DNA of 64,000 bases from Physcia stellaris (taxonomy: Eukaryota; Ascomycota; Lecanoromycetes; Caliciales; Physciaceae), in the NCBI GenBank assembly GCA_018902385.1, contig JABSSW010000046.1, positions 260,258-324,257 on the forward strand, read 5' to 3'. Positions 1-64,000 of the stretch are shown piece after piece. The position numbers and the translations under genes were made by a program. A model generated the notes under the pieces. The model had not been told where the DNA came from, searched no databases, and saw nothing but the letters and a program-made list of their open reading frames with translations. Numbering within the stretch: position 1 is the first letter of the stretch; each line of letters begins with the position of its first letter.

Positions 1-179
1 TATAAAATATACATTTTTATTTTTTTGCGTTGAAATTTTTCAACGTGTGATTGTTTCATTTTCAATCAATTTCGAAAAAATTTAACGAGAATTAACATGA
101 TTCAGAATTTCAAAATTCGATTATCGTTTGATGTTCACATTTCGAATAATTGAATTATACAAAATTTTAATTTTCAATC

Positions 180-830
180 GATTCGAAAACGTTCGTGTTC
201 GTAACATTCAAATTTTAACGATTCAATCATCGCATGTTGTCAATAATACGATTAACGAAAAAACGCAAAAACATTGAAATTTGCATGCATATCATGCAAA
301 TTTTTCAATCGAATCGTTGTCATAATTCATGAATATTGAAAATTCGAATGATCGAAATTTCAGAATTTCATTTGCGATTTCAAATTTCGAAAATTTCAAT
401 TTATTCAAAATCATCGATTCAAAATGTTCAATCGAATCGAAAACGATCGTATTCGCATATTTAAAATTCGAAAATTTGATTATCGCATGATGATAAACGC
501 AAAAAAATTGAAATTTGCATGAATATCAATCGAATTTCACAATCGAATCGTTGTCATAATTCATACATATTCAAATTCGAATGATCGAATTTTCAAAATT
601 TCATTTGAAAATTCAAATTTCAACGTTTTTGTTCATTCAGAATCATCGATTCAAAATGTTCAATTCGTTTCAAAACGATCGTATTCGCATATTTAAAATT
701 CGAAAATTTGATCATCGTATGATGTTAAAAATGCAATTGACGTCGATGCGTAAAACGATTGAAAATTACAAAATTATCAATCGAATTTTTCAACAAAATC
801 GTTGTGAAATTTGATGCATGTTCACGATCG
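180..830 (+). repeat. About three tandem units of roughly 230-255 bp in the Helitron 5' part
   Basis: Similar blocks begin near 180, 434 and 666, each opening with a TCGAAAACGWTCG-like stretch and continuing through matching AT-rich text. The corresponding part of the other copy, near 47920-48130, shows one clear unit. The unit number therefore differs between copies, as expected of a subterminal minisatellite. No coding role is visible. Confidence 0.55.
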
Positions 831-1125
831 TGATTTAACAAACATTTAAATTTCAACATAAATCATCAAAATTCGAATGTTCACGTTATTCAATATCACG
901 AAATTCAATCGTCAATATCGAATATATAAATTTTTGCTTTTGTTTTTTTTTTCAGTTTTTGTCATTCAAATAAAATTATTAATTATTTTTCGTAATTTAC
1001 ATTTTTTTTTTCGTTGCATAAATTTGTTTTTTGATAATTTTAATTTTTTCAAATTTCATATTATGCGTTTTTTTATCGTCGAAAAAATTGACGATCAAAT
1101 TCAAATGAAAAAAAAATTTCGCAAA

Positions 1126-1323
1126 TATTGAAAAAATCATGAATGATTATCATTTTATTGTTTTGAATTTCGTTTTTTTAGTAAATTACATGCAAATGAA
1201 AACACAAAAAATGTGCGAATGTCAAGACATTAATTTCAACAAAAACGCATTAGTTTTTTTTTCGTTAAATTATATCAATTGAATTCTGATTATAACACAT
1301 TTGCGAAAACTGTATTTTCAACA
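1126..1323. repeat. Left LTR of the island 1 LTR element
   Basis: First of two near-identical terminal direct repeats. It follows the GCAAA target duplication and ends in CAACA. Confidence 0.8.
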
Positions 1324-3421
1324 TTTTTTTACAGCAATCGTTTGTGTCATCTGTTCTGTATTTTAACGAGTTCAGTTTGAAATTTTCGTGCAAATTTTCT
1401 CAACGACGTAATTTCTGAAACTCTTTCAACGATATGATTTTCTCAACGATACGTTGTTTGAAACTTTCGAACAAATTTTTTCAATGCGATGAATTCGATG
1501 CGAAGATTGTAAAATCGAACGAATCGAAATTCGATAATCTATTGATTTCACATATGACGTAAAATCGATTTGTAAAACGTGCGATCGAACATTTGAAAAA
1601 TTACGACGTTCTGAATGTTTCGACGAGATGAAACATCGATGTGAAATCTGATATCTGAAATTTGTTAAAAGATACATCATGAAACAAATATTTTATGTTT
1701 GAGTTTTGCGATGACGAACGAGAATGCAAATCACATCATGTAACATCATTGTGAATTTCAGAATTTTCAAACATTGTTTGCGACATCAATGATCGAATAT
1801 TCATGCAATTTGACTGTCGAAAGTTCATAGAATATGTCAACGATGTGAATCAGACAGAAAATGATCGAGAAATCGATAAGAAAAATAATGCATCGAATGC
1901 GAGCAAATTTTTGCGAACATACATCGATGCAAAAAGTGCAAATTCGAACTTTTCTGACGTGACTAAAATTTGTCAAAGAATCAAATCGATTAATATGCGA
2001 AAAGATCAGATATTTTCAACATTATTTGTTCTTCTTGATCGATTCTTGAATTCTTGATCGAATTTCTGTTCTTTTTGCAAAATCGAGATGTAATGATTGC
2101 ATAATACGTTTTTTCGAAACGATACTATGTGACTTCATAGTTGTATCTGTACAGTACGCTTTTTCGAAACGATATTATTTGATTTCATCGAGTTTCGAAT
2201 GTGTAATGATTGAATAATACGCTTTTTCGAAACGATACAATTTAATTTGTTTTTTTTCTTCTAACAACTGTTCGTACAGTACGTCAAATACGACGACTGT
2301 ATTCATTTTTTTTCTCGTATTTATCGGACGACTAAGTCTCAAAAATAATAAAGAAAAAAATCATAATTAGTCGTGTTAAATCAAGACGAAATCACAACAA
2401 AGATAAGTTTTTACACATTCGTGAAACAATAAAACAAAGCATACAAATTTAAAGCTTTTTCAAATCGAAATAGAACGAAAGAAACGAAATATCGAATTCA
2501 TTAAAACAACAACTTTTATGTTTTTTCAGATCATGATCGATCAACGATTAATAGAATGAAATGAGCGAACAAACAAACAAACAAACAACATGTTTTAACT
2601 TTTTCAAAGTAATGATTTCAAGAAGGTCAATACTTTCTCAAAGTAGAGCGAAAAGAAGCAAAATTTCAATAACGCTATTTCATGAATATTTCATTGTTTT
2701 CAACTCTGAAGACATTTGACATGACTCAATCGATAAATCGATAGATGACAGAGCGCTCTTGACAATGTCTGCAAACAGAAAATGAACGAGAAATCATTGA
2801 AAATCGAAAAATAGAACGAAACGAACGAGATCAGATAGATGAGATCGATGAGAAGATCGAAAATTGACGCGAAACGTTTTCGCGAACATGTATTGATTCA
2901 AATGCTTCGAATTTGATCGATTTGAAAACAAATGTGATCATCGCATGAAAGTATGACGTGATGCGACTTTGTATGAAGTCAGAAATTCTAAAACTGTTTC
3001 TGTCAAAAGTTTTTTGAAGATAACGAACGCATTTGATGTCGTTGCAAATCAAATGAATTCGATTTCTCAGCGAACATGTGATACAGATCGTTCACGATGA
3101 GATAGAATCTCGATGTAGAAATTCGAGACGAAGTAAACGAACAAGCAGAGTTTGCATTTTTCAACGATTTGCACATCGATTTGGATGTCGCAATCGGGAG
3201 ACGAGAGAATTTCGATGCAATAATTGAACGTGATGCTATTTCTGTTCAAGATATCGATTTCTTTGATGTTGCAATCGACAAGAATTCTGATGAAAATTCT
3301 GAAGAAATAACTGATGATTCGATTATTGATTTCGACGATACGCTCTCTGAACGCTCGCGTACAAGTTCTGATGTAAACATCGAGAGAGACAAGATTTTCG
3401 ATGACGTTGAAAATGAGAAAA

Positions 3422-3706
3422 TTACCGATCGAGATGACGAAAAGATGAGACAGAAAAAGTAAATGATTTCGATTCGAAAACAAATGAAACAGCGAATTCA
3501 ACAGACTGTTGAACAGACGTCGATTTCGACTTTTTTGCATGACGAGTACGAATATGTTCATGCAACTTGATGTTGTTGTCGAATTTAATCGAATGTTTGC
3601 AACGTTTGCACGTAAATTTTTTTGTTCGTTTTTTGACTAGACGAGCTTTTTTTTTTTGTTTTGTCAATTGTTTCATTTCTTTTTTGAGTTTGTTCTTGAT
3701 CTTCAA
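3422..3706 (-). pseudogene. C2H2-like finger ORF remnant inside the LTR element
   Basis: The minus strand encodes a Lys-rich stretch with CKRC followed by a HEHIRTRH-type histidine pair, a C2H2-like finger. I recall such finger ORFs from repeated elements in ascomycetes, but cannot verify that here. It is part of a decayed LTR element and is treated as a fossil. Confidence 0.4.
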
Positions 3707-4311
3707 CTCATGTTTTCGTAAATGATAACTCTTTTGTGTTTTTTTCGCTTGAATGAATCAACTGCATCGCAAAGTCTTAGCATTTTCAGTCAGATGCATG
3801 TTATACAGCGTTTTCAGATTTTGCGTCATTGAGTGATCATCAGATACGTGATCGCAAAGAACAAACGAAAAAACTAAAAAATCAAATGCGAAAATGATCG
3901 CAAAAATCGTCATTCTGACTGAGTGATAAATAGATTTCGCGTAGAAATTCGAGTAAATATACGCGAATTCGTAAGATAAAATCGATAAATAAACGAATTC
4001 GCGAAAAATTCGTGAGAAATTCGCGAAGAATATGCAGATAAATCGAATTCGTAAGATGAATAAATGTTATCGATGTAATTGAGAACGTATTGAATGTATT
4101 ATGTATCAAGATACTGAATGTTGTCAATGCAATTGAGTCAATTCTGATTTAACAAAACTGAATATTTCATTGAGTTGATATTGTTGTTGTATTGCAAATT
4201 TGCTGTATTGCGTGCGACTAATTACTATTGTTCATGACGTGCTTCGACATGCTATTGCTGTAACTGATATTAAATGTAATAGCGAAAATTATTAACTCGA
4301 TTTTCATAATC

Positions 4312-4509
4312 TATTGAAAAAATCATGAGTGATTATCATTCTATTGTTTTGAATTTCGTTTTTTTAATAAGTTACATGCAGATGAAAACACAAGAAATGT
4401 GCGAATGTCAAGACACTAGTTTCAACAAAAACGCATTAATTTTTTTTTCGTCAAATTATATCAATTAAATTCTGATTGCAACACATTTGCGAAAATTGTA
4501 TTTTCAACA
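4312..4509. repeat. Right LTR of the island 1 LTR element
   Basis: Second terminal direct repeat, followed by the GCAAA target duplication at 4510-4514, after which the Helitron sequence resumes. Confidence 0.8.
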
Positions 4510-6482
4510 GCAAAATCGAAATCATTTACACACAAAAATGAAAAAAAACAAAAAATCGTGAATTCATTTTATTGACAAAATGATAAATTCGTTATCGAAT
4601 TCGAAAACATTTATTTATTGAACGACGAAATGTTGCTGAAAATCAATTTTTTTTATTAAATTTGATTTTTATCGTGTATTTTTGTCGTCATGTTTGTTTA
4701 TTTTTTCATTTTTTTTTTCATTCGACGATTTTCATTCACGATTTTACAACAATTGTTCAAATTGAATTTATGATGAACGAATGTGTGCGAATGATGTATT
4801 TTGTTGTTTTTAAAAATGACAAAATATCGATTTTCACAAATTAATAAAAAATTTATGATTTCGATCGTGACGATCAGAAAAAGAAAAATGTCACGCAAAT
4901 CAATGTTTTTATTCAATTTTTTTGAAAATTTTATTAATCGATTGTTCAACAAACGTTGTTTTTTATGTATTATCATAATTCAAAAAAATATATTTACAAA
5001 AACGTTTATTTCGACGACAACAGAAATTTTTTTGTTGACAAAATCGTAAACATAACAATCATTTATATTGTTCAACAAAATACAAATGATTAATGTTCAT
5101 TTTTTTTTATGTCGATTTTTAATCAATTGTTTCGTGATTTAATTTTCGTTAAAATAATCAATTTGAATTTTATCGATTTGTCAATTCGTTTGTCGACGAC
5201 GATTTCAAAAAATTTTGTTAAAAATCGTTTAATCACGACAATATTTATTTTCGAACGTTCGATTTTTTCAAATTTTTTTTCATCACAAATTTTTTCGTTC
5301 GATTCGTTTTTCAAAATCTCGTTTACATCGATGAATTTTTTCATGAAATTTGTCGCAATGCGAATTTAACAATTTTTTTCAACATTTCATATGTTTCAAA
5401 CATCGATCGAAAATGATGACAATTCGCAAACAATAATTTTCGACGATTCAATTTTCGTGAAATTGAATTTCGAAATTGCGATTGCGAAAACGATTGTCGA
5501 AAATGAACAAAACGAAATTTTTTCGAAAAAAAAAAATCAAACGTGATAAAAAGAAAACGATTTGAACGATCATGACGAACGATATAATATTGCAAAATCG
5601 ATCAACAACGAATTACAAATTTCAAATGATTTTTTTTGCAAAATGAAAATCACAAACGATCATAATATCGATTTGATTTAACATTTATTTTTTTGATAAT
5701 GCGCAAATTAAACGTGATTTTCTGTATTGATTTTTGTTGTTTCATTTCATTTAATTTTTCGAATAAAACACAATAAATTTTTTAACAATTTTTTCAATTA
5801 AATTTCGTCAAAATTGAAAAAAAATCATTTTTGTCATCAATAATTTTCGCATGATTATTTTTTTAAATCGTCGTCATTTTCAAATTCGATTATTGATGTT
5901 CGTATAAAGTTTCATATTTCAAAAATAATTTTGATATTCATTATATTTGTCATAACGATTATTGAAATCAAATTTTCATCACGTGACGTTTCAAACTAAT
6001 GAAAACATTTCATCTTTTCATTTTTCAGAAAATTTTTTTTTTTTTCATGTTTCATCACAATTGCAACAAAACAACGTTAAATATTTATCGTGAAATATTT
6101 TTTCATTCGTATTATTGTTTTTTCTTTTTCGAAAAACAAGTCAAATAAATTTGTCAAATTTGTATAAAATTTCAAATTTTCTGTTTTGAAATTGAACGCA
6201 TTTTTTCGTTTTTTCGATTTGTTCGAATCAATATTTATTTTTCGAATTGTTTACGATCATTCAATTGATCATCATCGTCGAATTTTTGCTTTCAATATTT
6301 TTTTGTAACATCAAATTTTTTCGTACAATCGATATCAAACAGTTTGTCAATTCAAATAAATCAACGATAATAAATTACAATTTGATTATTTTTCGTTGTC
6401 AATTGTGAAAAAATTCTTTTTTATTTTCGTTGCATCGTTTCAATGAGTTTATTTTTTTAACATTCAATTTATTTAAATTATC

Positions 6483-9400
6483 ATGAATATTATCGAAAAG
6501 TCGAATTTCACGATCGCGATTTATAATATCAAAATTGCGATCAGAAATTTCAACATTGAAAACGTGATTCAAATTCAACGAAAAAAACGTTACGTTTGCA
6601 ATACATGTGAAACAAACTTCAATACAAACAACAATAAAACAAAACATTTTTCGATTCATACAAACAATCGTTTTTGAAAATGTCAACATTGCAATCGTTT
6701 TTTTCGACGACAAAATTATTTGAATCGATATTTAACAATTCATCGCAAAACAAACATGATGTCGAAAATCATCGTTTTCAACAAAATTGTTTATGTTTCA
6801 AATATTGACGTTTTTGTTTCACAATTTTATTTGCAACATATTGTATTTCAAAAATTGTTGCATGAATTTCGAACAATTCACAATCGTCGTTTTTTCAAAA
6901 CTTTTTGTTCGTTTTGCGACATTTTCATATTTTTTGACGAAACGAAATGATTTGTTTTCGATCAAAACGTGAAATACGATTTTTATTTGATTTTTCGTCA
7001 ATTTTTGCATTATAAATTTGATGAAAACGATGATCGATTCGTATTCGTATGCGTTCAATGTCAAAAAAATTCACGAATTATGTTTCAAATAGAATTTTGA
7101 TTTGACGAAATAATGTTTTTATTTCATCGATCGAGAATTTTTTTATCGTTTTTGAAATTGATGACAAATTTGAAAAAAACACAAAACGTTGACGATGTTC
7201 GAAACAATTGAATCATTTACAAAATCGTTTCAAATATGTCGTCATGACGAGATTTGAAAATATTGATTCACGTTTTTATTAAAATTTCATGTACGTGTTC
7301 AAGAATTCACGAACGTTGATTTTTTATTCGAAAATTATCGAAAATTTTTTTCAATCGTTTTTTCAAATTTTTGATAAAAATCAAAATGTCGAAAATTTAA
7401 CGATTGCGACAAATTGATTGAAAATTCATAATCGATTTTTGAAAAATTATATCATTTTCGTTATCGACATTTTCATTGTAAAATTTTTCATTTTCGAAAC
7501 TTTCGATTCAAACGAAAAAAAATCGTATCACAAATTCGATTTTATTGTAAACGTCGATTAATATAATTCGAAAACACACGACGAGAATTTTCGTTTCAAT
7601 CGATTTTTTGAAAAACAAAACATGATCAACGACGATCGTTGATATTTCAAAAATAATAAAAGTTTAAAAATTCGAATATTTTTTTGATTTTATTTTTATG
7701 AAATCGAGCATTTTCGTAAAAAGAAAAATTTTTATTTCAAAACGTTTTTCAAAAACGCACAATACAAATTGAATTGAAACGTTTCGCATTTTCGTGACGA
7801 TCATTATTGAACAACATAAATGTACATAAAAATCGAATCATTTCGCATTTTTCAAAACACAAACAAATTGATAATCGAACGAAAAAAACGTCAAATAATC
7901 GAACGTTTTGTCACAACGAAATTGATCAAACAAAACGTTTATGAATTTTACACGATTATCAACGAAAATTTAACGATCATCATTTTCGTTCAATTACGAA
8001 TCGATTTTATTTATTGAATACAAATCGAACAAAAAATTAACATCATCATGAAAACAACATGCAAATTTCATTTGTTTTTGACAACGATTTTTTTCGAAAA
8101 ATGATTTGAATACGTCGAGATTTTCGCTAATACAAACAATCGAAATATTATTTCAAATAATCGATTTTGAAAAATTGTAATATATTATCATTTTCGATGA
8201 AAAATATTTAAAATTTATTTTTTGCGCAATTCAAAAATATTCGATTTCGAAAAATTCGAAAAAATGATAAAACGAATAAAATTTCAATTGAAAAACGTCA
8301 TTCATATTCATGTTTTATTTTGAATTCAAAAATCGATATTCGAAATGATTGTCGAAAACTTCATACGAACAAATGTTTCGAATAAAAAAAAAATTTTGAA
8401 TTACGCGTTTTAGTCGTGAAACATCAAATTCACACGTGTCGTTTCGATATGTGTCGCAAAAATTTGATCATCGAATTTCGATATAAAATTGAATTTTTTC
8501 AATCATTATCGTTCGTGATTGAAATCGTGAACGACGACAATCGTTACATTTACAAACGATTGAAAAAGAAAAATCGTTGAATATTTTCATATAACGTTCA
8601 AATGTTTTTGATTTGAAACGCACACATGAATATTCAATATAATATCGAAATTCATTTTGTCGCGTATGTTAACAAATATGTCATCAAAATTGAATCGAAC
8701 GACATGTACAATTTGTCATTTCGTAACGTCATCAAAAAACATTTAATGATTCGTAAAATGAAATCGATGAAAATTATAATATTGATGTTAAATTACGACA
8801 TGTTTCGTTGCAACAGAATTGTGATGTATATCGATATCATTTTGTCAAAAAAACGATTGATTTTCGTGAAATTTTTTTGACAATTAAAGCGAGATTTACT
8901 CGAACAAAAAATCGATGAAAACGAAAAATTTGATTTTTTTTACAAAAATCAAATTGAAAAATATTTTGTTCGTTTTTCAAAATCGTTTTACGATCAATTA
9001 ACGTATTTCGATTATCACGCGCAATACAATTTGATTAAATCAATCGCAAAACTTGAAAATAAAATTATAAATGATGTGAAAAACGTTGTCAAAAAAAAAC
9101 AAATATGATTTTCTGATCGAACGTTTTTTTTCACATAAATTGATCAATTTAGAACATTTTAATTCGAAACATCGAACGACGTTTGATCGACGAAAAAATA
9201 TTTTTTTACGAAATATTGTTCATAATTGAATCGTGACGTACAAAAAAAAAATTCGAAAATCGATGTCAAATTTCACAATTTTTTGTTATCGTGATCATTT
9301 CATGATGTTTTATTCAAACGAATATCGAAATTTAAATTTTTAAATTACATTTCAAATAATCAAACGCGACGTAAAAATCAACATTTTTTATTTGAAAACG

Positions 9401-10762
9401 ATTCATCGTTTGTTTTTTGAAATATTCGAAATCGAAAATGAATATATACGACAAAAACTTTTTGAAATGCAAATCAAAATTCGATCGATTTCGATGTTCG
9501 ACGACAATTTAAATTTGAATGAAAATCAATATGTGACGTATCAACGCATCATAAACAATTTTTTTTCTGTCACATTTCGAGAATCGCGAAAAACAAAATT
9601 TTTCGTTACAAATTCAAAAAAACGAACAAATTTTTTTTATTGTACATTTTCGTGACGTGATGCAATAATCGTAAATTGTAAATTTTCAAAATGATTTTCA
9701 TCGAAATTGTTGCAAAAAACGTCGTAAATAAAATCATTCACAACAATTTGCACATCAATAACGTAAATAATTCAAATTATGAATCGTTGCAATTCAATAT
9801 ATTTCGTATCGAAAATTCAATGAACGATTTCAAAAAAATCAAAATTTTTATTATTAATGAAATTTTCATGATTAACAATGAAATGTTCAGTTTTGTTTCG
9901 AAATTGTTTGTCAAAATACACAAAATTTTTTTTTTTTTGAAAATTTTCATGTTATTGTGTTTGACGATTTATTGCAATTATTTTCAATTAACGAACGTCA
10001 AATTTTTCATGTTTTTGTTTGAAAAATTTTTGTTTCGTTGTTTTTGAAACGTTTTAAAAAACACGACAACGATTCAAAATTCGAACGATTTTTTGAAATT
10101 GTTCGTTTTGACAATATCACAAACGAAATCATGAATATATTTTATCGACGAAAACAGAAATTTCGAATCGATAATTTTATTCATAAATGTATTTTTTTTC
10201 ATTTTCGCAAAAACGAAATATTGCGTTTCAACGCGTTATTGTTGAAAAAAATTTGCAATTCATTTGTTATCGTTCACAAAATTTCAAATAAAAAACGCGA
10301 TCGAAATTTGTTCGAATCAATTCACAAATATTTCGTCAAAAAAAACAATTTGCTCAATGAAATAATGATCGTTTTTGAAATTCGAATGATATTTTTAAAA
10401 AATAATTTCATAAATCGAAACATAATCAACGACAATTGTAATTTAATCATCAAAATGAATGACAAAAATTATTTTATCGTAATTTTTTCAATAATCGAAC
10501 GTATAAAAATTAAATTTTTTTCATATTCGTTACAACGTGATTGATATCAATCATTTAAAAATTGTATGTGATTTTTTACATCGATTACAAAACGTTGTAT
10601 GATGTGTTTTATAATCGAATTCAATTTTCAATTTTGAACGTTTTTGTTTTGATCGTTCATAAAATTCAATCGCTAACAATGACGAACATATCGATAAATT
10701 TTGACAATAATATGTTCGTCGCAAAACATGTTTACATCGCATTGAATAAAACGCAACGATAA
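6483..10762 (+). pseudogene. Helitron Rep/helicase gene remnant, copy 1
   Basis: Pieces of one large Helitron protein in order. Two C2H2 fingers (CNTC and, after a stop, CQHC with a His pair) lie at 6483-6760. A Rep-like region at 8343-8880 has a YVNKYV motif, the place of the Rep Tyr/Lys motif, and ends YDMFRCNRIVMYID, matching the segment just before the helicase in other Helitrons. PIF1-type helicase pieces follow at 9691-10762: a Walker-B-like IINEIFMINNEM, and a C-terminal VHKIQSLTMTNISINFDNN that corresponds to the family's VHKTQGLTLP motif. Pro, Gly and Trp are nearly absent and the frame changes more than once, so this gene is dead. Frames and order match the other copy. Confidence 0.85.
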
Positions 10763-12013
10763 AATCAAATATTCATTTTTGTTTTGTGCAAAGAAATTTT
10801 TCGAATGAATCAACAAACAATAATCGAATATGAACGTTTAAAAAATATTGTCAATGAAATATATGAAATTGAAATTAACGTGATCGCATAACAATTATAT
10901 TAAATAATTTTCGTTTTTTTTTCGACACGATACGTTATAATCTTTTTTGTCGCACGACGTGTTTATTATTTTTCATGAATTTTTATTTCGAATCGAATTA
11001 TGTCAATGATACGAAAAATGTTTAAATTTTGCGAAATTTTCAGAATTAATTTTATGATCGTGACGAAAAATTGAATGTAACGAAACAAATTCGTCGTGAA
11101 ACAATTTCAGTTTGAATATTCAAAACTTTTTAAAATGTGTATATTGATGAAATTTATTCAAAATTTATGCAATGTTTCGATTTTTTATCATTATTGATAT
11201 ATTCAGCAAATATATTTCAATTTTCGTGAACTTTTATATCAAAAAATTGTAAACAATGTATAAATTTCAATTTTTAAATGTAAATACAAAATGTTCAAAT
11301 ATTTCGTTCAAATTGTTGTGAATTGAAATGATTGTGTTTGTTAAACAAAACATATTTTTTTTTTATTTTTATGCGATATTCACGTTTTGAAATTTTGCAT
11401 GTAAAAAATTCAAATCTCATTATGATTATCGTAAGTTTTTTTATTATCATTATTTTTTTTGAAATCGAATTTGTACGATTGTAATGATTTATGAAAACGA
11501 ATCACATATTTAAAATATGTAATGTTGATTTTATCGAATTCTGAATAAAACGATTTTTTTTTATCGTATTGTGATTTAATGTAAATTTTCGATTGTTTGT
11601 GTTGTTCGTATTCATTCGATCAATAATTCATTAACGTGTTTTCACGATCACATTTGATTGCAATTTAAATTTTTTTTTTATGTATCACAATGTTTAGTCA
11701 AACGAAATTTTGAATCATTTGTAAATTGTATTTTTGTTTAATTTATAAAATGTGTATTAATTGAATGAATGAATTACAATAAAACAACAATTTTCGTCAA
11801 TATTGCGCAAATAAATAAATTTGAAAATCAAAAAAAACAATTTAACAATGAAATAATTCAAATTTCGTTTTTTTTTTCGATCGTTTTCAATTAATCAATT
11901 TTTATAAAACGCGTTCGATGATTTTGCATTTTACGAATCGAATATTCGCGAATTTGACGCATTTTCAACAATTGCAAACGTTGATCATTCAAATACGCGA
12001 ATCTGTTTGAATT

Positions 12014-12703
12014 TTGAAAAATCATTGTTTTGACATCAAAAAAATCGTTAAAAATTTAATATTGTCGTTTTGCGATCGATGCGCGATCACGAAAAAAAAC
12101 AAAATCAATTTCGTTTTTTTTCGATGCGTTCAAACACGAAATCGTTTCGAAATTTGCGAAAATTGCATATTCAAATACAAAACATCGAATTGTTCATTCA
12201 ATAAATACATTCAATTTCGAATGTTTCAAATATTAAATTTTTTTCAAACTCGATGCGTGTTCAATTCGAAATCATGAAAATGATATTTCAAATTATCGTC
12301 ACAAACGTAAAATTCATTGACGAAAAAAAAAATTAAAATTTCGATCAAAAATGATGAAAATTATTTTGTCGCAAATTTGTTTTTTTCGCGACGATTATCG
12401 AACAAACATCGTCGATTGTTATTTTTAACAACGATCACGACAAATGATCGTGCGCAATTCAATGAAAACGACAACGACGACGAATTATTAAATAATCGTT
12501 CGAACGTCGTCGACGATTTATCATTATTTTTGTTTCAAAACGAAAAAAAAAACGAAAACGAAAATTTTCAATTTGAACAACATCATAACGATTACGACGA
12601 CGAATTCGATTTCGATTTCGAATTTGTTTCGAATAATGTTGTTTTTATCATCGAAAAAACAAAATCGACAAAAATATTTTTTTCAAAACGAAATAAATTT
12701 TGA
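12014..12703 (+). pseudogene. Cys-rich plus acidic ORF at Helitron 3' side, copy 1
   Basis: Two consecutive open frames (12014-12277 and 12317-12703) match those at 55995-56686 in the other copy. The first carries CDRC, then FRC, CENC and NC spaced like a small zinc-binding cluster. The second is an Asn/Asp/Glu-rich tail. The cluster recalls fungal zinc-cluster proteins but is not a perfect match. Being in both copies after the helicase, it is a standing part of this Helitron family rather than a chance capture in one copy. Function unknown. Confidence 0.5.
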
Positions 12704-13470
12704 ATTTCAATTTCACGACGATCAATCGTCGTAAAAAAAAATCTATTTTCGTTTTTTGCGTGTTTTCAATTCGAATAATGTCGTAAAATTTACGCGACGT
12801 CGAATCGAATTGTAACGAAAAACAAAACGAAAAAAAAAATTGAAAAAAAAAAAACGAAATGAAGAAATAAATATGCGCGAAAAAAAATAAAATCATGTTA
12901 TAAAAATTTTTGTATTGAAAAACGATTTCATTGCAAAAATCGTTATATACGATGTTGCAAAAAAATTCAACGATTTTTAAAAAATTGATTTTAATTTTTT
13001 TTGTCATAATCAATTTCATTGTCTGATTTTTTTTTTGATTTTTGCAAAATTCATCGAATTGATACGAATAAATGTTTTGATTCATTGATTTAACGAAAAC
13101 AAAATTTCATTATTTGAAATTCAATTGATTTTATCAAACAAATGTTTTTTCAAAATCATGTTTTGACACAAAAATTCGATAAAATGATTTTTATTGTACA
13201 TATTTTTCGTTTTTATTTTTCGAATTAATCACGTTTCAACGAATTTTTAATCAACACGAATGAATTGTACGAATATTTTTTTTTTTCATTGTAACAATCA
13301 TTGATTCAAACGTCATAATTGATACACGTCAATTGCGATCAAATTGCTTTTTTTATCGATTTTGTTTCAAATCATGATGTTGATAAAATGAAATTGATGC
13401 AAATATCGACATGAATTAATTTTATTTCGAAATGTATGAATTTTAACTTTTTGCTTTTTCTTTTTAGAAC

Positions 13471-13499
13471 GCTGTTGCATATTCAACGGCAATGTCTTG
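13471..13499 (+). other. Helitron 3' terminal hairpin and end, copy 1
   Basis: GCTGTTG (13471-13477), a 6-nt loop, then CAACGGC (13484-13490) form a 7-bp stem with one G-T pair, followed by nine bases ending in CTTG. This hairpin near the 3' end is the Helitron hallmark, although the last bases are CTTG rather than the usual CTRR. The same structure lies at 57471-57499. Confidence 0.75.
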
Positions 13500-14964
13500 T
13501 TAAAATATTAACGTTTCTTGCGCAATCAACGTGTTTATTGCTCAATGAATTGAAAATTGACGTTTCAACTGATGTTTTCGTGTATTGAGCAATGAACGCG
13601 ATGATTGACGAATGAACGTACGTTGATTGGTCAATGAACTTATTGGTGTATGAACGGGCACAAGTCTCATCCGATCCTTTCCACTGTCTCTCAACATCGT
13701 GGCATGACTGTCATTACTTACTATCCTTTATAATATCCTATTGATTCCCTCAAGCAGACGGAGTATCACAGTCCATGCGGCTGATTGACGAAGCCGAAAG
13801 CACAAGGTTACAGCTCGTCCGGATGGCCACATCAATTCGTTAAAAATCTACTAGACGCAGCAATGAAGACTAAGAATGTTTACTCATTGGAATTGAAGAA
13901 TTGTACCTATTGTGAGCAGATACTTAAAGCAAAGAATACATCAGGATAATCATGCAGAAATCAAAAACAAGCAATCCTCACAAAGAAAAAGATCCAAAGC
14001 CCAAAAATTCCATCAACAAGCAGACGCATTTCAATTCAGCTTTGGTCCGTATAGCAAAGTCCTTCAAGCCCCCAGGAATCTCATTTCTTCAATTTGAGTT
14101 CCCGCCTTTGTCCCTGCTCTATCCCCTCCTCTTGATAGTACGGCGCCTAAATCGAGGCTAATTCTAGTCCTTTTAATGCTTCCCCCTTAAATGGATCTTA
14201 TCCTCTGCCCCAAGCATAGCATTCCAGATCTAGAATTTGAGGGCGTCACCATGCTTATCCTCACGAAAGCATCAACCAGGTCCGATGGGTGCCTCAAGCG
14301 TACTGCGAGACTCCGTTCCGAGCACCTGGGTTCCTTTCGTGGGGCTTATGAGGTTTGGGCAACTTGCGAGAAACATCATGATCTTGCCGCTCTGGGGATG
14401 TGTTTTAAGAATTGGGGATATAAAGCTCAGCATGGGTAGGCAGTCGAAGGTGCGTCAGGTTGCCAGAATAGACCGACTGGGACCGTTGCTGAGATAACGA
14501 TCTGAGGCTCGAGCTTTGTGTGTAGACTTGAGTCTTTGATTTGTTTTTCAAACAACAAGTGGCATACGTCGAAGACCTTTGCAGCGTCTTCGCCGGCAAC
14601 GGCCCGAGCAAGGATCTGGTTGTGAGATCTGGATCAAAGTAAGAATCAGAGGTCGAGAAGGGTCGCCGCTGCGTATTTTAGAGCTCCTCTTTCTGGGATG
14701 TGATAATTGGCTGGCCCTTTATCTTCCTCGTGTAGGCATTGGTGCTGCTAGCTAGACTGAGCAGGGCCAGGTCCCGGATGGTGGAAGGATCCAGGGTAAT
14801 AGGAAGGTGTTCCTTGATGATTGAGAAGACCTGCAGCACCGACGCCTCGAGCCCAGATCTCGACAGCGTCAGATTTGTGTAATTTCCATACTCTTCTTTC
14901 TATATTTCAGATGAATGAATTGAGGTATATATCTGTGCACCTCCCCCCCAGCGACTCCAAAGGT
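13500..14964. other. Transition zone without a firm gene
   Basis: 13537-13639 holds four copies of a motif like ATTGNNCAATGAA. Base composition becomes normal after about 13650. On the minus strand, 14300-14890 contains open stretches that read like protein, for example a run around KEHLPITLDPSTIRD near 14740-14820, but I could not assemble a gene. It may be a decayed fragment downstream of the TFIIB-like gene. Confidence 0.4.
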
Positions 14965-16578
14965 TCAGAGGAAGTCCTGGTTATAACTTATGGCCAAAAA
15001 CTGGCTCAATTGACAAAGCGTGCCTCCACAGTCCACCCCACTTACCCCTTGTTGGACGGCATAATTGAAGATATGACGGAGTGTCCTGGATTCGCCAAGC
15101 GTGCGGACTGCCATGTATACACATGCGGCTGTAATTGCGGGAATAGGTCGATCAGGCACCGCTGCAGCATGGTAGATTTCCGAGTAGAAGGCCTTAGCAA
15201 TGTCCCCAGCTTCTTGGCCGAGCCCCAAGGCACTACAGTGAGCTCCAATGAGACGATAGGCTTCGATAAGATTGCTTTTTGCTTTGACAAATCTCTGTTT
15301 GAGCTCGGTTGTGCTAGACTCGGAAGTATCTTCAGACCGTTGAAGGATCGGATTTGGCTTGTATGAGTTGCGGGCTAAGAGACCGAAAGTCAGTGTAAAT
15401 CAAGACATAACCATACGAGCTACTTGCCCGCTGGGTGTTTTGGGCTCTTCGGACGGCCCAATGCATCATGTCCTGTCTCTATATCTGATAATTTCCATAT
15501 TGCGCTTCCTGGACCTTTCCTCTCAACCAAGGGCTCCTCGACACGTCTAGACTTTGTTGACTCGGAGCTGGATGACGGACGAGGCATACCACAAGGCTGT
15601 TCGAGCCTTTGTTGTGTGCTTTCAGGCGGGCCATTCGTCTTCTCTGTCACATCTTGCGAGTGAAGTGATGGAGCTGGACTTCTAGACGAGGAAGATCTCT
15701 GGCTGTCCTCTATTGTAGGTGATCCCATACGCTCGTAGGACTCTGGTTCAAGCTGCTCTAGCCATGTGACAATGCGTTTCGGTTTTTCCTGAAACATTTT
15801 CAACTGGACTTCCTGCTCGCTGGCGATTTTGAACGTTGGTGTTTTGAACTTTCGTGCAGGTTCCGAGCAAGGCCGTTTGCTCTCTGAGTTTTCGCTCGAA
15901 TCTCCATCCCATTTTCGCTTTTTACCCGATGGGGCGGACTCTGCCGAATGCAATGAAGCACTATGAGCTACGATATTCAGTCAAACCTCATGCGAGTCTG
16001 TTGTAATATGGTAACGTACCGTATCCAGATTTTCCATGGGGCTCTATCGCAAAACTTCGTGCCAATGATGTGTATTGAATATTCCTGGCGTTTAATCGAG
16101 CTCTCTTTTTGCTTAGATCCCAAGCATTCCTTGGGTGATTCTGGTGGACGAAGAGCGGCTTTGTAATTGAAGAGGCTTTGGAGGCCGATCCGCTTATGGC
16201 ATTCTTCTTCTGCTTTCCGTTTTGCAAAGAAAATCCACGGAGCTGCTCTGATGGTCTCCCATGACGCTTGTGCGTTCTTGTGGCAACGGAGAATTTCTGT
16301 ATCCGCGAGGCTGCAATATTTGATCTGTAGCCTTGGCTCTCACGGTCATGACAATATTCATATCTTTGGCTTGTAGTTTCCGTAGATGGGAGGTTTGTAG
16401 GTTTGCATTGCCCATGGGTTATGGATGGTGTCTCAGACGTAGCGGATGATTGGAACCATTGTGGTTGGTTTACTCTCCAACGTGCTTCCAAGTAAGCCAA
16501 CGTCTCTGCCTCCTGTTTAGTGAGTGGAGGGCTCTTTTCTATGGGGTTCCAAACTAGGTCTAAATCTAGTGACTTCAT
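14965..16578 (-). CDS. TFIIB/cyclin-like nuclear protein, module 1
   Basis: Three exons, 16578-16020, 15967-15428 and 15374-14965, give 502 aa; the summed length is a multiple of three. Intron 1 is GT-AG, 52 nt, phase 1. Intron 2 reads best as a GC-AG intron with a perfect GCAAGT donor, 53 nt, phase 1. Exon 1 carries a VATRTHKRH-FSLQNGKQ segment shared with the paralogues, exon 2 opens with a bipartite nuclear signal (KKRKWDG..SKRPCS) followed by TWLEQLEPESYE, and exon 3 ends in a cyclin-like helical repeat like half of TFIIB (about residues 398-495, with LIGAHCSALGL and PAITAACVYMAVR). TFIIB's zinc ribbon and second repeat are missing. The start is the first in-frame ATG. It is divergent from the FHA-kinase gene at 17462. 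The family call is by motif only; the role is inferred to be nuclear. Confidence 0.85.
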
Positions 16579-17461
16579 TTTCGCAGCACTGAAGAGCTAT
16601 CGATCTTCCTAAAGAGCTAGAAAAACCTTGAGAAGTAAGGCCAAAGGTTGTAAATGATTCAGAAGAGACAGAGAGACCCTTTCAGTGACAAGCAAGCATA
16701 TTAGCGTGCCAAGGTTCTTTGATATTTGACAGCTAGCATAGCCCCTCCTCAGTCACAACATTATCTTTCATTCACCATTAGTCTTGGCTATTAGAAAGCG
16801 TTACTTTGTGATAACTTTATTGGATTTTGACACTCATTGTGAAGGGTGATTATTTGTTGATGTTTATCCTTCATCCATGATCTAGCGTGATACGATTCTG
16901 TTCCATGAATTGCCACAAATACTTAATCATTGCACATACCTTTTTATGACACCAAGCTTACTACTCTGAAATGAAGGGATCATTATGCTTTCAGCTCGCT
17001 TCGAGCAGCAGGCCTATCAGACCACATTGTGAGAATTGCATCATTTTATACTAGGCCTTCGGATAGTGTTCAATGAAGTGAATCTTCTAACACAAAGATG
17101 TGACTGATATAATACATAAATAAGGGTCTCTCTTAAGACATAACTCTACTTCTTTATACTTTGTTCAATAACACACAACTGCGACTTGCGAGGGGCACTA
17201 GTGCTTTAGAAGGCTATAAATTTCGCGACATTCTTTCTCTTTGATATTACTCATACCTCTGAAGTTTACAAATGCGTACAAGTCACCTCTACTGACTGTA
17301 CTGACCGAAATTTATTACGAGCTTCTGCATCCATTTTTCTGTTAAGTTCGAACGATAGCCCAAACCTCATCGAACATCCTGGCCACAGGTACCTTCATAT
17401 CAGAGACTGCTCCAATTTCTCGGGTCGAGCGACCTTGCTCCAACTCGAAGTCACAGCCGCC
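16579..17461. promoter_or_regulatory. Shared divergent promoter region, module 1
   Basis: An 883-bp gap between the start codons of the TFIIB-like gene (left, minus) and the FHA-kinase gene (right, plus). No ORF of note. Both genes must be transcribed outward from here, so shared control is likely but not shown. Confidence 0.55.
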
Positions 17462-19336
17462 ATGACCTCTTCCCCGAGATCAATAGTTATGGAGGCATTT
17501 GCAAAATGCAGTTTAGTGGCTGAGGTTATACCATTCAACTTTGAAGCCATTGAATGTTCACTCAGAGTGTGGGAGCAACGGGATAAGCTTCCCAAGTCTA
17601 CGAGAAGTTACATGTATGTTCGAAACACCAGGGAGGATCAGAAGTCCGATCCCCATAATCATCAGCTCAATGCGGCTGATCTGAATTCTATCCATACCCA
17701 GAGAGGAGCTACCGAATACCCTGGCTTTTGTCTAACCACTGATAACTTTGAGCTTGGAAAGAAAACTCTAGGCTGGACACTTGGACCGTGGATGGAGGAT
17801 GGTAGTGGAAGCGGTGTTAGCCTCCTCACAAATTATCCTGGAGAACACGTGGAGGGTGTTCAAACCCCACAGGCCTTGATTCACATCCACAGCCGATCCA
17901 GCATGGTAGTGGTTCGAGCTACAAATCAGGAACCGATATATATTCAAGAAAACGGCGAGTGGGTATACGTTGGTCGCTACCAAGATCGGGTTCTTTCCCG
18001 CAAAAACTATATTCGTGTTGGAGACAAAGTGTACAAGATTGTAATTCCAAACTATGGGTTTAAGCAATATCAAGCTTATCGCCGTGGTCTTGTTGGGGCG
18101 TTCAAGATGGCCGGTTTTGCGGCCATACATAGCCGCCTTCACAGTTTGCCAAGGAAAGAGGCATTTACGATGATAGGGCCATACATTCGCCACGGTACGA
18201 TCCACAAGAACGGTGAGACATGGATCAGAGCGGGAGTAGATGTCGATTCCGGGGAGGCGGTGGCAATCAAGAGAATTGGGTTCAAACGATTCACGTTGGA
18301 TCTAGCCATGGAGCGTGAAGTGGAGGCCTTGTTTGCTTTCCCAGTAAGTAGCTGACAGCCCCTTGATTTTAAACGGTAGAGTACGAGTACTGACAGATAC
18401 ATGGATTAGAATAACAACTACGTCATTCAGGCCAAGGAAGTCCGTTGCGAGAACGGCCACTACCTAGATTCAAAACACCTTGAGGCGCAGACTAAGACGG
18501 TGCAGACTTTCTGCGAGTGTCAGGAAGTTGATTTTTACTCTGTCACGGAGCTAGCTCACGGAGATATCACATCCCAGGAGTGGCGTGAAGCTAGCATTCT
18601 GGTATGTGTGAAAATCCTGTCCGACTCCCTGAAGGGCTTAATGATAATGCACGACAAAGACTTTACGCATGGGAGGATTACCAGAAGGAATATTCTTATC
18701 ACCAAAGTGAAACCGACCGAAGTGCGGCTCTCAAATCTCAGGAATACTCTGAAAGCTGATAACTTCTCGGAGCTGGAACTGGAATCGATCTACTTGCTAC
18801 CTCCAGAGGCTTCTCCTGGACACTATACTAAAGAATGTGACATTTACAGCCTAGCTATGGTTTTCTGTTCCATCGCCTTTCCTAAGTCCTACAAGGAACA
18901 GGTCAATTACTCTCGACCACAGACATCAGCTTTCAAAGAGAAGATGGCTACACTTTTGAAAGAGATGGCACGTCAGACACCAAATTTGTGTCCTTTGGCG
19001 AATGCAGTGATCCGGATGCTATCAGCCAACGCAGACGAGCGTCCAACAGCAGCCTTTGTACTCAGTCAGATTCCAGTCAAAATCAGCCAAATGAATCATT
19101 GGGAAGCTAAGTCTCTAGCAGACGAGGAACCCACTCGAAAGAAAGTGAAACTGGGCAATTTGAGCGGTAGCGGACCGCTCAAGTATCAATCAAGTGCCGG
19201 GTCTGTGACATCTGACACCAAGAACTGGGACGATGGCGTATCCGGATTAGACTCTTCGGCAGTCCCTGCTCTGTCCGCAACGCCGATTTCCGATTTCGAT
19301 TATGGATCCGAGGGGGGCTGGTCTAAGGTGAAGTGA
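17462..19336 (+). CDS. FHA-like plus pseudokinase protein, module 1
   Basis: Two exons, 17462-18343 and 18410-19336, joined by a 66-nt phase-0 GTAAGT-TTAG intron, give 602 aa. Residues about 100-197 look like an FHA fold (a GWTLG strand, a SLLTNYPGEHV loop, a terminal VGDKVYKIV). A linker with FTMIGPYIRHGT leads into a kinase-like domain from about residue 255. The ATP-binding Lys is kept (VAIK, Lys270), but the HRD position reads HGR, the catalytic-loop Lys is gone, DFG reads SNL and APE reads PPE; the later CDIYSLA Asp is kept. I infer a pseudokinase. The C-terminal part has TRKKVKL, a likely nuclear signal. An upstream non-ATG frame (17435) was not used. The partner gene is the TFIIB-like gene on the other strand. 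Confidence 0.88.
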
Positions 19337-20343
19337 TGTGAGCAGTCAATGATACACTCACTGTGACAAGTCCCAACTGTCTTTGGCACAATGGATAAAA
19401 AGGCTCCCAAGTCGGAGAATCGCGGGTCTGTCAGGGTCGTCCGGTTGTTTGTGAGCATGCTCGTGGCGCGGCGCGATACTTTCCTTGGGCTTCATAATTT
19501 CTGCATGTAGGTCTCCTGGGGGTGGGTAGTGGGTAGTTTAGTAAAGGGCATCTGCCGAGACATTCGATGCGGGCGCTTAAATATGGGGTTTCCGCTGGTA
19601 GAGAAAACCTTCGTCTTAGATCGAGCACCTGATTAACCGTTCTGGGTGCTCGCGTGACAGCCCATTTTAGTTCAAGCAGTCCACAAGCTTCTTCACTTCC
19701 AAAATAACGCCAATGCATGTTATTGTAGTCATTCTTGTAAGTCCAAAGACATGAGGCATCGAGGAGAATCAGTATAGTTTGCAGGGATTGAGAAGGAACG
19801 TTCACCGTGAACTTGCACAAGGAAAGGTGGCTCGCGCACCGCTGGACATCGGGTTCAAAGAACTTTATTGAGTTTGAGAGATCGAAATGAAGACTCTACG
19901 AAGCGACGGAGTGAAACTGTAACGTAAGGAAAGGAGCATAGAAGGTCTGGGCCTGTGAATTGACAGAGGCCAGAGAAAATGACGTTGTTCTCAGTCCTCA
20001 CGGACATACCCGAGACGTCAATGTGGGCACTTGCATCATGTTGTGTAAGCGTTAAGCTCGAAATCTAGTGACGATCTAGACTCTGATGCAAGTCTATTGC
20101 CTAGAATCTGTATTGGAAGATAAAGCATGTCATACAGCTTCGGCCGATTTGCAAGCTGAAAATGCCACTCCTCTCCCATCCGTCCACCTTTCTGATAAGC
20201 ATCGTCTTGGACAACTTGATCTCCTTCACAGTAACTAGTTCATCATCTCCTGAATGAAATGGCCATATCCGTGTGTAAGATTCTGCGACTGTGATCATCC
20301 TCGAAGTAATAAGATATCAAGTGTAGAATGATATCCAGCGTGC
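19337..20343. other. Intergenic stretch between module 1 and the F-box gene
   Basis: I see no supported gene. A minus ORF at 19431-19820 (129 codons) has no recognisable features. A short tRNA-like stretch at about 19385-19440 is discussed under rejected items. Confidence 0.4.
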
Positions 20344-21729
20344 TCATAACTCCCATTGTCTAACCCTCTGCACCTTTGTGACTTCAACCTGAACTTGAAA
20401 TTTCCAGATGAGAAATTCGAATTGTACACCGAATTTTAGAAAGCGATGAACACTCTCCAACGTTTTAGACTGTGAACTTTTGGTTTTCTCCCGAATCATG
20501 TGACCCTCAACTGTGATGTGCTTCAGATTAGAGTTCCGTCGTTTTAATGCCTCGACCAAAGATGTACAGTCCATGCACATTGTGGCGAAACTTTCAGCGT
20601 CATCACCACACTTGACGCGAAGCTCTTCTATCGAACTTGGTAGCACGGTCTCACTTTTATCTTCAGAACGAATCAAGCCTTCCGGATAGAGCTCCAAGTA
20701 CCGCAGGTTTTTGAACATTGAGATATCGCCGAGGAAATTTGCTACCTTCCGACTGTCGTAGGAGGGGATATCGAATGTGAGTGACTGCAGACTATCCTTG
20801 CAAAACATTTGAAGCGAAACGCAAAGCCAGTAGCAGTCAATCCGCGTCGTACATGCGTCTGGATGATTCCGATTGATTTTGTACCAGTCATGTACAGGTA
20901 TTTCATTGATTGTGAATGTTTTCAAATTTGGGAGTCCTTGGAGAAACCTGTGAATAAGTTTGTCTCCGACCACACATGAGTTGAATTGCAAGTGTTCCAC
21001 ATTCGAGGGCCTTGCTAGCAACTGGAGTGCGAATTCGTCGGTACAATTATCGTTGATGTGATTGACAGATAATCTCCGCAATGAAGGGATTAGAGTAGCG
21101 AATATTTTTGCCAAACCGATGCCGAGAACCCATTCCTGGCCCTCTCGGTTTGTGTGGAGCTGCAACACTCTCAGATGCGGAAGGAAGCTTGGGAAAAGCG
21201 GTGCTGAGGGGTGACTCTGATTCTCCTCAATTAGCTCTAGCGCTTCAAGCATCATTGATTCATCCTCTGGTACTCCAGCGACTCGAAGCACACGCAGCTC
21301 AGAAAGTTCCCACAACAAAAGGGGAAAGACGCCCTCTTCCGTCCCCAACTTAGAAATTGCACTGGACAACGAAGTAGGGTCATTGTGTAGAGCCTGACGC
21401 ATTTCATTTGGGGAGTTTGTGCATAGGCGGACTCTACCGTGATTGTCCGGCGATATCTCGTTGTGCCAATCCTCGATTGTGAGCTTCCGAATGTAGTAGT
21501 GAAGGTGTTGCTTGGATATCACATCAAGTAGCAAGCGTGCGATGGAGCCATGGGATTCGTTTCTTCCACAGATGGCGTGTCCAAAATCCCTCTTGAGGCT
21601 CTGATGCCGATCAATCAAAGGCTGCAGAATACGTCGTATGTGCCTGCTGGTGGAGGTGAATGGATCGATGGCTTCTGGTGCGAGAAATCCTCCAATGTTT
21701 TGGATGAGCTCGGGCGGGAGCTTCTCCAT
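20344..21729 (-). CDS. F-box protein with leucine-rich repeat-like region
   Basis: A single-exon gene of 462 aa starting at the ATG at 21729; the frame runs open further upstream but only to a non-ATG codon. The first residues, MEKLPPELIQNIGGFL with a following STSRHIRR segment, are an F-box, the part that binds Skp1 in SCF ubiquitin ligases. The rest has recurring leucine-rich stretches (LRVLQLH, LRRLSVNH, VEHLQFNS, LKTFTINE, LRYLELYP, IEELRVK), consistent with an LRR substrate-binding surface. The target is unknown. It lies between modules 1 and 2 and has normal composition. The call is firm for the F-box, weaker for the repeat count. Confidence 0.85.
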   Translation of the reverse strand: MEKLPPELIQNIGGFLAPEAIDPFTSTSRHIRRILQPLIDRHQSLKRDFGHAICGRNESHGSIARLLLDVISKQHLHYYIRKLTIEDWHNEISPDNHGRVRLCTNSPNEMRQALHNDPTSLSSAISKLGTEEGVFPLLLWELSELRVLRVAGVPEDESMMLEALELIEENQSHPSAPLFPSFLPHLRVLQLHTNREGQEWVLGIGLAKIFATLIPSLRRLSVNHINDNCTDEFALQLLARPSNVEHLQFNSCVVGDKLIHRFLQGLPNLKTFTINEIPVHDWYKINRNHPDACTTRIDCYWLCVSLQMFCKDSLQSLTFDIPSYDSRKVANFLGDISMFKNLRYLELYPEGLIRSEDKSETVLPSSIEELRVKCGDDAESFATMCMDCTSLVEALKRRNSNLKHITVEGHMIREKTKSSQSKTLESVHRFLKFGVQFEFLIWKFQVQVEVTKVQRVRQWEL

Positions 21730-22825
21730 TATCAAGGTCTGGCGCGTTGCGTGCAAGAACAAAGAAGGACGGAGAAAATCTGCAGAGTCTATGGATTTGA
21801 CCTCGTGACGTGCAGCATGCTCAATAGCTCGCGCAACAAATGGGTTTCCACAAATTGAAGTGAAGATGAGTGTTCTAGTTCCCAAGGAGAGGAGGCGGAA
21901 AGTTCTGCCGAGTTCGGGCAGGTTTGGCCGAGATCACTGTAGCTCTAGCTTAACCCTAATTTGGCGTCAGAGGGTTGGCCTTGGCAAGCACCTCGGAGAC
22001 TCGAAGTTTTCCAGCTTCACGATGCAGAAGAAGTGCATTAGACTGGAGACTGTCGTACAGCGAGGGAGTGAGAGGAGGCCACGGGGGTAATGGTGCCTGA
22101 AGTGGCCTGCTCGAATCGAGAAAAACGAAACACCAAGGGTTTAATTAGTTAGCCAAGGCCCTCCTAAGAGGTGATTGGCTCGGTTTGTTTTAGCCACATA
22201 ACGGACCCTAAGGACGGTTTCGAGTGCTGAAGGTAATAATAATGAATCAATCAAATCCAGCTCCACAAGAGCATAAGGCAGCTGAAAGGGACTACGGAAT
22301 CACAGTCGATAAGAGATCAATCAGGCTCGCTCAAAAGGCAAGTATAGACTAGTTTTTTACGTCTAATGTACGCACAAAGGAACCTACCTGCGAAGTATTT
22401 TCGCTCCTGAATTGCTGTCATTATCCAACGTGATCCTGAGGCACCATTCTAAAGATACACGAGTCTTGAGACAACAGCTTGGAAGCGGTAGAAGCCCTTT
22501 GCAAGCTCTTTGGGCCTGCAACCGCTATGCCCAGTCGCATTTCAAAGAAGCCAGCGCGTCAAGTTCACAGTCTAAGTATTTTTGAGCAAAGCTACCCAAT
22601 GTCAGTTCTAGCTGACGTAAGTAGAGTAACAGGTCGCGGCCGATGTGTAGAGTCACCAATCAATGTCCGCAAAGGCGCTAGCCGCCCCTGAGACTATCGC
22701 TTGTCTGCAACTTTATGCGATAACATCTTTGCCGTCAAGCGAGACGGTAGGGAGATATAGATATGTACTGATACCCCCCAAAATTGCATTCATACTTTAC
22801 GTTTCTGGAGAAGACATCGGCCGTC
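21730..22825. other. Intergenic stretch left of the secreted-protein gene
   Basis: No firm gene. A short open frame from 22243 (about 36 codons) resembles nothing I can name with confidence, and the other open frames here are shadows. Confidence 0.35.
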
Positions 22826-23596
22826 ATGCCATATTTCACGACCCTATCTGCTGCGCTGGCCTGCCATTTCCTGATCATTGAATCAGCTGTGGCAACTCCG
22901 GCCGGAAGTAGCTCCAACCCCATGCTACAGCAAGGTTGGCGACCCAGCGCAGGAAGTGATGCATCAGGCAATGCCGAGGAGTTGACTATGTACGCGGTGC
23001 CCCCAAATTTCCGCGCCGATGCCGTAGCGTATTTCATGTCAAGTGAACAAGGGCCGATCATCGAAGTCAATAATACGTGAGTCTCCATCGACCCGGATCT
23101 CATACTCGAGCCGTCTAAGCATCTCGTAAGGTTTTCGACTGGGGTGCCTTCTATTAATGTGCCACTCCAAGTTGGTCCTCTCGGCGAAAACAACTACGCA
23201 TACTACCTGGAGATACAGAACTCGATGCCACATCCTAGGACGACCTTCTCCAAATTCGACTTTTCAAAGAACCTCTTCCAATCCGCGTTCGATTTATCAA
23301 CTCAGATTCCGGGATCGAGCCGTGGACCAAAGACGCCATATCCGGGTCGCCGCTTCGTGGGGGCGAAGTTTCCGTCTACTCTACCTGGTAGACTCGACAT
23401 GTACCTGGACGACAATAGCATTGGCTATGAGATGTGGTATCGAGATCTTAATTTTATTTTGAAGTATATGTTTGATGCCCATATTGGCAACCCTCAAGCA
23501 GAAGCGCACGGTTATTTTGATTTACAGGTCTGGTGTTTCTTGAATGGAAGTAAGGATCCGCATAAGACGGTGCACGGGTACTTCAGGCCAGCGTGA
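22826..23596 (+). CDS. Small secreted protein, unknown function
   Basis: Two exons, 22826-23076 and 23131-23596, joined by a 54-nt phase-2 GTGAGT-TAAG intron, give 238 aa. The ATG at 22826 starts a signal peptide (hydrophobic LSAALACHFLIIESAVA, likely cut after AVA). The mature part is about 210 residues with a single Cys, rich in Tyr, Phe and Pro (FDFSKNLFQSAFDL, DMYLDDNSIGYEMWYRDL, GYFDLQVWCFLNG). I recognise no family. Its size, secretion and position between repeated modules near an AT-rich island would fit an effector-type or lineage-specific protein, but the lack of Cys pairs is atypical for small effectors. The splice model is supported by frame continuity. Confidence 0.78.
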
Positions 23597-24389
23597 TGAG
23601 GTATCCAATAACAGTTGATGCCACGTGCATCGAGGGATGTCATTGCCGGGAATCCGGGTATCTATTCCCAAGCTCGGATGGAGGGTGTCAGATAGTACTT
23701 ATGTTACAGATGACTGACAGCGACATAAACAAGAGGCGAGCAGCAAGCGGTAAACCAAGTGTCATTCTCCAGAGACGTACTCAGAGCCCACGGTTTTCTG
23801 GACTTTTTGAACGCTCCGGAGATGGAGTGACATAATAATTCGATACGTGCACGATGTAAAGCTCCGTCCCGTGCGACAGACTTGGATCATTCATTCAGAA
23901 ACATAAATGAGAGCGAGATACAGAGGTCAAATCATCTTATTGTTGGTTTATAAGTAGTTTTAAAACTACATGAGAGTCTTCTAACTGGTAGCTGAGCGGT
24001 AATCCAACTGACTCTTGAGCACTTCGCTACATACGAATGAGCTGATGAACACAGCCTTAGAATTGCTAGGCGTAACTCCTTGTTCGTCAGACTGGGAAAT
24101 GTCTGCTCTCTTCTGGTGTTTTTCGGGTATTGGCCGAGCAACTCGGGACGAACTATATTGCCCTAGCCTAGCAAATACCACAATTGATACTGGGGCGGAT
24201 AAAAGCTTGCAAATAGTGTCATTTACGTAATCCTTCTGCTTTTCTTCGAAGTTGCTGATCGTTAATCATCTGGTCGTGATCGTTAGCCATTTATAGCCAC
24301 GTGGCATCCACACTTTTCCTACCAACAAAGACTAGAGTATTGGCATCCTGGTATTGTAGGGTCGCCGGAAGAGGGTGAAGTCGGCCTCT
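23597..24389. other. Intergenic stretch right of the secreted-protein gene
   Basis: I see no supported gene; open frames on both strands are short and featureless. It includes the 3' ends of the flanking convergent genes. Confidence 0.35.
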
Positions 24390-25993
24390 TCAGTGACACG
24401 CAACAGCACAGGGCCGTTCCCTTTGATGTATGCTGTTGGAAGGCATGGGTACGAATCTTTCGCATATAAGAGTCATGGTCGCTGCACACTCGCTTCTCGA
24501 TGCATGTGTGAGAGCAAAGATATCGAGCCATTTCTGCCATTTAATCTTCTCATCGCGAGCGATAGCAATGCATCCCGCTATCATAGTATGTATTGACCGG
24601 TCTTCGAACTCTTTGTCGAAAAAGATCTGATGCAATAAAAGGTTGGCATAATTGATGACATTCCTCTTGAGACCAAGCTCTCGGCAATAAGCGCCAGTAG
24701 CTTCGTAAGCACACTCCAGGTTTTTCACTTCGATTTTGTGTACCTCTCGTGGCTTCTTTGTCTTCTCGTTGCGGCCGGCAGTGCTCTGGTCAGCTGGTTT
24801 ACTGCCGGACAGTAAAGCTGGATAGATTAGGGAAATGATTGGTAGGCTTTGATGCAGGATGACTACTCACATTGGTTTCCCAGTGGCCGACCTTGTAATT
24901 CATCTTGTTTCGCATTCCGGTCTGACATCGTAGGCAAAAGACTTGTGGCACTCTGACCAAAAGCTTTCATGTCTACCGAGCTACTTGGTAACTTTGCTGG
25001 TACCATTGGCACGTGTGGAGTGGTTTTCGACTTAGTCATAGATCCCTCGCAGCATGACCCAGGGGCTTTGGTCTCTTGCTTGACGTTGGGCGGAAGGTTT
25101 CCAGCGGATAGATCATTAGGTGGGAGCTGTAGAGGCTCATAGTCCGGTCCTTGGTGATTCAGCCATCCTTCGATACGTGAGGTCATGTTGTGGTATGCCG
25201 GGTCATTGGACGTTGGATCTACTTCAGACTCTGCCTCTGTATATGAAGCTTCGGATCGTGATTCATCTCGAGGGCGTTTTGCTTCTGGCTCTTGATCATC
25301 ATCCTCGGCAAGATCCCTCTTTCGTTTTGTTTGACTACCTAACCCGGGAGTTAAGATCGCTTTTTGCTCCCCCGAACCTAAGATGATTAAAAAAGGAAAA
25401 AAGCGAGGTGTTAGAAGATTACCTGTTGACTGTGAAGTTGGCGACGGAGATGCTGCTATCATCGCTTGTCTGCCTGACCGATCTAACTCCAAATATGGTT
25501 CCGCCGACCGGGCTTTGGACCGAGTAACTCGCATATTTAATTTATGACTTCTACGATTGTCTCTTGATGACTTGGAGAGTCTCTCCGACGATGCCCTGCC
25601 TGAATGTTTCATGTGTGTTGACGCTTTCGATTTAGCCGCTCCAGCAAGTGCCACAAAACTATCAGCTGGTTGCCGAGAGCCAAGAGCTTCATTCGCATCC
25701 GGCATCACATCACTTAGATTAACTCTCTCTCCATGCTCGCTAGGACTTGGAGATGGGATCCCGATCTCTGTGTTTTTACTATTAGTTTCAGTATGTGAAG
25801 GCGGACGAGGCCGAGCTTTGAGCCCCCCGTTCAGGATATTCGGACGTGAGCCAAAATGCTCCCAAACCCAATCATCAGTAGCTTTCAATTCGGCCGGACT
25901 TAATAGACCGCGACAATAGGCTGCAAACTCAGCATGATCCATTTCATAAGGAAGATCCATGTACAAGGCAGATCGAACCACTGGAAAAGCCAT
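24390..25993 (-). CDS. TFIIB/cyclin-like nuclear protein, module 2
   Basis: Three exons, 25993-25423, 25377-24871 and 24817-24390, give 501 aa with total length a multiple of three. Both introns are phase 1: 45 nt (GTAATC-TTAG, readable through) and 53 nt (GTGAGT-CCAG). Exon 1 ends with the family segment RVTRSK..YLELDRSGRQA. Exon 2 opens at a bipartite nuclear signal (TKRKRD..AKRPRD) and contains GWLNHQGPDYE. Exon 3 carries the cyclin-like repeat (ATGAYCRELGLKRNVINYA..MIAGCIAIARDE), like one half of TFIIB. The start is the ATG at 25993; codons before it in frame include no ATG. Motif order and intron sites are the same as in the module 1 and 3 genes. Divergent from the gene at 26763. Inferred nuclear DNA- or transcription-linked role. 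Confidence 0.87.
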
Positions 25994-26762
25994 AGTGTAC
26001 AACGTCGAGAAGTTGAGGATAGTGCACCATAAAAAGCTGATAGGTATGGTTGTTGAAAAGGATTGAAGAACTTTTACAAGAGGTCGAGGGTTTCTCGTGT
26101 AGGCCGGGAGTCTCTTGGTGGATATGAAATATTGTAATAGTTTTTCACCGATATGCCAGTTTATTGGGTTCTTTTGAACCGAACTAGGTCATAGAAGTGG
26201 CATATACTTCACTAAAATCATCACCCTCATAGTCAACCACCAAATCATCATAGCAATGCCAATATGTGAGAACTTCCGTGTCCGAGAGTTAAGACACGTG
26301 CTAAGATGAACGGAGTGAATTTTTGTGGAAGACACTAGAACGTGCTAAAATTAGAACTGCTCTCAGAGTGTTTGCTAGTCCGTGATCTGGTGCTAAGTGA
26401 TGCTAAATTCTATTAGACACCGATAACCCGAATTGGGCTGAGAATGGAAGATATGTCATTTGCATGTTATATTCATATGCTTTGTGTCAAGAACGGGAGC
26501 GCGATAGCACCACATTAAGTCATTGAAAATATATGAATGCTGAACGAAAAGAAAACAACAACACTACAGAGCAAGACACACCTCTAGAACACTGGCTCTT
26601 GCTTAGCCGGAAATTCTCTTTTGGGAATGGGACTTTGACATATATATATAGATTCGAGTCGGGTTCTCAATGTAATTTCTCATTCAGTCAGATTCAAATT
26701 CGTTCTGCACATCTTTGGTATCTCTTGCTTTTCTCTACCTCCAATCATTTGGGTTCGCTACA
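25994..26762. promoter_or_regulatory. Shared divergent promoter region, module 2, with GTGCTAA cluster
   Basis: A 769-bp gap between start codons. GTGCTAA occurs at 26298, 26342 and 26390, and TGCTAA at 26401, a spacing of about 44-48 bp. A TATATATATA run at 26641-26650 lies about 113 bp before the FHA-kinase ATG and is a good TATA box. Confidence 0.6.
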
Positions 26763-28891
26763 ATGGCTTTCAACTCTTTCCCAGCAGCGTCGCGGGAACC
26801 ATTGCCCCCTTTTGCTGTCATAGTACCCCACGGTACCCACGCAAAGGCGGCCACTGCCGCCATGGCAACGCGTCTATTTGGCATGGGAGGACCGTCCATA
26901 AACAACCAGAAGTCTTTTCACGCCCGAAAAGCTTCGTCCTCTCGACCAAGAAAGGGGTATGACAGCGACTCTGATTCCGAGTCAGGCGAGCAGGAGTGGG
27001 AATGTCGCTATCACCTGGACTTAGCCGACTTACGTATCGACTCCGATGATATAGGCTTCCGAATTGGTACAGGATTCTCTGGGCATTCACATGATGATCG
27101 AGGAGTGGATATTCTGACAAGCTATCCCGGAGAACAGTCTTACAACGTTAGTGGCATCCACTGTGAGCTGTTGTTGAGCAGCGCGGGTGTCTGGCAAATC
27201 AAGTCCACCAGCGAAACGAGTACAACAAAGGTCGGACACCAATACGACTTCGTCATTCTTGGAAAAGGAGAGACATATTTGCCACGCTTTAAGACCAATC
27301 GGCTAAAAATTGGGAAATGGGAAGCTGAAATAATCTTCAATACCTACAGCTCCGAAGAATATGCTATCTATATTGAACGACTTCACGGTATCCTGCAATG
27401 GCACGGGAGATTGATACCTGATCGTCGAATCTGGGCTCTGCCGACTTATCGTGATTTTATGGCTATAGGACCAGCGATTGTGCAAGGAAGCGTACAGGGA
27501 TTAGCTAACGGACTTGTCCGTGTAGGAGTTCATCTCTATACGGGTCAAGCTCTGTCGGTCACCTCTATCTTCATAAAGTCGTTGAAAAGCTGGAGTATCA
27601 TCAACCCCCATCTCATCGCTCTGCTGTCTTTCAAAGTATGTGTCATAAACCCATGTTCAAGTCTAGGAACTAATTTGGTGATCAGGGAGCACAAGGGCTG
27701 GTGCAGGCGATCGAAATCCGCTGTGATCATGGCCATATGGTGAATCATGAACTTCTGGCCGAACTACAAGACGAGCAGGAACATGTGCTGCAGCCGTTAT
27801 GCAACAAACACTCTGACATGGTTCATATTATCTCTAACCTTCCATCGTCAAGCTTTCGAGGGGTCAATTGGGAACGACAAAGCCTACCCACTAAGTTAAC
27901 TCGATTACGGGAACTTTTCTTGGGAGTCAAAACATTGCACGAGGAAGAGATCACTCATGGCAACATATCAGAGGATACCGTGGTCATGATCTCTGAAAGC
28001 CCCCCTCGAGCTGCCGTTGGTGGCCTAGGTGAATTACCGGACATCGTAACGACTACCGATGCAGAAGGAATGAAGCGCGCCACTCGAAAACACACCAAGT
28101 CTAACGATATCCAGGACCTGGCTAGACTTGCACTCAAGATCCTTTTACCCACTGGAGACGAGGAGACCACCAATTCGAGTCTCATAGAAAAAGAACTTTG
28201 GCATAAACAAACCACAAGCTGTCTGGAGGTAATGAAGTTTGAAGGGAGAGTGCAAGCTCGAGTAGTGCTCCTACTGAAAGACATGCTCTCCGACAATACT
28301 ACACTACGACCCACGGCAGCCGTTGCCTTGGCAGCTCTGCCGGAGTATGACTGGGTATTGAACGAGTACAAAGAGCTCTCTGAATATGTCAGTCTCTCGA
28401 AGGATAATCAGAAGCGGATTCGAGAAGTTGAAGAAATTGGTGCGGTTGATGGTGGTACTGAAGAGGATCCATCTTTATATCCGCCGGTGCAGAAAAAAGT
28501 GAAAAATGTCGTCTCGGAGGTAATATCATCATCGCCTACGGATGTTGATTTCACCGCCAATGCCAATGCCAACAACTGTGAGCGTCATGTGTCCGCTGAA
28601 ACGTCTACTGGCGAAGAAGACACTACTCATGACGGGGAAGCGACAGAGGATACCGGGAACTCCTCCCAATCGTCGAACAATGACTTTGGTGACGAAGAAG
28701 ACTTCTCGAGGGAGTTCGATCGGGTTAACGAAGAAATGAGAATAACCTCACAAACCCAGTCAGCTATCACTCCGAGCTCGACACAAGGTCAGGAAGGAGA
28801 GGTCTTACCTGCTGCACCTTCAGGACTTCAAGCTCAAGATCAGGAGGTCAATCAACCACCCGAGGAATCCGAGGAATCCGAAGAAGAATAA
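26763..28891 (+). CDS. FHA-like plus strongly degenerate kinase protein, module 2
   Basis: Two exons, 26763-27635 and 27686-28891, joined by a 50-nt phase-0 GTATGT-TCAG intron, give 692 aa. The start is the first ATG after the TATA run. An N-terminal basic/Ser-rich stretch is followed by an FHA-like region (about 98-193: FRIGTGF, DILTSYPGEQ, GIHCELLL). The linker FMAIGPAIVQGS matches the paralogues. In the kinase-like part nearly all key residues are missing: VAIK reads LSVT, HRD reads HGN, DFG reads GGL, and APE is not recognisable. Only the fold outline and the QAIEIRCDHGH segment after the intron remain. A long acidic/Ser tail ends PEESEESEEE. This is the longest and most degenerate of the three, surely not an active kinase if the alignment is right. 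QKKVKNV may be a nuclear signal. Confidence 0.88.
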
Positions 28892-29452
28892 GATGCTTAT
28901 TATCGGAGTTTGGAGATGGGGCTAAGCATCTTGTACGGAGAACATCCTGTTCGACTTAAGTCAATCGCAACATGTAAGTTGTACCGATCGAGTGTACATT
29001 GATAGAGTGGTGGGACAGTGATGGAAGGAAAAAAAGGCCGTAGCAGCTAACGAGATGGAATCTTGACGATGAAATCGCATGCAAAATTCGGCAACTTAGA
29101 GAGATGTAGCAAGCTATGAATGTTGAACGTTCATCTGGCATTCTGTCAAGTACCCTCAATCATAAGAAGTGATGACTGATTTTCCTTTCCTCGCTATTTT
29201 ATTTATTCTTTTCTCCGTTGATTGCTTCATGCGTTGTCGATTGACGCGCATTCAGTTCGTACTTGCCTGGCGTCCCCTAAAATATTGATTCCAATGATGA
29301 TCACAGCGTCCATATATCGAAAGGTAATATTTGAGAAATATTGGGAGTAGGCTCATACAGCCCTAAACCACATACATTCTCTCAATGCTCAAGGTTCTGT
29401 TTCTCGCTCGTCTGCTATCCCATATCGCCTCGGATGTAGAGCTTTGCAATGT
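28892..29452. other. Intergenic stretch right of module 2
   Basis: About 560 bp with no supported gene; it should hold the 3' end of the FHA-kinase transcript. Confidence 0.4.
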
Positions 29453-30056
29453 TCACAAGCCGTCATCAACACTACACGCCATGATACTATCGTTCAACCC
29501 CGTAATTCTCATGATCTTAACAAGGTAGACCGCATTTATCAATGTGAACCCCGCAACGCAGCTGATAGGCTCCACGCCCTGCAGCCCAGCGGCCACGCTT
29601 CCCACGATTTTTCCAAGCACAATGATCCACTCCTCAAAAGCGAGCTTCGCATCATATCCTTTCTTCAGCACAACCCCGATTTTGATCTGCACGCCTAGTA
29701 GCGCTATAGCCTGGAACGCACTCGCGACTCCCACAACACAACAACTTACACTCAAAGGCAGATACCCCGTGGCGAGCTTGAACAGTCCCAAATAATGCAC
29801 AATTTTCCTGCACCGGAGCTCCTCCTTGTCATCTTCGGTCTTGACGTCAAAATTCGGCATACTCAGGAACCAGCTCAAGGCATAGTACGCCGTCTTGGCT
29901 GTCCCTTTGCCTACGCTCAGGAATGGTGCTTAAAGTGAACCAAGCTGCGACTATGGCGGGTGCAATCGTCTTGAAGAACGCTCTCAGAGACGCGAATGGC
30001 TTTTTGAGTTCGACTATGGCCCAGGCCCAGAGCTCTTTGTTGTCGCGGATGAACAT
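29453..30056 (-). CDS. Hypothetical membrane protein, probably frame-broken
   Basis: Two overlapping minus-strand frames read as one protein. The first part (from 30056) has KELWAWAIVELKKPF and a hydrophobic IAPAIVAAWFTL. The second (to 29453) has GKGTAKTAYYALSW followed by hydrophobic stretches (YLPLSVSCCVVGVASAFQAI, IIVLGKIVGSVAAGL, CVAGFTLINAVYLV). The frame changes near 29940 without an obvious intron, which suggests a frameshift or a sequence error. The coding frame continues upstream of 30056 (KQVKIHYTEKM), so a short 5' exon near 30100-30180 is likely. Around 200 residues with three or four membrane segments. I do not recognise the family. Confidence 0.5.
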
Positions 30057-30350
30057 CTTCTCGGTGTAGTGGATCTTGACTTGCTTTAGCTGGGACGGTT
30101 TGCTAGGGCTTTAGGGACGTCTCCCAATTTCTCGGAGGCTTACCTAAGCTTACGATGGCATAACCGATACTAGGTCATTGGATGCCTATTTAGAGTCGTT
30201 CGCGGCGGAAAAGTCCCGCGGAAAAGAGCTGACTTGACCATTTTCATCGACCTTGATACAAATAGCTTAGTGGTCCAAAGCGCTGTACCTCCTCCAACCT
30301 AACTGACGCCGAATCAGCGTGGTTGAGAGTTTGTCAAGACTAAGGAGAGC

Positions 30351-31649
30351 ATGGCTGAATATCCGACAGCCAGGTCGCTCGCGAACCTCGAGCAATGCGT
30401 TGATACATGTCCAGCCATCGACAATCATGCCCACAATATCTACAGACAATATCATCTAAGGGCGGAGAATCTGCTCACAATAACCACCGAAGCTTCTGAG
30501 CAGGCACTCGAAGACACAAGAACATCACTTCCACATCTTCGCGCTGCGAGGCAATTACGTATGCTTTATCGTCTGCCAGAAGACGCTGACTGGGAAGCCA
30601 TAGTCGAGAAAAGAGCAGAATTACTCAACCAAGATCCCGATGTCCTCACGATGAAATGCTTAGCGAATACTCAAACCATCCTCATAGACGATGGCTTTGA
30701 CAACGCGGATATCCTAGAGCCATATCAAGAGCACAGCAGATTCACCCGCTCGCGGTGCAAGCGTCTCATCCGCATTGAAGAATTGGCTTCTGACATCCTC
30801 TCCTCCCATTATGATCAAAACCTCATTCCTACTGGGCCCGCGCTTTCAGATCACAAGGCCTGCAGCCTCGCCTGGACAAGATTCCTTGCCGACTTCGAAG
30901 CCGCGATTGCTGCTGCCATAGAGTCGCAAGAGGTCGCAGGCTTTAAGTCAGCCATCTGCTTCACAACTGGCCTCGCTATTACCACTGGGTCCGACGACGA
31001 GATTTTTCAATCCGGGTTTCGCAGCTTCCAAAATGAATTCCTGCCAGACTGCGTGGCGAGCGACTTCTCCATCGAAGCCAAGGATATGAACGGCGCCCTT
31101 GTGATCCGTACTTGCAAGCTCATCGCCGATGCAGAGATTGCCAAGCCCCTGCAGTTCCACACCGGCATCGGCAACAAGGAAATCCCCGTGCTAGAATCCA
31201 ACCCTGCTTGTCTTCAGCCCCTCATCGCTGCATTCCCCACTGTGCAAATAGTCCTTTTACATGCCTCGTATCCATATACCCGCATCGCAGGCCACCTCGC
31301 TACCGTCTTCAAGAATGTCTACCTTGACATTGGGGCAGTGTTCCCAGAGGTTTCGCGCGATGGACAGGAGAGAGTTCTAAGGGAATGTTTGGAGTTGACG
31401 CCTTGGAGTAAGTTGCTGTGGAGTACGGACGGCCATTGGTTTCCGGAGACGTTCTGGTTGGCGGATTTGCAAGGGCGTGAAGCGATGAAGCGGGTGTTCG
31501 GAGAGTATGTGGATAAGGGGGATCTGACGGTGCAACAGGCTGTCAGGGCGGTCAAAGCGGTTTTATTTGAGAATGCGAACAGCCTCTATGGTTTGGGGCT
31601 GAGACTGGATGTGAGCAAGCTAGGTGGAGGCGTTGTAGGCGTTGATTGA
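30351..31649 (+). CDS. Amidohydrolase, FluG N-terminal type
   Basis: A single-exon gene of 432 aa starting at the ATG at 30351. It has the metal-binding pattern of the amidohydrolase superfamily: DNHAHN near residues 24-29 (two His), FHTGIG with His270, LLHASYP with His304, and STDGHWFPE with Asp360. These motifs match the N-terminal half of fungal FluG and related amidohydrolase-2 proteins, which are TIM-barrel hydrolases; the glutamine-synthetase-like half of FluG is absent. Length and motif spacing look complete, so the gene is probably functional. The substrate is unknown. It is transcribed away from the broken membrane gene on its left. Confidence 0.9.
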   Translation: MAEYPTARSLANLEQCVDTCPAIDNHAHNIYRQYHLRAENLLTITTEASEQALEDTRTSLPHLRAARQLRMLYRLPEDADWEAIVEKRAELLNQDPDVLTMKCLANTQTILIDDGFDNADILEPYQEHSRFTRSRCKRLIRIEELASDILSSHYDQNLIPTGPALSDHKACSLAWTRFLADFEAAIAAAIESQEVAGFKSAICFTTGLAITTGSDDEIFQSGFRSFQNEFLPDCVASDFSIEAKDMNGALVIRTCKLIADAEIAKPLQFHTGIGNKEIPVLESNPACLQPLIAAFPTVQIVLLHASYPYTRIAGHLATVFKNVYLDIGAVFPEVSRDGQERVLRECLELTPWSKLLWSTDGHWFPETFWLADLQGREAMKRVFGEYVDKGDLTVQQAVRAVKAVLFENANSLYGLGLRLDVSKLGGGVVGVD

Positions 31650-32673
31650 AAAAAAGGGGGTTGTTGATAGACTGTGCGCCAAGGCTTGCCGCGCTAGGCT
31701 ATCACGTGATGATTAACCGCTCGACAATGACGTAGCTGGCTAAGTAGATCATGTCGGACGCGAACCTCTCGTCCCATCTGATTCACCTCAAACCTGCGGC
31801 GACACAAACCCGAGGTACCTGTGTGTAGCAATTGTGTTTCAACATGATGAATGCCTTGGTGAACATGCATTCTAGGCGAGCCAGCATGCCTCGATCCAGT
31901 CCACGGCGATGCTTGCCGATATGGCACAAAGTTCAGTCTTCAGCTTCGATGCCGCGAGATGTTTCAGGATGCGTTTCGACGCGACTTGAACGCCTACTTT
32001 ACACAGGAAGAGTAATACAGCATTAACAGCTTCGTTAGACCCCTATGTCGCCCCCACTCGAATCGATGCATCCATTGCACACCTATTGGGAGCATTTTTC
32101 CTATTCGATCAAGGCACCAGATATTCACGATATTTCACCCACAGATTCGATGCCAAAGTCTTTCCAGCTAGACCATGCTCACACGGCTGCCATATCAGCA
32201 ATGAGAGGCAAAACAAAAATCCATCCTCCAAAGCCCATTGATAAGTGATGTAAGCACTACGATCAGATCGCAAATTCCAACGGCGAACCGAATGCACGCT
32301 TTTATGGAGAAATAGTTCCACAGCACCATCTGTACTACTTACGCCACTGCATAGAAAATAAGCCGCCTCCTGACGGTTTCGAGTACATAGAGTCGAATGC
32401 CTTAAAGTGTTGAGTGCCTTATCTTAGGGCTATAAATGACACTTGGATTTCTCCAATATTGTTCGTCTTATGAACTCAAGGGTACATTCTACAAGGGTTT
32501 CTAGAAATCTCATTCACAACTATTGATCGTTTAAGTTTTCCACAGCCAATTGAAGATACGTTGGAGGTCAAGGAAGTGTTGACTTTGGACTCACGTAATT
32601 AGGGACAGGACGAAGTGTACGTTCTTCTCTTCAGATATGCAGCCCAAGCTCACCTCAGCGCTTCATAGCTGGC
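31650..32673. other. Intergenic stretch without a supported gene
   Basis: About 1 kb of normal composition; open frames are below 80 codons and mostly lack good starts. TCACGTGA at about 31703 is a palindromic E-box-like site, common by chance. Confidence 0.35.
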
Positions 32674-35089
32674 ATGATGCTACATGCCGTCCAGAGCCAT
32701 GCCAAGAGCACTGGTAGGATTATTGCTAGAGTCTTCGGATTAAGTCTGCCTCTCGAAGCAGTGAAGTCACTCCAATATCTCACAGGTCGTGGACTCCACG
32801 AGCCACTCAAGATTGCCATTAATCGAAGCCGTTGGATAGCGTTTGCCCGGAGTCTAATCCACATCATTCCCGTTGGGTTCGCTTTGTTCGAGATAATCTT
32901 GAATTGGAACAGCTTCTACGTTGGTGTTGACAAATACAACCAGGCCTCATATCAATTAGTTGCTAAGATTCACGAGCTCATGATTCAAGCATCGTTAGGA
33001 GCCATTCTTTTCTCCTATATACGGCATGAAATCGTTATTGGCGAAGGTCTACCTTTCGGTGCTTTGTTTTCAGGATTACAGCTTAATCAAATCAGCTATC
33101 TGTGGTCTTTAGAATATTGGGGATCCATCCGATCTCATCATCTGACAATTTGGCGGAAAATCCGACTTTCAATTGTGATCGCGCTGTGTATCATTTTGGG
33201 GACTGTGTGTGGTCCATCGAGCGCTGTCCTTCTTATACCTAGATCGCAGTATTGGCCCGCTGGTAGCACCCACATCTGGTTGAACACAACGCGTGAAAAT
33301 CTGTGGCCTGAAAAGTAAGTCCTTTTTTTGTTGGATTCAATGATACACTACGGCTACTACTGAGCTAGGGTCGATGCATCTATGGTCCCGGAGATGTGTC
33401 AAGGAGCGCTGAGAAGTTCGTCTCCATCTGGTAATGAGTGTCCTTGGAGCGAATGGACTTCAATCAGAGAAGTTCTGACCATTCTTCGGGATGGTATCCC
33501 GGAACCATACCTCTCGACATGGCGTGTGGTCTACTTGCCTGGTTATGTGGACGTTAGTGGAAAGAGTGCTATCCGAGAGTTCTACAGTGGACAATCCTCA
33601 ACTTGGATGGCAGAGAACGAAATCATAAGTTTTACCTCAACACAACAGGCCGCAGTCGCTGATGCACTGGTGTCAGCAGCCTCTCTGTGGTGCCTTGGTT
33701 TGACGAATGTTACAGCTCAATCGGGACATGGAAATCCTCTTTCTGATCAATCTGACTCGGCTCATACAATTGAGAATGACTACATGCAGCCGTCCGTTGA
33801 CTCTTTATGCAAGCCTGATGTTATCGACGGCATGGATGATGATCGGCCACTTATATTTCCATTGTTGTTGAGCCAAAACAATGTATCGTACAGTGATACC
33901 ACCATGGATAATTCCTTCCATCGCAACGCCAGCGCCAGGTCAATACCATCCATCACCAAACCCGGGATGCCTCGATCAGAAGTCCTTAATACTCCAGGAT
34001 CCATGTCGGAATTCCGCCTTCGTTGGATCGACCTCTCAGAAGATCGTTTCCAAGGCAGCTCCATTGGTGCAGCCATACTGCTTCCACGGAGTATTGAAGA
34101 TCACTCTCAGCTGATTCTGACTTGTCATATAGCTGCTGGCTGGAGTAACAGTTCCATTTGGACTACACGGAGTATGGGCTCGCCCTCTAGTGGTCGCGTA
34201 AGCAGCATGATTGAGGAGAACGAAAAAGCCCCTAGACCCACAAACATTGATAGCAAGCACACATACGTCCCTACTAAGCAACAAGATGAATTCCTTGATG
34301 GGGGCGATGGTACTCGCGTGGATACTAACATCACAGAGAGCTGGGCCGACCTTCTGAATCCGCGACTCCTGGATACGAACAGCACCGTGATTCATGAATT
34401 AATGCAACTGCAAGTCTTTCAAGGATACGCACATTTTGCAAGCTATATACTTGGTGCACTGGTAACAAACGGTCTTGCAAGGACCGGCTTCTCATCACAA
34501 TTACAGGGGGATCTCAAGACGGTATCGATGTCGGATGGCAGTACGCAGATTGATGGAAATTACTGGCTCTCCGGAAAAGGGGACGTTTTTCAGGTTAATT
34601 CCAGTGAAGCTAAAAATTGGACTAAACTCCAGATGACATCAACTCTGCAAGGGAATGCGTACAACACAGCAGGAAGTCCAGCAAAAATTGCGATTTGTAT
34701 TATCGTGATATATTGCGTCGTAGCATTTAGTCACATGTTCTATGCAGGCATATTTGGTATGTTGGCAGACGCTTTTCAGGGTCAACTAATCCAGACGCTG
34801 ACGAACAAACAGGAATCAGCTCGACGGCTTGGGACTCCATCGCGGAGGTCGTTGCCTTGGCTATCAACTCTGCCTCTACCGCTTGCCTGCGTAATACGTG
34901 TGCCGGTATAAGCGAGCTTCATATTTTCACACTCCTGTTCCAATCCTTGTTAGCAAGGATGACGAGGGAGACGGTGAACACTTGGAGCTAGTATTTGGAG
35001 ATGTGGCTATTGGAACGACGGAGAAAAGCCTCATTCAGCCCAACCGTGCATATGGAACTATGGCTTCTACGAGGGCTAAACGACTCTGA
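32674..35089 (+). CDS. Large multi-pass membrane protein, uncharacterised fungal family, possible late frame break
   Basis: Exons are 32674-33314, 33369-34756 and from 34813 on, with introns of 54 nt (phase 2) and 56 nt (phase 1). The N-terminal part has three membrane segments (RSLIHIIPVGFALFEIIL, LMIQASLGAILFSY, IVIALCIILGTVCGPSS). A long extracellular-type middle with many N-x-S/T sites follows, then another segment (IAICIIVIYCVVAFSHMF) and the segment GISSTAWDSIAEVVALAINS with RNTCAGISELHIF. I recall this layout and C-terminal signature from unnamed proteins of many Pezizomycotina. After ELHIF the protein-like text (VSKDDEGDGEHLELVFGD) moves to another frame ending at 35089. This means a frameshift or error; otherwise the protein stops at about 34990. 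About 740-770 aa. Function unknown. Confidence 0.75.
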
Positions 35090-36875
35090 ATCTCAGTTGA
35101 GTCCCAAAAGCTGGACGAATATCTCGTTGACAGAAATGGCTATGTCGCATTATGGATAGCGCTTTGAACCACGATCGTCTCGGATAAGAATCGGAATTCC
35201 TTCTTTGGGATTGCAATGGTGTCTTTTCTCTTCAGACCATCCAAAAGTGCAGCCTCTGCCTTCAGCTTCAGGTCAGGTAGCTCGATTGTTGACGAACTCT
35301 GATGCACTGATATTAACTAATAACACATTGGCTGATATCATCACAAGGTATTAAAAGACTATGTATAATCTTGAGGCAACGCAGTGACAATTCACTGTAA
35401 TGCCACACCTGGCTTTGTCTCGTCTCTTAGGAAATTTGACGCCTTCCCCATTATCTGCTCCAATCCAAAACCAAAGTCGTCGATCACCGCCCCTCAAATC
35501 GACATCTAAATCAATGAACTCCAGTCCTCAGTTGGTTCAACGAAGTCTTGTTCGGTTTATTCCCCTCAGAAACTCCAGCGAACGCATCAAAGAGTTCTTC
35601 ATGAGGTCAAAAATTTCTCGAGCTTTGTCTCCATATTCAGCTTATGAATGATACAAAGACGACCTCAAGAATTCAGAAGATCTCACAATAGTCTACTACT
35701 GCATCAAAAGATGCCAGACTCGCGATTCGGAGGCGTACAGGCGGTGCTGAAACTATCCAAGGATCGTCCATATTATGCATGCTACAGGGTAATTAACCTG
35801 GATCGCGCGATCCTCCGTCAGTGCTTGAAATTACACTCTTCTTCTCGATAAATTTATGAGCGAAGCTACTACCTTGCTTTGCGGTATATACTGCCGACTA
35901 GTAGCCATGGAGCTTCGAAAATCTAAACTGGCGTTAGCTTCAAGAGGATTCTATCATGGTATAGAACGAAGAGGATTTGACAGCTTCATAACCGACTAGG
36001 TAGTGCTGGTCGGCTCCTGGGACTGCTGAGTCATGCTCTATCTCAATGCCTGAATAGTTCAGGGTACTCTTCATCGCGCGATAACAATTTCATGAATTAG
36101 ATCAGTTGGGGACATTCACCAAGTTGCCGGCCCTATTTCGATTAGCTTTCACGAGATTCATATGAATGACCTCATCTTAGGAAATGGCTGCACCAGCAGA
36201 AAGAATGTGTTGAATTGTACCAATTTCTAGGAGATTAAGCAGTGGGAATGAAAGTAGTTGCAAAGGGTTTGAAAACAGAAAGAGTGACTGAGAAGGTCGT
36301 GACTTGAACGAGGAGTTGATGCTGCATAATCTGCAAAAATCGATTAGAAAAACTCCATTGGGTGATGGAGGGTTGCTCTGAAGATCGTTCGAAGAATTAT
36401 GTATTCGGCAAACAGCATTCATGATAATTGCAATGCGAGCAAGCTACATACGGGCTAGTTGCTAGGATACCGTCAACACGTCGTGGTACAGCAACCCACG
36501 TCTTATCGGCCTCTCGTCAGAAAACCCCATTTTCATCTCTCGGTACTTCGAGTTCACCTCAAGCTTTCTCTCTCCATGCTCCGAACATACTCCAAAGGGA
36601 CAGCAACAAGAATAATGGCAACATAACAGTCCTACTTTCTTCAGCGCACATCAACAATCTCGGTGATCAGTCGCCGTAGCTGTAAAGCTGGTCACTGGGC
36701 ATGGTAGAGTGTAGAGATGAGCTATCTATCGTCAGAGAGTCACACAAAACGCACGTCTATTGGTGTATTGTACATAACTGCACTACTTTAGTTACAGACC
36801 ATAAGGTTAACAGCGGCCATAGACAGATTCCTCAAGCAAGCAGTAAGTCGAGCGTCTGTTTATGACCCCCTAGTA
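35090..36875. other. 1.8-kb stretch without a supported gene
   Basis: Several short open frames occur (35400-35651 and 35648-35851, plus strand) and one frame near 35650 reads protein-like for about 35 codons, but none has a full model. It may hold a decayed gene. The last 200 bases are the 3' flank of the module 3 FHA-kinase gene. Confidence 0.35.
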
Positions 36876-38731
36876 CTATTCCTCCTCCGATGATTCGGGC
36901 GTATCCTCTCGGACAGAGGCGGTAGCTACCGCCGTAGAAATGTCCACAGCTGCTTCAGAGAATCGCTTCTCCAGAAATTTGACCTTTGGACTCCATCTCC
37001 ATAGAGCCCTGGTCGGATTCCACAGCGGTAAACCTCTTAGTACCTGTGCTGCAGTGGGCCGGTGCTTCGGATCACGTGAAATCATCAAGGTGACTACCTT
37101 TGCGATCCGATCTTGAATATTGCCAAGGCGTCCAAAGTCTTCCAAACAGCGAACCATATGAGCATTCCATGCCGCGCCCTGACGGCCCTCCCGGTCGATG
37201 TATCGGTCATAGTCATCTGGGAGTAGCATGGCGCACATGACTAAGCCGCTGTTCCAGATGTCGATTTTGTTTGTGTGACGGCCGGATACCACTTCAGGTG
37301 CGTGAAGGGCGGGAGTACCAAAGTCAGTCGTGTGGAAATGAAGTCCGTCAAACACTGAGCTAAACCCACATAAGGCTGCCTTTGGTGGGTTCAAAGACAT
37401 CATTAAGATATTGCTCTGTTTGATATCGCGATGCATGCATGGTTTAGCGTGCGTTCTTAACACGCCCTTAGAGAAACTTCGGATCATCTGCATCTTAAAT
37501 TCAAGAGTTGCCTCCTTCCAGTCGTGACAGGAAAAATCTTTCTTTGCCAAGGGGTACAGAATGTAGATCGTAACCTCTTGGTGTTTGCAGAAGAACACGT
37601 TTCTACGCGGGTCTCGCCGGTACTGTTCAGCAGTGACACAGCATCCGATCCCACATCGTACTTCAAATGCCTGTAACGATCCGCCTTGACCCTGGAATAG
37701 CTGTCAGTCAATTATCCCAGAGCCTCGTACGAAGTATTGCAATTGTTGAAGAGAAAGAACTGCCATTGGGTCGGCATCAGAAGATGCCAATTGACTCATG
37801 CTTCATGTGCTCTGAGCTAAGGTATTTTCACGTTTTGATATAACGAGTATATCTGATATAGAGAGCCACTTACGTGAAATGCGAAAGAAGCGTGGATCAA
37901 ATATGTCGCCTGCCGCCAAGAAAACTCTGCTCCGACATCGATTATCTTTATAGCCATAGGATCTCCCGTGATGTGATGGATTCCAGCCTTGACATAGCGC
38001 CTTGAGCCCCCAAGGGTGCTGGGTAGGATAACAGCCGGACCGATACGAGTAAAAGGTTCTTTGCCAGGAAAGCTATGTAGTCGAGGGTCAGGTAGTTGTA
38101 ATCTGTTGATACGATAGCATTCGTCTCTGTAGTCGAGAAAGTCCACCAAGGCCTGACCGCGACGCTCGGGGACTTCAAGTTTGAGACGCAGCGCTCCGAA
38201 GCTGAGATCGTTCTCTGGGAACAAGATCATGCGCGATTGTCCCTGGTACAGAGGCACTTTTCTACCGTCAATGGTGTAGATTACTGGATTAATGGCGTGG
38301 GTTCCCGCTATCATCAGAGCTCCAGATACAGGATGGTAGTAGATGATGCCATGACGAGGCGCGACACCGTTGGTGTTTCTCCCTTCGAACCCAAGACATA
38401 GGGCAGTCCCTCGATCAGCTGCTACATTAGACCCTAAGCCGATAGTATATCCAAGTTTGGATCCACCGAACCGAAGATTCTTAAAATCGAGCAAAAGCTT
38501 AGCGTAGGTAAACTCCTCATCCAGGTCGCCAGCGTCAGCGGCGAAAGTATAACTGTCGAATGGGTCGAAAACGGCAGGACGAATGAACTGCTTTTGCGGT
38601 TCACCAAGTTGGCCTTGATTGTCATAGATGTGTCGCATCAACGCGACGGTTTTATCGTGGCTTAGGTTAGGACCCATGTAAGCAATAACCGTTGGAGGTA
38701 TAGCCTCCGACTCTGATCCGGAATCGGCCAT
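36876..38731 (-). CDS. FHA-like plus kinase protein, module 3 (most complete kinase)
   Basis: Two exons, 38731-37874 and 37691-36876, give 557 aa. The intron is phase 0 at the same place as in both paralogues, but 182 nt long instead of 50-66. The choice of acceptor is supported by LQAFEVRC directly after it, matching IQAKEVRC and VQAIEIRC. FHA-like region about 88-190 (KLGYTIGLGS, ALCLGFEGRNT, a His at GVAPRHGII). Linker FTRIGPAVI. The kinase-like domain keeps Lys262 (MAIK), an intact catalytic loop HRDIKQSN (373-380), HAPEV and KIDIWNSG, but the DFG Asp is replaced (CGF). It could be weakly active or regulatory. The C-terminus ends PESSEEE, like the module 2 tail. Divergent from the TFIIB-like gene at 39395; the module is inverted relative to modules 1 and 2. 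Confidence 0.86.
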
Positions 38732-39394
38732 GAGCAGAACAGCAAGTGATTTCCCTTATATAACAAGGCGGGCGAGAGATGCTTAGAATCGTGAAGAGGT
38801 AACTATTCGACCAGAATGTGAGAAGGAAGGGTAGAGGTTCCGCTCAGAGATTTATATAGTATAGACTTTCGTAAACAGAACAGTAACACGGAGCTAGTCG
38901 TCAGGAGTTCGGTTGGTGTCAATGCACCTCAAAAACGATGCCATAGTAACACGATCGCAATAGACACAGCAACACGCAGATCGTGTAGAAGTAAGTCCAA
39001 TCGACTAGCAAACTCCTTGAAGTCCATCTGATGTGAAGGCGAAAGACACACTGGTAGAGACCATGGTAGGGCAGATCCATCGTGGCTGATTTGTTTGGTA
39101 CTGTCGAGGCTTATTCACCCGTGGTGTTAGAGTTGGAAGATGGTGAAAGGTCGTTGCCCGATGCCAAACCTGGAGCTAAGACTCGAAGAAGCTTAGCTCG
39201 CTCACAAGTATCAATACGACTAATATATTTTCCTCTTTGCCCCTTTCCTACATGTATTCTCCGATACACGCCCGTCTTTACAAGGCATTTATCCTACTGT
39301 GCAGACTATCTACATTCCATCATACTCGGACTGTAATTTGTCTTTTGTACGAAAGCTATTGACAAAGCCTTTTCAGAAGCAGATTCTCACAAGT
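38732..39394. promoter_or_regulatory. Shared divergent promoter region, module 3
   Basis: A 663-bp gap between start codons. TATATAAA on the minus strand at about 38851-38858 lies about 120 bp before the FHA-kinase ATG. TAATATATTT at 39221 lies about 170 bp before the TFIIB-like ATG. An in-frame open stretch before 39395 (from 39299) was not taken as coding. Confidence 0.55.
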
Positions 39395-41018
39395 ATGAAT
39401 GAACTCCAGATCATATCCGCCGAGTCGAGACGTCTTGGTCTCAGTGACGAAGAACGTCGTCAACGGATCTTCAATTACTTCCAAAGCCAAGGTCCTTTCA
39501 TAATTCATCCATCTCTGCCGTCACACAGCTCCTCTGTCCGGTCTCATACCCCTTACGGACTTCGGTCCCCTAGCCCTAGTGACCACGGGCAGCCCGTAGA
39601 TCATCAACAAAGCCTTAGGACCCAGCGGAATGTTCCACCTACACAGGACTCTGGATCTATAAACAACCTCGAGTCTGGAGATGCAGGAGCTAATCAGCCC
39701 ACTCGACAAGCTTCGCCTCCCTCTTCAGCCGGGAAGATGCTTCCTAGTAGCACAGAGAAGCAACGATCGAAGCTTGTCAGAGCTCCAGGCCGAGTCACAC
39801 GGTCTAAAGTCAATGTGTCGACTCATTTTATCCAGCTTGATTCTTCAGGCAAGAAAGCAGTAGAAATGGCGAGCCCAAATGCAGTGATTTCGAGCTCGTG
39901 GATTGAACCAACAGAATCTCTAGATACTTGTATTTTAGGTAAGTTTCGCGCACTCAATAGGCATAAGATCCAATTGAGCGAATATTATTGGCACTAACCT
40001 AATCATTTGGCTCAATCAGCACAAAAAAACACTCTCAAACGTAAGCGAAATATCGACGATGACGCGGCAGCCCAGACAAAACGCACTCGTTGTCAGACTC
40101 CTTCGACAATCTCATGCATCGGATCAGATTGCCCTCATTCGAACCATTTAAATACTGAGTCTTCCGATGGCGCGCAATCACATCTTGTAACCTGGCTCGC
40201 TGATCAAGAGCAAGAGGCTTTGAGCCGCTTGACACAGGAATTGCGGATTACGCTCTCGAGTCATGTCGCTGCGTAGAGCAGTCAATCGCTATTGCAACCA
40301 CAGAGGCTCCTCACTCTACATGGGCAGAGCAGACGCCAGAGCATATGAACGAACATGACCAAAATTGTGACGAAACGGAGTCAGGAATCTCATCATCGTG
40401 GACCGATGTTGATTTAACAAATGAAGCTGCATTTGTCCAAAATAAGCGAGCTCAAGCTACGACAGATACATCAATCCAACAGTATTCAAAGGCAGCTTCT
40501 AGAAAGACTCGTAAGTAATATATAATCTTGAAAGTTAAAATGTACTGATCAAGATAGGCTCACGCACAGACACATTGTCAAGAAGCACTAGATCATCAGG
40601 TGTGCATAGAAATAAAAAGATAACAAAATCTTTGGAGAACAAAATCTCCCTTCTATCGGCTTACCGAGAAATTGACGCCTACTGCGAGAAAATTAACCTC
40701 AAAATCGACGTTGCCAACAAAACGAGGTTAATTTACCACCAAATCCATGGAGAAGCATACTTCAAGGATCAGCCTCTTGACGCTCTGGTGGCTAGTTGTA
40801 CTCTCATTGCCGCCGAAACGCTCAATGTCTCTAAGCAACAACTCCAGAAAATTGTTTCGCTATTCGATGGTCCGCCAATGTGTGTGTATGTTTTCAAAGA
40901 GGAAATTGAGTATAGATACCCTCATATCAAAGAGACTGGTATGGTCACCGGGAAGGCATCATCTCACATTGAAAGCAAAACTTCTGGCCTTAATGGCGTC
41001 AAGAATTACTCTTATTGA
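39395..41018 (+). CDS. TFIIB/cyclin-like nuclear protein, module 3, frame interrupted
   Basis: Exons are 39395-39938, 40020-40510 and 40558-41018, with introns of 81 nt (GTAAGT-TCAG, phase 1) and 47 nt (GTAAGT-ATAG, phase 1), as in the paralogues. Exon 1 has RVTRSK..IQLDSSGKKA, exon 2 a bipartite nuclear signal (LKRKRN..TKRTR) and VTWLADQEQ, exon 3 the TFIIB-type cyclin repeat (EIDAYCEKINLKIDVANKT..LVASCTLIAAE). Summed length is one base short of a multiple of three. The frame of the nuclear-signal part ends at 40276, while the frame that splices correctly into exon 3 is open from about 40204. This is either a real frameshift or a base error; no intron fits without losing the conserved WL segment. 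Coded length would be close to the 501-502 aa of the paralogues. Confidence 0.75.
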
Positions 41019-42952
41019 TGCTCGGCGTTTACCTCCTCCGAAACAAGTCTTCTGAACCTAGGCTTCCCACAGCTGTTGTTTAGGGTTTGAATATTCTTGC
41101 TACCAGCTTCCATCTAAATCACCTTGCAAAGGACTACTTCGACGACCAACCTAGGAAGCCAGTGGATAGGATCTCCGAAAACAGGACTAGGAATCTCGGT
41201 ATTTTTCCAAGAAAGTCAATTATGAATCTCTACACGGGTAGCCTCAACACCTCACGCTCATGCGGAATCAACATGTTTCATCCTTCTCTACGGGATTCGT
41301 CTCTTCGCTCCATGCCGCGATGAAGTGACCAGCAAATCGGGGGTACTTTACTTCGGCGGCTACAAAAGGGAGCCAGTTGGGGAAGATTCACCAAGGAATA
41401 TCGAAAAGTTGAGGCAGACACGATCATAGACTTGGCTTTGACGTCTACTTATGTGCGCCTTTCCGCTCGGCTAAGATATAGCACCTTCAGTCGTACAAGG
41501 AGATCTAATTTTCAGGCTCGGCAATTGATGTCTTTGCGGCAGCTTTGAACGAAAAAGAAGCTGAATACTGCGGGCTTTTGTATATGGCTCGTGACCCATT
41601 CGGGGTCTTGCGGATATTTGGAAATTCTGAATTCTAGTGCGAAATCAGGATGGAGGTTTCAATATGTGTATCATAGGCAAAGACAACGGATGTTCTTTTT
41701 AGCGAGCTGTTGAGTCTTCATGCCTCTTTGCAGCGAGCTACTGAGTCTTGTTGTACGCTAAAAACCTTATAGTCATTGTAGCAACACCGATAGAAGACCT
41801 AATAAAGATCCTGCCACAAGAATTCCCACTAATACAGTTAAACCTTCCAGTATTCTTTTCACCCACATCCGAAAACCACCCAATCCATCCATAGAGCAAT
41901 CCAGGATCCAATTTCTCGTCCACCCGCAACCATTTCCTCTCAATACACTAAAGCTGATCAAAGAACCCTGCTGCTCAGGACGAAAGCATTCATGAGATGT
42001 TGGCGACGACTGCACTGACACCCCTGAGATTTACTAAATTGACACCCCCTACCCTCGACGAAGAAACACTGAATGTTGATAAACCTGCGATTACACGAGG
42101 GAGGGCAAGGCTGTCCGAGAGGTTCACGAGGGAAGAAGAAACAGCAAGCGTTCAATAACAGCACTTTCGCACTGAAAGCTTGCTGATAGGCATATTCGCG
42201 AGCATGTATGAGGGGCTAACTCAACGCAAAAGTGCTTCATTCAGATGCCCAACAGCCAATCGTCGTTCGAAACTCGGATTCCTCCAAAGACTCAGCGAGG
42301 ACGAGAAGAAGGGAATAGAGGAGGCCGCGGAGCACGAAGAGGCCATGAAGAACGTGGAGACAAAGGGGGGGTGCTATTAATGGCATACAAAATCACATAA
42401 CTTCGTATTTTCAAAGGTCACGGTTCTACAGATGAACATACGTTTGCGGGCATCTTTGCAATTATAGCTTGAGAGGGCTGAAGCCCTATTGTACAACATA
42501 TCGAGGCCTTCGAGGCCTCACAGGAGAATTTGCATGTTTCACACCGAGAATCAATGATATTCTCTGCTATTGCATACTACATTATCCTTTGCGGATTGAA
42601 GATTCCGAGAATCCTGAGATAATGGCCCAATTTTTTTATGGAGAATGGGAGTCTTCCCGGAAACCTCTAGGCCAATGAGAAGTTTTCTTGTGGGTATATC
42701 AAATCGAGCGAAAAGGGATGTCAGACTAGCAAAAGGGGGTGTCGGCGTAGTAAAACCTACATGTCTCCCATCGGACGAGATTCATGCCTTGACCTCATCT
42801 GTCCAACATCGTATCATCTTCCTAGGGCCTTAATGTCAAACAAAGAAATTTTCAGGGAGAAGAGCGTTTATATCGAACCAGACACTAATTTGAAGAAGTT
42901 ACTGGAAGGCGAGGTACATCGAAACCCAGCGCAATCAGAGCAAGATATGTGA
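41019..42952. other. 1.9-kb stretch without a supported gene, next to island 2
   Basis: Open frames are all under 85 codons. A few read protein-like (about 41322-41430 plus strand; 42204-42380 plus strand, Lys/Glu-rich, ending GGCY), so decayed genes are possible. Composition is still normal up to the hAT end. Confidence 0.35.
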
Positions 42953-43010
42953 CAAGGCGTCCAATAGTGCGAGTAGTGCACCACAGGCCTCATACTATAT
43001 TATACTATCG
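42953..43010 (+). repeat. hAT left terminal inverted repeat and subterminal motifs
   Basis: The terminal CAAGGCG box is followed by AATAGTGCGAGTAGT and TCATACTAT. Related motifs in inverted order lie at the right end, so matching continues loosely for about 50 bp. Confidence 0.7.
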
Positions 43011-43199
43011 ATTTTTGAGATGTACTACTTCACAGAAGCTCAATATTATATTATATTACGAAATTTGATGATGCATTAATAATGTATCGATAATACGTAT
43101 AATACGTAAATGTTTTGAAAATTTTCGAAAATTTTATTGCGAAAACAATTGCACAAACGATAATTTTCGAAATATTTAACAAATTTATATACAAATTGA

Positions 43200-44661
43200 T
43201 TTTGTTCGTTTTTTTGATTTCGTGCAAAATTTGTTTGATATATTGATCAATTCATTTGACGTCATTCGTTCGAATTCGAAATTTTTACATTGAAATATCA
43301 TTTTCGTTTAACGTTATTCGTTCGAATTCGAAATTTTTGCAACGATGTATGATTCAATTTTTTTTGTAAATTTTTTTCATTTCGTCGTTCAAAATCAATA
43401 CGACGATGAATTTTTCATTCGTGAAAATATCGATTTTCATTCAATGTTTGACGCATTTCAACGTTTCGATAATTTTCGAAATCAATAAAATTCGTTTTGA
43501 CGTTATCATGTGTTTCAACGAAAAAAATACACGTTTTAATTCGAAAAACATAAATGAAATACAAAAAATATTCAAAATCATACAAATCAATATTGATAAT
43601 TTCGTTCGTTGATTTGTTTATCAAATGATTAAATTCAAATCTTTGTTGAAATTCAACAATTCAATAAAATATTGTTTCAATTCGTTTGTATGTTTTTGTT
43701 CGTAATTTCGATACATTCAAAAAATCAAATTTGACGATTTTTTTTTGAAAATTGATTAATTGTTGTAACAAAAAAAATGCGATTGTACGTGTTTCACAAT
43801 TTCGTAATTTTGATTTTTGTTTTAACAATTAACAATGAATTTTAATGCGTTTCGAAATAATTTCATTTTTGTGCAAAATTCAAAATCACGACGACGATAT
43901 AAACGAAAATTTTTTTGATGTTTTTGTTTCAATATTTTTGCAAATTTTTGAATTTAATATCAAAAAATAATTGCATGAAATTATTGTCGATAAAATTATA
44001 CGTCGCATTTTCGTAATAAACAAACAAATAATTTAACGTCGATAAATAATCGTTGATTATAACAAAACGATTTTTCATTTTTTTCGTGATTTTTTGAAAT
44101 GATTTCAAGAAATTTTTGATGTTTCGAAAAAGAAATCATTCGAATAAATTGATATTATCGTTTTGAATATTTTCGTTCATAATGTATAATTGCAATGTTT
44201 TTTTGATTTTTTCGATAAATCAATTCATCATAACAAATCACGAATTTTATTTCATTTTCATGTTTCGCACAAACATGACATTGTCGTTGAATTGTTTAAA
44301 TTTCTGTATGCGTTGATTATTTTTCATGATATGTGTATTAACGTTGTGCAATTTTTTTTGAAATTCGAAACGTTTGTAATGTTGTAAATTTTCGTCGTTA
44401 AAAATTACATCGAATGTTTGTGTTTGTTTGTCGAAACGTTGATTAAATAAAAAATTTTAAATTGATAAATTAATGATGTGATTCAAACAACGAAATCGAT
44501 GTTCAACGAAATCGTATTTGAAAAAATCGTTATTTCAAAAATTTTGCGCAATAATTTTTATCATTGTATCGTTAAAATCAACGTTATTCATAACGAAATA
44601 TTTCAATTTGTTGCGAAATTCGAAATTTCGAATCGTATGCAAAATAATGATTGTTATGTTA
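43200..44661 (-). pseudogene. hAT transposase remnant, middle and C-terminal part
   Basis: Minus-strand translation from 44661 gives, in one frame, NKLKYFVMNN..FNDTM (the family's GYFVMDNA..ND motif), then HRFRCLNHIINL (HRLRCxGHIINL), then KLHNV, and at about 44239-44253 K-stop-N-S-stop in place of the family's RWNSW. In-frame stops fall where Trp is expected. The C-terminal dimerisation region should lie in 43200-43700 but is too changed to recognise. The reading frame continues exactly into the piece at 57500 across the Helitron insertion point. Confidence 0.8.
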
Positions 44662-45263
44662 ATTCAATACAAGAATTCTTTCTTAGCGTGAAATGCAAAG
44701 CTTGACGTTCGAAAATTAAAATTACAACATTATCGATAATTGAGTGATCATGATGAATTCAACGAAAATGAAAATAATCACGATGTTTTCGAACAGAAAA
44801 TTGATAATTCAAATGAGCGAATACAAGATAATTACGAAAAGCAAATTCACGAATGTAAAAAATGTCTGAATTGCAAATTGTTAAAATGAAAAAATGAAAG
44901 ATTGACGGAAATGCGATTTTGATTGAAAAGATGTAAATATGTTTGAATGTCGCATAATGTATATATATGCAAATAAGAAATCAGTATTTTAATGAAGCGA
45001 ATCTGACTGAATGATCTAACGATTAAAACTGTAAATAAGCACTTTTCACTCAGAATTATCTGAGATTTCGAATTCGAATCGCGATGATGACTATTTGATT
45101 TTGAAATTCATGAAAATCAATCAAAATTAAAGTCAAACTCAATTGAGCGATTGAAAAATTCTCAGAATAGTCGCATTGATAATTTGAAACTCATGTTAAC
45201 ATGTGAAATGTAATAGGCAACAAACATCACTTTTTTGAATTGTTGTGACAACGTTGAAAACTG

Positions 45264-45521
45264 ATGCTGAACGCAGAACAAAAAGAAACAATGATTGAAA
45301 TGTTGACGAAACAACGACGATTGCACAGAGAAATGATAAAGCAAAATCGTGATGAAATGATGTACGAGTCGAGAAAAAAAAAAATTGAAAACGTCGATCG
45401 AAAAAATAAAAACGATATAATGATATTGTCGAAACGAATGATGAAAAAAAAGACGAAAAAGAAAAAAATGAAAAAAATCGAAAAAAAACGAATCGAACAA
45501 ATGCTTCGACAGACTTCTTGA
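45264..45521 (+). pseudogene. Lys/Glu-rich coiled-coil-like ORF in the Helitron leader
   Basis: An 85-codon frame of charged residues (KQRRLHREMIKQNRDEMM, then Lys runs) that would form a coiled coil. Its end is part of a 120-bp tandem duplication. It may be the rest of a longer gene carried by this Helitron. No family recognised. Confidence 0.35.
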
Positions 45522-45700
45522 TTTGAATTGTAAAAAAAAAAAAAACGCAACAGATCGTAAAATTGCTAATGACTAGAAAGAAAAAATTGAAAAAGATCGA
45601 AAAAAAACGATTTCAACAAATGCTTCGACAAACTTCTTGATTTGAAATGAAAAAAAAAAAACGCAACAAATCGTAAAATTGCTATTGACTAAAAAGAATT
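45464..45700 (+). repeat. Tandem duplication, two units of about 120 bp
   Basis: Both units contain the same text around CAAATGCTTCGACA, CTTCTTGATTTGAA, a poly-A tract and CGTAAAATTGCTA, at about 45464-45583 and 45584-45700. Confidence 0.7.
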
Positions 45701-48700
45701 AATTTCATGTATTGATGTCGAAAATCATTCATTTCGTCGTCATCAAAAACACGATCGCACGATCACAATTAAACGTGTGTGAAATTTACGACGTGATGAA
45801 AATTCAAAAACGCGCTGAATCGTGTCAAAAATACGTTTTTCAAATTCAAAATTTCGTATTACAGCTCATCGTCAAAATGTGAAGAATGAACGATTCTGTA
45901 CTGTGCTGAATGAAAAGCAGAAATTGAAATAAATGAAAAAAAAATTGCGAAAACGACGATTTTTGAATTAAACGAGCGTGCGAAAAAAAAATTTTTCGAT
46001 TTCGAAATATCAATTCACGACATGACGATCATGAAACAACAATTGAAATAAAATGTTTGTCTCGAAATTGATTCTTTGAATTTTTTTTTTTTTCATTCAT
46101 AATTGACGCTGTATCGATGCGAAAAAGAGAATGTGATTTTACGAATACATGCATTATGACGTTTTATTTGAAACGATTATTTTTGACAATTGACGCAACT
46201 GTGTGAATCGTGCAATTGTCATTGTTGAGACGTTTTTTTTCGCGCAAGAACAAAACGTTTTCATCGTATCATTTTTAGCTTTCGAATTGTCATCGCAAAA
46301 ATTTATCGAAATGCGATCGTCGTAATGATTTTTTATTTCATTCAAACATTTGTTCGCTTCTTTTCACTCATTTTGCGTCAAAAATATTCAAATATCTGTT
46401 TTTCAAATTCAAGTTCGTTTCAATCATGTTCATTTTCGATCGAATTTTCTTGAATAATATGTCTCGCAAATAATTTTTTCTTGAAATTATGATGTCATTG
46501 TTTAACGTTTTAACAACATCGTCAATTTCACTCATTTCATTTAAAAATTCCGTTTTTCATTTTGAAAAAATAATCGTAAACTCTTTTTTCGTCGTTATAA
46601 ATTTTATTTTTCAAAACTCAAATCATTGTTTTCGCTTTTTGCATTTGAGTTCAAACGTGTCGTCGAAAACATACTCGAACAAATGAATTGAAAAAAATCG
46701 CGATGTATGTGATCAACAACAAAAAAAGCAAAATGTACAAACGAATGATAACGACATTGTTACAAAAAAAAATCGACGAGTTTTATGAAAAAAAAAAAAA
46801 AAAATCAGATAAAATTTGAGCAAACGTTTGCAAAAAAAAAACAAAATAATTCGAATTAAAAACAACGATGATTGACAACGAAAATGAAATAATTTCAACA
46901 TTATTCATTTTACATTTCGTTTTTTCAAATTTTTGAATTTTATATTTTTTTTGCATAAAGCACTGTACGCAATCAAAATTACATACGTTAAAACATCGAA
47001 ACTAATTTCAAAATGAAAAGTTTGTTATCAACGTTCAAAAACTGTTTTTTTCATGATGTTTCCGAATTGAAAACAGAAAAGCAAAAAAGCAAAAAAGCAA
47101 AAAAGATTTTCAGTTGAGACATACTGATTTTTGTATTTGTGATGATAGAAACGACTATTTTGCAAAACTGTCTATTTTTTATTTTGACAGCATAGAATAT
47201 TGTACGAAATCAACAACAGATCTATATAAATGTTTAATCTAATTTCGATGTGCAAAACTTGCTTGCATTATGTTGAAATTGTTTTTTTCGTAACGATGCA
47301 TCGATTTCATCGTGAAATGTTAAAATTGTGATTAGCAATTTTTGTTTTCATTATGACAACAACAACATCGCTTTTCGTAAAAAACATGATTTTCGACGAC
47401 ATTCATTTTTCGATTATACGATGAGACGTTGATGATTTTGCGTTTTAGATTTTTCAAAATCACGTTGAAATCGCAAATATCGATCGTTTTGTTCAAACAA
47501 ATTTCAATTGATTCTTGAGAAATTCAACATTTTTCTTATTTTATTTTATTTTATCTTATCATATGAGATTCATATTTTTATCATATTTTTATCATATGCA
47601 TATACTATATACATTTTCTACAATAATTCTTTTTAGTGCATTTCATTTTAGCGTCTTTTTTAGAAGTTTTTGTCGTTTAACGACTTTCAAGTTTTTGTTT
47701 CGTGATCGTTATAAACAAGATGATTCAATCGTTCGAATTTTCGAAATCGTCGTCGCATATCGCGAATCACGTATATTTTTTTCAATCATTGCTTCGAAAT
47801 TCTTCAACATGAAATAGTTTCGTTCAGATTCGTACTTTCAATTCGTTAAAACTCATGAGTTCGATTATGATTTGATGCTTTCAATTCGAATGATTGAATC
47901 ATTTCAAATTTCAATTATTAATCGATTCGAAAATGTTCGAACTCGTATCACGTATACGATTTATTCGTATGCGATTGATCGACAAAACGCAAAAAAAATG
48001 AAAATTACATGAATATCATGCGAACGTCTCAGCAAATCGACTGTCATATCATGAATATTCACAAATCAATTGATATTCAAAATTCGAATGATCGAATCAT
48101 TGAAAATTCAATTTCTAAATCGCTATAACGAAAATGATACTCGTATTATTCAAAACTTCAGAACTGAAAAATTCAAAACGAATATTTCAAATTCGAATCA
48201 GAAATGCAATTGTCAATTTCGAATATATAAGTTTTTTTTTTTCATTTCTCATTTCGTATCATTCAGACAAAGTTTTTAATTATCGTTTACAATTCATTTC
48301 TCAAAATTCACTCTTTTCATCTTTTTTTTTTTTTTTCATAGATTTTTTTTTTGATGATTTCAATTCTTTTCGATTTCACAACATGCATTTCGTCATCGTC
48401 GATGAAATTGACGATCAAATTCAAACGAATAACAAATTTCGCAAGTTCGAAATCATTTACATTCAAAAATGAAAAGAACAAAAAGTTGTAAATTTTTTTC
48501 ATTGATTCAATTTTCAAATTAGCGAATTCATCATTGAATCGAAAAACACGTATTTGTTGAGCGACGAAATTTTGCTCAAAACTAATTTCTCATATCAAGT
48601 TTGATTTCGATTTTGCGATTTCGTCGTGATTTTTGTTAATTTTTTCAACTTTTTTCACATTCGACGATTTTGATTGACGATTTGTCAATCGTTGTTCAAA

Positions 48701-49069
48701 TTAAATTTCAAATTAACGATTGTGTGCGAATGATGTGCGTCGTCGCATTTGTAAATAATACAAAAACGATTTTCACAAATCAATGAAAAATATACGATTT
48801 CGATCGTGACGATCAAAAAAATAAAAAAATCACGCAAATACGCTTTTTATGCTCAAAGTTCATAAAAGTTTCGCTAATTCATTGTTCAGCAAATTTTTTC
48901 GTTTATGTATTATTACAAATTCAAAAAATATGTAAACAAAAATCAATACTTGAACGACAACAGAAATTCTTTTATTGAGAAAATTCTCGACATTATTGTC
49001 ATTTATATTGTTCAATTCGATGAAAATGATTGATGTTCATTTTTTTCATTTTTTTTTTCGTTTTTTCGT

Positions 49070-49516
49070 ATGAATTTTAATCAATTGTTTCGTTATTTAG
49101 TTTTCGATGAAATAACGAATTTCAATTTTATCGATTTGCAAACGCGTTTTTCGACGTCGATTTCAAAAAAACGTTTGAAAACGACAATATTCACGTTCGA
49201 ACGTTTTGTTTTTTCGAATTTTTCGACAACGCAAATTTCATTTTTCACAGTTTTTTTTAACATTTTTTTCAAATTTACAATTTTTTTCATCGAATTTGTC
49301 GCGATTCGAACTCAACAATTCTCGTTCATTTTTCATGTGAATCGAATTCAAATCGAAAATGACGACAATTCGAACACAATAATTTCAAGCGTTGATCATT
49401 CGATTTTCGTGAAATTGAATTTCGATGACGCAATTGCAAAAACGATTGTCGATGAAATGACGAACGAAACTTTTTCAACAAAAAGAATCAAACGTGAAAA
49501 GAAAAAAATCATTTAA
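49070..49516 (+). pseudogene. ORF of unknown role upstream of Helitron Rep/helicase, copy 2
   Basis: A 148-codon frame with a matching, more broken counterpart at 5109-5596 in copy 1. Shared segments include NQLFR, FERSIFSNF/FERFVFSNF and KIVDE-like text near the end. Presence in both copies shows it belongs to the Helitron family. Fold and function unknown. Confidence 0.4.
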
Positions 49517-50354
49517 ATGACATGAAACACGAAAAACGTTGTCGAAAACGTCAACATCAAATTGCAATTGATGATTTTTGAAATGCAAAAATCAAATGAA
49601 AACAAGCGATAACGACTTGATTTTACGTTTAAACATTTGATAATGAGCAAATTAAATGATTTTTCTGTATCGATTTTTGTTGTTTCGCTTCAATTGATTT
49701 TCAAAGTCAAACGTAATGAAATTTTATATGACGTTGAAAACGACATTTTTCTGAATTGAAAAGAAATCGTTTTTGTCATCAATGATTCGCATTCGATTTT
49801 CTTTTTGAATTGTCGACATTTTAACTTTAATTTATTGATGTTCGTATAAAGCGTCTCGATTCAAAAATAGTTTTCGTATTCATTATGTTCATCATAACGA
49901 TCGACTATATCAGATTCTGATCACGTGACGTTTCGAACTAAATGAAAATTTCATTTTATTTTCTTTCAGATTTCATTTTATTTTCTTTCACGCGATTCTG
50001 TTTTTTTTCACGTTTCATCACAACGACAACAAGATAAAACTGAATTTTTTTTCTGAAACATTTTTCAATTCGTATTATTGCTTTTGCATTTACACGTCGC
50101 AAATCTGATAAATACGTCAAATTTTTATGAAAAGTTGAAATTTTCGATTCTGAAACTGTTGTTATTTTTTCGTTTTTTCGATTTGTTTGAATCGATATTC
50201 ATTTTTCAAACTGTTTGAATCTTTTCGTTTCGCAAACATCGTTGTGTCTTTGTGCTCAATAAATTTATATATAATATTACACTTTCGTACAATCAAAACA
50301 GTACAATTTCACGATTGAAAAATCAATTCTGATATTTTAAAGTTTAATTCGCTT

Positions 50355-53300
50355 TTGTTTTCGATTCTGATAAAATGCTTTTTTATTCGGAATTCATTGT
50401 TTCGACAAATTACTCTTTCTAACATTCTATTCAGTGAAATTATGATGACGATTGTTGAAAAATCGAATTGCATCACGACGACATATGATATTCGAATTGC
50501 GATCAAAAATTTCAACATTCAAAACGTAATTCGAATTCAACGAGACAGTCGTTACGTTTGCAATACATGTGAAAGAATTTTCAATAAAGAAAATATCAAA
50601 ACGAGACATTTTTTATTTCATATCAGCAATCAGATTTGAAAATGCGAACATTGCAATCGTTTTTTTCGACGTCAAAATCATTTAAATCGACATTTATCAA
50701 TTCATCGAAAAACAGACATGCAATCGGAAATTATAATTTTCAATAAAACGATTTATATTTCGAATGTCGACGTTCTTGTGTCACAATTGTATTTAAAGCA
50801 TATCGTTTTTCAAAAGTTGTTGCATGACTTTCGAACAAATTACAATCGTCGTTTTTTTAGAACATCATGTTCATTTTGCGACATTCTGATGTTTTTAAAC
50901 GAGACGAAATGATTTGTTTTCGACAACAATATGAAATACGATTTTTTTTTAATCTTTCGACAATTTTTGCATTACAAATTCGATGAAAACGAACAGCGAC
51001 TCGTATTCGTGTGCGATGTTTGTCAAAAACATTCACGATCAATGTTTCAAATAAAATTCTGATTTGACGAAATAATGTTTTTTTTTCATCGATTCAGAAT
51101 TTTTTTGTTCTTCTTGAAATTGATGACGAATTTGAAAAAAATTCAAAACGTTGACGATGTTCGAAGCAATTGAACGATTTACAAAATCGTTTCAAATAAA
51201 TTATCGTAATTCAATTTGAAAATGTTTGTTCACGTTTACATCAAAATTTCATGTACGTTTTCAAAAATCCGCGAACGTTGACTTTTTATTCGAATATTAT
51301 CGAAAATTTTTTTCAATCGTTTTCTCAAATTTTCGATAAAGAACAAAATGCGAAAAATTTAACGATTGCAACAAATTGATTGAAAATTCACAATCGATTT
51401 TTGAAAAATTATATCGTTTTCGTCATCGACATTCTCACTGTGAAATTTCCGATTTTCGAAATTTTCGATTCAAATGAAAAAAAATCATATCACAAATTCG
51501 ATTTTATCGTGAATGTCGATCAATATGATTCGAAAACACACGACGAGAATTTTCGTTTCAATCGATTTTTTGAAAAACAAGACATGATCAACGATAATCG
51601 TTGATATTTCAAAGATGATAAAAATTTGAAAATTAAAATATTTTCTTGATTATATTTTTATGAAATCGAACATTTTCGTAAAAAAGAAAATTTTTATTTC
51701 AAAATTTCGTTCAAGAACGCACAATATAAACTGAATTGAAACGTTTCGCATTTTCGTGACGATCATTACTGAACAACATGAATGTATATGAAAATGAAAT
51801 CATTTCGCATTTTTCAAAACACAAATAAATTGATGACAAAACGAAAAAAACGTCAAATGACAAAACGTTTTGTCACAGCGAAATTGATAAAACAAAACGC
51901 TTATGAATTTCACACGATTATCAACGAAAATTTAACGATTATCGTTTCAATTCAATTGCGAATCGATTTTATTTATTGAATACAAATCGAACAGAAAATC
52001 AACATCATCATGAAAACAACATGTCGATTTCATTTGTTTTTCACGACGACATTTTTCGAAAAATGATTTGAATACGTCGAAATTTTTGCAAATACAAACA
52101 ATCGCGACATCATTTCGAATAATCGATTTTGAAAAACTGTAATATATTATCATTTTCGATGAAAAGCATTTAAAACTTATTTGCTGCGAAATTCAAAAAT
52201 ATTCGATTTCGAAAAGTTGAAAAAAATGATGAAACGAATGAAATTTCAATTGAAAAACGTCATTCACACTCATGTTTTGCTTTGAATTCAGAAATTCATA
52301 TCGAAAATGATCGTCGAAAATTTCATACGAACAAATGTTTCCGATAAAGAAAAGAAATTCGAATTACACGTTTTAGTGACGAAACATCAAATTCACATAT
52401 GTCGTTTCGATATGTGTCGCAAAAATCTAATCATCGAGTCACGATGTAAAAGTGATTTTTTTCAATCGTTGTCGTTCGTGATTGAAATCGTGAACGACGA
52501 CAATCGTTACACTTACAAACGACTGAAAAAAAAAAATCGTTGAATGTTTTCATATAACGTTCAAATGTTTCTGATTTGAAACGCACATATGAATATTCAA
52601 TACATTATCGAAATTTATTTTGTCGTCTATGTCAGCAAATACGTTATCAAAACGAAATCAAACGAAATGTACAATTTGTTCACTCGTAACGTCGTCAAAA
52701 ATCATTTAATGATTCGTAAAATGAATTCGATGAAAATAATGATGCTGATGTTGAATTACGACATGTTTCGATGCAACAAAATTGTAATGTATATCGATAT
52801 CACGTTATTTGAAAAACGATCGATCTTCGTCAAATTTCTTTGACAGTTAGAGCGGAACTTACTCGAGCAAAAAATAAAAAAAAACGAAAAATCTGATTTT
52901 TTTTACAAAAATCAAGTCGAAAAGTATTTTGTTCGTTTTTCAAATTCGTTTTACGATCAATTGACGTATTTCGATTATCATGCGCAATACAATTTGATTA
53001 AATCGATCGTCGATCTTGAACGTGAAACGATGAATGATGTGAAAAACGTTGTCAAGAAAAGACGACAAATATGATATTTTCATTGAAAATCGTCTTTTAC
53101 ATCGATTAACGTATTCAGAACATTTTGATTCGAAACATCGAACGACGTTTGATCGACGAAAAGACGTTTTTTTACGAAAAATTTCTCATGATTGAATCGT
53201 AACGAACTGAAAAAGAGATTCGAGAATTCATATCAAATTTCACGATCATTTGTTATCGAAATCATTTCATGATGTTTTATTCAAACGAATATCGAAATTT

Positions 53301-54729
53301 GAATTTCTGAACAACATTTCAAGTCGTCAAACGTGACGTAAAAGTCAACATTTTTTATTTGAAAGCAATTCATCGTCTGTTTTCTGAAGTATTCGAAATC
53401 GAGAATGAATGCATACGACAAAAATTTCTTGAAATGCAAATCAAGATTCGATCGATCTCAATGCTCGACGACAATCTAAATTTCGAAAAAGATTAATATG
53501 TGACGTATCAACGAATTATAAGCAATTTTTTCTTTGTCACAATTCGAAAATCACGAGAAACAGATTTTTTCGTCACAGATTTAAAAGAAACAGAAAAATT
53601 CTTTTTATTGCACACGTTCGTGACGTGATGCAATGATCGTCGACTAATGATTTTGAAAATGATTTTCATCGAAATTGCTGCAGAAAACGTGAAAAAAAAA
53701 TCATTCACAGCAATTTGCACATCAATATTCAAAAAAACTCAAATCATGAATCATTGCAATTCAGTATATTTCGCATCGAAAACTCAATGAACGATTTCAA
53801 AAAAATCAGAATTTTTATCATTGATGAAATTTTTATGATCAACAATGAGATGTTCAGTTTTGTTTCGAAATTGTTTGTCAGAATACACAAAAATGCGTTT
53901 TTTTTTGAAAATTTTCATGTTATTGTGTTTGACGATTTATTGCAATTATTTTCAGTTAACGATCGTCAAATTTTTCATTTTTTTGTTTGAAAGATTTTCG
54001 TCTCGTTATTTTTGAGACGTTTCAGAAAACACGATAACGATTCAGAATTCGAACGATTTCTTGAAACTGTTCGCTTTGAAAAAATCATTGATGAAATCAT
54101 GAATATTTTTCATCAACGAAAACAAAAGTTTCGAATCGATAATTTTATTCATAAATGTATTTCGTTTCATTTTCGAAAAAATGAAATGTTACGATTCAAC
54201 GCGTTATTGCTGAAACGAATTTGCAATTCATTTGTTATCGTTCACAAAACTCAAGATAAAGAACGCGACAGAAAATTGCTCGAATCGATTCACAAACATT
54301 TTGTCAAAAAAGCAATTTGCTCAGTGAAATGATGATCGTTCTTGAAATTCGAATGATGTTTTTGAAAAATAATTGCATAATTCGAAACATAATCAACGAC
54401 AATTGTGAATTAATCATCAAAATAAATGACAAAGACTATTTTATCGTGATCTTTTCAATGATCGAACGTATAAAAATTAAATTTTTCTCATATTCGTTAC
54501 AACGTGACTGATATCAATTCTCTAAAAACTGTATGTGATTTCTTACATCGATTACAAAACGTTGTATGATGTGTTTTACACTCGAATTCAATTTTCAATT
54601 TTGAACGTTTTCGCTTTGATCGTTCATAAAATTCAATCGTTAACAATGATCGACATATCGATAAATCTTGATAATAATATGTTTGTTTCAAAACATGTTT
54701 ACATCGCATTGAGTAAAACGCAGCGATGA
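50355..54729 (+). pseudogene. Helitron Rep/helicase gene remnant, copy 2
   Basis: About 4.4 kb, the usual size of a Helitron RepHel gene. Fingers CNTC and CEHC with His pairs lie at 50550-50710. A HICRFDMCRKNL segment at 52385-52430 is followed by a Rep-like YVSKYV with NAHMNIQY before it (52580-52640) and YDMFRCNKIVMYIDI. Helicase motifs are at 53715-54729: Walker B IIDEIFMINNEM, FDDLLQLFSVND (family GDLxQLPPV), FLKNN, FALIVHKIQSLT and NMFVSKHVYIAL. Stops in the Rep part fall at Trp positions of the family. Some frame changes are present, so it is dead but better kept than copy 1. Confidence 0.88.
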
Positions 54730-55994
54730 AATCAAATCTTTATTTTTGCTTTGTGCAGAGAGACTTTTCGAATGAATCAACAAACGATAGTCGAATATGA
54801 ACGTTTAAAAAATATTGTCAATGAAATGTATAAAACTGAAATTAACGTGTTCGATTGACAATTTCATCGAGTTTTTTTCGTCTTTTTCAAGCGCGAATCG
54901 TTATGATTTTTTCTGTCGCGCGTCGTGTTTTTTACATTTTTTGATTTTGTTTTCAAAATTTGGTCATGTCATTAGAACGAAAAATGTCTAAATTGTGCGA
55001 ATTTTCCGAAATTAAATTTATGATCGTGATCGAGAATTGAGTGTGATCAAACAGATTCGTCGTGAAACAGTTTCAGTTTGAATATTTCAATTTTCTTTAA
55101 AATATATGTATTAGTGAAATTTACTTAAATCGTGTGCAATTGTTTTATTTTCTATTATTACGAATATTTTCAGCGAACATATTTCGATTTTCATGAATTT
55201 CTGTACGAAAGAGTTATAAACAATGTGTCAGTTTCAGTTCTTAAGTGCAAATACAAAATGTTCAAATATTTCGCTCAAACTGTTGTGAATTGAAATGAGT
55301 ATGTTTTCAAACAAAACATATTTTTCTCTATTTTTATGCGATATTCACGTTTTGAGATTTTGCATGTAAAGTGTTTAAATCTCATTGTGATTATCGTAAA
55401 TCTCAATATTATCATTATTTTTTTTGCAATCGGATTTGTACGATTGCAGTAAATTATCAAAACGAATTATAGATTTAACGTATGTAGAATTGATTTCATT
55501 GAGTTCTGAATAAAACGATTTTTTCTCATCGTATTGTGACTGAAAGTAAATTTTCGATTGTTTGTGTTGTTCGTATTCATTCGATCAATGATTCATTAGC
55601 GTGCTTTCACGATCACATTTGATTGCAATTTTTTTTTTTTTTTTTTTTTTTTTTCATGCATCACGATGTTTAGTCAAGCGAAATTCTGAATCATTTGTAA
55701 ATTGTATTTCTGTTTAAGCTATGAGATGTATGCTAATTGAATCAGTGAATTACAATGAAACAGCAATTTTCGTCAATATTGCACAGATAAATATAGAATG
55801 AAAATCAGAAAACACAATTTGACAGAGAAATAGTTCAAATTTCGTCTTTTTTTTTTTTCGATCGCTTTCAATTAATCAATTTTTATGACACGCGTTCGAT
55901 GATTTTATATTTTGCGAATCGAATATTCGTCGACTTGACGTATTTTCAGCAATTGCAAACGTTAATCATTCAAATACGCGAATCTATTTGAATT

Positions 55995-56686
55995 TTGAAA
56001 AATCATTGTTTTGACGTCAAGAAAATCGTTGAAAATTTAACATTGTCATTTTGCGATCGATGCGCGATCACGAAAAAAAACAAAATCAATCTCGTTTTTT
56101 TTCGATGCGTTCAAGCACGAAATCGTCTCGAAACTTGCGAAAATTGCGTATTCAAACACAAAACATCGAATTGTTCACTCAATAAATGCATTCAATTTTC
56201 AATGTTTCAAATATTAAAATTTTTTCAGACTCGATGCGTGTTCAATTCGAAATCGTGAAAATGATGTTTCAAATCATCGTCACAAACGTAAAGTTCGCTG
56301 ACGAGAAAAAAAAAACTAAAATTTCGATCAAAAGTGATGAAAATCATTTTGTCGCAAATTTGTTTTTTTCGCGACGATCATCAAACAAACGTCGTCGATT
56401 GCTGTTTTCAACAACGATCACGACAAATGATCGTGCGCAATTCAATGAAAACGACAACGACGACGAATCATTAAATAATCGTTCGAACGTCGTCAACGAT
56501 TTATCATTGTTTTTGTCTCAAAATGAAAAAAAAAACGAAAACGAGAATTTTCAATTTGAGCAACATCATGACGATTACGACGACGAATTCGATTCCGATT
56601 TCGAACTTGTTTCAAATGATGTTGTTTTTATCATCGAGAAAACAAAATCGACAGAAACATTTTTTTCAAAACGAGATAAATTTTGA
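55995..56686 (+). pseudogene. Cys-rich plus acidic ORF at Helitron 3' side, copy 2
   Basis: The counterpart of 12014-12703, better kept: CDRC..FRC..CENCVFKHKTSNC, then an Asn/Asp/Glu-rich tail with a DDYDDEFDSDFE run. The Cys spacing resembles a small zinc-binding domain. It lies after the helicase as in copy 1. Unknown function. Confidence 0.5.
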
Positions 56687-57470
56687 GTTTCAATTTCACG
56701 ACGATCAGTCGTCGTAAAAAAAAATCTGTTTTCGTTTTTTGCGTGTTTTCGACTCGAATGATATCGTAAAATCTACGCGACGTCGAATCGAATTGTGACG
56801 AGAAACAAAACGAAAAAAAAGAAAAAAAAATGAGAAAAAAAGAAACGAAATGAAAAAATAAAAATGCGCGATGAGAAAAAGAATCATGTTATGAAAATTT
56901 TTGTATTGAAAAACGACTTCATTGCAAAAATCGTTATATACGATGTTGCAAAAAGATTTCAGCAGTTTTTGAAAAATTTGTTTTGATTTTTTTGTCATAA
57001 CTAATTGCATTGTCTGTTTTTTTTTTTTGTTTTTTGCAAAGTTCGTCGAATTGATACGAATGAACATTTTGATTCATTGATTCAACGAAAACAAAATTTC
57101 GTTTTTTGAAAATCAATTGATTTTATCAAACAGATGTTTTCACAAAATCATGATCGAACACAAAAACTCGATGAAATGATTTTTATTGTACATATCTTTC
57201 GCTTTTAATTTTTGAATTAATTACATTTCAACGAATTCTTAATCAACATCAATGAATTGTACGAATATTTTTTTTTTTTTCATTTTAACAGTCATTGATT
57301 CAAACGTCATAGTTAATGCACGTCGATTGCAGTCAAATTGTTCGTTTCATTCATTTTGTTTCGAATCATGATGTTGATAGAATGAAATAAATGTTCGTAT
57401 CGACATGAATTAACTTTGTTTCGATATCACACTTATTAATTCTAACTTTTTGCTTTTTTTTTCTTAGAAC

Positions 57471-57499
57471 GCTGTTGCATATTCAACGACAATGCCTTG
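57471..57499 (+). other. Helitron 3' terminal hairpin and end, copy 2
   Basis: GCTGTTG, a 6-nt loop, CAACGAC, then nine bases to CTTG; the next base is T of the hAT target. Same arrangement as 13471-13499. Confidence 0.78.
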
Positions 57500-58572
57500 T
57501 TTGCATCGTTATGAACATTTTGAATTTTTTTCAAATTCAACAACAAAATACGAAAAATTTTCGCATCGTCAATAAAATGAATCACGAAATTTAAAAAATT
57601 CAAATGATTTGATGAAAATCAAACATCGCATATAATATGTATGAAAATGATCGCATCGTTCAATTTATGACGTAATCGTTTTTTGTTTTTTTCGTATAAT
57701 ATCATGATTTTCGTTTGAATAATATTGTTCGAAACAAAAAATAAAATCTTCGCAAATTTGTTGATATAATGTAAAAATATTCGAAAATTCATATTGCGCA
57801 TTTGTTTGAACAAAATGTCGATTGATATGATTCATCGAAAATAAAAATACATAAATTGTTTTGCATTCAACGCAACGATTATGTGTTTTGTAATTTGACG
57901 ATTTTTCAATTTTTTTTTCATTGCAAATTAACGATTGAAAACGAAAACAAAATCGTTATCGTAAAAAATTAAACGAATTTCGTCACGATTTCGAAAATCG
58001 ATATAATGTTTTAATCGCAAATGCATTTTGAATTTCATAATATCGTCGAATTTGACGTATTTGATGATGCAATATTTGCATTTTGCGAAATTTTTTTTTT
58101 GTTTTCGAAACAACGTGAAATGATGATAAATATTCGACGTGATTTTGCGAAAAAATTTGTTAATCGAAATTCGTATTTTGCGATTCGAAATCGTTTATGA
58201 TATTGTTGTATCGATTGCAAAATCGATTGCAAATTCGATTGATTTTTCGTCGAATTCGTTGAATAATGATTCGTCGATTTTCGAAATCGTTTTTTGAATT
58301 TGAATATTCAATGCAATTTTCACGACAATTTTCACGATCGAATTCGTTCGTGTTCGCGTTCGTTTTGAAATTCGTTTCGAATATTCAAACGACACAAATT
58401 GAAAAATTATAAATCGTCGTTCGTTAATTCGACGTGTTGTAAACGTTGAAAATTTGTCACGTTGATTATTCGACATGTTGATTTCATCGACATTTCGATT
58501 TTTGCAAAATTGAAATTTGAATTTGACGATCGTCGTTTTGATAAAAAAATTATTCGATATAATCGTTAACAT
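57500..58572 (-). pseudogene. hAT transposase remnant, N-terminal part with BED-type finger
   Basis: On the minus strand, a basic N-terminal region is followed at 57928-58113 by CKYC with a FKMHLRLKH histidine pair, a BED-type zinc finger as in hAT transposases. Then comes FIHIICD followed by a stop where the family has Trp (ICDxWTS), then SSNHLNFLNFVIHFID and NLKKIQNVHND, matching the first RNase-H-like block of hAT. The frame runs to 57500, where the Helitron begins. Confidence 0.8.
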
Positions 58573-59050
58573 AATAATAATATCAAATAATTCGAATCGA
58601 TTTGATTGAAATATTGTTGATATATAACGTAAATTGTTAATATGTAAAAAATTGAATTGAATTGAAATAAAATAACGAAAACAAAATTTCTGAAAATTGA
58701 TATTTGAAATTTGTTCGAAAATTCGATTATTCGAAAAAAATACAAAAATTTGAAATTGAAATTTATCAAAAATATCAAAAATGCGTGTAATTTATTGCAA
58801 CATCATTAACAAAAAATTTGATAATGCACGTTAATTGATGTTTTGTATTTTATCATTCAAAAATTTGATAATATTTTCAAAATTGAAATATTCGAACATT
58901 TCGTAAAATTGAACAATATAATAATCATTTGCATCACACATATTACTGATACGCATCAAAATTATCATTTTTTTTGTATTATATTAAATAGTATGATGCG
59001 ATAAATGACTCAAACTATACGCACTATTCGGGCTCGAAATCGTGATGCAT

Positions 59051-59089
59051 CGATAGTGCAAGTAGTTTAGTGTACTATTGAGCGCCTTG
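59051..59089 (-). repeat. hAT right terminal inverted repeat
   Basis: On the minus strand it reads CAAGGCGCTCAATAGT from 59089, pairing with the left end with two mismatches in 16. ATAGTGCAAGTAGT just inside echoes the left-end motif. Confidence 0.75.
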
Positions 59090-60603
59090 GTATGTGAAGA
59101 CGAAGAATTGAAGTTCTTCGGGAATGAATTTGAGAAGACATGAATACCCATTCCTAGCTTGTGTCATGAAAGCTACATGGTGCTGTGTATGAACACCCAA
59201 ACCCTATCTTTCCATAGACGAGAGATTGCACAATGAGAAAAAAGAAAGGGAACTTTGTTACTGATCTCCAGCATTAGAGCTGAGACCTCTACGAAGAGCA
59301 CAAAGCAGACACCCAGAGCTGTGGTTTCCGCGACTCAGCAAGAAGGTCATCCCAGTCGATATTTCGGATGCAGCAAAAGGAGGGCGAGGTCTCGGATCTG
59401 GATATGATCTGGCGGCTGTACATTGAGGACTGCTTTCGAGATTGAAGAGGGTTGTCTACTATTGAGAGTATCGCTGTCGACTTGGGCGTGTAACCTCCAT
59501 CCAACAACAAGCATTAACGATCAAAGACTTGAAAATCCAGAAAGATTGTAGATGGCTCCCAATCCATCCCAAATGCTCTGCTCTTCTCTAATCCCCTCCC
59601 TTAAGCTTTTCCCGAAAAAATAAAAGCTGCATCCTCTTCCTCTCCCTGACGCTTTCACCGAAAACATCTATATCGTCTCGAGGGAGATTCGCAGCGCTAG
59701 AAGCTCCCACCACAGCTCCGCATCATTTTCTCCGCCACAATCACCAGCACCAATACCGAGCAGCCCCCCCAACACAGTATCACCCGCCTACCTAAAAGTG
59801 GAAGATCTCGGCACCACCCCCCCCTCCCCCAAAAATACCCTAATACCCAGTCCGCACCCCTCAGCCACTCAAATCCCAACCAAGGACAAACTGACAACCC
59901 ACTCTCCACGACAGATTACAACGCTGCCGACAGGGAGTGCTGCCTTTAACAGAAACTTCGCAAGGAAATAAATATAGTTAAGCAAGCCATATGCCATTCT
60001 CCCCATTTCTGGCCACCATACTGGAGTGAATAACATTCTCGAATGTCAGGACGGGTGGTGTGAGTAAATGGAAGTGATTGGTGAGTAGGGATTGTCGCGA
60101 TAGGTTATGGGGTGGTGGCGCGCGAGTCTGGTTGTACATATTTCTTGATGAGAGGAGATGGTGATGGTGATGGGGAAATAATTTTTCTTTTGAGATTTTG
60201 TAGGCCATTGCGGTTTTGCTGCATGTCTTCGAACTTTTCTAGATTTTACCGTTCTTGGTTCGCGAGGGAAGGAGGATTTGCCTGCGCTCGTCTTAAGGAG
60301 AAATGGAGCGTTTGGCTTGCTCTTTATGGAGTCACAGGCAGCGGATGCACGAACTTGCAAAGGAGAGAAAAAGCGATGTGTATGAGGTGGTATCCGTGAC
60401 GAACTGGTAGTTTTGTAGGAAGGGTGGATTGCAGCGTGTCCGCCAAAACCACTTCTATCTATCGCTATTGGCATCATGGGCACTTTGAGAGATCTTTGAC
60501 CCCGATGGCATGGTCGTGCTTCAATACCTAGAGACAATTGGGATATGTATTAGAAACTTTATTCTGTTATTTACCAGGCTTGACCTCCCTCGTTGACCTC
60601 AAC
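59090..60603. other. Stretch between island 2 and the caleosin gene, no firm gene
   Basis: The longest frame is minus 60046-60537 (163 codons, Ser/Pro/His-rich, no recognisable domain). It lies just past the caleosin stop and is more likely 3' flank than a gene. Confidence 0.35.
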
Positions 60604-61794
60604 TCAAAGCTCCTCATGACTGACATTCCCATCCATCCCAGCACCCTTGCTCAAATCTCCTCCATCGGCGCGTAACCCTTCGAGCTCCCACACCCTCCAA
60701 TTCCCAAATCTCCACATCCCACGCACCCAATCGCGCCACCCGTACCCTTTATTCCTGTCCCACCCCTGCTCCTCCTCGTCTAGTCTCGCTCCTTCATCCA
60801 TGCTCTGACCCTCTATCCCCACCCGGGTCTTCATCCCCCCCTCTTCGCCACCCTCACCCCTCCTCATCCGCGCCTCCCGTATCCGGAAGAACAAACTCCC
60901 ATCATAAACCGCCCTCAAATCATCCTCCCACACCCGGCCATTCTCCTGCAGCAACAGCCATGTAGTCCACCACTCCATAGCCGCGAAACTCCAGCCTGCC
61001 GGATCGGCAGCGACGCGGTTGCGGGCGTGCAGGTTGAGGAGGTCGGTTATGCCGAGGCTTTTCTGGCGCTGCTTGCTGTGCGTCTGGTTTGTGGTTCTCT
61101 CTTCGCTTTCTTGCCCTTCTTTTCCGTCACGATAGCTTGTTCTTGGGCCAATGGATCCCTCTTCTCTTGCAGTCGCTGCTGGAGAGGAGGAGACATCGGT
61201 TCCTTGGCTGGAATCCAACATCCCGAGCATTTCTTCGAAGAGGCTTTCCCGGATGTGCCCTTCGGGCGTGTAGACGCCGCTGTCGCTCCCGTGTTTGGCT
61301 TTGTGGATTGAGCTGGTGTAGATGCGGAAGAGAGGGTCGGGGAGGTAGGAGTGTCCGAGGGTGGTGGGGTAGGAGAAGAAGAGGGGGATTAGGAGACCGC
61401 CGAGGGAGCTGTGGTGGGGGTTAGCTTTATGTGCGTGGATTTGTGAGTCGGGGATGGTGGGAAGTGGGGAGATCTTGGGTTTTTGGGTAGGGGAAGAAAC
61501 GGGTCGAGGCTGGGAGGGTAAGTGTGCTAGAATGTAGGGGGGTAGACGGTGAATAGGAGGGAGAAGGGAGGGTAATGTGAGGACGTACAACAGGATGCTG
61601 AATCCCAGGGCGCGGAAGCCGGTGTAGATCTCGTACGGCGTGATGATCCTGGATAAGTCCATGCATTAGCCTCTGCTATCTCACACCCTCGATCACTTCG
61701 TTGACGGGACTTACGAGTCCGCATTGGTATCCCAGAAAGCGACATGAAGTTGAAGCGCGGTGAGATTGGAGGTGAGGTCGGCCATTGTTCCCAT
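60604..61794 (-). CDS. Caleosin-family protein
   Basis: Preferred exons 61794-61715, 61648-61589 and 61408-60604 give 314 aa; introns are 66 nt and 180 nt (GTACGT-ACAG, readable through). Splicing out the second makes the text around GFRALGFSILF-SLGGLLIPLFFSYPT match caleosins better; leaving it in gives 374 aa. One EF-hand (DTNADSIITPYE, residues 22-33) with the preceding His18, a central hydrophobic segment, IHKAKHGSDSGVY with His86, then AAMEWWTTWLLL and VYDGSLFFRI are caleosin marks. Caleosins are lipid-droplet calcium-binding peroxygenases using haem held by two His, here likely His18 and His86. A Ser/Glu-rich insert (after MLGMLDSS) and a charged tail are longer than usual. ATGs at 61794 and 61785 are both possible. 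Confidence 0.85.
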
Positions 61795-62482
61795 ACGAAT
61801 TGGTCAAAGATGATGGTCCATCACTCAGTCCCGTCGTCTTTAATATCACTTCATCTGTCAGAGTATAGGCACGGGTGTACGCAATGGATTGAGGTCATGA
61901 CTGCCCCGGCAAAGGTTTGTTGAGAAGCATGTGAAAGCGTTCGGGTTGCGGGATTGCGCTGTCCATACTCGGAGATCTGGCGGATGGTTAGAGTTTTCGG
62001 AGATCTCGACGGATCTATCTCGGCGTCGCGATCAATGGAGAGCATCGACAATCGAGCCTTCCCGACTTTGTCGTCTCTTGTTGTCATCAATCGGAGACTT
62101 CGTCATCTGTTTTTGTTGTTGTTTTAGCAGCCGCCCTGGCGCGATTATCTAAGCGAAAGATGAGATATTAGGGTTATTTTAGGGTTGAAGGCCATTGAAT
62201 TTTAACAGCAGACAGCAACGAGAGTACTGAATTACCGTGAGGAAGATTGACAGGAAAAAATGGAACATGTTGGCTGTTTATTTAGTGCTACCGTATGCAT
62301 GAGAAAACCCATGCCTGATCAAACGTTGGGTTGTACTTTGCTGGGACTCAAGGAATCGCATGTACATCAGAATTAGATATCTCGAGCAATACCTATGAGT
62401 GACCATGACTCCGTAGCATCAGTTTAATCTCGAAATTACTTAAACAACGGTCTAAAACTCTTCTCTATGTTCTATCTACAAC
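61795..62482. other. Intergenic stretch left of the right-edge gene
   Basis: About 690 bp; it should hold the caleosin promoter and the 3' end of the right-edge gene. I see no gene. Confidence 0.4.
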
Positions 62483-64000
62483 CTACTCTTCATCATCGTC
62501 TGGGCTCTCAAACAGGTCCTCTAGATCATCATCCGGCTCTTCCTCGTCGGCTGCGCCTTCATCCTCTTCAGGGGGACGCTTGACGGCATAACCTCGGGGA
62601 TGATCCTCCTCGTCCGATGGAGTTGCGTCTGGTATGTGCTCAGGAGGTTTTTTGCCAGCAAATTGAGGGTGTTTGCCCGCGAAATGTGGGTGTTTGCCGC
62701 GAGGGGCTGGGGGCCGGTCATCGTCCTCGTCTTCATCCTCGGTTTGGTCTGGTATATTTTTAGGAAGACGTTTGCCGGCACGAGGTGGTCGCCGAATGTT
62801 CGCTGACGCTGCTTCATTATCCTCTGTGTCATCTACATCACCGATCTTGTCCTGACTCAAGGGCGCTTTGGGGGCTTGGCTCGCCTGACCTCCTGACGTG
62901 CCTGTCCACGTGACTCTAGGAAACGACCAATACCAATAAGTAGACGACTTATTTACCTTTGGGCCGTTCTCTTGGTCTTCGCTGCTTCTGGCACTCTCGC
63001 TGGTTTCTTGGCTCTTGACTATCGTTGCGTCTTCATCGACGTCTTCGACCGCACCCTCCGCTTCATCCGATCGGTCACTCCTATCACTTTGTTGATCTTG
63101 ATCGCTCTCAGCATCTTCATCATATCCATCTGCCTTACTCTCTTCGGTGCTGCTTCTTGGGTCATTCTCATCGTACTGAGTCTCTTGGTCGTTGTCGTCA
63201 TCCTCGCCCTGATCTCTTTCAGTCTCCCCGTCGCTCACGTCATCGAGCTTGGGACGTTTCCCACGTTTAGGACTGGAGGTGGGCTTTCCGTCATTGCCGC
63301 TATCCTCTGCAATCTGGTCAGCCCGTCTTTTCTTCTGGCGCTTGGTCATCAACGGAGTGTCGGACGAGCTTGATGGAGTTTTGGCTCTCGAGCTAGAACG
63401 TGTTGCAGGCTTGCCTGGCGGTCCGCCAGATGAACTGGAAGGGGTTCGCGCTCTCGAGCTAGAACGTGTTGCGGGCTTGCTTGTCGCCTTCTTGGTTGAA
63501 GATACTGAGCTTGAACTCTTTGGGCTTCGGCGACGTCCTGACCTTTCTGTAGGCTTTGTGATACCTCGAGGTGATGGAGTGGTAGTTCGTGAACTTCGAT
63601 TTATGGGAGGTTTCTTTACCGGCTTTTTAGTCGTTGGCGATACAGCTTTAGTCTTGCCGGTAGTCTCCTTAACCTTGCCCGTCGATGCTTTTGTGGGTTT
63701 TGTAATGCCTCTGGGTGGTGGAGTGGTAGTCCGTGGACTGCGACGGAGGGGAGGTGTTTTTTCCGGCTGCTGAGTCGTTGGCGATCTAGCCTTGGTCTTA
63801 TCGGTGGTTTCCTTGACCTTTCCCGTCGCTGCTTTTGTGGGCTTTGTGATACCTCTAGGCGGTGGAGTGGTAGTTCGTGGACTTCGACGAAGAGGAGGAG
63901 AACCCGAAAAACTTGGACTCTTGGGGCTTGAGCGGCTTCCAGACTTCCACGGTGGCTTTGTGATACCTCTGGGGGATGGAGTGGTAGTCCTTGGACTTCG
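62483..64000 (-). CDS. Repetitive acidic/basic nuclear-type protein, partial (start beyond right edge)
   Basis: One minus-strand frame is open from the right edge to the stop at 62483, about 505 codons. The N-terminal part seen is built of repeats: RSPRTTTPPPRGITKP recurs at 63561, 63705, 63849 and 63963 (144, 144 and 114 bp apart). KPATRSSSRARTPSSSS then occurs twice, followed by a basic KRQKKRRADQ segment, a long Asp/Glu/Ser stretch, GKHPHFAGKHPQFAGK repeats, and an acidic end. A likely 72-nt in-frame intron lies at 62885-62956 (GTAAAT to TCAG). Mixed basic and acidic low-complexity blocks with nuclear-signal-like runs suggest a chromatin or nucleolar protein, but no domain is seen. Confidence 0.78.
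   Translation of the reverse strand, partial: RSPRTTTPSPRGITKPPWKSGSRSSPKSPSFSGSPPLRRSPRTTTPPPRGITKPTKAATGKVKETTDKTKARSPTTQQPEKTPPLRRSPRTTTPPPRGITKPTKASTGKVKETTGKTKAVSPTTKKPVKKPPINRSSRTTTPSPRGITKPTERSGRRRSPKSSSSVSSTKKATSKPATRSSSRARTPSSSSGGPPGKPATRSSSRAKTPSSSSDTPLMTKRQKKRRADQIAEDSGNDGKPTSSPKRGKRPKLDDVSDGETERDQGEDDDNDQETQYDENDPRSSTEESKADGYDEDAESDQDQQSDRSDRSDEAEGAVEDVDEDATIVKSQETSESARSSEDQENGPKVNKSSTYWYWSFPRVTWTGTSGGQASQAPKAPLSQDKIGDVDDTEDNEAASANIRRPPRAGKRLPKNIPDQTEDEDEDDDRPPAPRGKHPHFAGKHPQFAGKKPPEHIPDATPSDEEDHPRGYAVKRPPEEDEGAADEEEPDDDLEDLFESPDDDEE

Follow-up and report, generated by a model that had tools for sequence, protein, structure and literature searches.

Protein kinases of the Rad53/Cds1/Chk2, Dun1 and Mek1 families carry an FHA domain, and the kinase-like genes described here resemble them in that an FHA-like domain precedes the protein kinase domain. 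The genes next to three of them share a TFIIB-type cyclin repeat, found by Pfam and Foldseek, with TFIIB and Brf1, and a cyclin-box fold with a kinase-like protein encoded next door recalls cyclin K/T with CDK9/12/13. In layout, the basidiomycete HD1/HD2 mating pairs are similar, being divergent pairs of different-family genes in several linked units. A further similarity is with het-B allorecognition, in which linked genes belonging to different families are reported to act (PMC10890737).

The present locus differs from each of these. Unlike the Rad53/Chk2-type genes, its modules sit together on a single contig, each with a divergent partner, the presumed FHA pocket residues are mostly lost and the window copies look pseudokinase-like; the genome's own FHA-plus-kinase frame, at 265 kb of contig C11 and with its kinase part recognised by eye, does not appear in the matches listed for the module kinases. 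Compared with TFIIB/Brf1, the partners possess one repeat instead of two, a long N-terminal region with basic clusters and, in those modelled, no CxxC or CxxH pair of a zinc ribbon. Compared with cyclin K/T and CDK9/12/13, the box is single and the adjacent kinase is FHA-linked and has lost the DFG-Asp. Among the open-access papers listed, none describes this composition, as judged by title and abstract opening. The results point to an undescribed two-protein system encoded by clustered kinase/partner pairs.

The window, i.e. the whole analysed stretch of 64,000 nucleotides, contains three head-to-head pairs with open frames at the positions listed below: M1 (14965-19336), M2 (24390-28891) and M3 (36876-41018), each formed from a kinase-like gene (k) and a partner (c). 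The ATG-to-ATG spacings of 884, 770 and 664 bp, respectively, agree with the 0.66-0.88 kb given in the initial annotation. M1 and M2 are arranged as partner (minus strand) and kinase (plus strand), M3 as kinase (minus) and partner (plus).

14965..16578, minus strand: M1c, partner gene; basic clusters, TFIIB/cyclin repeat at the C-terminus; two introns, about 15968-16019 and 15375-15427 (GC-AG)
15064..15279, minus strand: TFIIB/cyclin repeat of M1c; PF00382 E 2.8e-8; predicted five-helix fold; Foldseek TFIIB/cyclin
16579..17461, no strand: M1 intergenic region, flanked by the two divergent start codons
17462..19336, plus strand: M1k, N-terminal region, FHA-like and kinase-like parts, basic tail; intron 18344-18409; PF00069 E 5.5e-8
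17720..18100, plus strand: FHA-like domain of M1k, approximate and hand-placed; profile-profile match at family level
24390..25993, minus strand: M2c, partner gene; SPSPSEH and TRSK motifs, basic clusters, cyclin repeat at the C-terminus; intron 24818-24870
24468..24692, minus strand: TFIIB/cyclin repeat of M2c; PF00382 E 0.0032, which misses the curated cut-off
25994..26762, no strand: M2 intergenic region, flanked by the two divergent start codons
26763..28891, plus strand: M2k, FHA-like and kinase-like; intron 27636-27685; without Pfam match, homology to M1k
36876..38731, minus strand: M3k, FHA-like and kinase-like; intron about 37692-37873, placed by hand (donor GTAAGT, 9-nt ambiguity at the acceptor); second exon with PF00069 E 5.8e-18
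38732..39394, no strand: M3 intergenic region, flanked by the two divergent start codons
39395..41018, plus strand: M3c, partner with SPSPSDH and TRSK motifs, basic clusters and a C-terminal cyclin repeat
40647..40856, plus strand: TFIIB/cyclin repeat of M3c; PF00382 E 4.5e-5

Among the 13 exons tested, the probability of finding no stop lies between 9e-10 and 2e-6 for six kinase exons and between 4e-9 and 2e-3 for seven partner exons, in a composition-only test of frames that had been picked as open, with two middle M3c exons left out. Recurrence of the kinase family, present seven times on one contig, is stronger evidence beyond chance than these stop statistics.

The genes M1k, M2k and M3k belong to one family. 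PF00069 was detected in two of the three (M1k and the second exon of M3k) and also in the C-lobe pieces of the further copies P1-P4, whereas M2k gave no Pfam match; its membership follows from the M1k protein, which matches both M2k exons (9.4e-10 and 1.3e-8) in a whole-genome search. A profile of all seven copies matches PDB kinases with a best E of 2.6e-21. Judged by these matches, the seven copies fall in the eukaryotic protein kinase superfamily, M2k by homology only.

The four further copies in the 44 Mb genome, called left copies below, are all located on the same contig (C46), where the seven lie within about 128 kb, between about 171 and 299 kb. Genome searches starting from M1k, M3k and P3k recover identical sets of seven copies, and among the matches listed none outside this contig covers the FHA part. 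Each of the seven adjoins a divergent open frame; the two-gene unit proposed initially is thereby supported in 7/7 copies on one contig. In the kinase tree, M1-M3 are separated from P1-P4 at a support of 99/99, P1 groups with P2 (100/99) and P3 with P4 (81/85). The kinase-gene intron occupies a matching place in M1, M2, M3, P1 and P2, and the introns of P3 and P4 were placed by analogy. Outside the genome, the second M3k exon gave no pattern match in viral contigs and P3k gave 31 pattern matches, 0 of them confirmed, in prokaryotic genome contigs, both collections not being meant for fungi.

An ordinary lineage-specific expansion, in which tandem duplication with a common promoter multiplied an FHA-kinase-like gene along with the gene head to head with it and the two products are not direct partners, is possible but rather unlikely. 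Tandem duplication would explain the clustering, and divergent neighbours in compact genomes can share promoters. Against this stands the adjacent and divergent position of kinase and neighbour in 7/7 units despite a kinase identity of just 18-36% between copies and the inversion of one group. Moreover, other genes within the window, an amidohydrolase gene (PF04909) for example, are not repeated alongside each window module.

By their catalytic motifs the kinases form two groups. In the left copies all four catalytic residues (Lys, Asp, Asn and DFG-Asp) are present in 4/4 cases, whereas the DFG-Asp is kept in none of M1-M3 (0/3). In M1k the HRD-Asp is replaced by R and the DFG-Asp by N; in M2k the Lys, HRD-Asp, Asn and DFG-Asp are each replaced; in M3k the HRD is present and the DFG-Asp is changed to G. 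An active kinase is expected to have VAIK Lys, HRD Asp, Asn and DFG Asp; the window copies do not keep this set and, with the DFG-Asp lost in all three, look like pseudokinases. The nominal p of 0.029 for the 4-versus-3 split is not independent evidence, because the split may be a single evolutionary event.

Such losses, together with those of the presumed phospho-threonine contacts in M1-M3, would also be expected if the window copies were decaying duplicates, i.e. pseudogenes whose catalysis was lost by drift. Two of the M3c introns lie at 39939-40019 and about 40511-40557; the third, at 40187-40281, is doubtful and adds to this, since the open frame needs this poor-consensus intron and a frame break there is therefore possible. 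Decay is nevertheless very improbable in view of the long open exons, the matching place of the kinase-gene intron in five copies, and structural residues, among them the DxWxxG Asp and the subdomain XI Arg, which are retained in 7/7 copies.

The initial annotation had assigned FHA-like and kinase-like domains to every copy; the kinase part holds by Pfam and family homology, and the FHA part has weak support. Pfam calls no FHA in the kinase-like family. One profile comparison, of the kind that had been suggested, gave with hhalign an FHA score of 25.4, where 200 column shuffles reached no more than 17.8 and the reversed profile 9.7, at a probability of 17% and with an alignment covering columns 48-130 only. 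In the PDB search the CHFR FHA appears at E 0.63-0.68, which is not significant and ranks behind a ribosomal protein at 0.59, and the AlphaFold model of the FHA-containing M3k exon (three-row alignment), with a mean pLDDT of 31.9, likewise does not establish the domain. The putative FHA assignment, taken from one profile comparison, is weakly supported.

FHA domains contact phospho-threonine through an Arg (GR) and a Ser (SxxH). At the presumed Arg position, assigned by eye outside the hhalign-aligned part, Arg is found in P1 and P2, Lys in P3 and P4, and P, T and L in M1-M3, respectively; the presumed Ser is present in M2 only. Phospho-recognition by the FHA-like domain is doubtful because these presumed contacts are mostly lost. 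For the window copies, recognition or regulation that works by phosphorylation is not supported, given this column and the loss of the DFG-Asp in 3/3.

The TFIIB/cyclin repeat, claimed as constant, is present once in each of the three window partners (3/3 by PF00382, one below the cut-off). None was found beside the left kinases, the P4 partner being readable for 119 residues only and then N; among the seven copies the box was thus found only beside the kinases of M1-M3. Five helices are predicted for M1c (model mean pLDDT 66, with block values of 66-87 for residues 31-130), and its Foldseek matches are headed by TFIIB-containing entries, with cyclin K/T from rank 28, 1 of 345 matches reaching E <= 0.001 (best E 9.5e-4). 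A cyclin/TFIIB fold in the window partners, as initially named, is supported by Pfam, by Foldseek and by this predicted five-helix box of M1c. Basic NLS-like clusters are present in 3/3 window partners, in keeping with the nuclear signal claimed for them.

The M1c box matches a gene on contig C5 at 1.0e-7, M3c at 1.6e-6 and M2c at 0.0345; the three window boxes need not share one recent origin, because that of M1c matches the C5 gene slightly better than M3c and far better than M2c. Two-repeat genes on C2 and C5, which we take to be TFIIB- and Brf1-like, match PF00382 far better than the partners. At least one single-repeat TFIIB-like gene, on C12, lies without such a kinase. The partners do not have the make-up of TFIIB, with one repeat each and, in those modelled, no CxxC or CxxH pair for an N-terminal zinc ribbon, nor that of a CDK-partner cyclin, with a single box rather than two.

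Kinship among the partners (p in the left units) extends beyond the box. Two sequence motifs are common to M2c, M3c, P2p and P3p, and a profile of one motif from M2c and M3c ranks P2p (8e-5) and P3p (0.0022) directly after these two among 2333 frames of the contig, the fifth reaching 0.38. The two motif patterns, written after viewing all four sequences, match exactly these four among the 2333 frames and have 0 matches in 40 loci from other contigs (277,924 six-frame residues). Genome searches with P2p and with the first M2c exon return P2p itself alone and M3c plus the query, respectively; the apparent left-right partner homology is based on short motifs. M1c is tied to other partners via the cyclin box, and P1p resembles P2p weakly. 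Related partners, as judged by these similarities, are shown in five units, perhaps six, of the seven.

We regard a co-duplicated module encoding a nuclear (pseudo)kinase-plus-partner complex as the best explanation, with a probability of about 0.4 for the whole. A divergent two-gene module with an intergenic region of 0.5-1.0 kb would have undergone repeated duplication, each time as a whole, within about 128 kb. Its first product would be an FHA-like plus kinase-like protein, its second a long partner, rich in serine and charged residues, that carries NLS-like basic clusters, and the two would associate as a nuclear complex. Where the catalytic motifs are intact and no cyclin box was detected next door, as in the left group, the partner is probably what the kinase acts on or through. 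For the window group, with the DFG-Asp lost and a cyclin/TFIIB repeat next door, the kinase may have turned into a scaffold without catalysis and the cyclin box of the partner may provide a docking surface, like those of transcription-type cyclins and TFIIB. The likeliest output would be transcription control or nuclear behaviour.

Several linked, very divergent head-to-head copies are also the layout of a self/non-self recognition or killer-type locus, in which linked units act as matched pairs, compatible within and harmful or active between units or alleles. Such a locus is unlikely here. The linked different-family genes reported for het-B (PMC10890737) offer a precedent, but Pfam reports no HET, NLR, HeLo or homeodomain in the 30 sequences scanned, which sets the cluster apart from both het-B-type and HD1/HD2 pairs. 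Furthermore, this is an ascomycete whose MAT alpha-box gene is located at 738.5 kb of contig C4, and with the cluster on C46 a mating-type locus finds no support. It is speculative and quite improbable that the array is a hitherto undescribed multi-unit nuclear recognition system of ascomycetes, each unit with a matched FHA-(pseudo)kinase and partly cyclin-like partner whose pairing specificity has diverged until only cognates fit, and serves as an identity or compatibility code like HD1/HD2 arrays, though made of kinase and cyclin folds. The Starship captain domain PF11917 (DUF3435) had 0 matches in the genome, as had the controls.

If the paired proteins of the preferred complex cooperate, the cluster offers seven natural, divergent cognate pairs in one genome for studying the evolution of two-protein specificity, and material on the conversion of a kinase to a scaffold; it also raises the question whether a cyclin box is gained where catalysis is lost. 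A polymorphic cluster would represent a novel type of recognition locus in fungi.

For a promoter element common to the seven intergenic regions there is a slight k-mer excess, nothing convincing. No 9- or 10-mer occurs in at least four of the seven regions, that of P1 being bounded by an uncertain kinase start. Eight 8-mers do so (mean 1.35 and maximum 8 in 60 shuffles), as do 53 7-mers (mean 37.4, maximum 51 in 60 shuffles). The start-to-start spacing in the left units is 1006 bp for P2, 767 bp for P3 and 536 bp for P4.

Open reading frames have been identified at all three places where the initial annotation had claimed divergent gene pairs. Each pair consists of a kinase-like gene (k) and a partner gene (c), with the following positions, strands and ATG-to-ATG distances:

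14965-19336, M1: partner (-), then kinase-like gene (+), 884 bp
24390-28891, M2: partner (-), then kinase-like gene (+), 770 bp
36876-41018, M3: reversed order, kinase-like gene (-), then partner (+), 664 bp

The introns are short, with fungal-type splice and branch sites, and the gene models of M1k, M2k and M3k each comprise two long exons flanking a single intron. At 40187-40281 the M3c frame would be kept open only by an intron of poor consensus (GTAACC donor), and is otherwise broken.

The Pfam protein kinase domain was identified in M1k (E 5.5e-8) and in the second exon of M3k (E 5.8e-18). M2k gave no Pfam domain match and is assigned to the family because of the homology of M1k to both of its exons (E 9.4e-10 and 1.3e-8 in the genome search). 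Searches of the genome (44 Mb, 147 contigs) with M1k, M3k and a further copy, P3k, revealed at least 13, 39 and 27 matches, respectively, which are lower bounds, the scoring being confined to the best candidates and some stretches of the sequence being masked as N; 12, 14 and 14 of them lie on the contig of the window (C46), of which the window spans 260258-324257. All three queries recovered the same seven C46 copies, at about 171, 201, 215, 230, 278, 287 and 298 kb; these are the window genes and four copies to their left, P1-P4 (kinases P1k-P4k, partners P1p-P3p). The listed matches on other contigs (1, 25 and 13) cover residues of the kinase region, and none of them covers the FHA part. 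The best of these, on contig C11 (4.1e-8), outranks the 171 kb copy (8.4e-7) in the M3k search. A mating-type alpha-box gene is located on contig C4 and the cluster on C46; together with the fungal-type introns, this gene points to an ascomycete.

Within the 4.5 kb beside each of P1-P4, a divergent open frame adjoins the kinase, so that such a neighbour stands next to 7/7 kinases detected in the whole genome. In P2, P3 and P4 the two starts lie 1006, 767 and 536 bp apart, respectively; the partner of P4 is readable for 119 residues, followed by N. Two motif patterns composed after the sequences had been seen, SP.[PA]S[DE]H and TRSK...[FY].[EQ]L[DN]..G, were scanned against the examined C46 DNA (2333 stop-free pieces), where they match M2c, M3c, P2p and P3p and nothing else; they are absent from 40 loci on other contigs (277,924 six-frame residues). 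A profile of the second motif, built on M2c and M3c alone, found P2p (8e-5) and P3p (0.0022), the next frame scoring 0.38. The likeness of P1p to P2p is weak (1.8e-5 in a seven-sequence comparison). Against homology of the left and right partners count two genome searches, in which the first M2c exon recovered only M3c and itself, and P2p only itself.

Pairwise identity among the kinases is 18-36%. The kinase tree separates M1-M3, which have long branches, from P1-P4 (99/99); among the latter, P1 and P2 form one group (100/99), and P3 and P4 a less certain one (81/85). The layout is most readily accounted for if a two-gene unit was duplicated and, at least once, inverted.

Basic, NLS-like clusters are present in all three window partners. 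The C-terminal TFIIB/cyclin repeat was matched by Pfam in M1c (2.8e-8), M3c (4.5e-5) and, below the cut-off, M2c (0.0032). The predicted structure of M1c, with an overall pLDDT of 66, contains five helices; within residues 31-130 the block values range from 66 to 87. Its 345 Foldseek matches in the PDB are led by TFIIB-containing entries, followed by Brf2 and cyclin K/T, and in the top match alone (9.5e-4) does the E value not exceed 0.001. Identification of M1c-M3c as TFIIB itself was rejected, because they possess a single repeat and the zinc ribbon pattern is absent. On the examined C46 DNA the cyclin profile found the box in M1c-M3c only, a scan in which the partner of P4 lay outside the DNA covered and an intron-split box could escape detection. 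In the genome, the M1c box ranked a gene on contig C5 (1.0e-7) above M3c (1.6e-6) and M2c (0.0345). Contig C12 carries a single-repeat TFIIB-like gene with a PF00382 match (4714-5568, -, of a 10 kb locus) and, judged by eye, a second such frame as divergent neighbour (7852-8754, +). No FHA-like/kinase gene accompanies this pair within the 10 kb examined, and the one C12 match among those listed in the kinase searches is a kinase region at 303 kb; therefore, cyclin-box genes of this sort occur without the kinase.

An FHA domain in the seven kinase copies is likely but unproven, judging from sequence comparison. Pfam called it in none of them, and its ten FHA matches in the genome all fall outside C46. 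Three entries, none significant, came up when the PDB was searched by profile: ribosomal S13 (0.59) and the CHFR FHA domain (0.63 and 0.68). The profile-profile score of the seven copies against a set of ten FHA regions taken from this genome was 25.4, compared with a maximum of 17.8 in 200 column shuffles and 9.7 for the reversed profile; the SxxH motif is in register, at a stated probability of 17% and with only columns 48-130 aligned. The AlphaFold model of this part gave no usable fold (pLDDT 31.9). Because the alignment is restricted to those columns, the arginine of the 'GR' motif was assigned by eye; its presumed position holds R, R, K and K in P1-P4 and P, T and L in M1-M3. The presumed FHA serine is present in one copy of seven.

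A kinase profile of the seven copies matched many kinases in the PDB (best E 2.6e-21). The catalytic Lys, HRD-Asp, Asn and DFG-Asp are all present in P1-P4, whereas the DFG-Asp is missing from M1-M3; M1 has additionally lost the HRD-Asp, and M2 all four residues. The initial annotation had proposed that the FHA-kinase protein recognises or regulates its cyclin-like partner. For the window copies the case for phospho-recognition is weakened, because catalytic and, as far as assignable, phospho-threonine-binding residues have been lost. The products of each pair would act together in the nucleus, those of the window without catalysis. The cluster may serve as a recognition locus, encode a regulatory complex or have arisen by ordinary expansion. 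No description of such a pair was found in the open-access papers searched, and the family may be annotated under generic names elsewhere; the folds themselves are known, their pairing and layout unreported in those papers.

After the N-lobe, between the kinase lobes, a C..GH..C (RCxxGH...C) pattern is retained in P3, P4 (first residue variable), M1 and M2, partial in M3k (H replaced by C) and absent from P1k and P2k; in the five genes carrying it, it is possibly a metal-binding loop.

The modules lie in an island (14000-42000) of normal dinucleotide composition between two AT-rich blocks, both depleted in CT/AG and about threefold enriched in CG. CC and GG number 1 and 5 in 1-13000 (226 and 221 expected), and 8 and 7 in 44000-58000 (281 and 272 expected). 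Such a bias resembles the outcome of a C-to-T process that targets CpC and CpT, not CpA or CpG. CpA, CpT and CpG are among the fungal C-to-T signatures named in one report (PMC4352252); another mentions CpC-to-TpC as one possible form, and some CpC depletion, with CpA dominant, in S. nodorum repeats (PMC2621366). PF00145 (cytosine methyltransferase) matches three places in the genome. Further frames in the window are:

9682-10544 and 53637-54332: AT-rich, one per flank, closely alike; by eye they look like degraded helicase-type transposon ORFs
20344-21933 (-): long frame, F-box/LRR-like by eye, its only Pfam match being a sub-threshold LRR_4 (E 0.0038)
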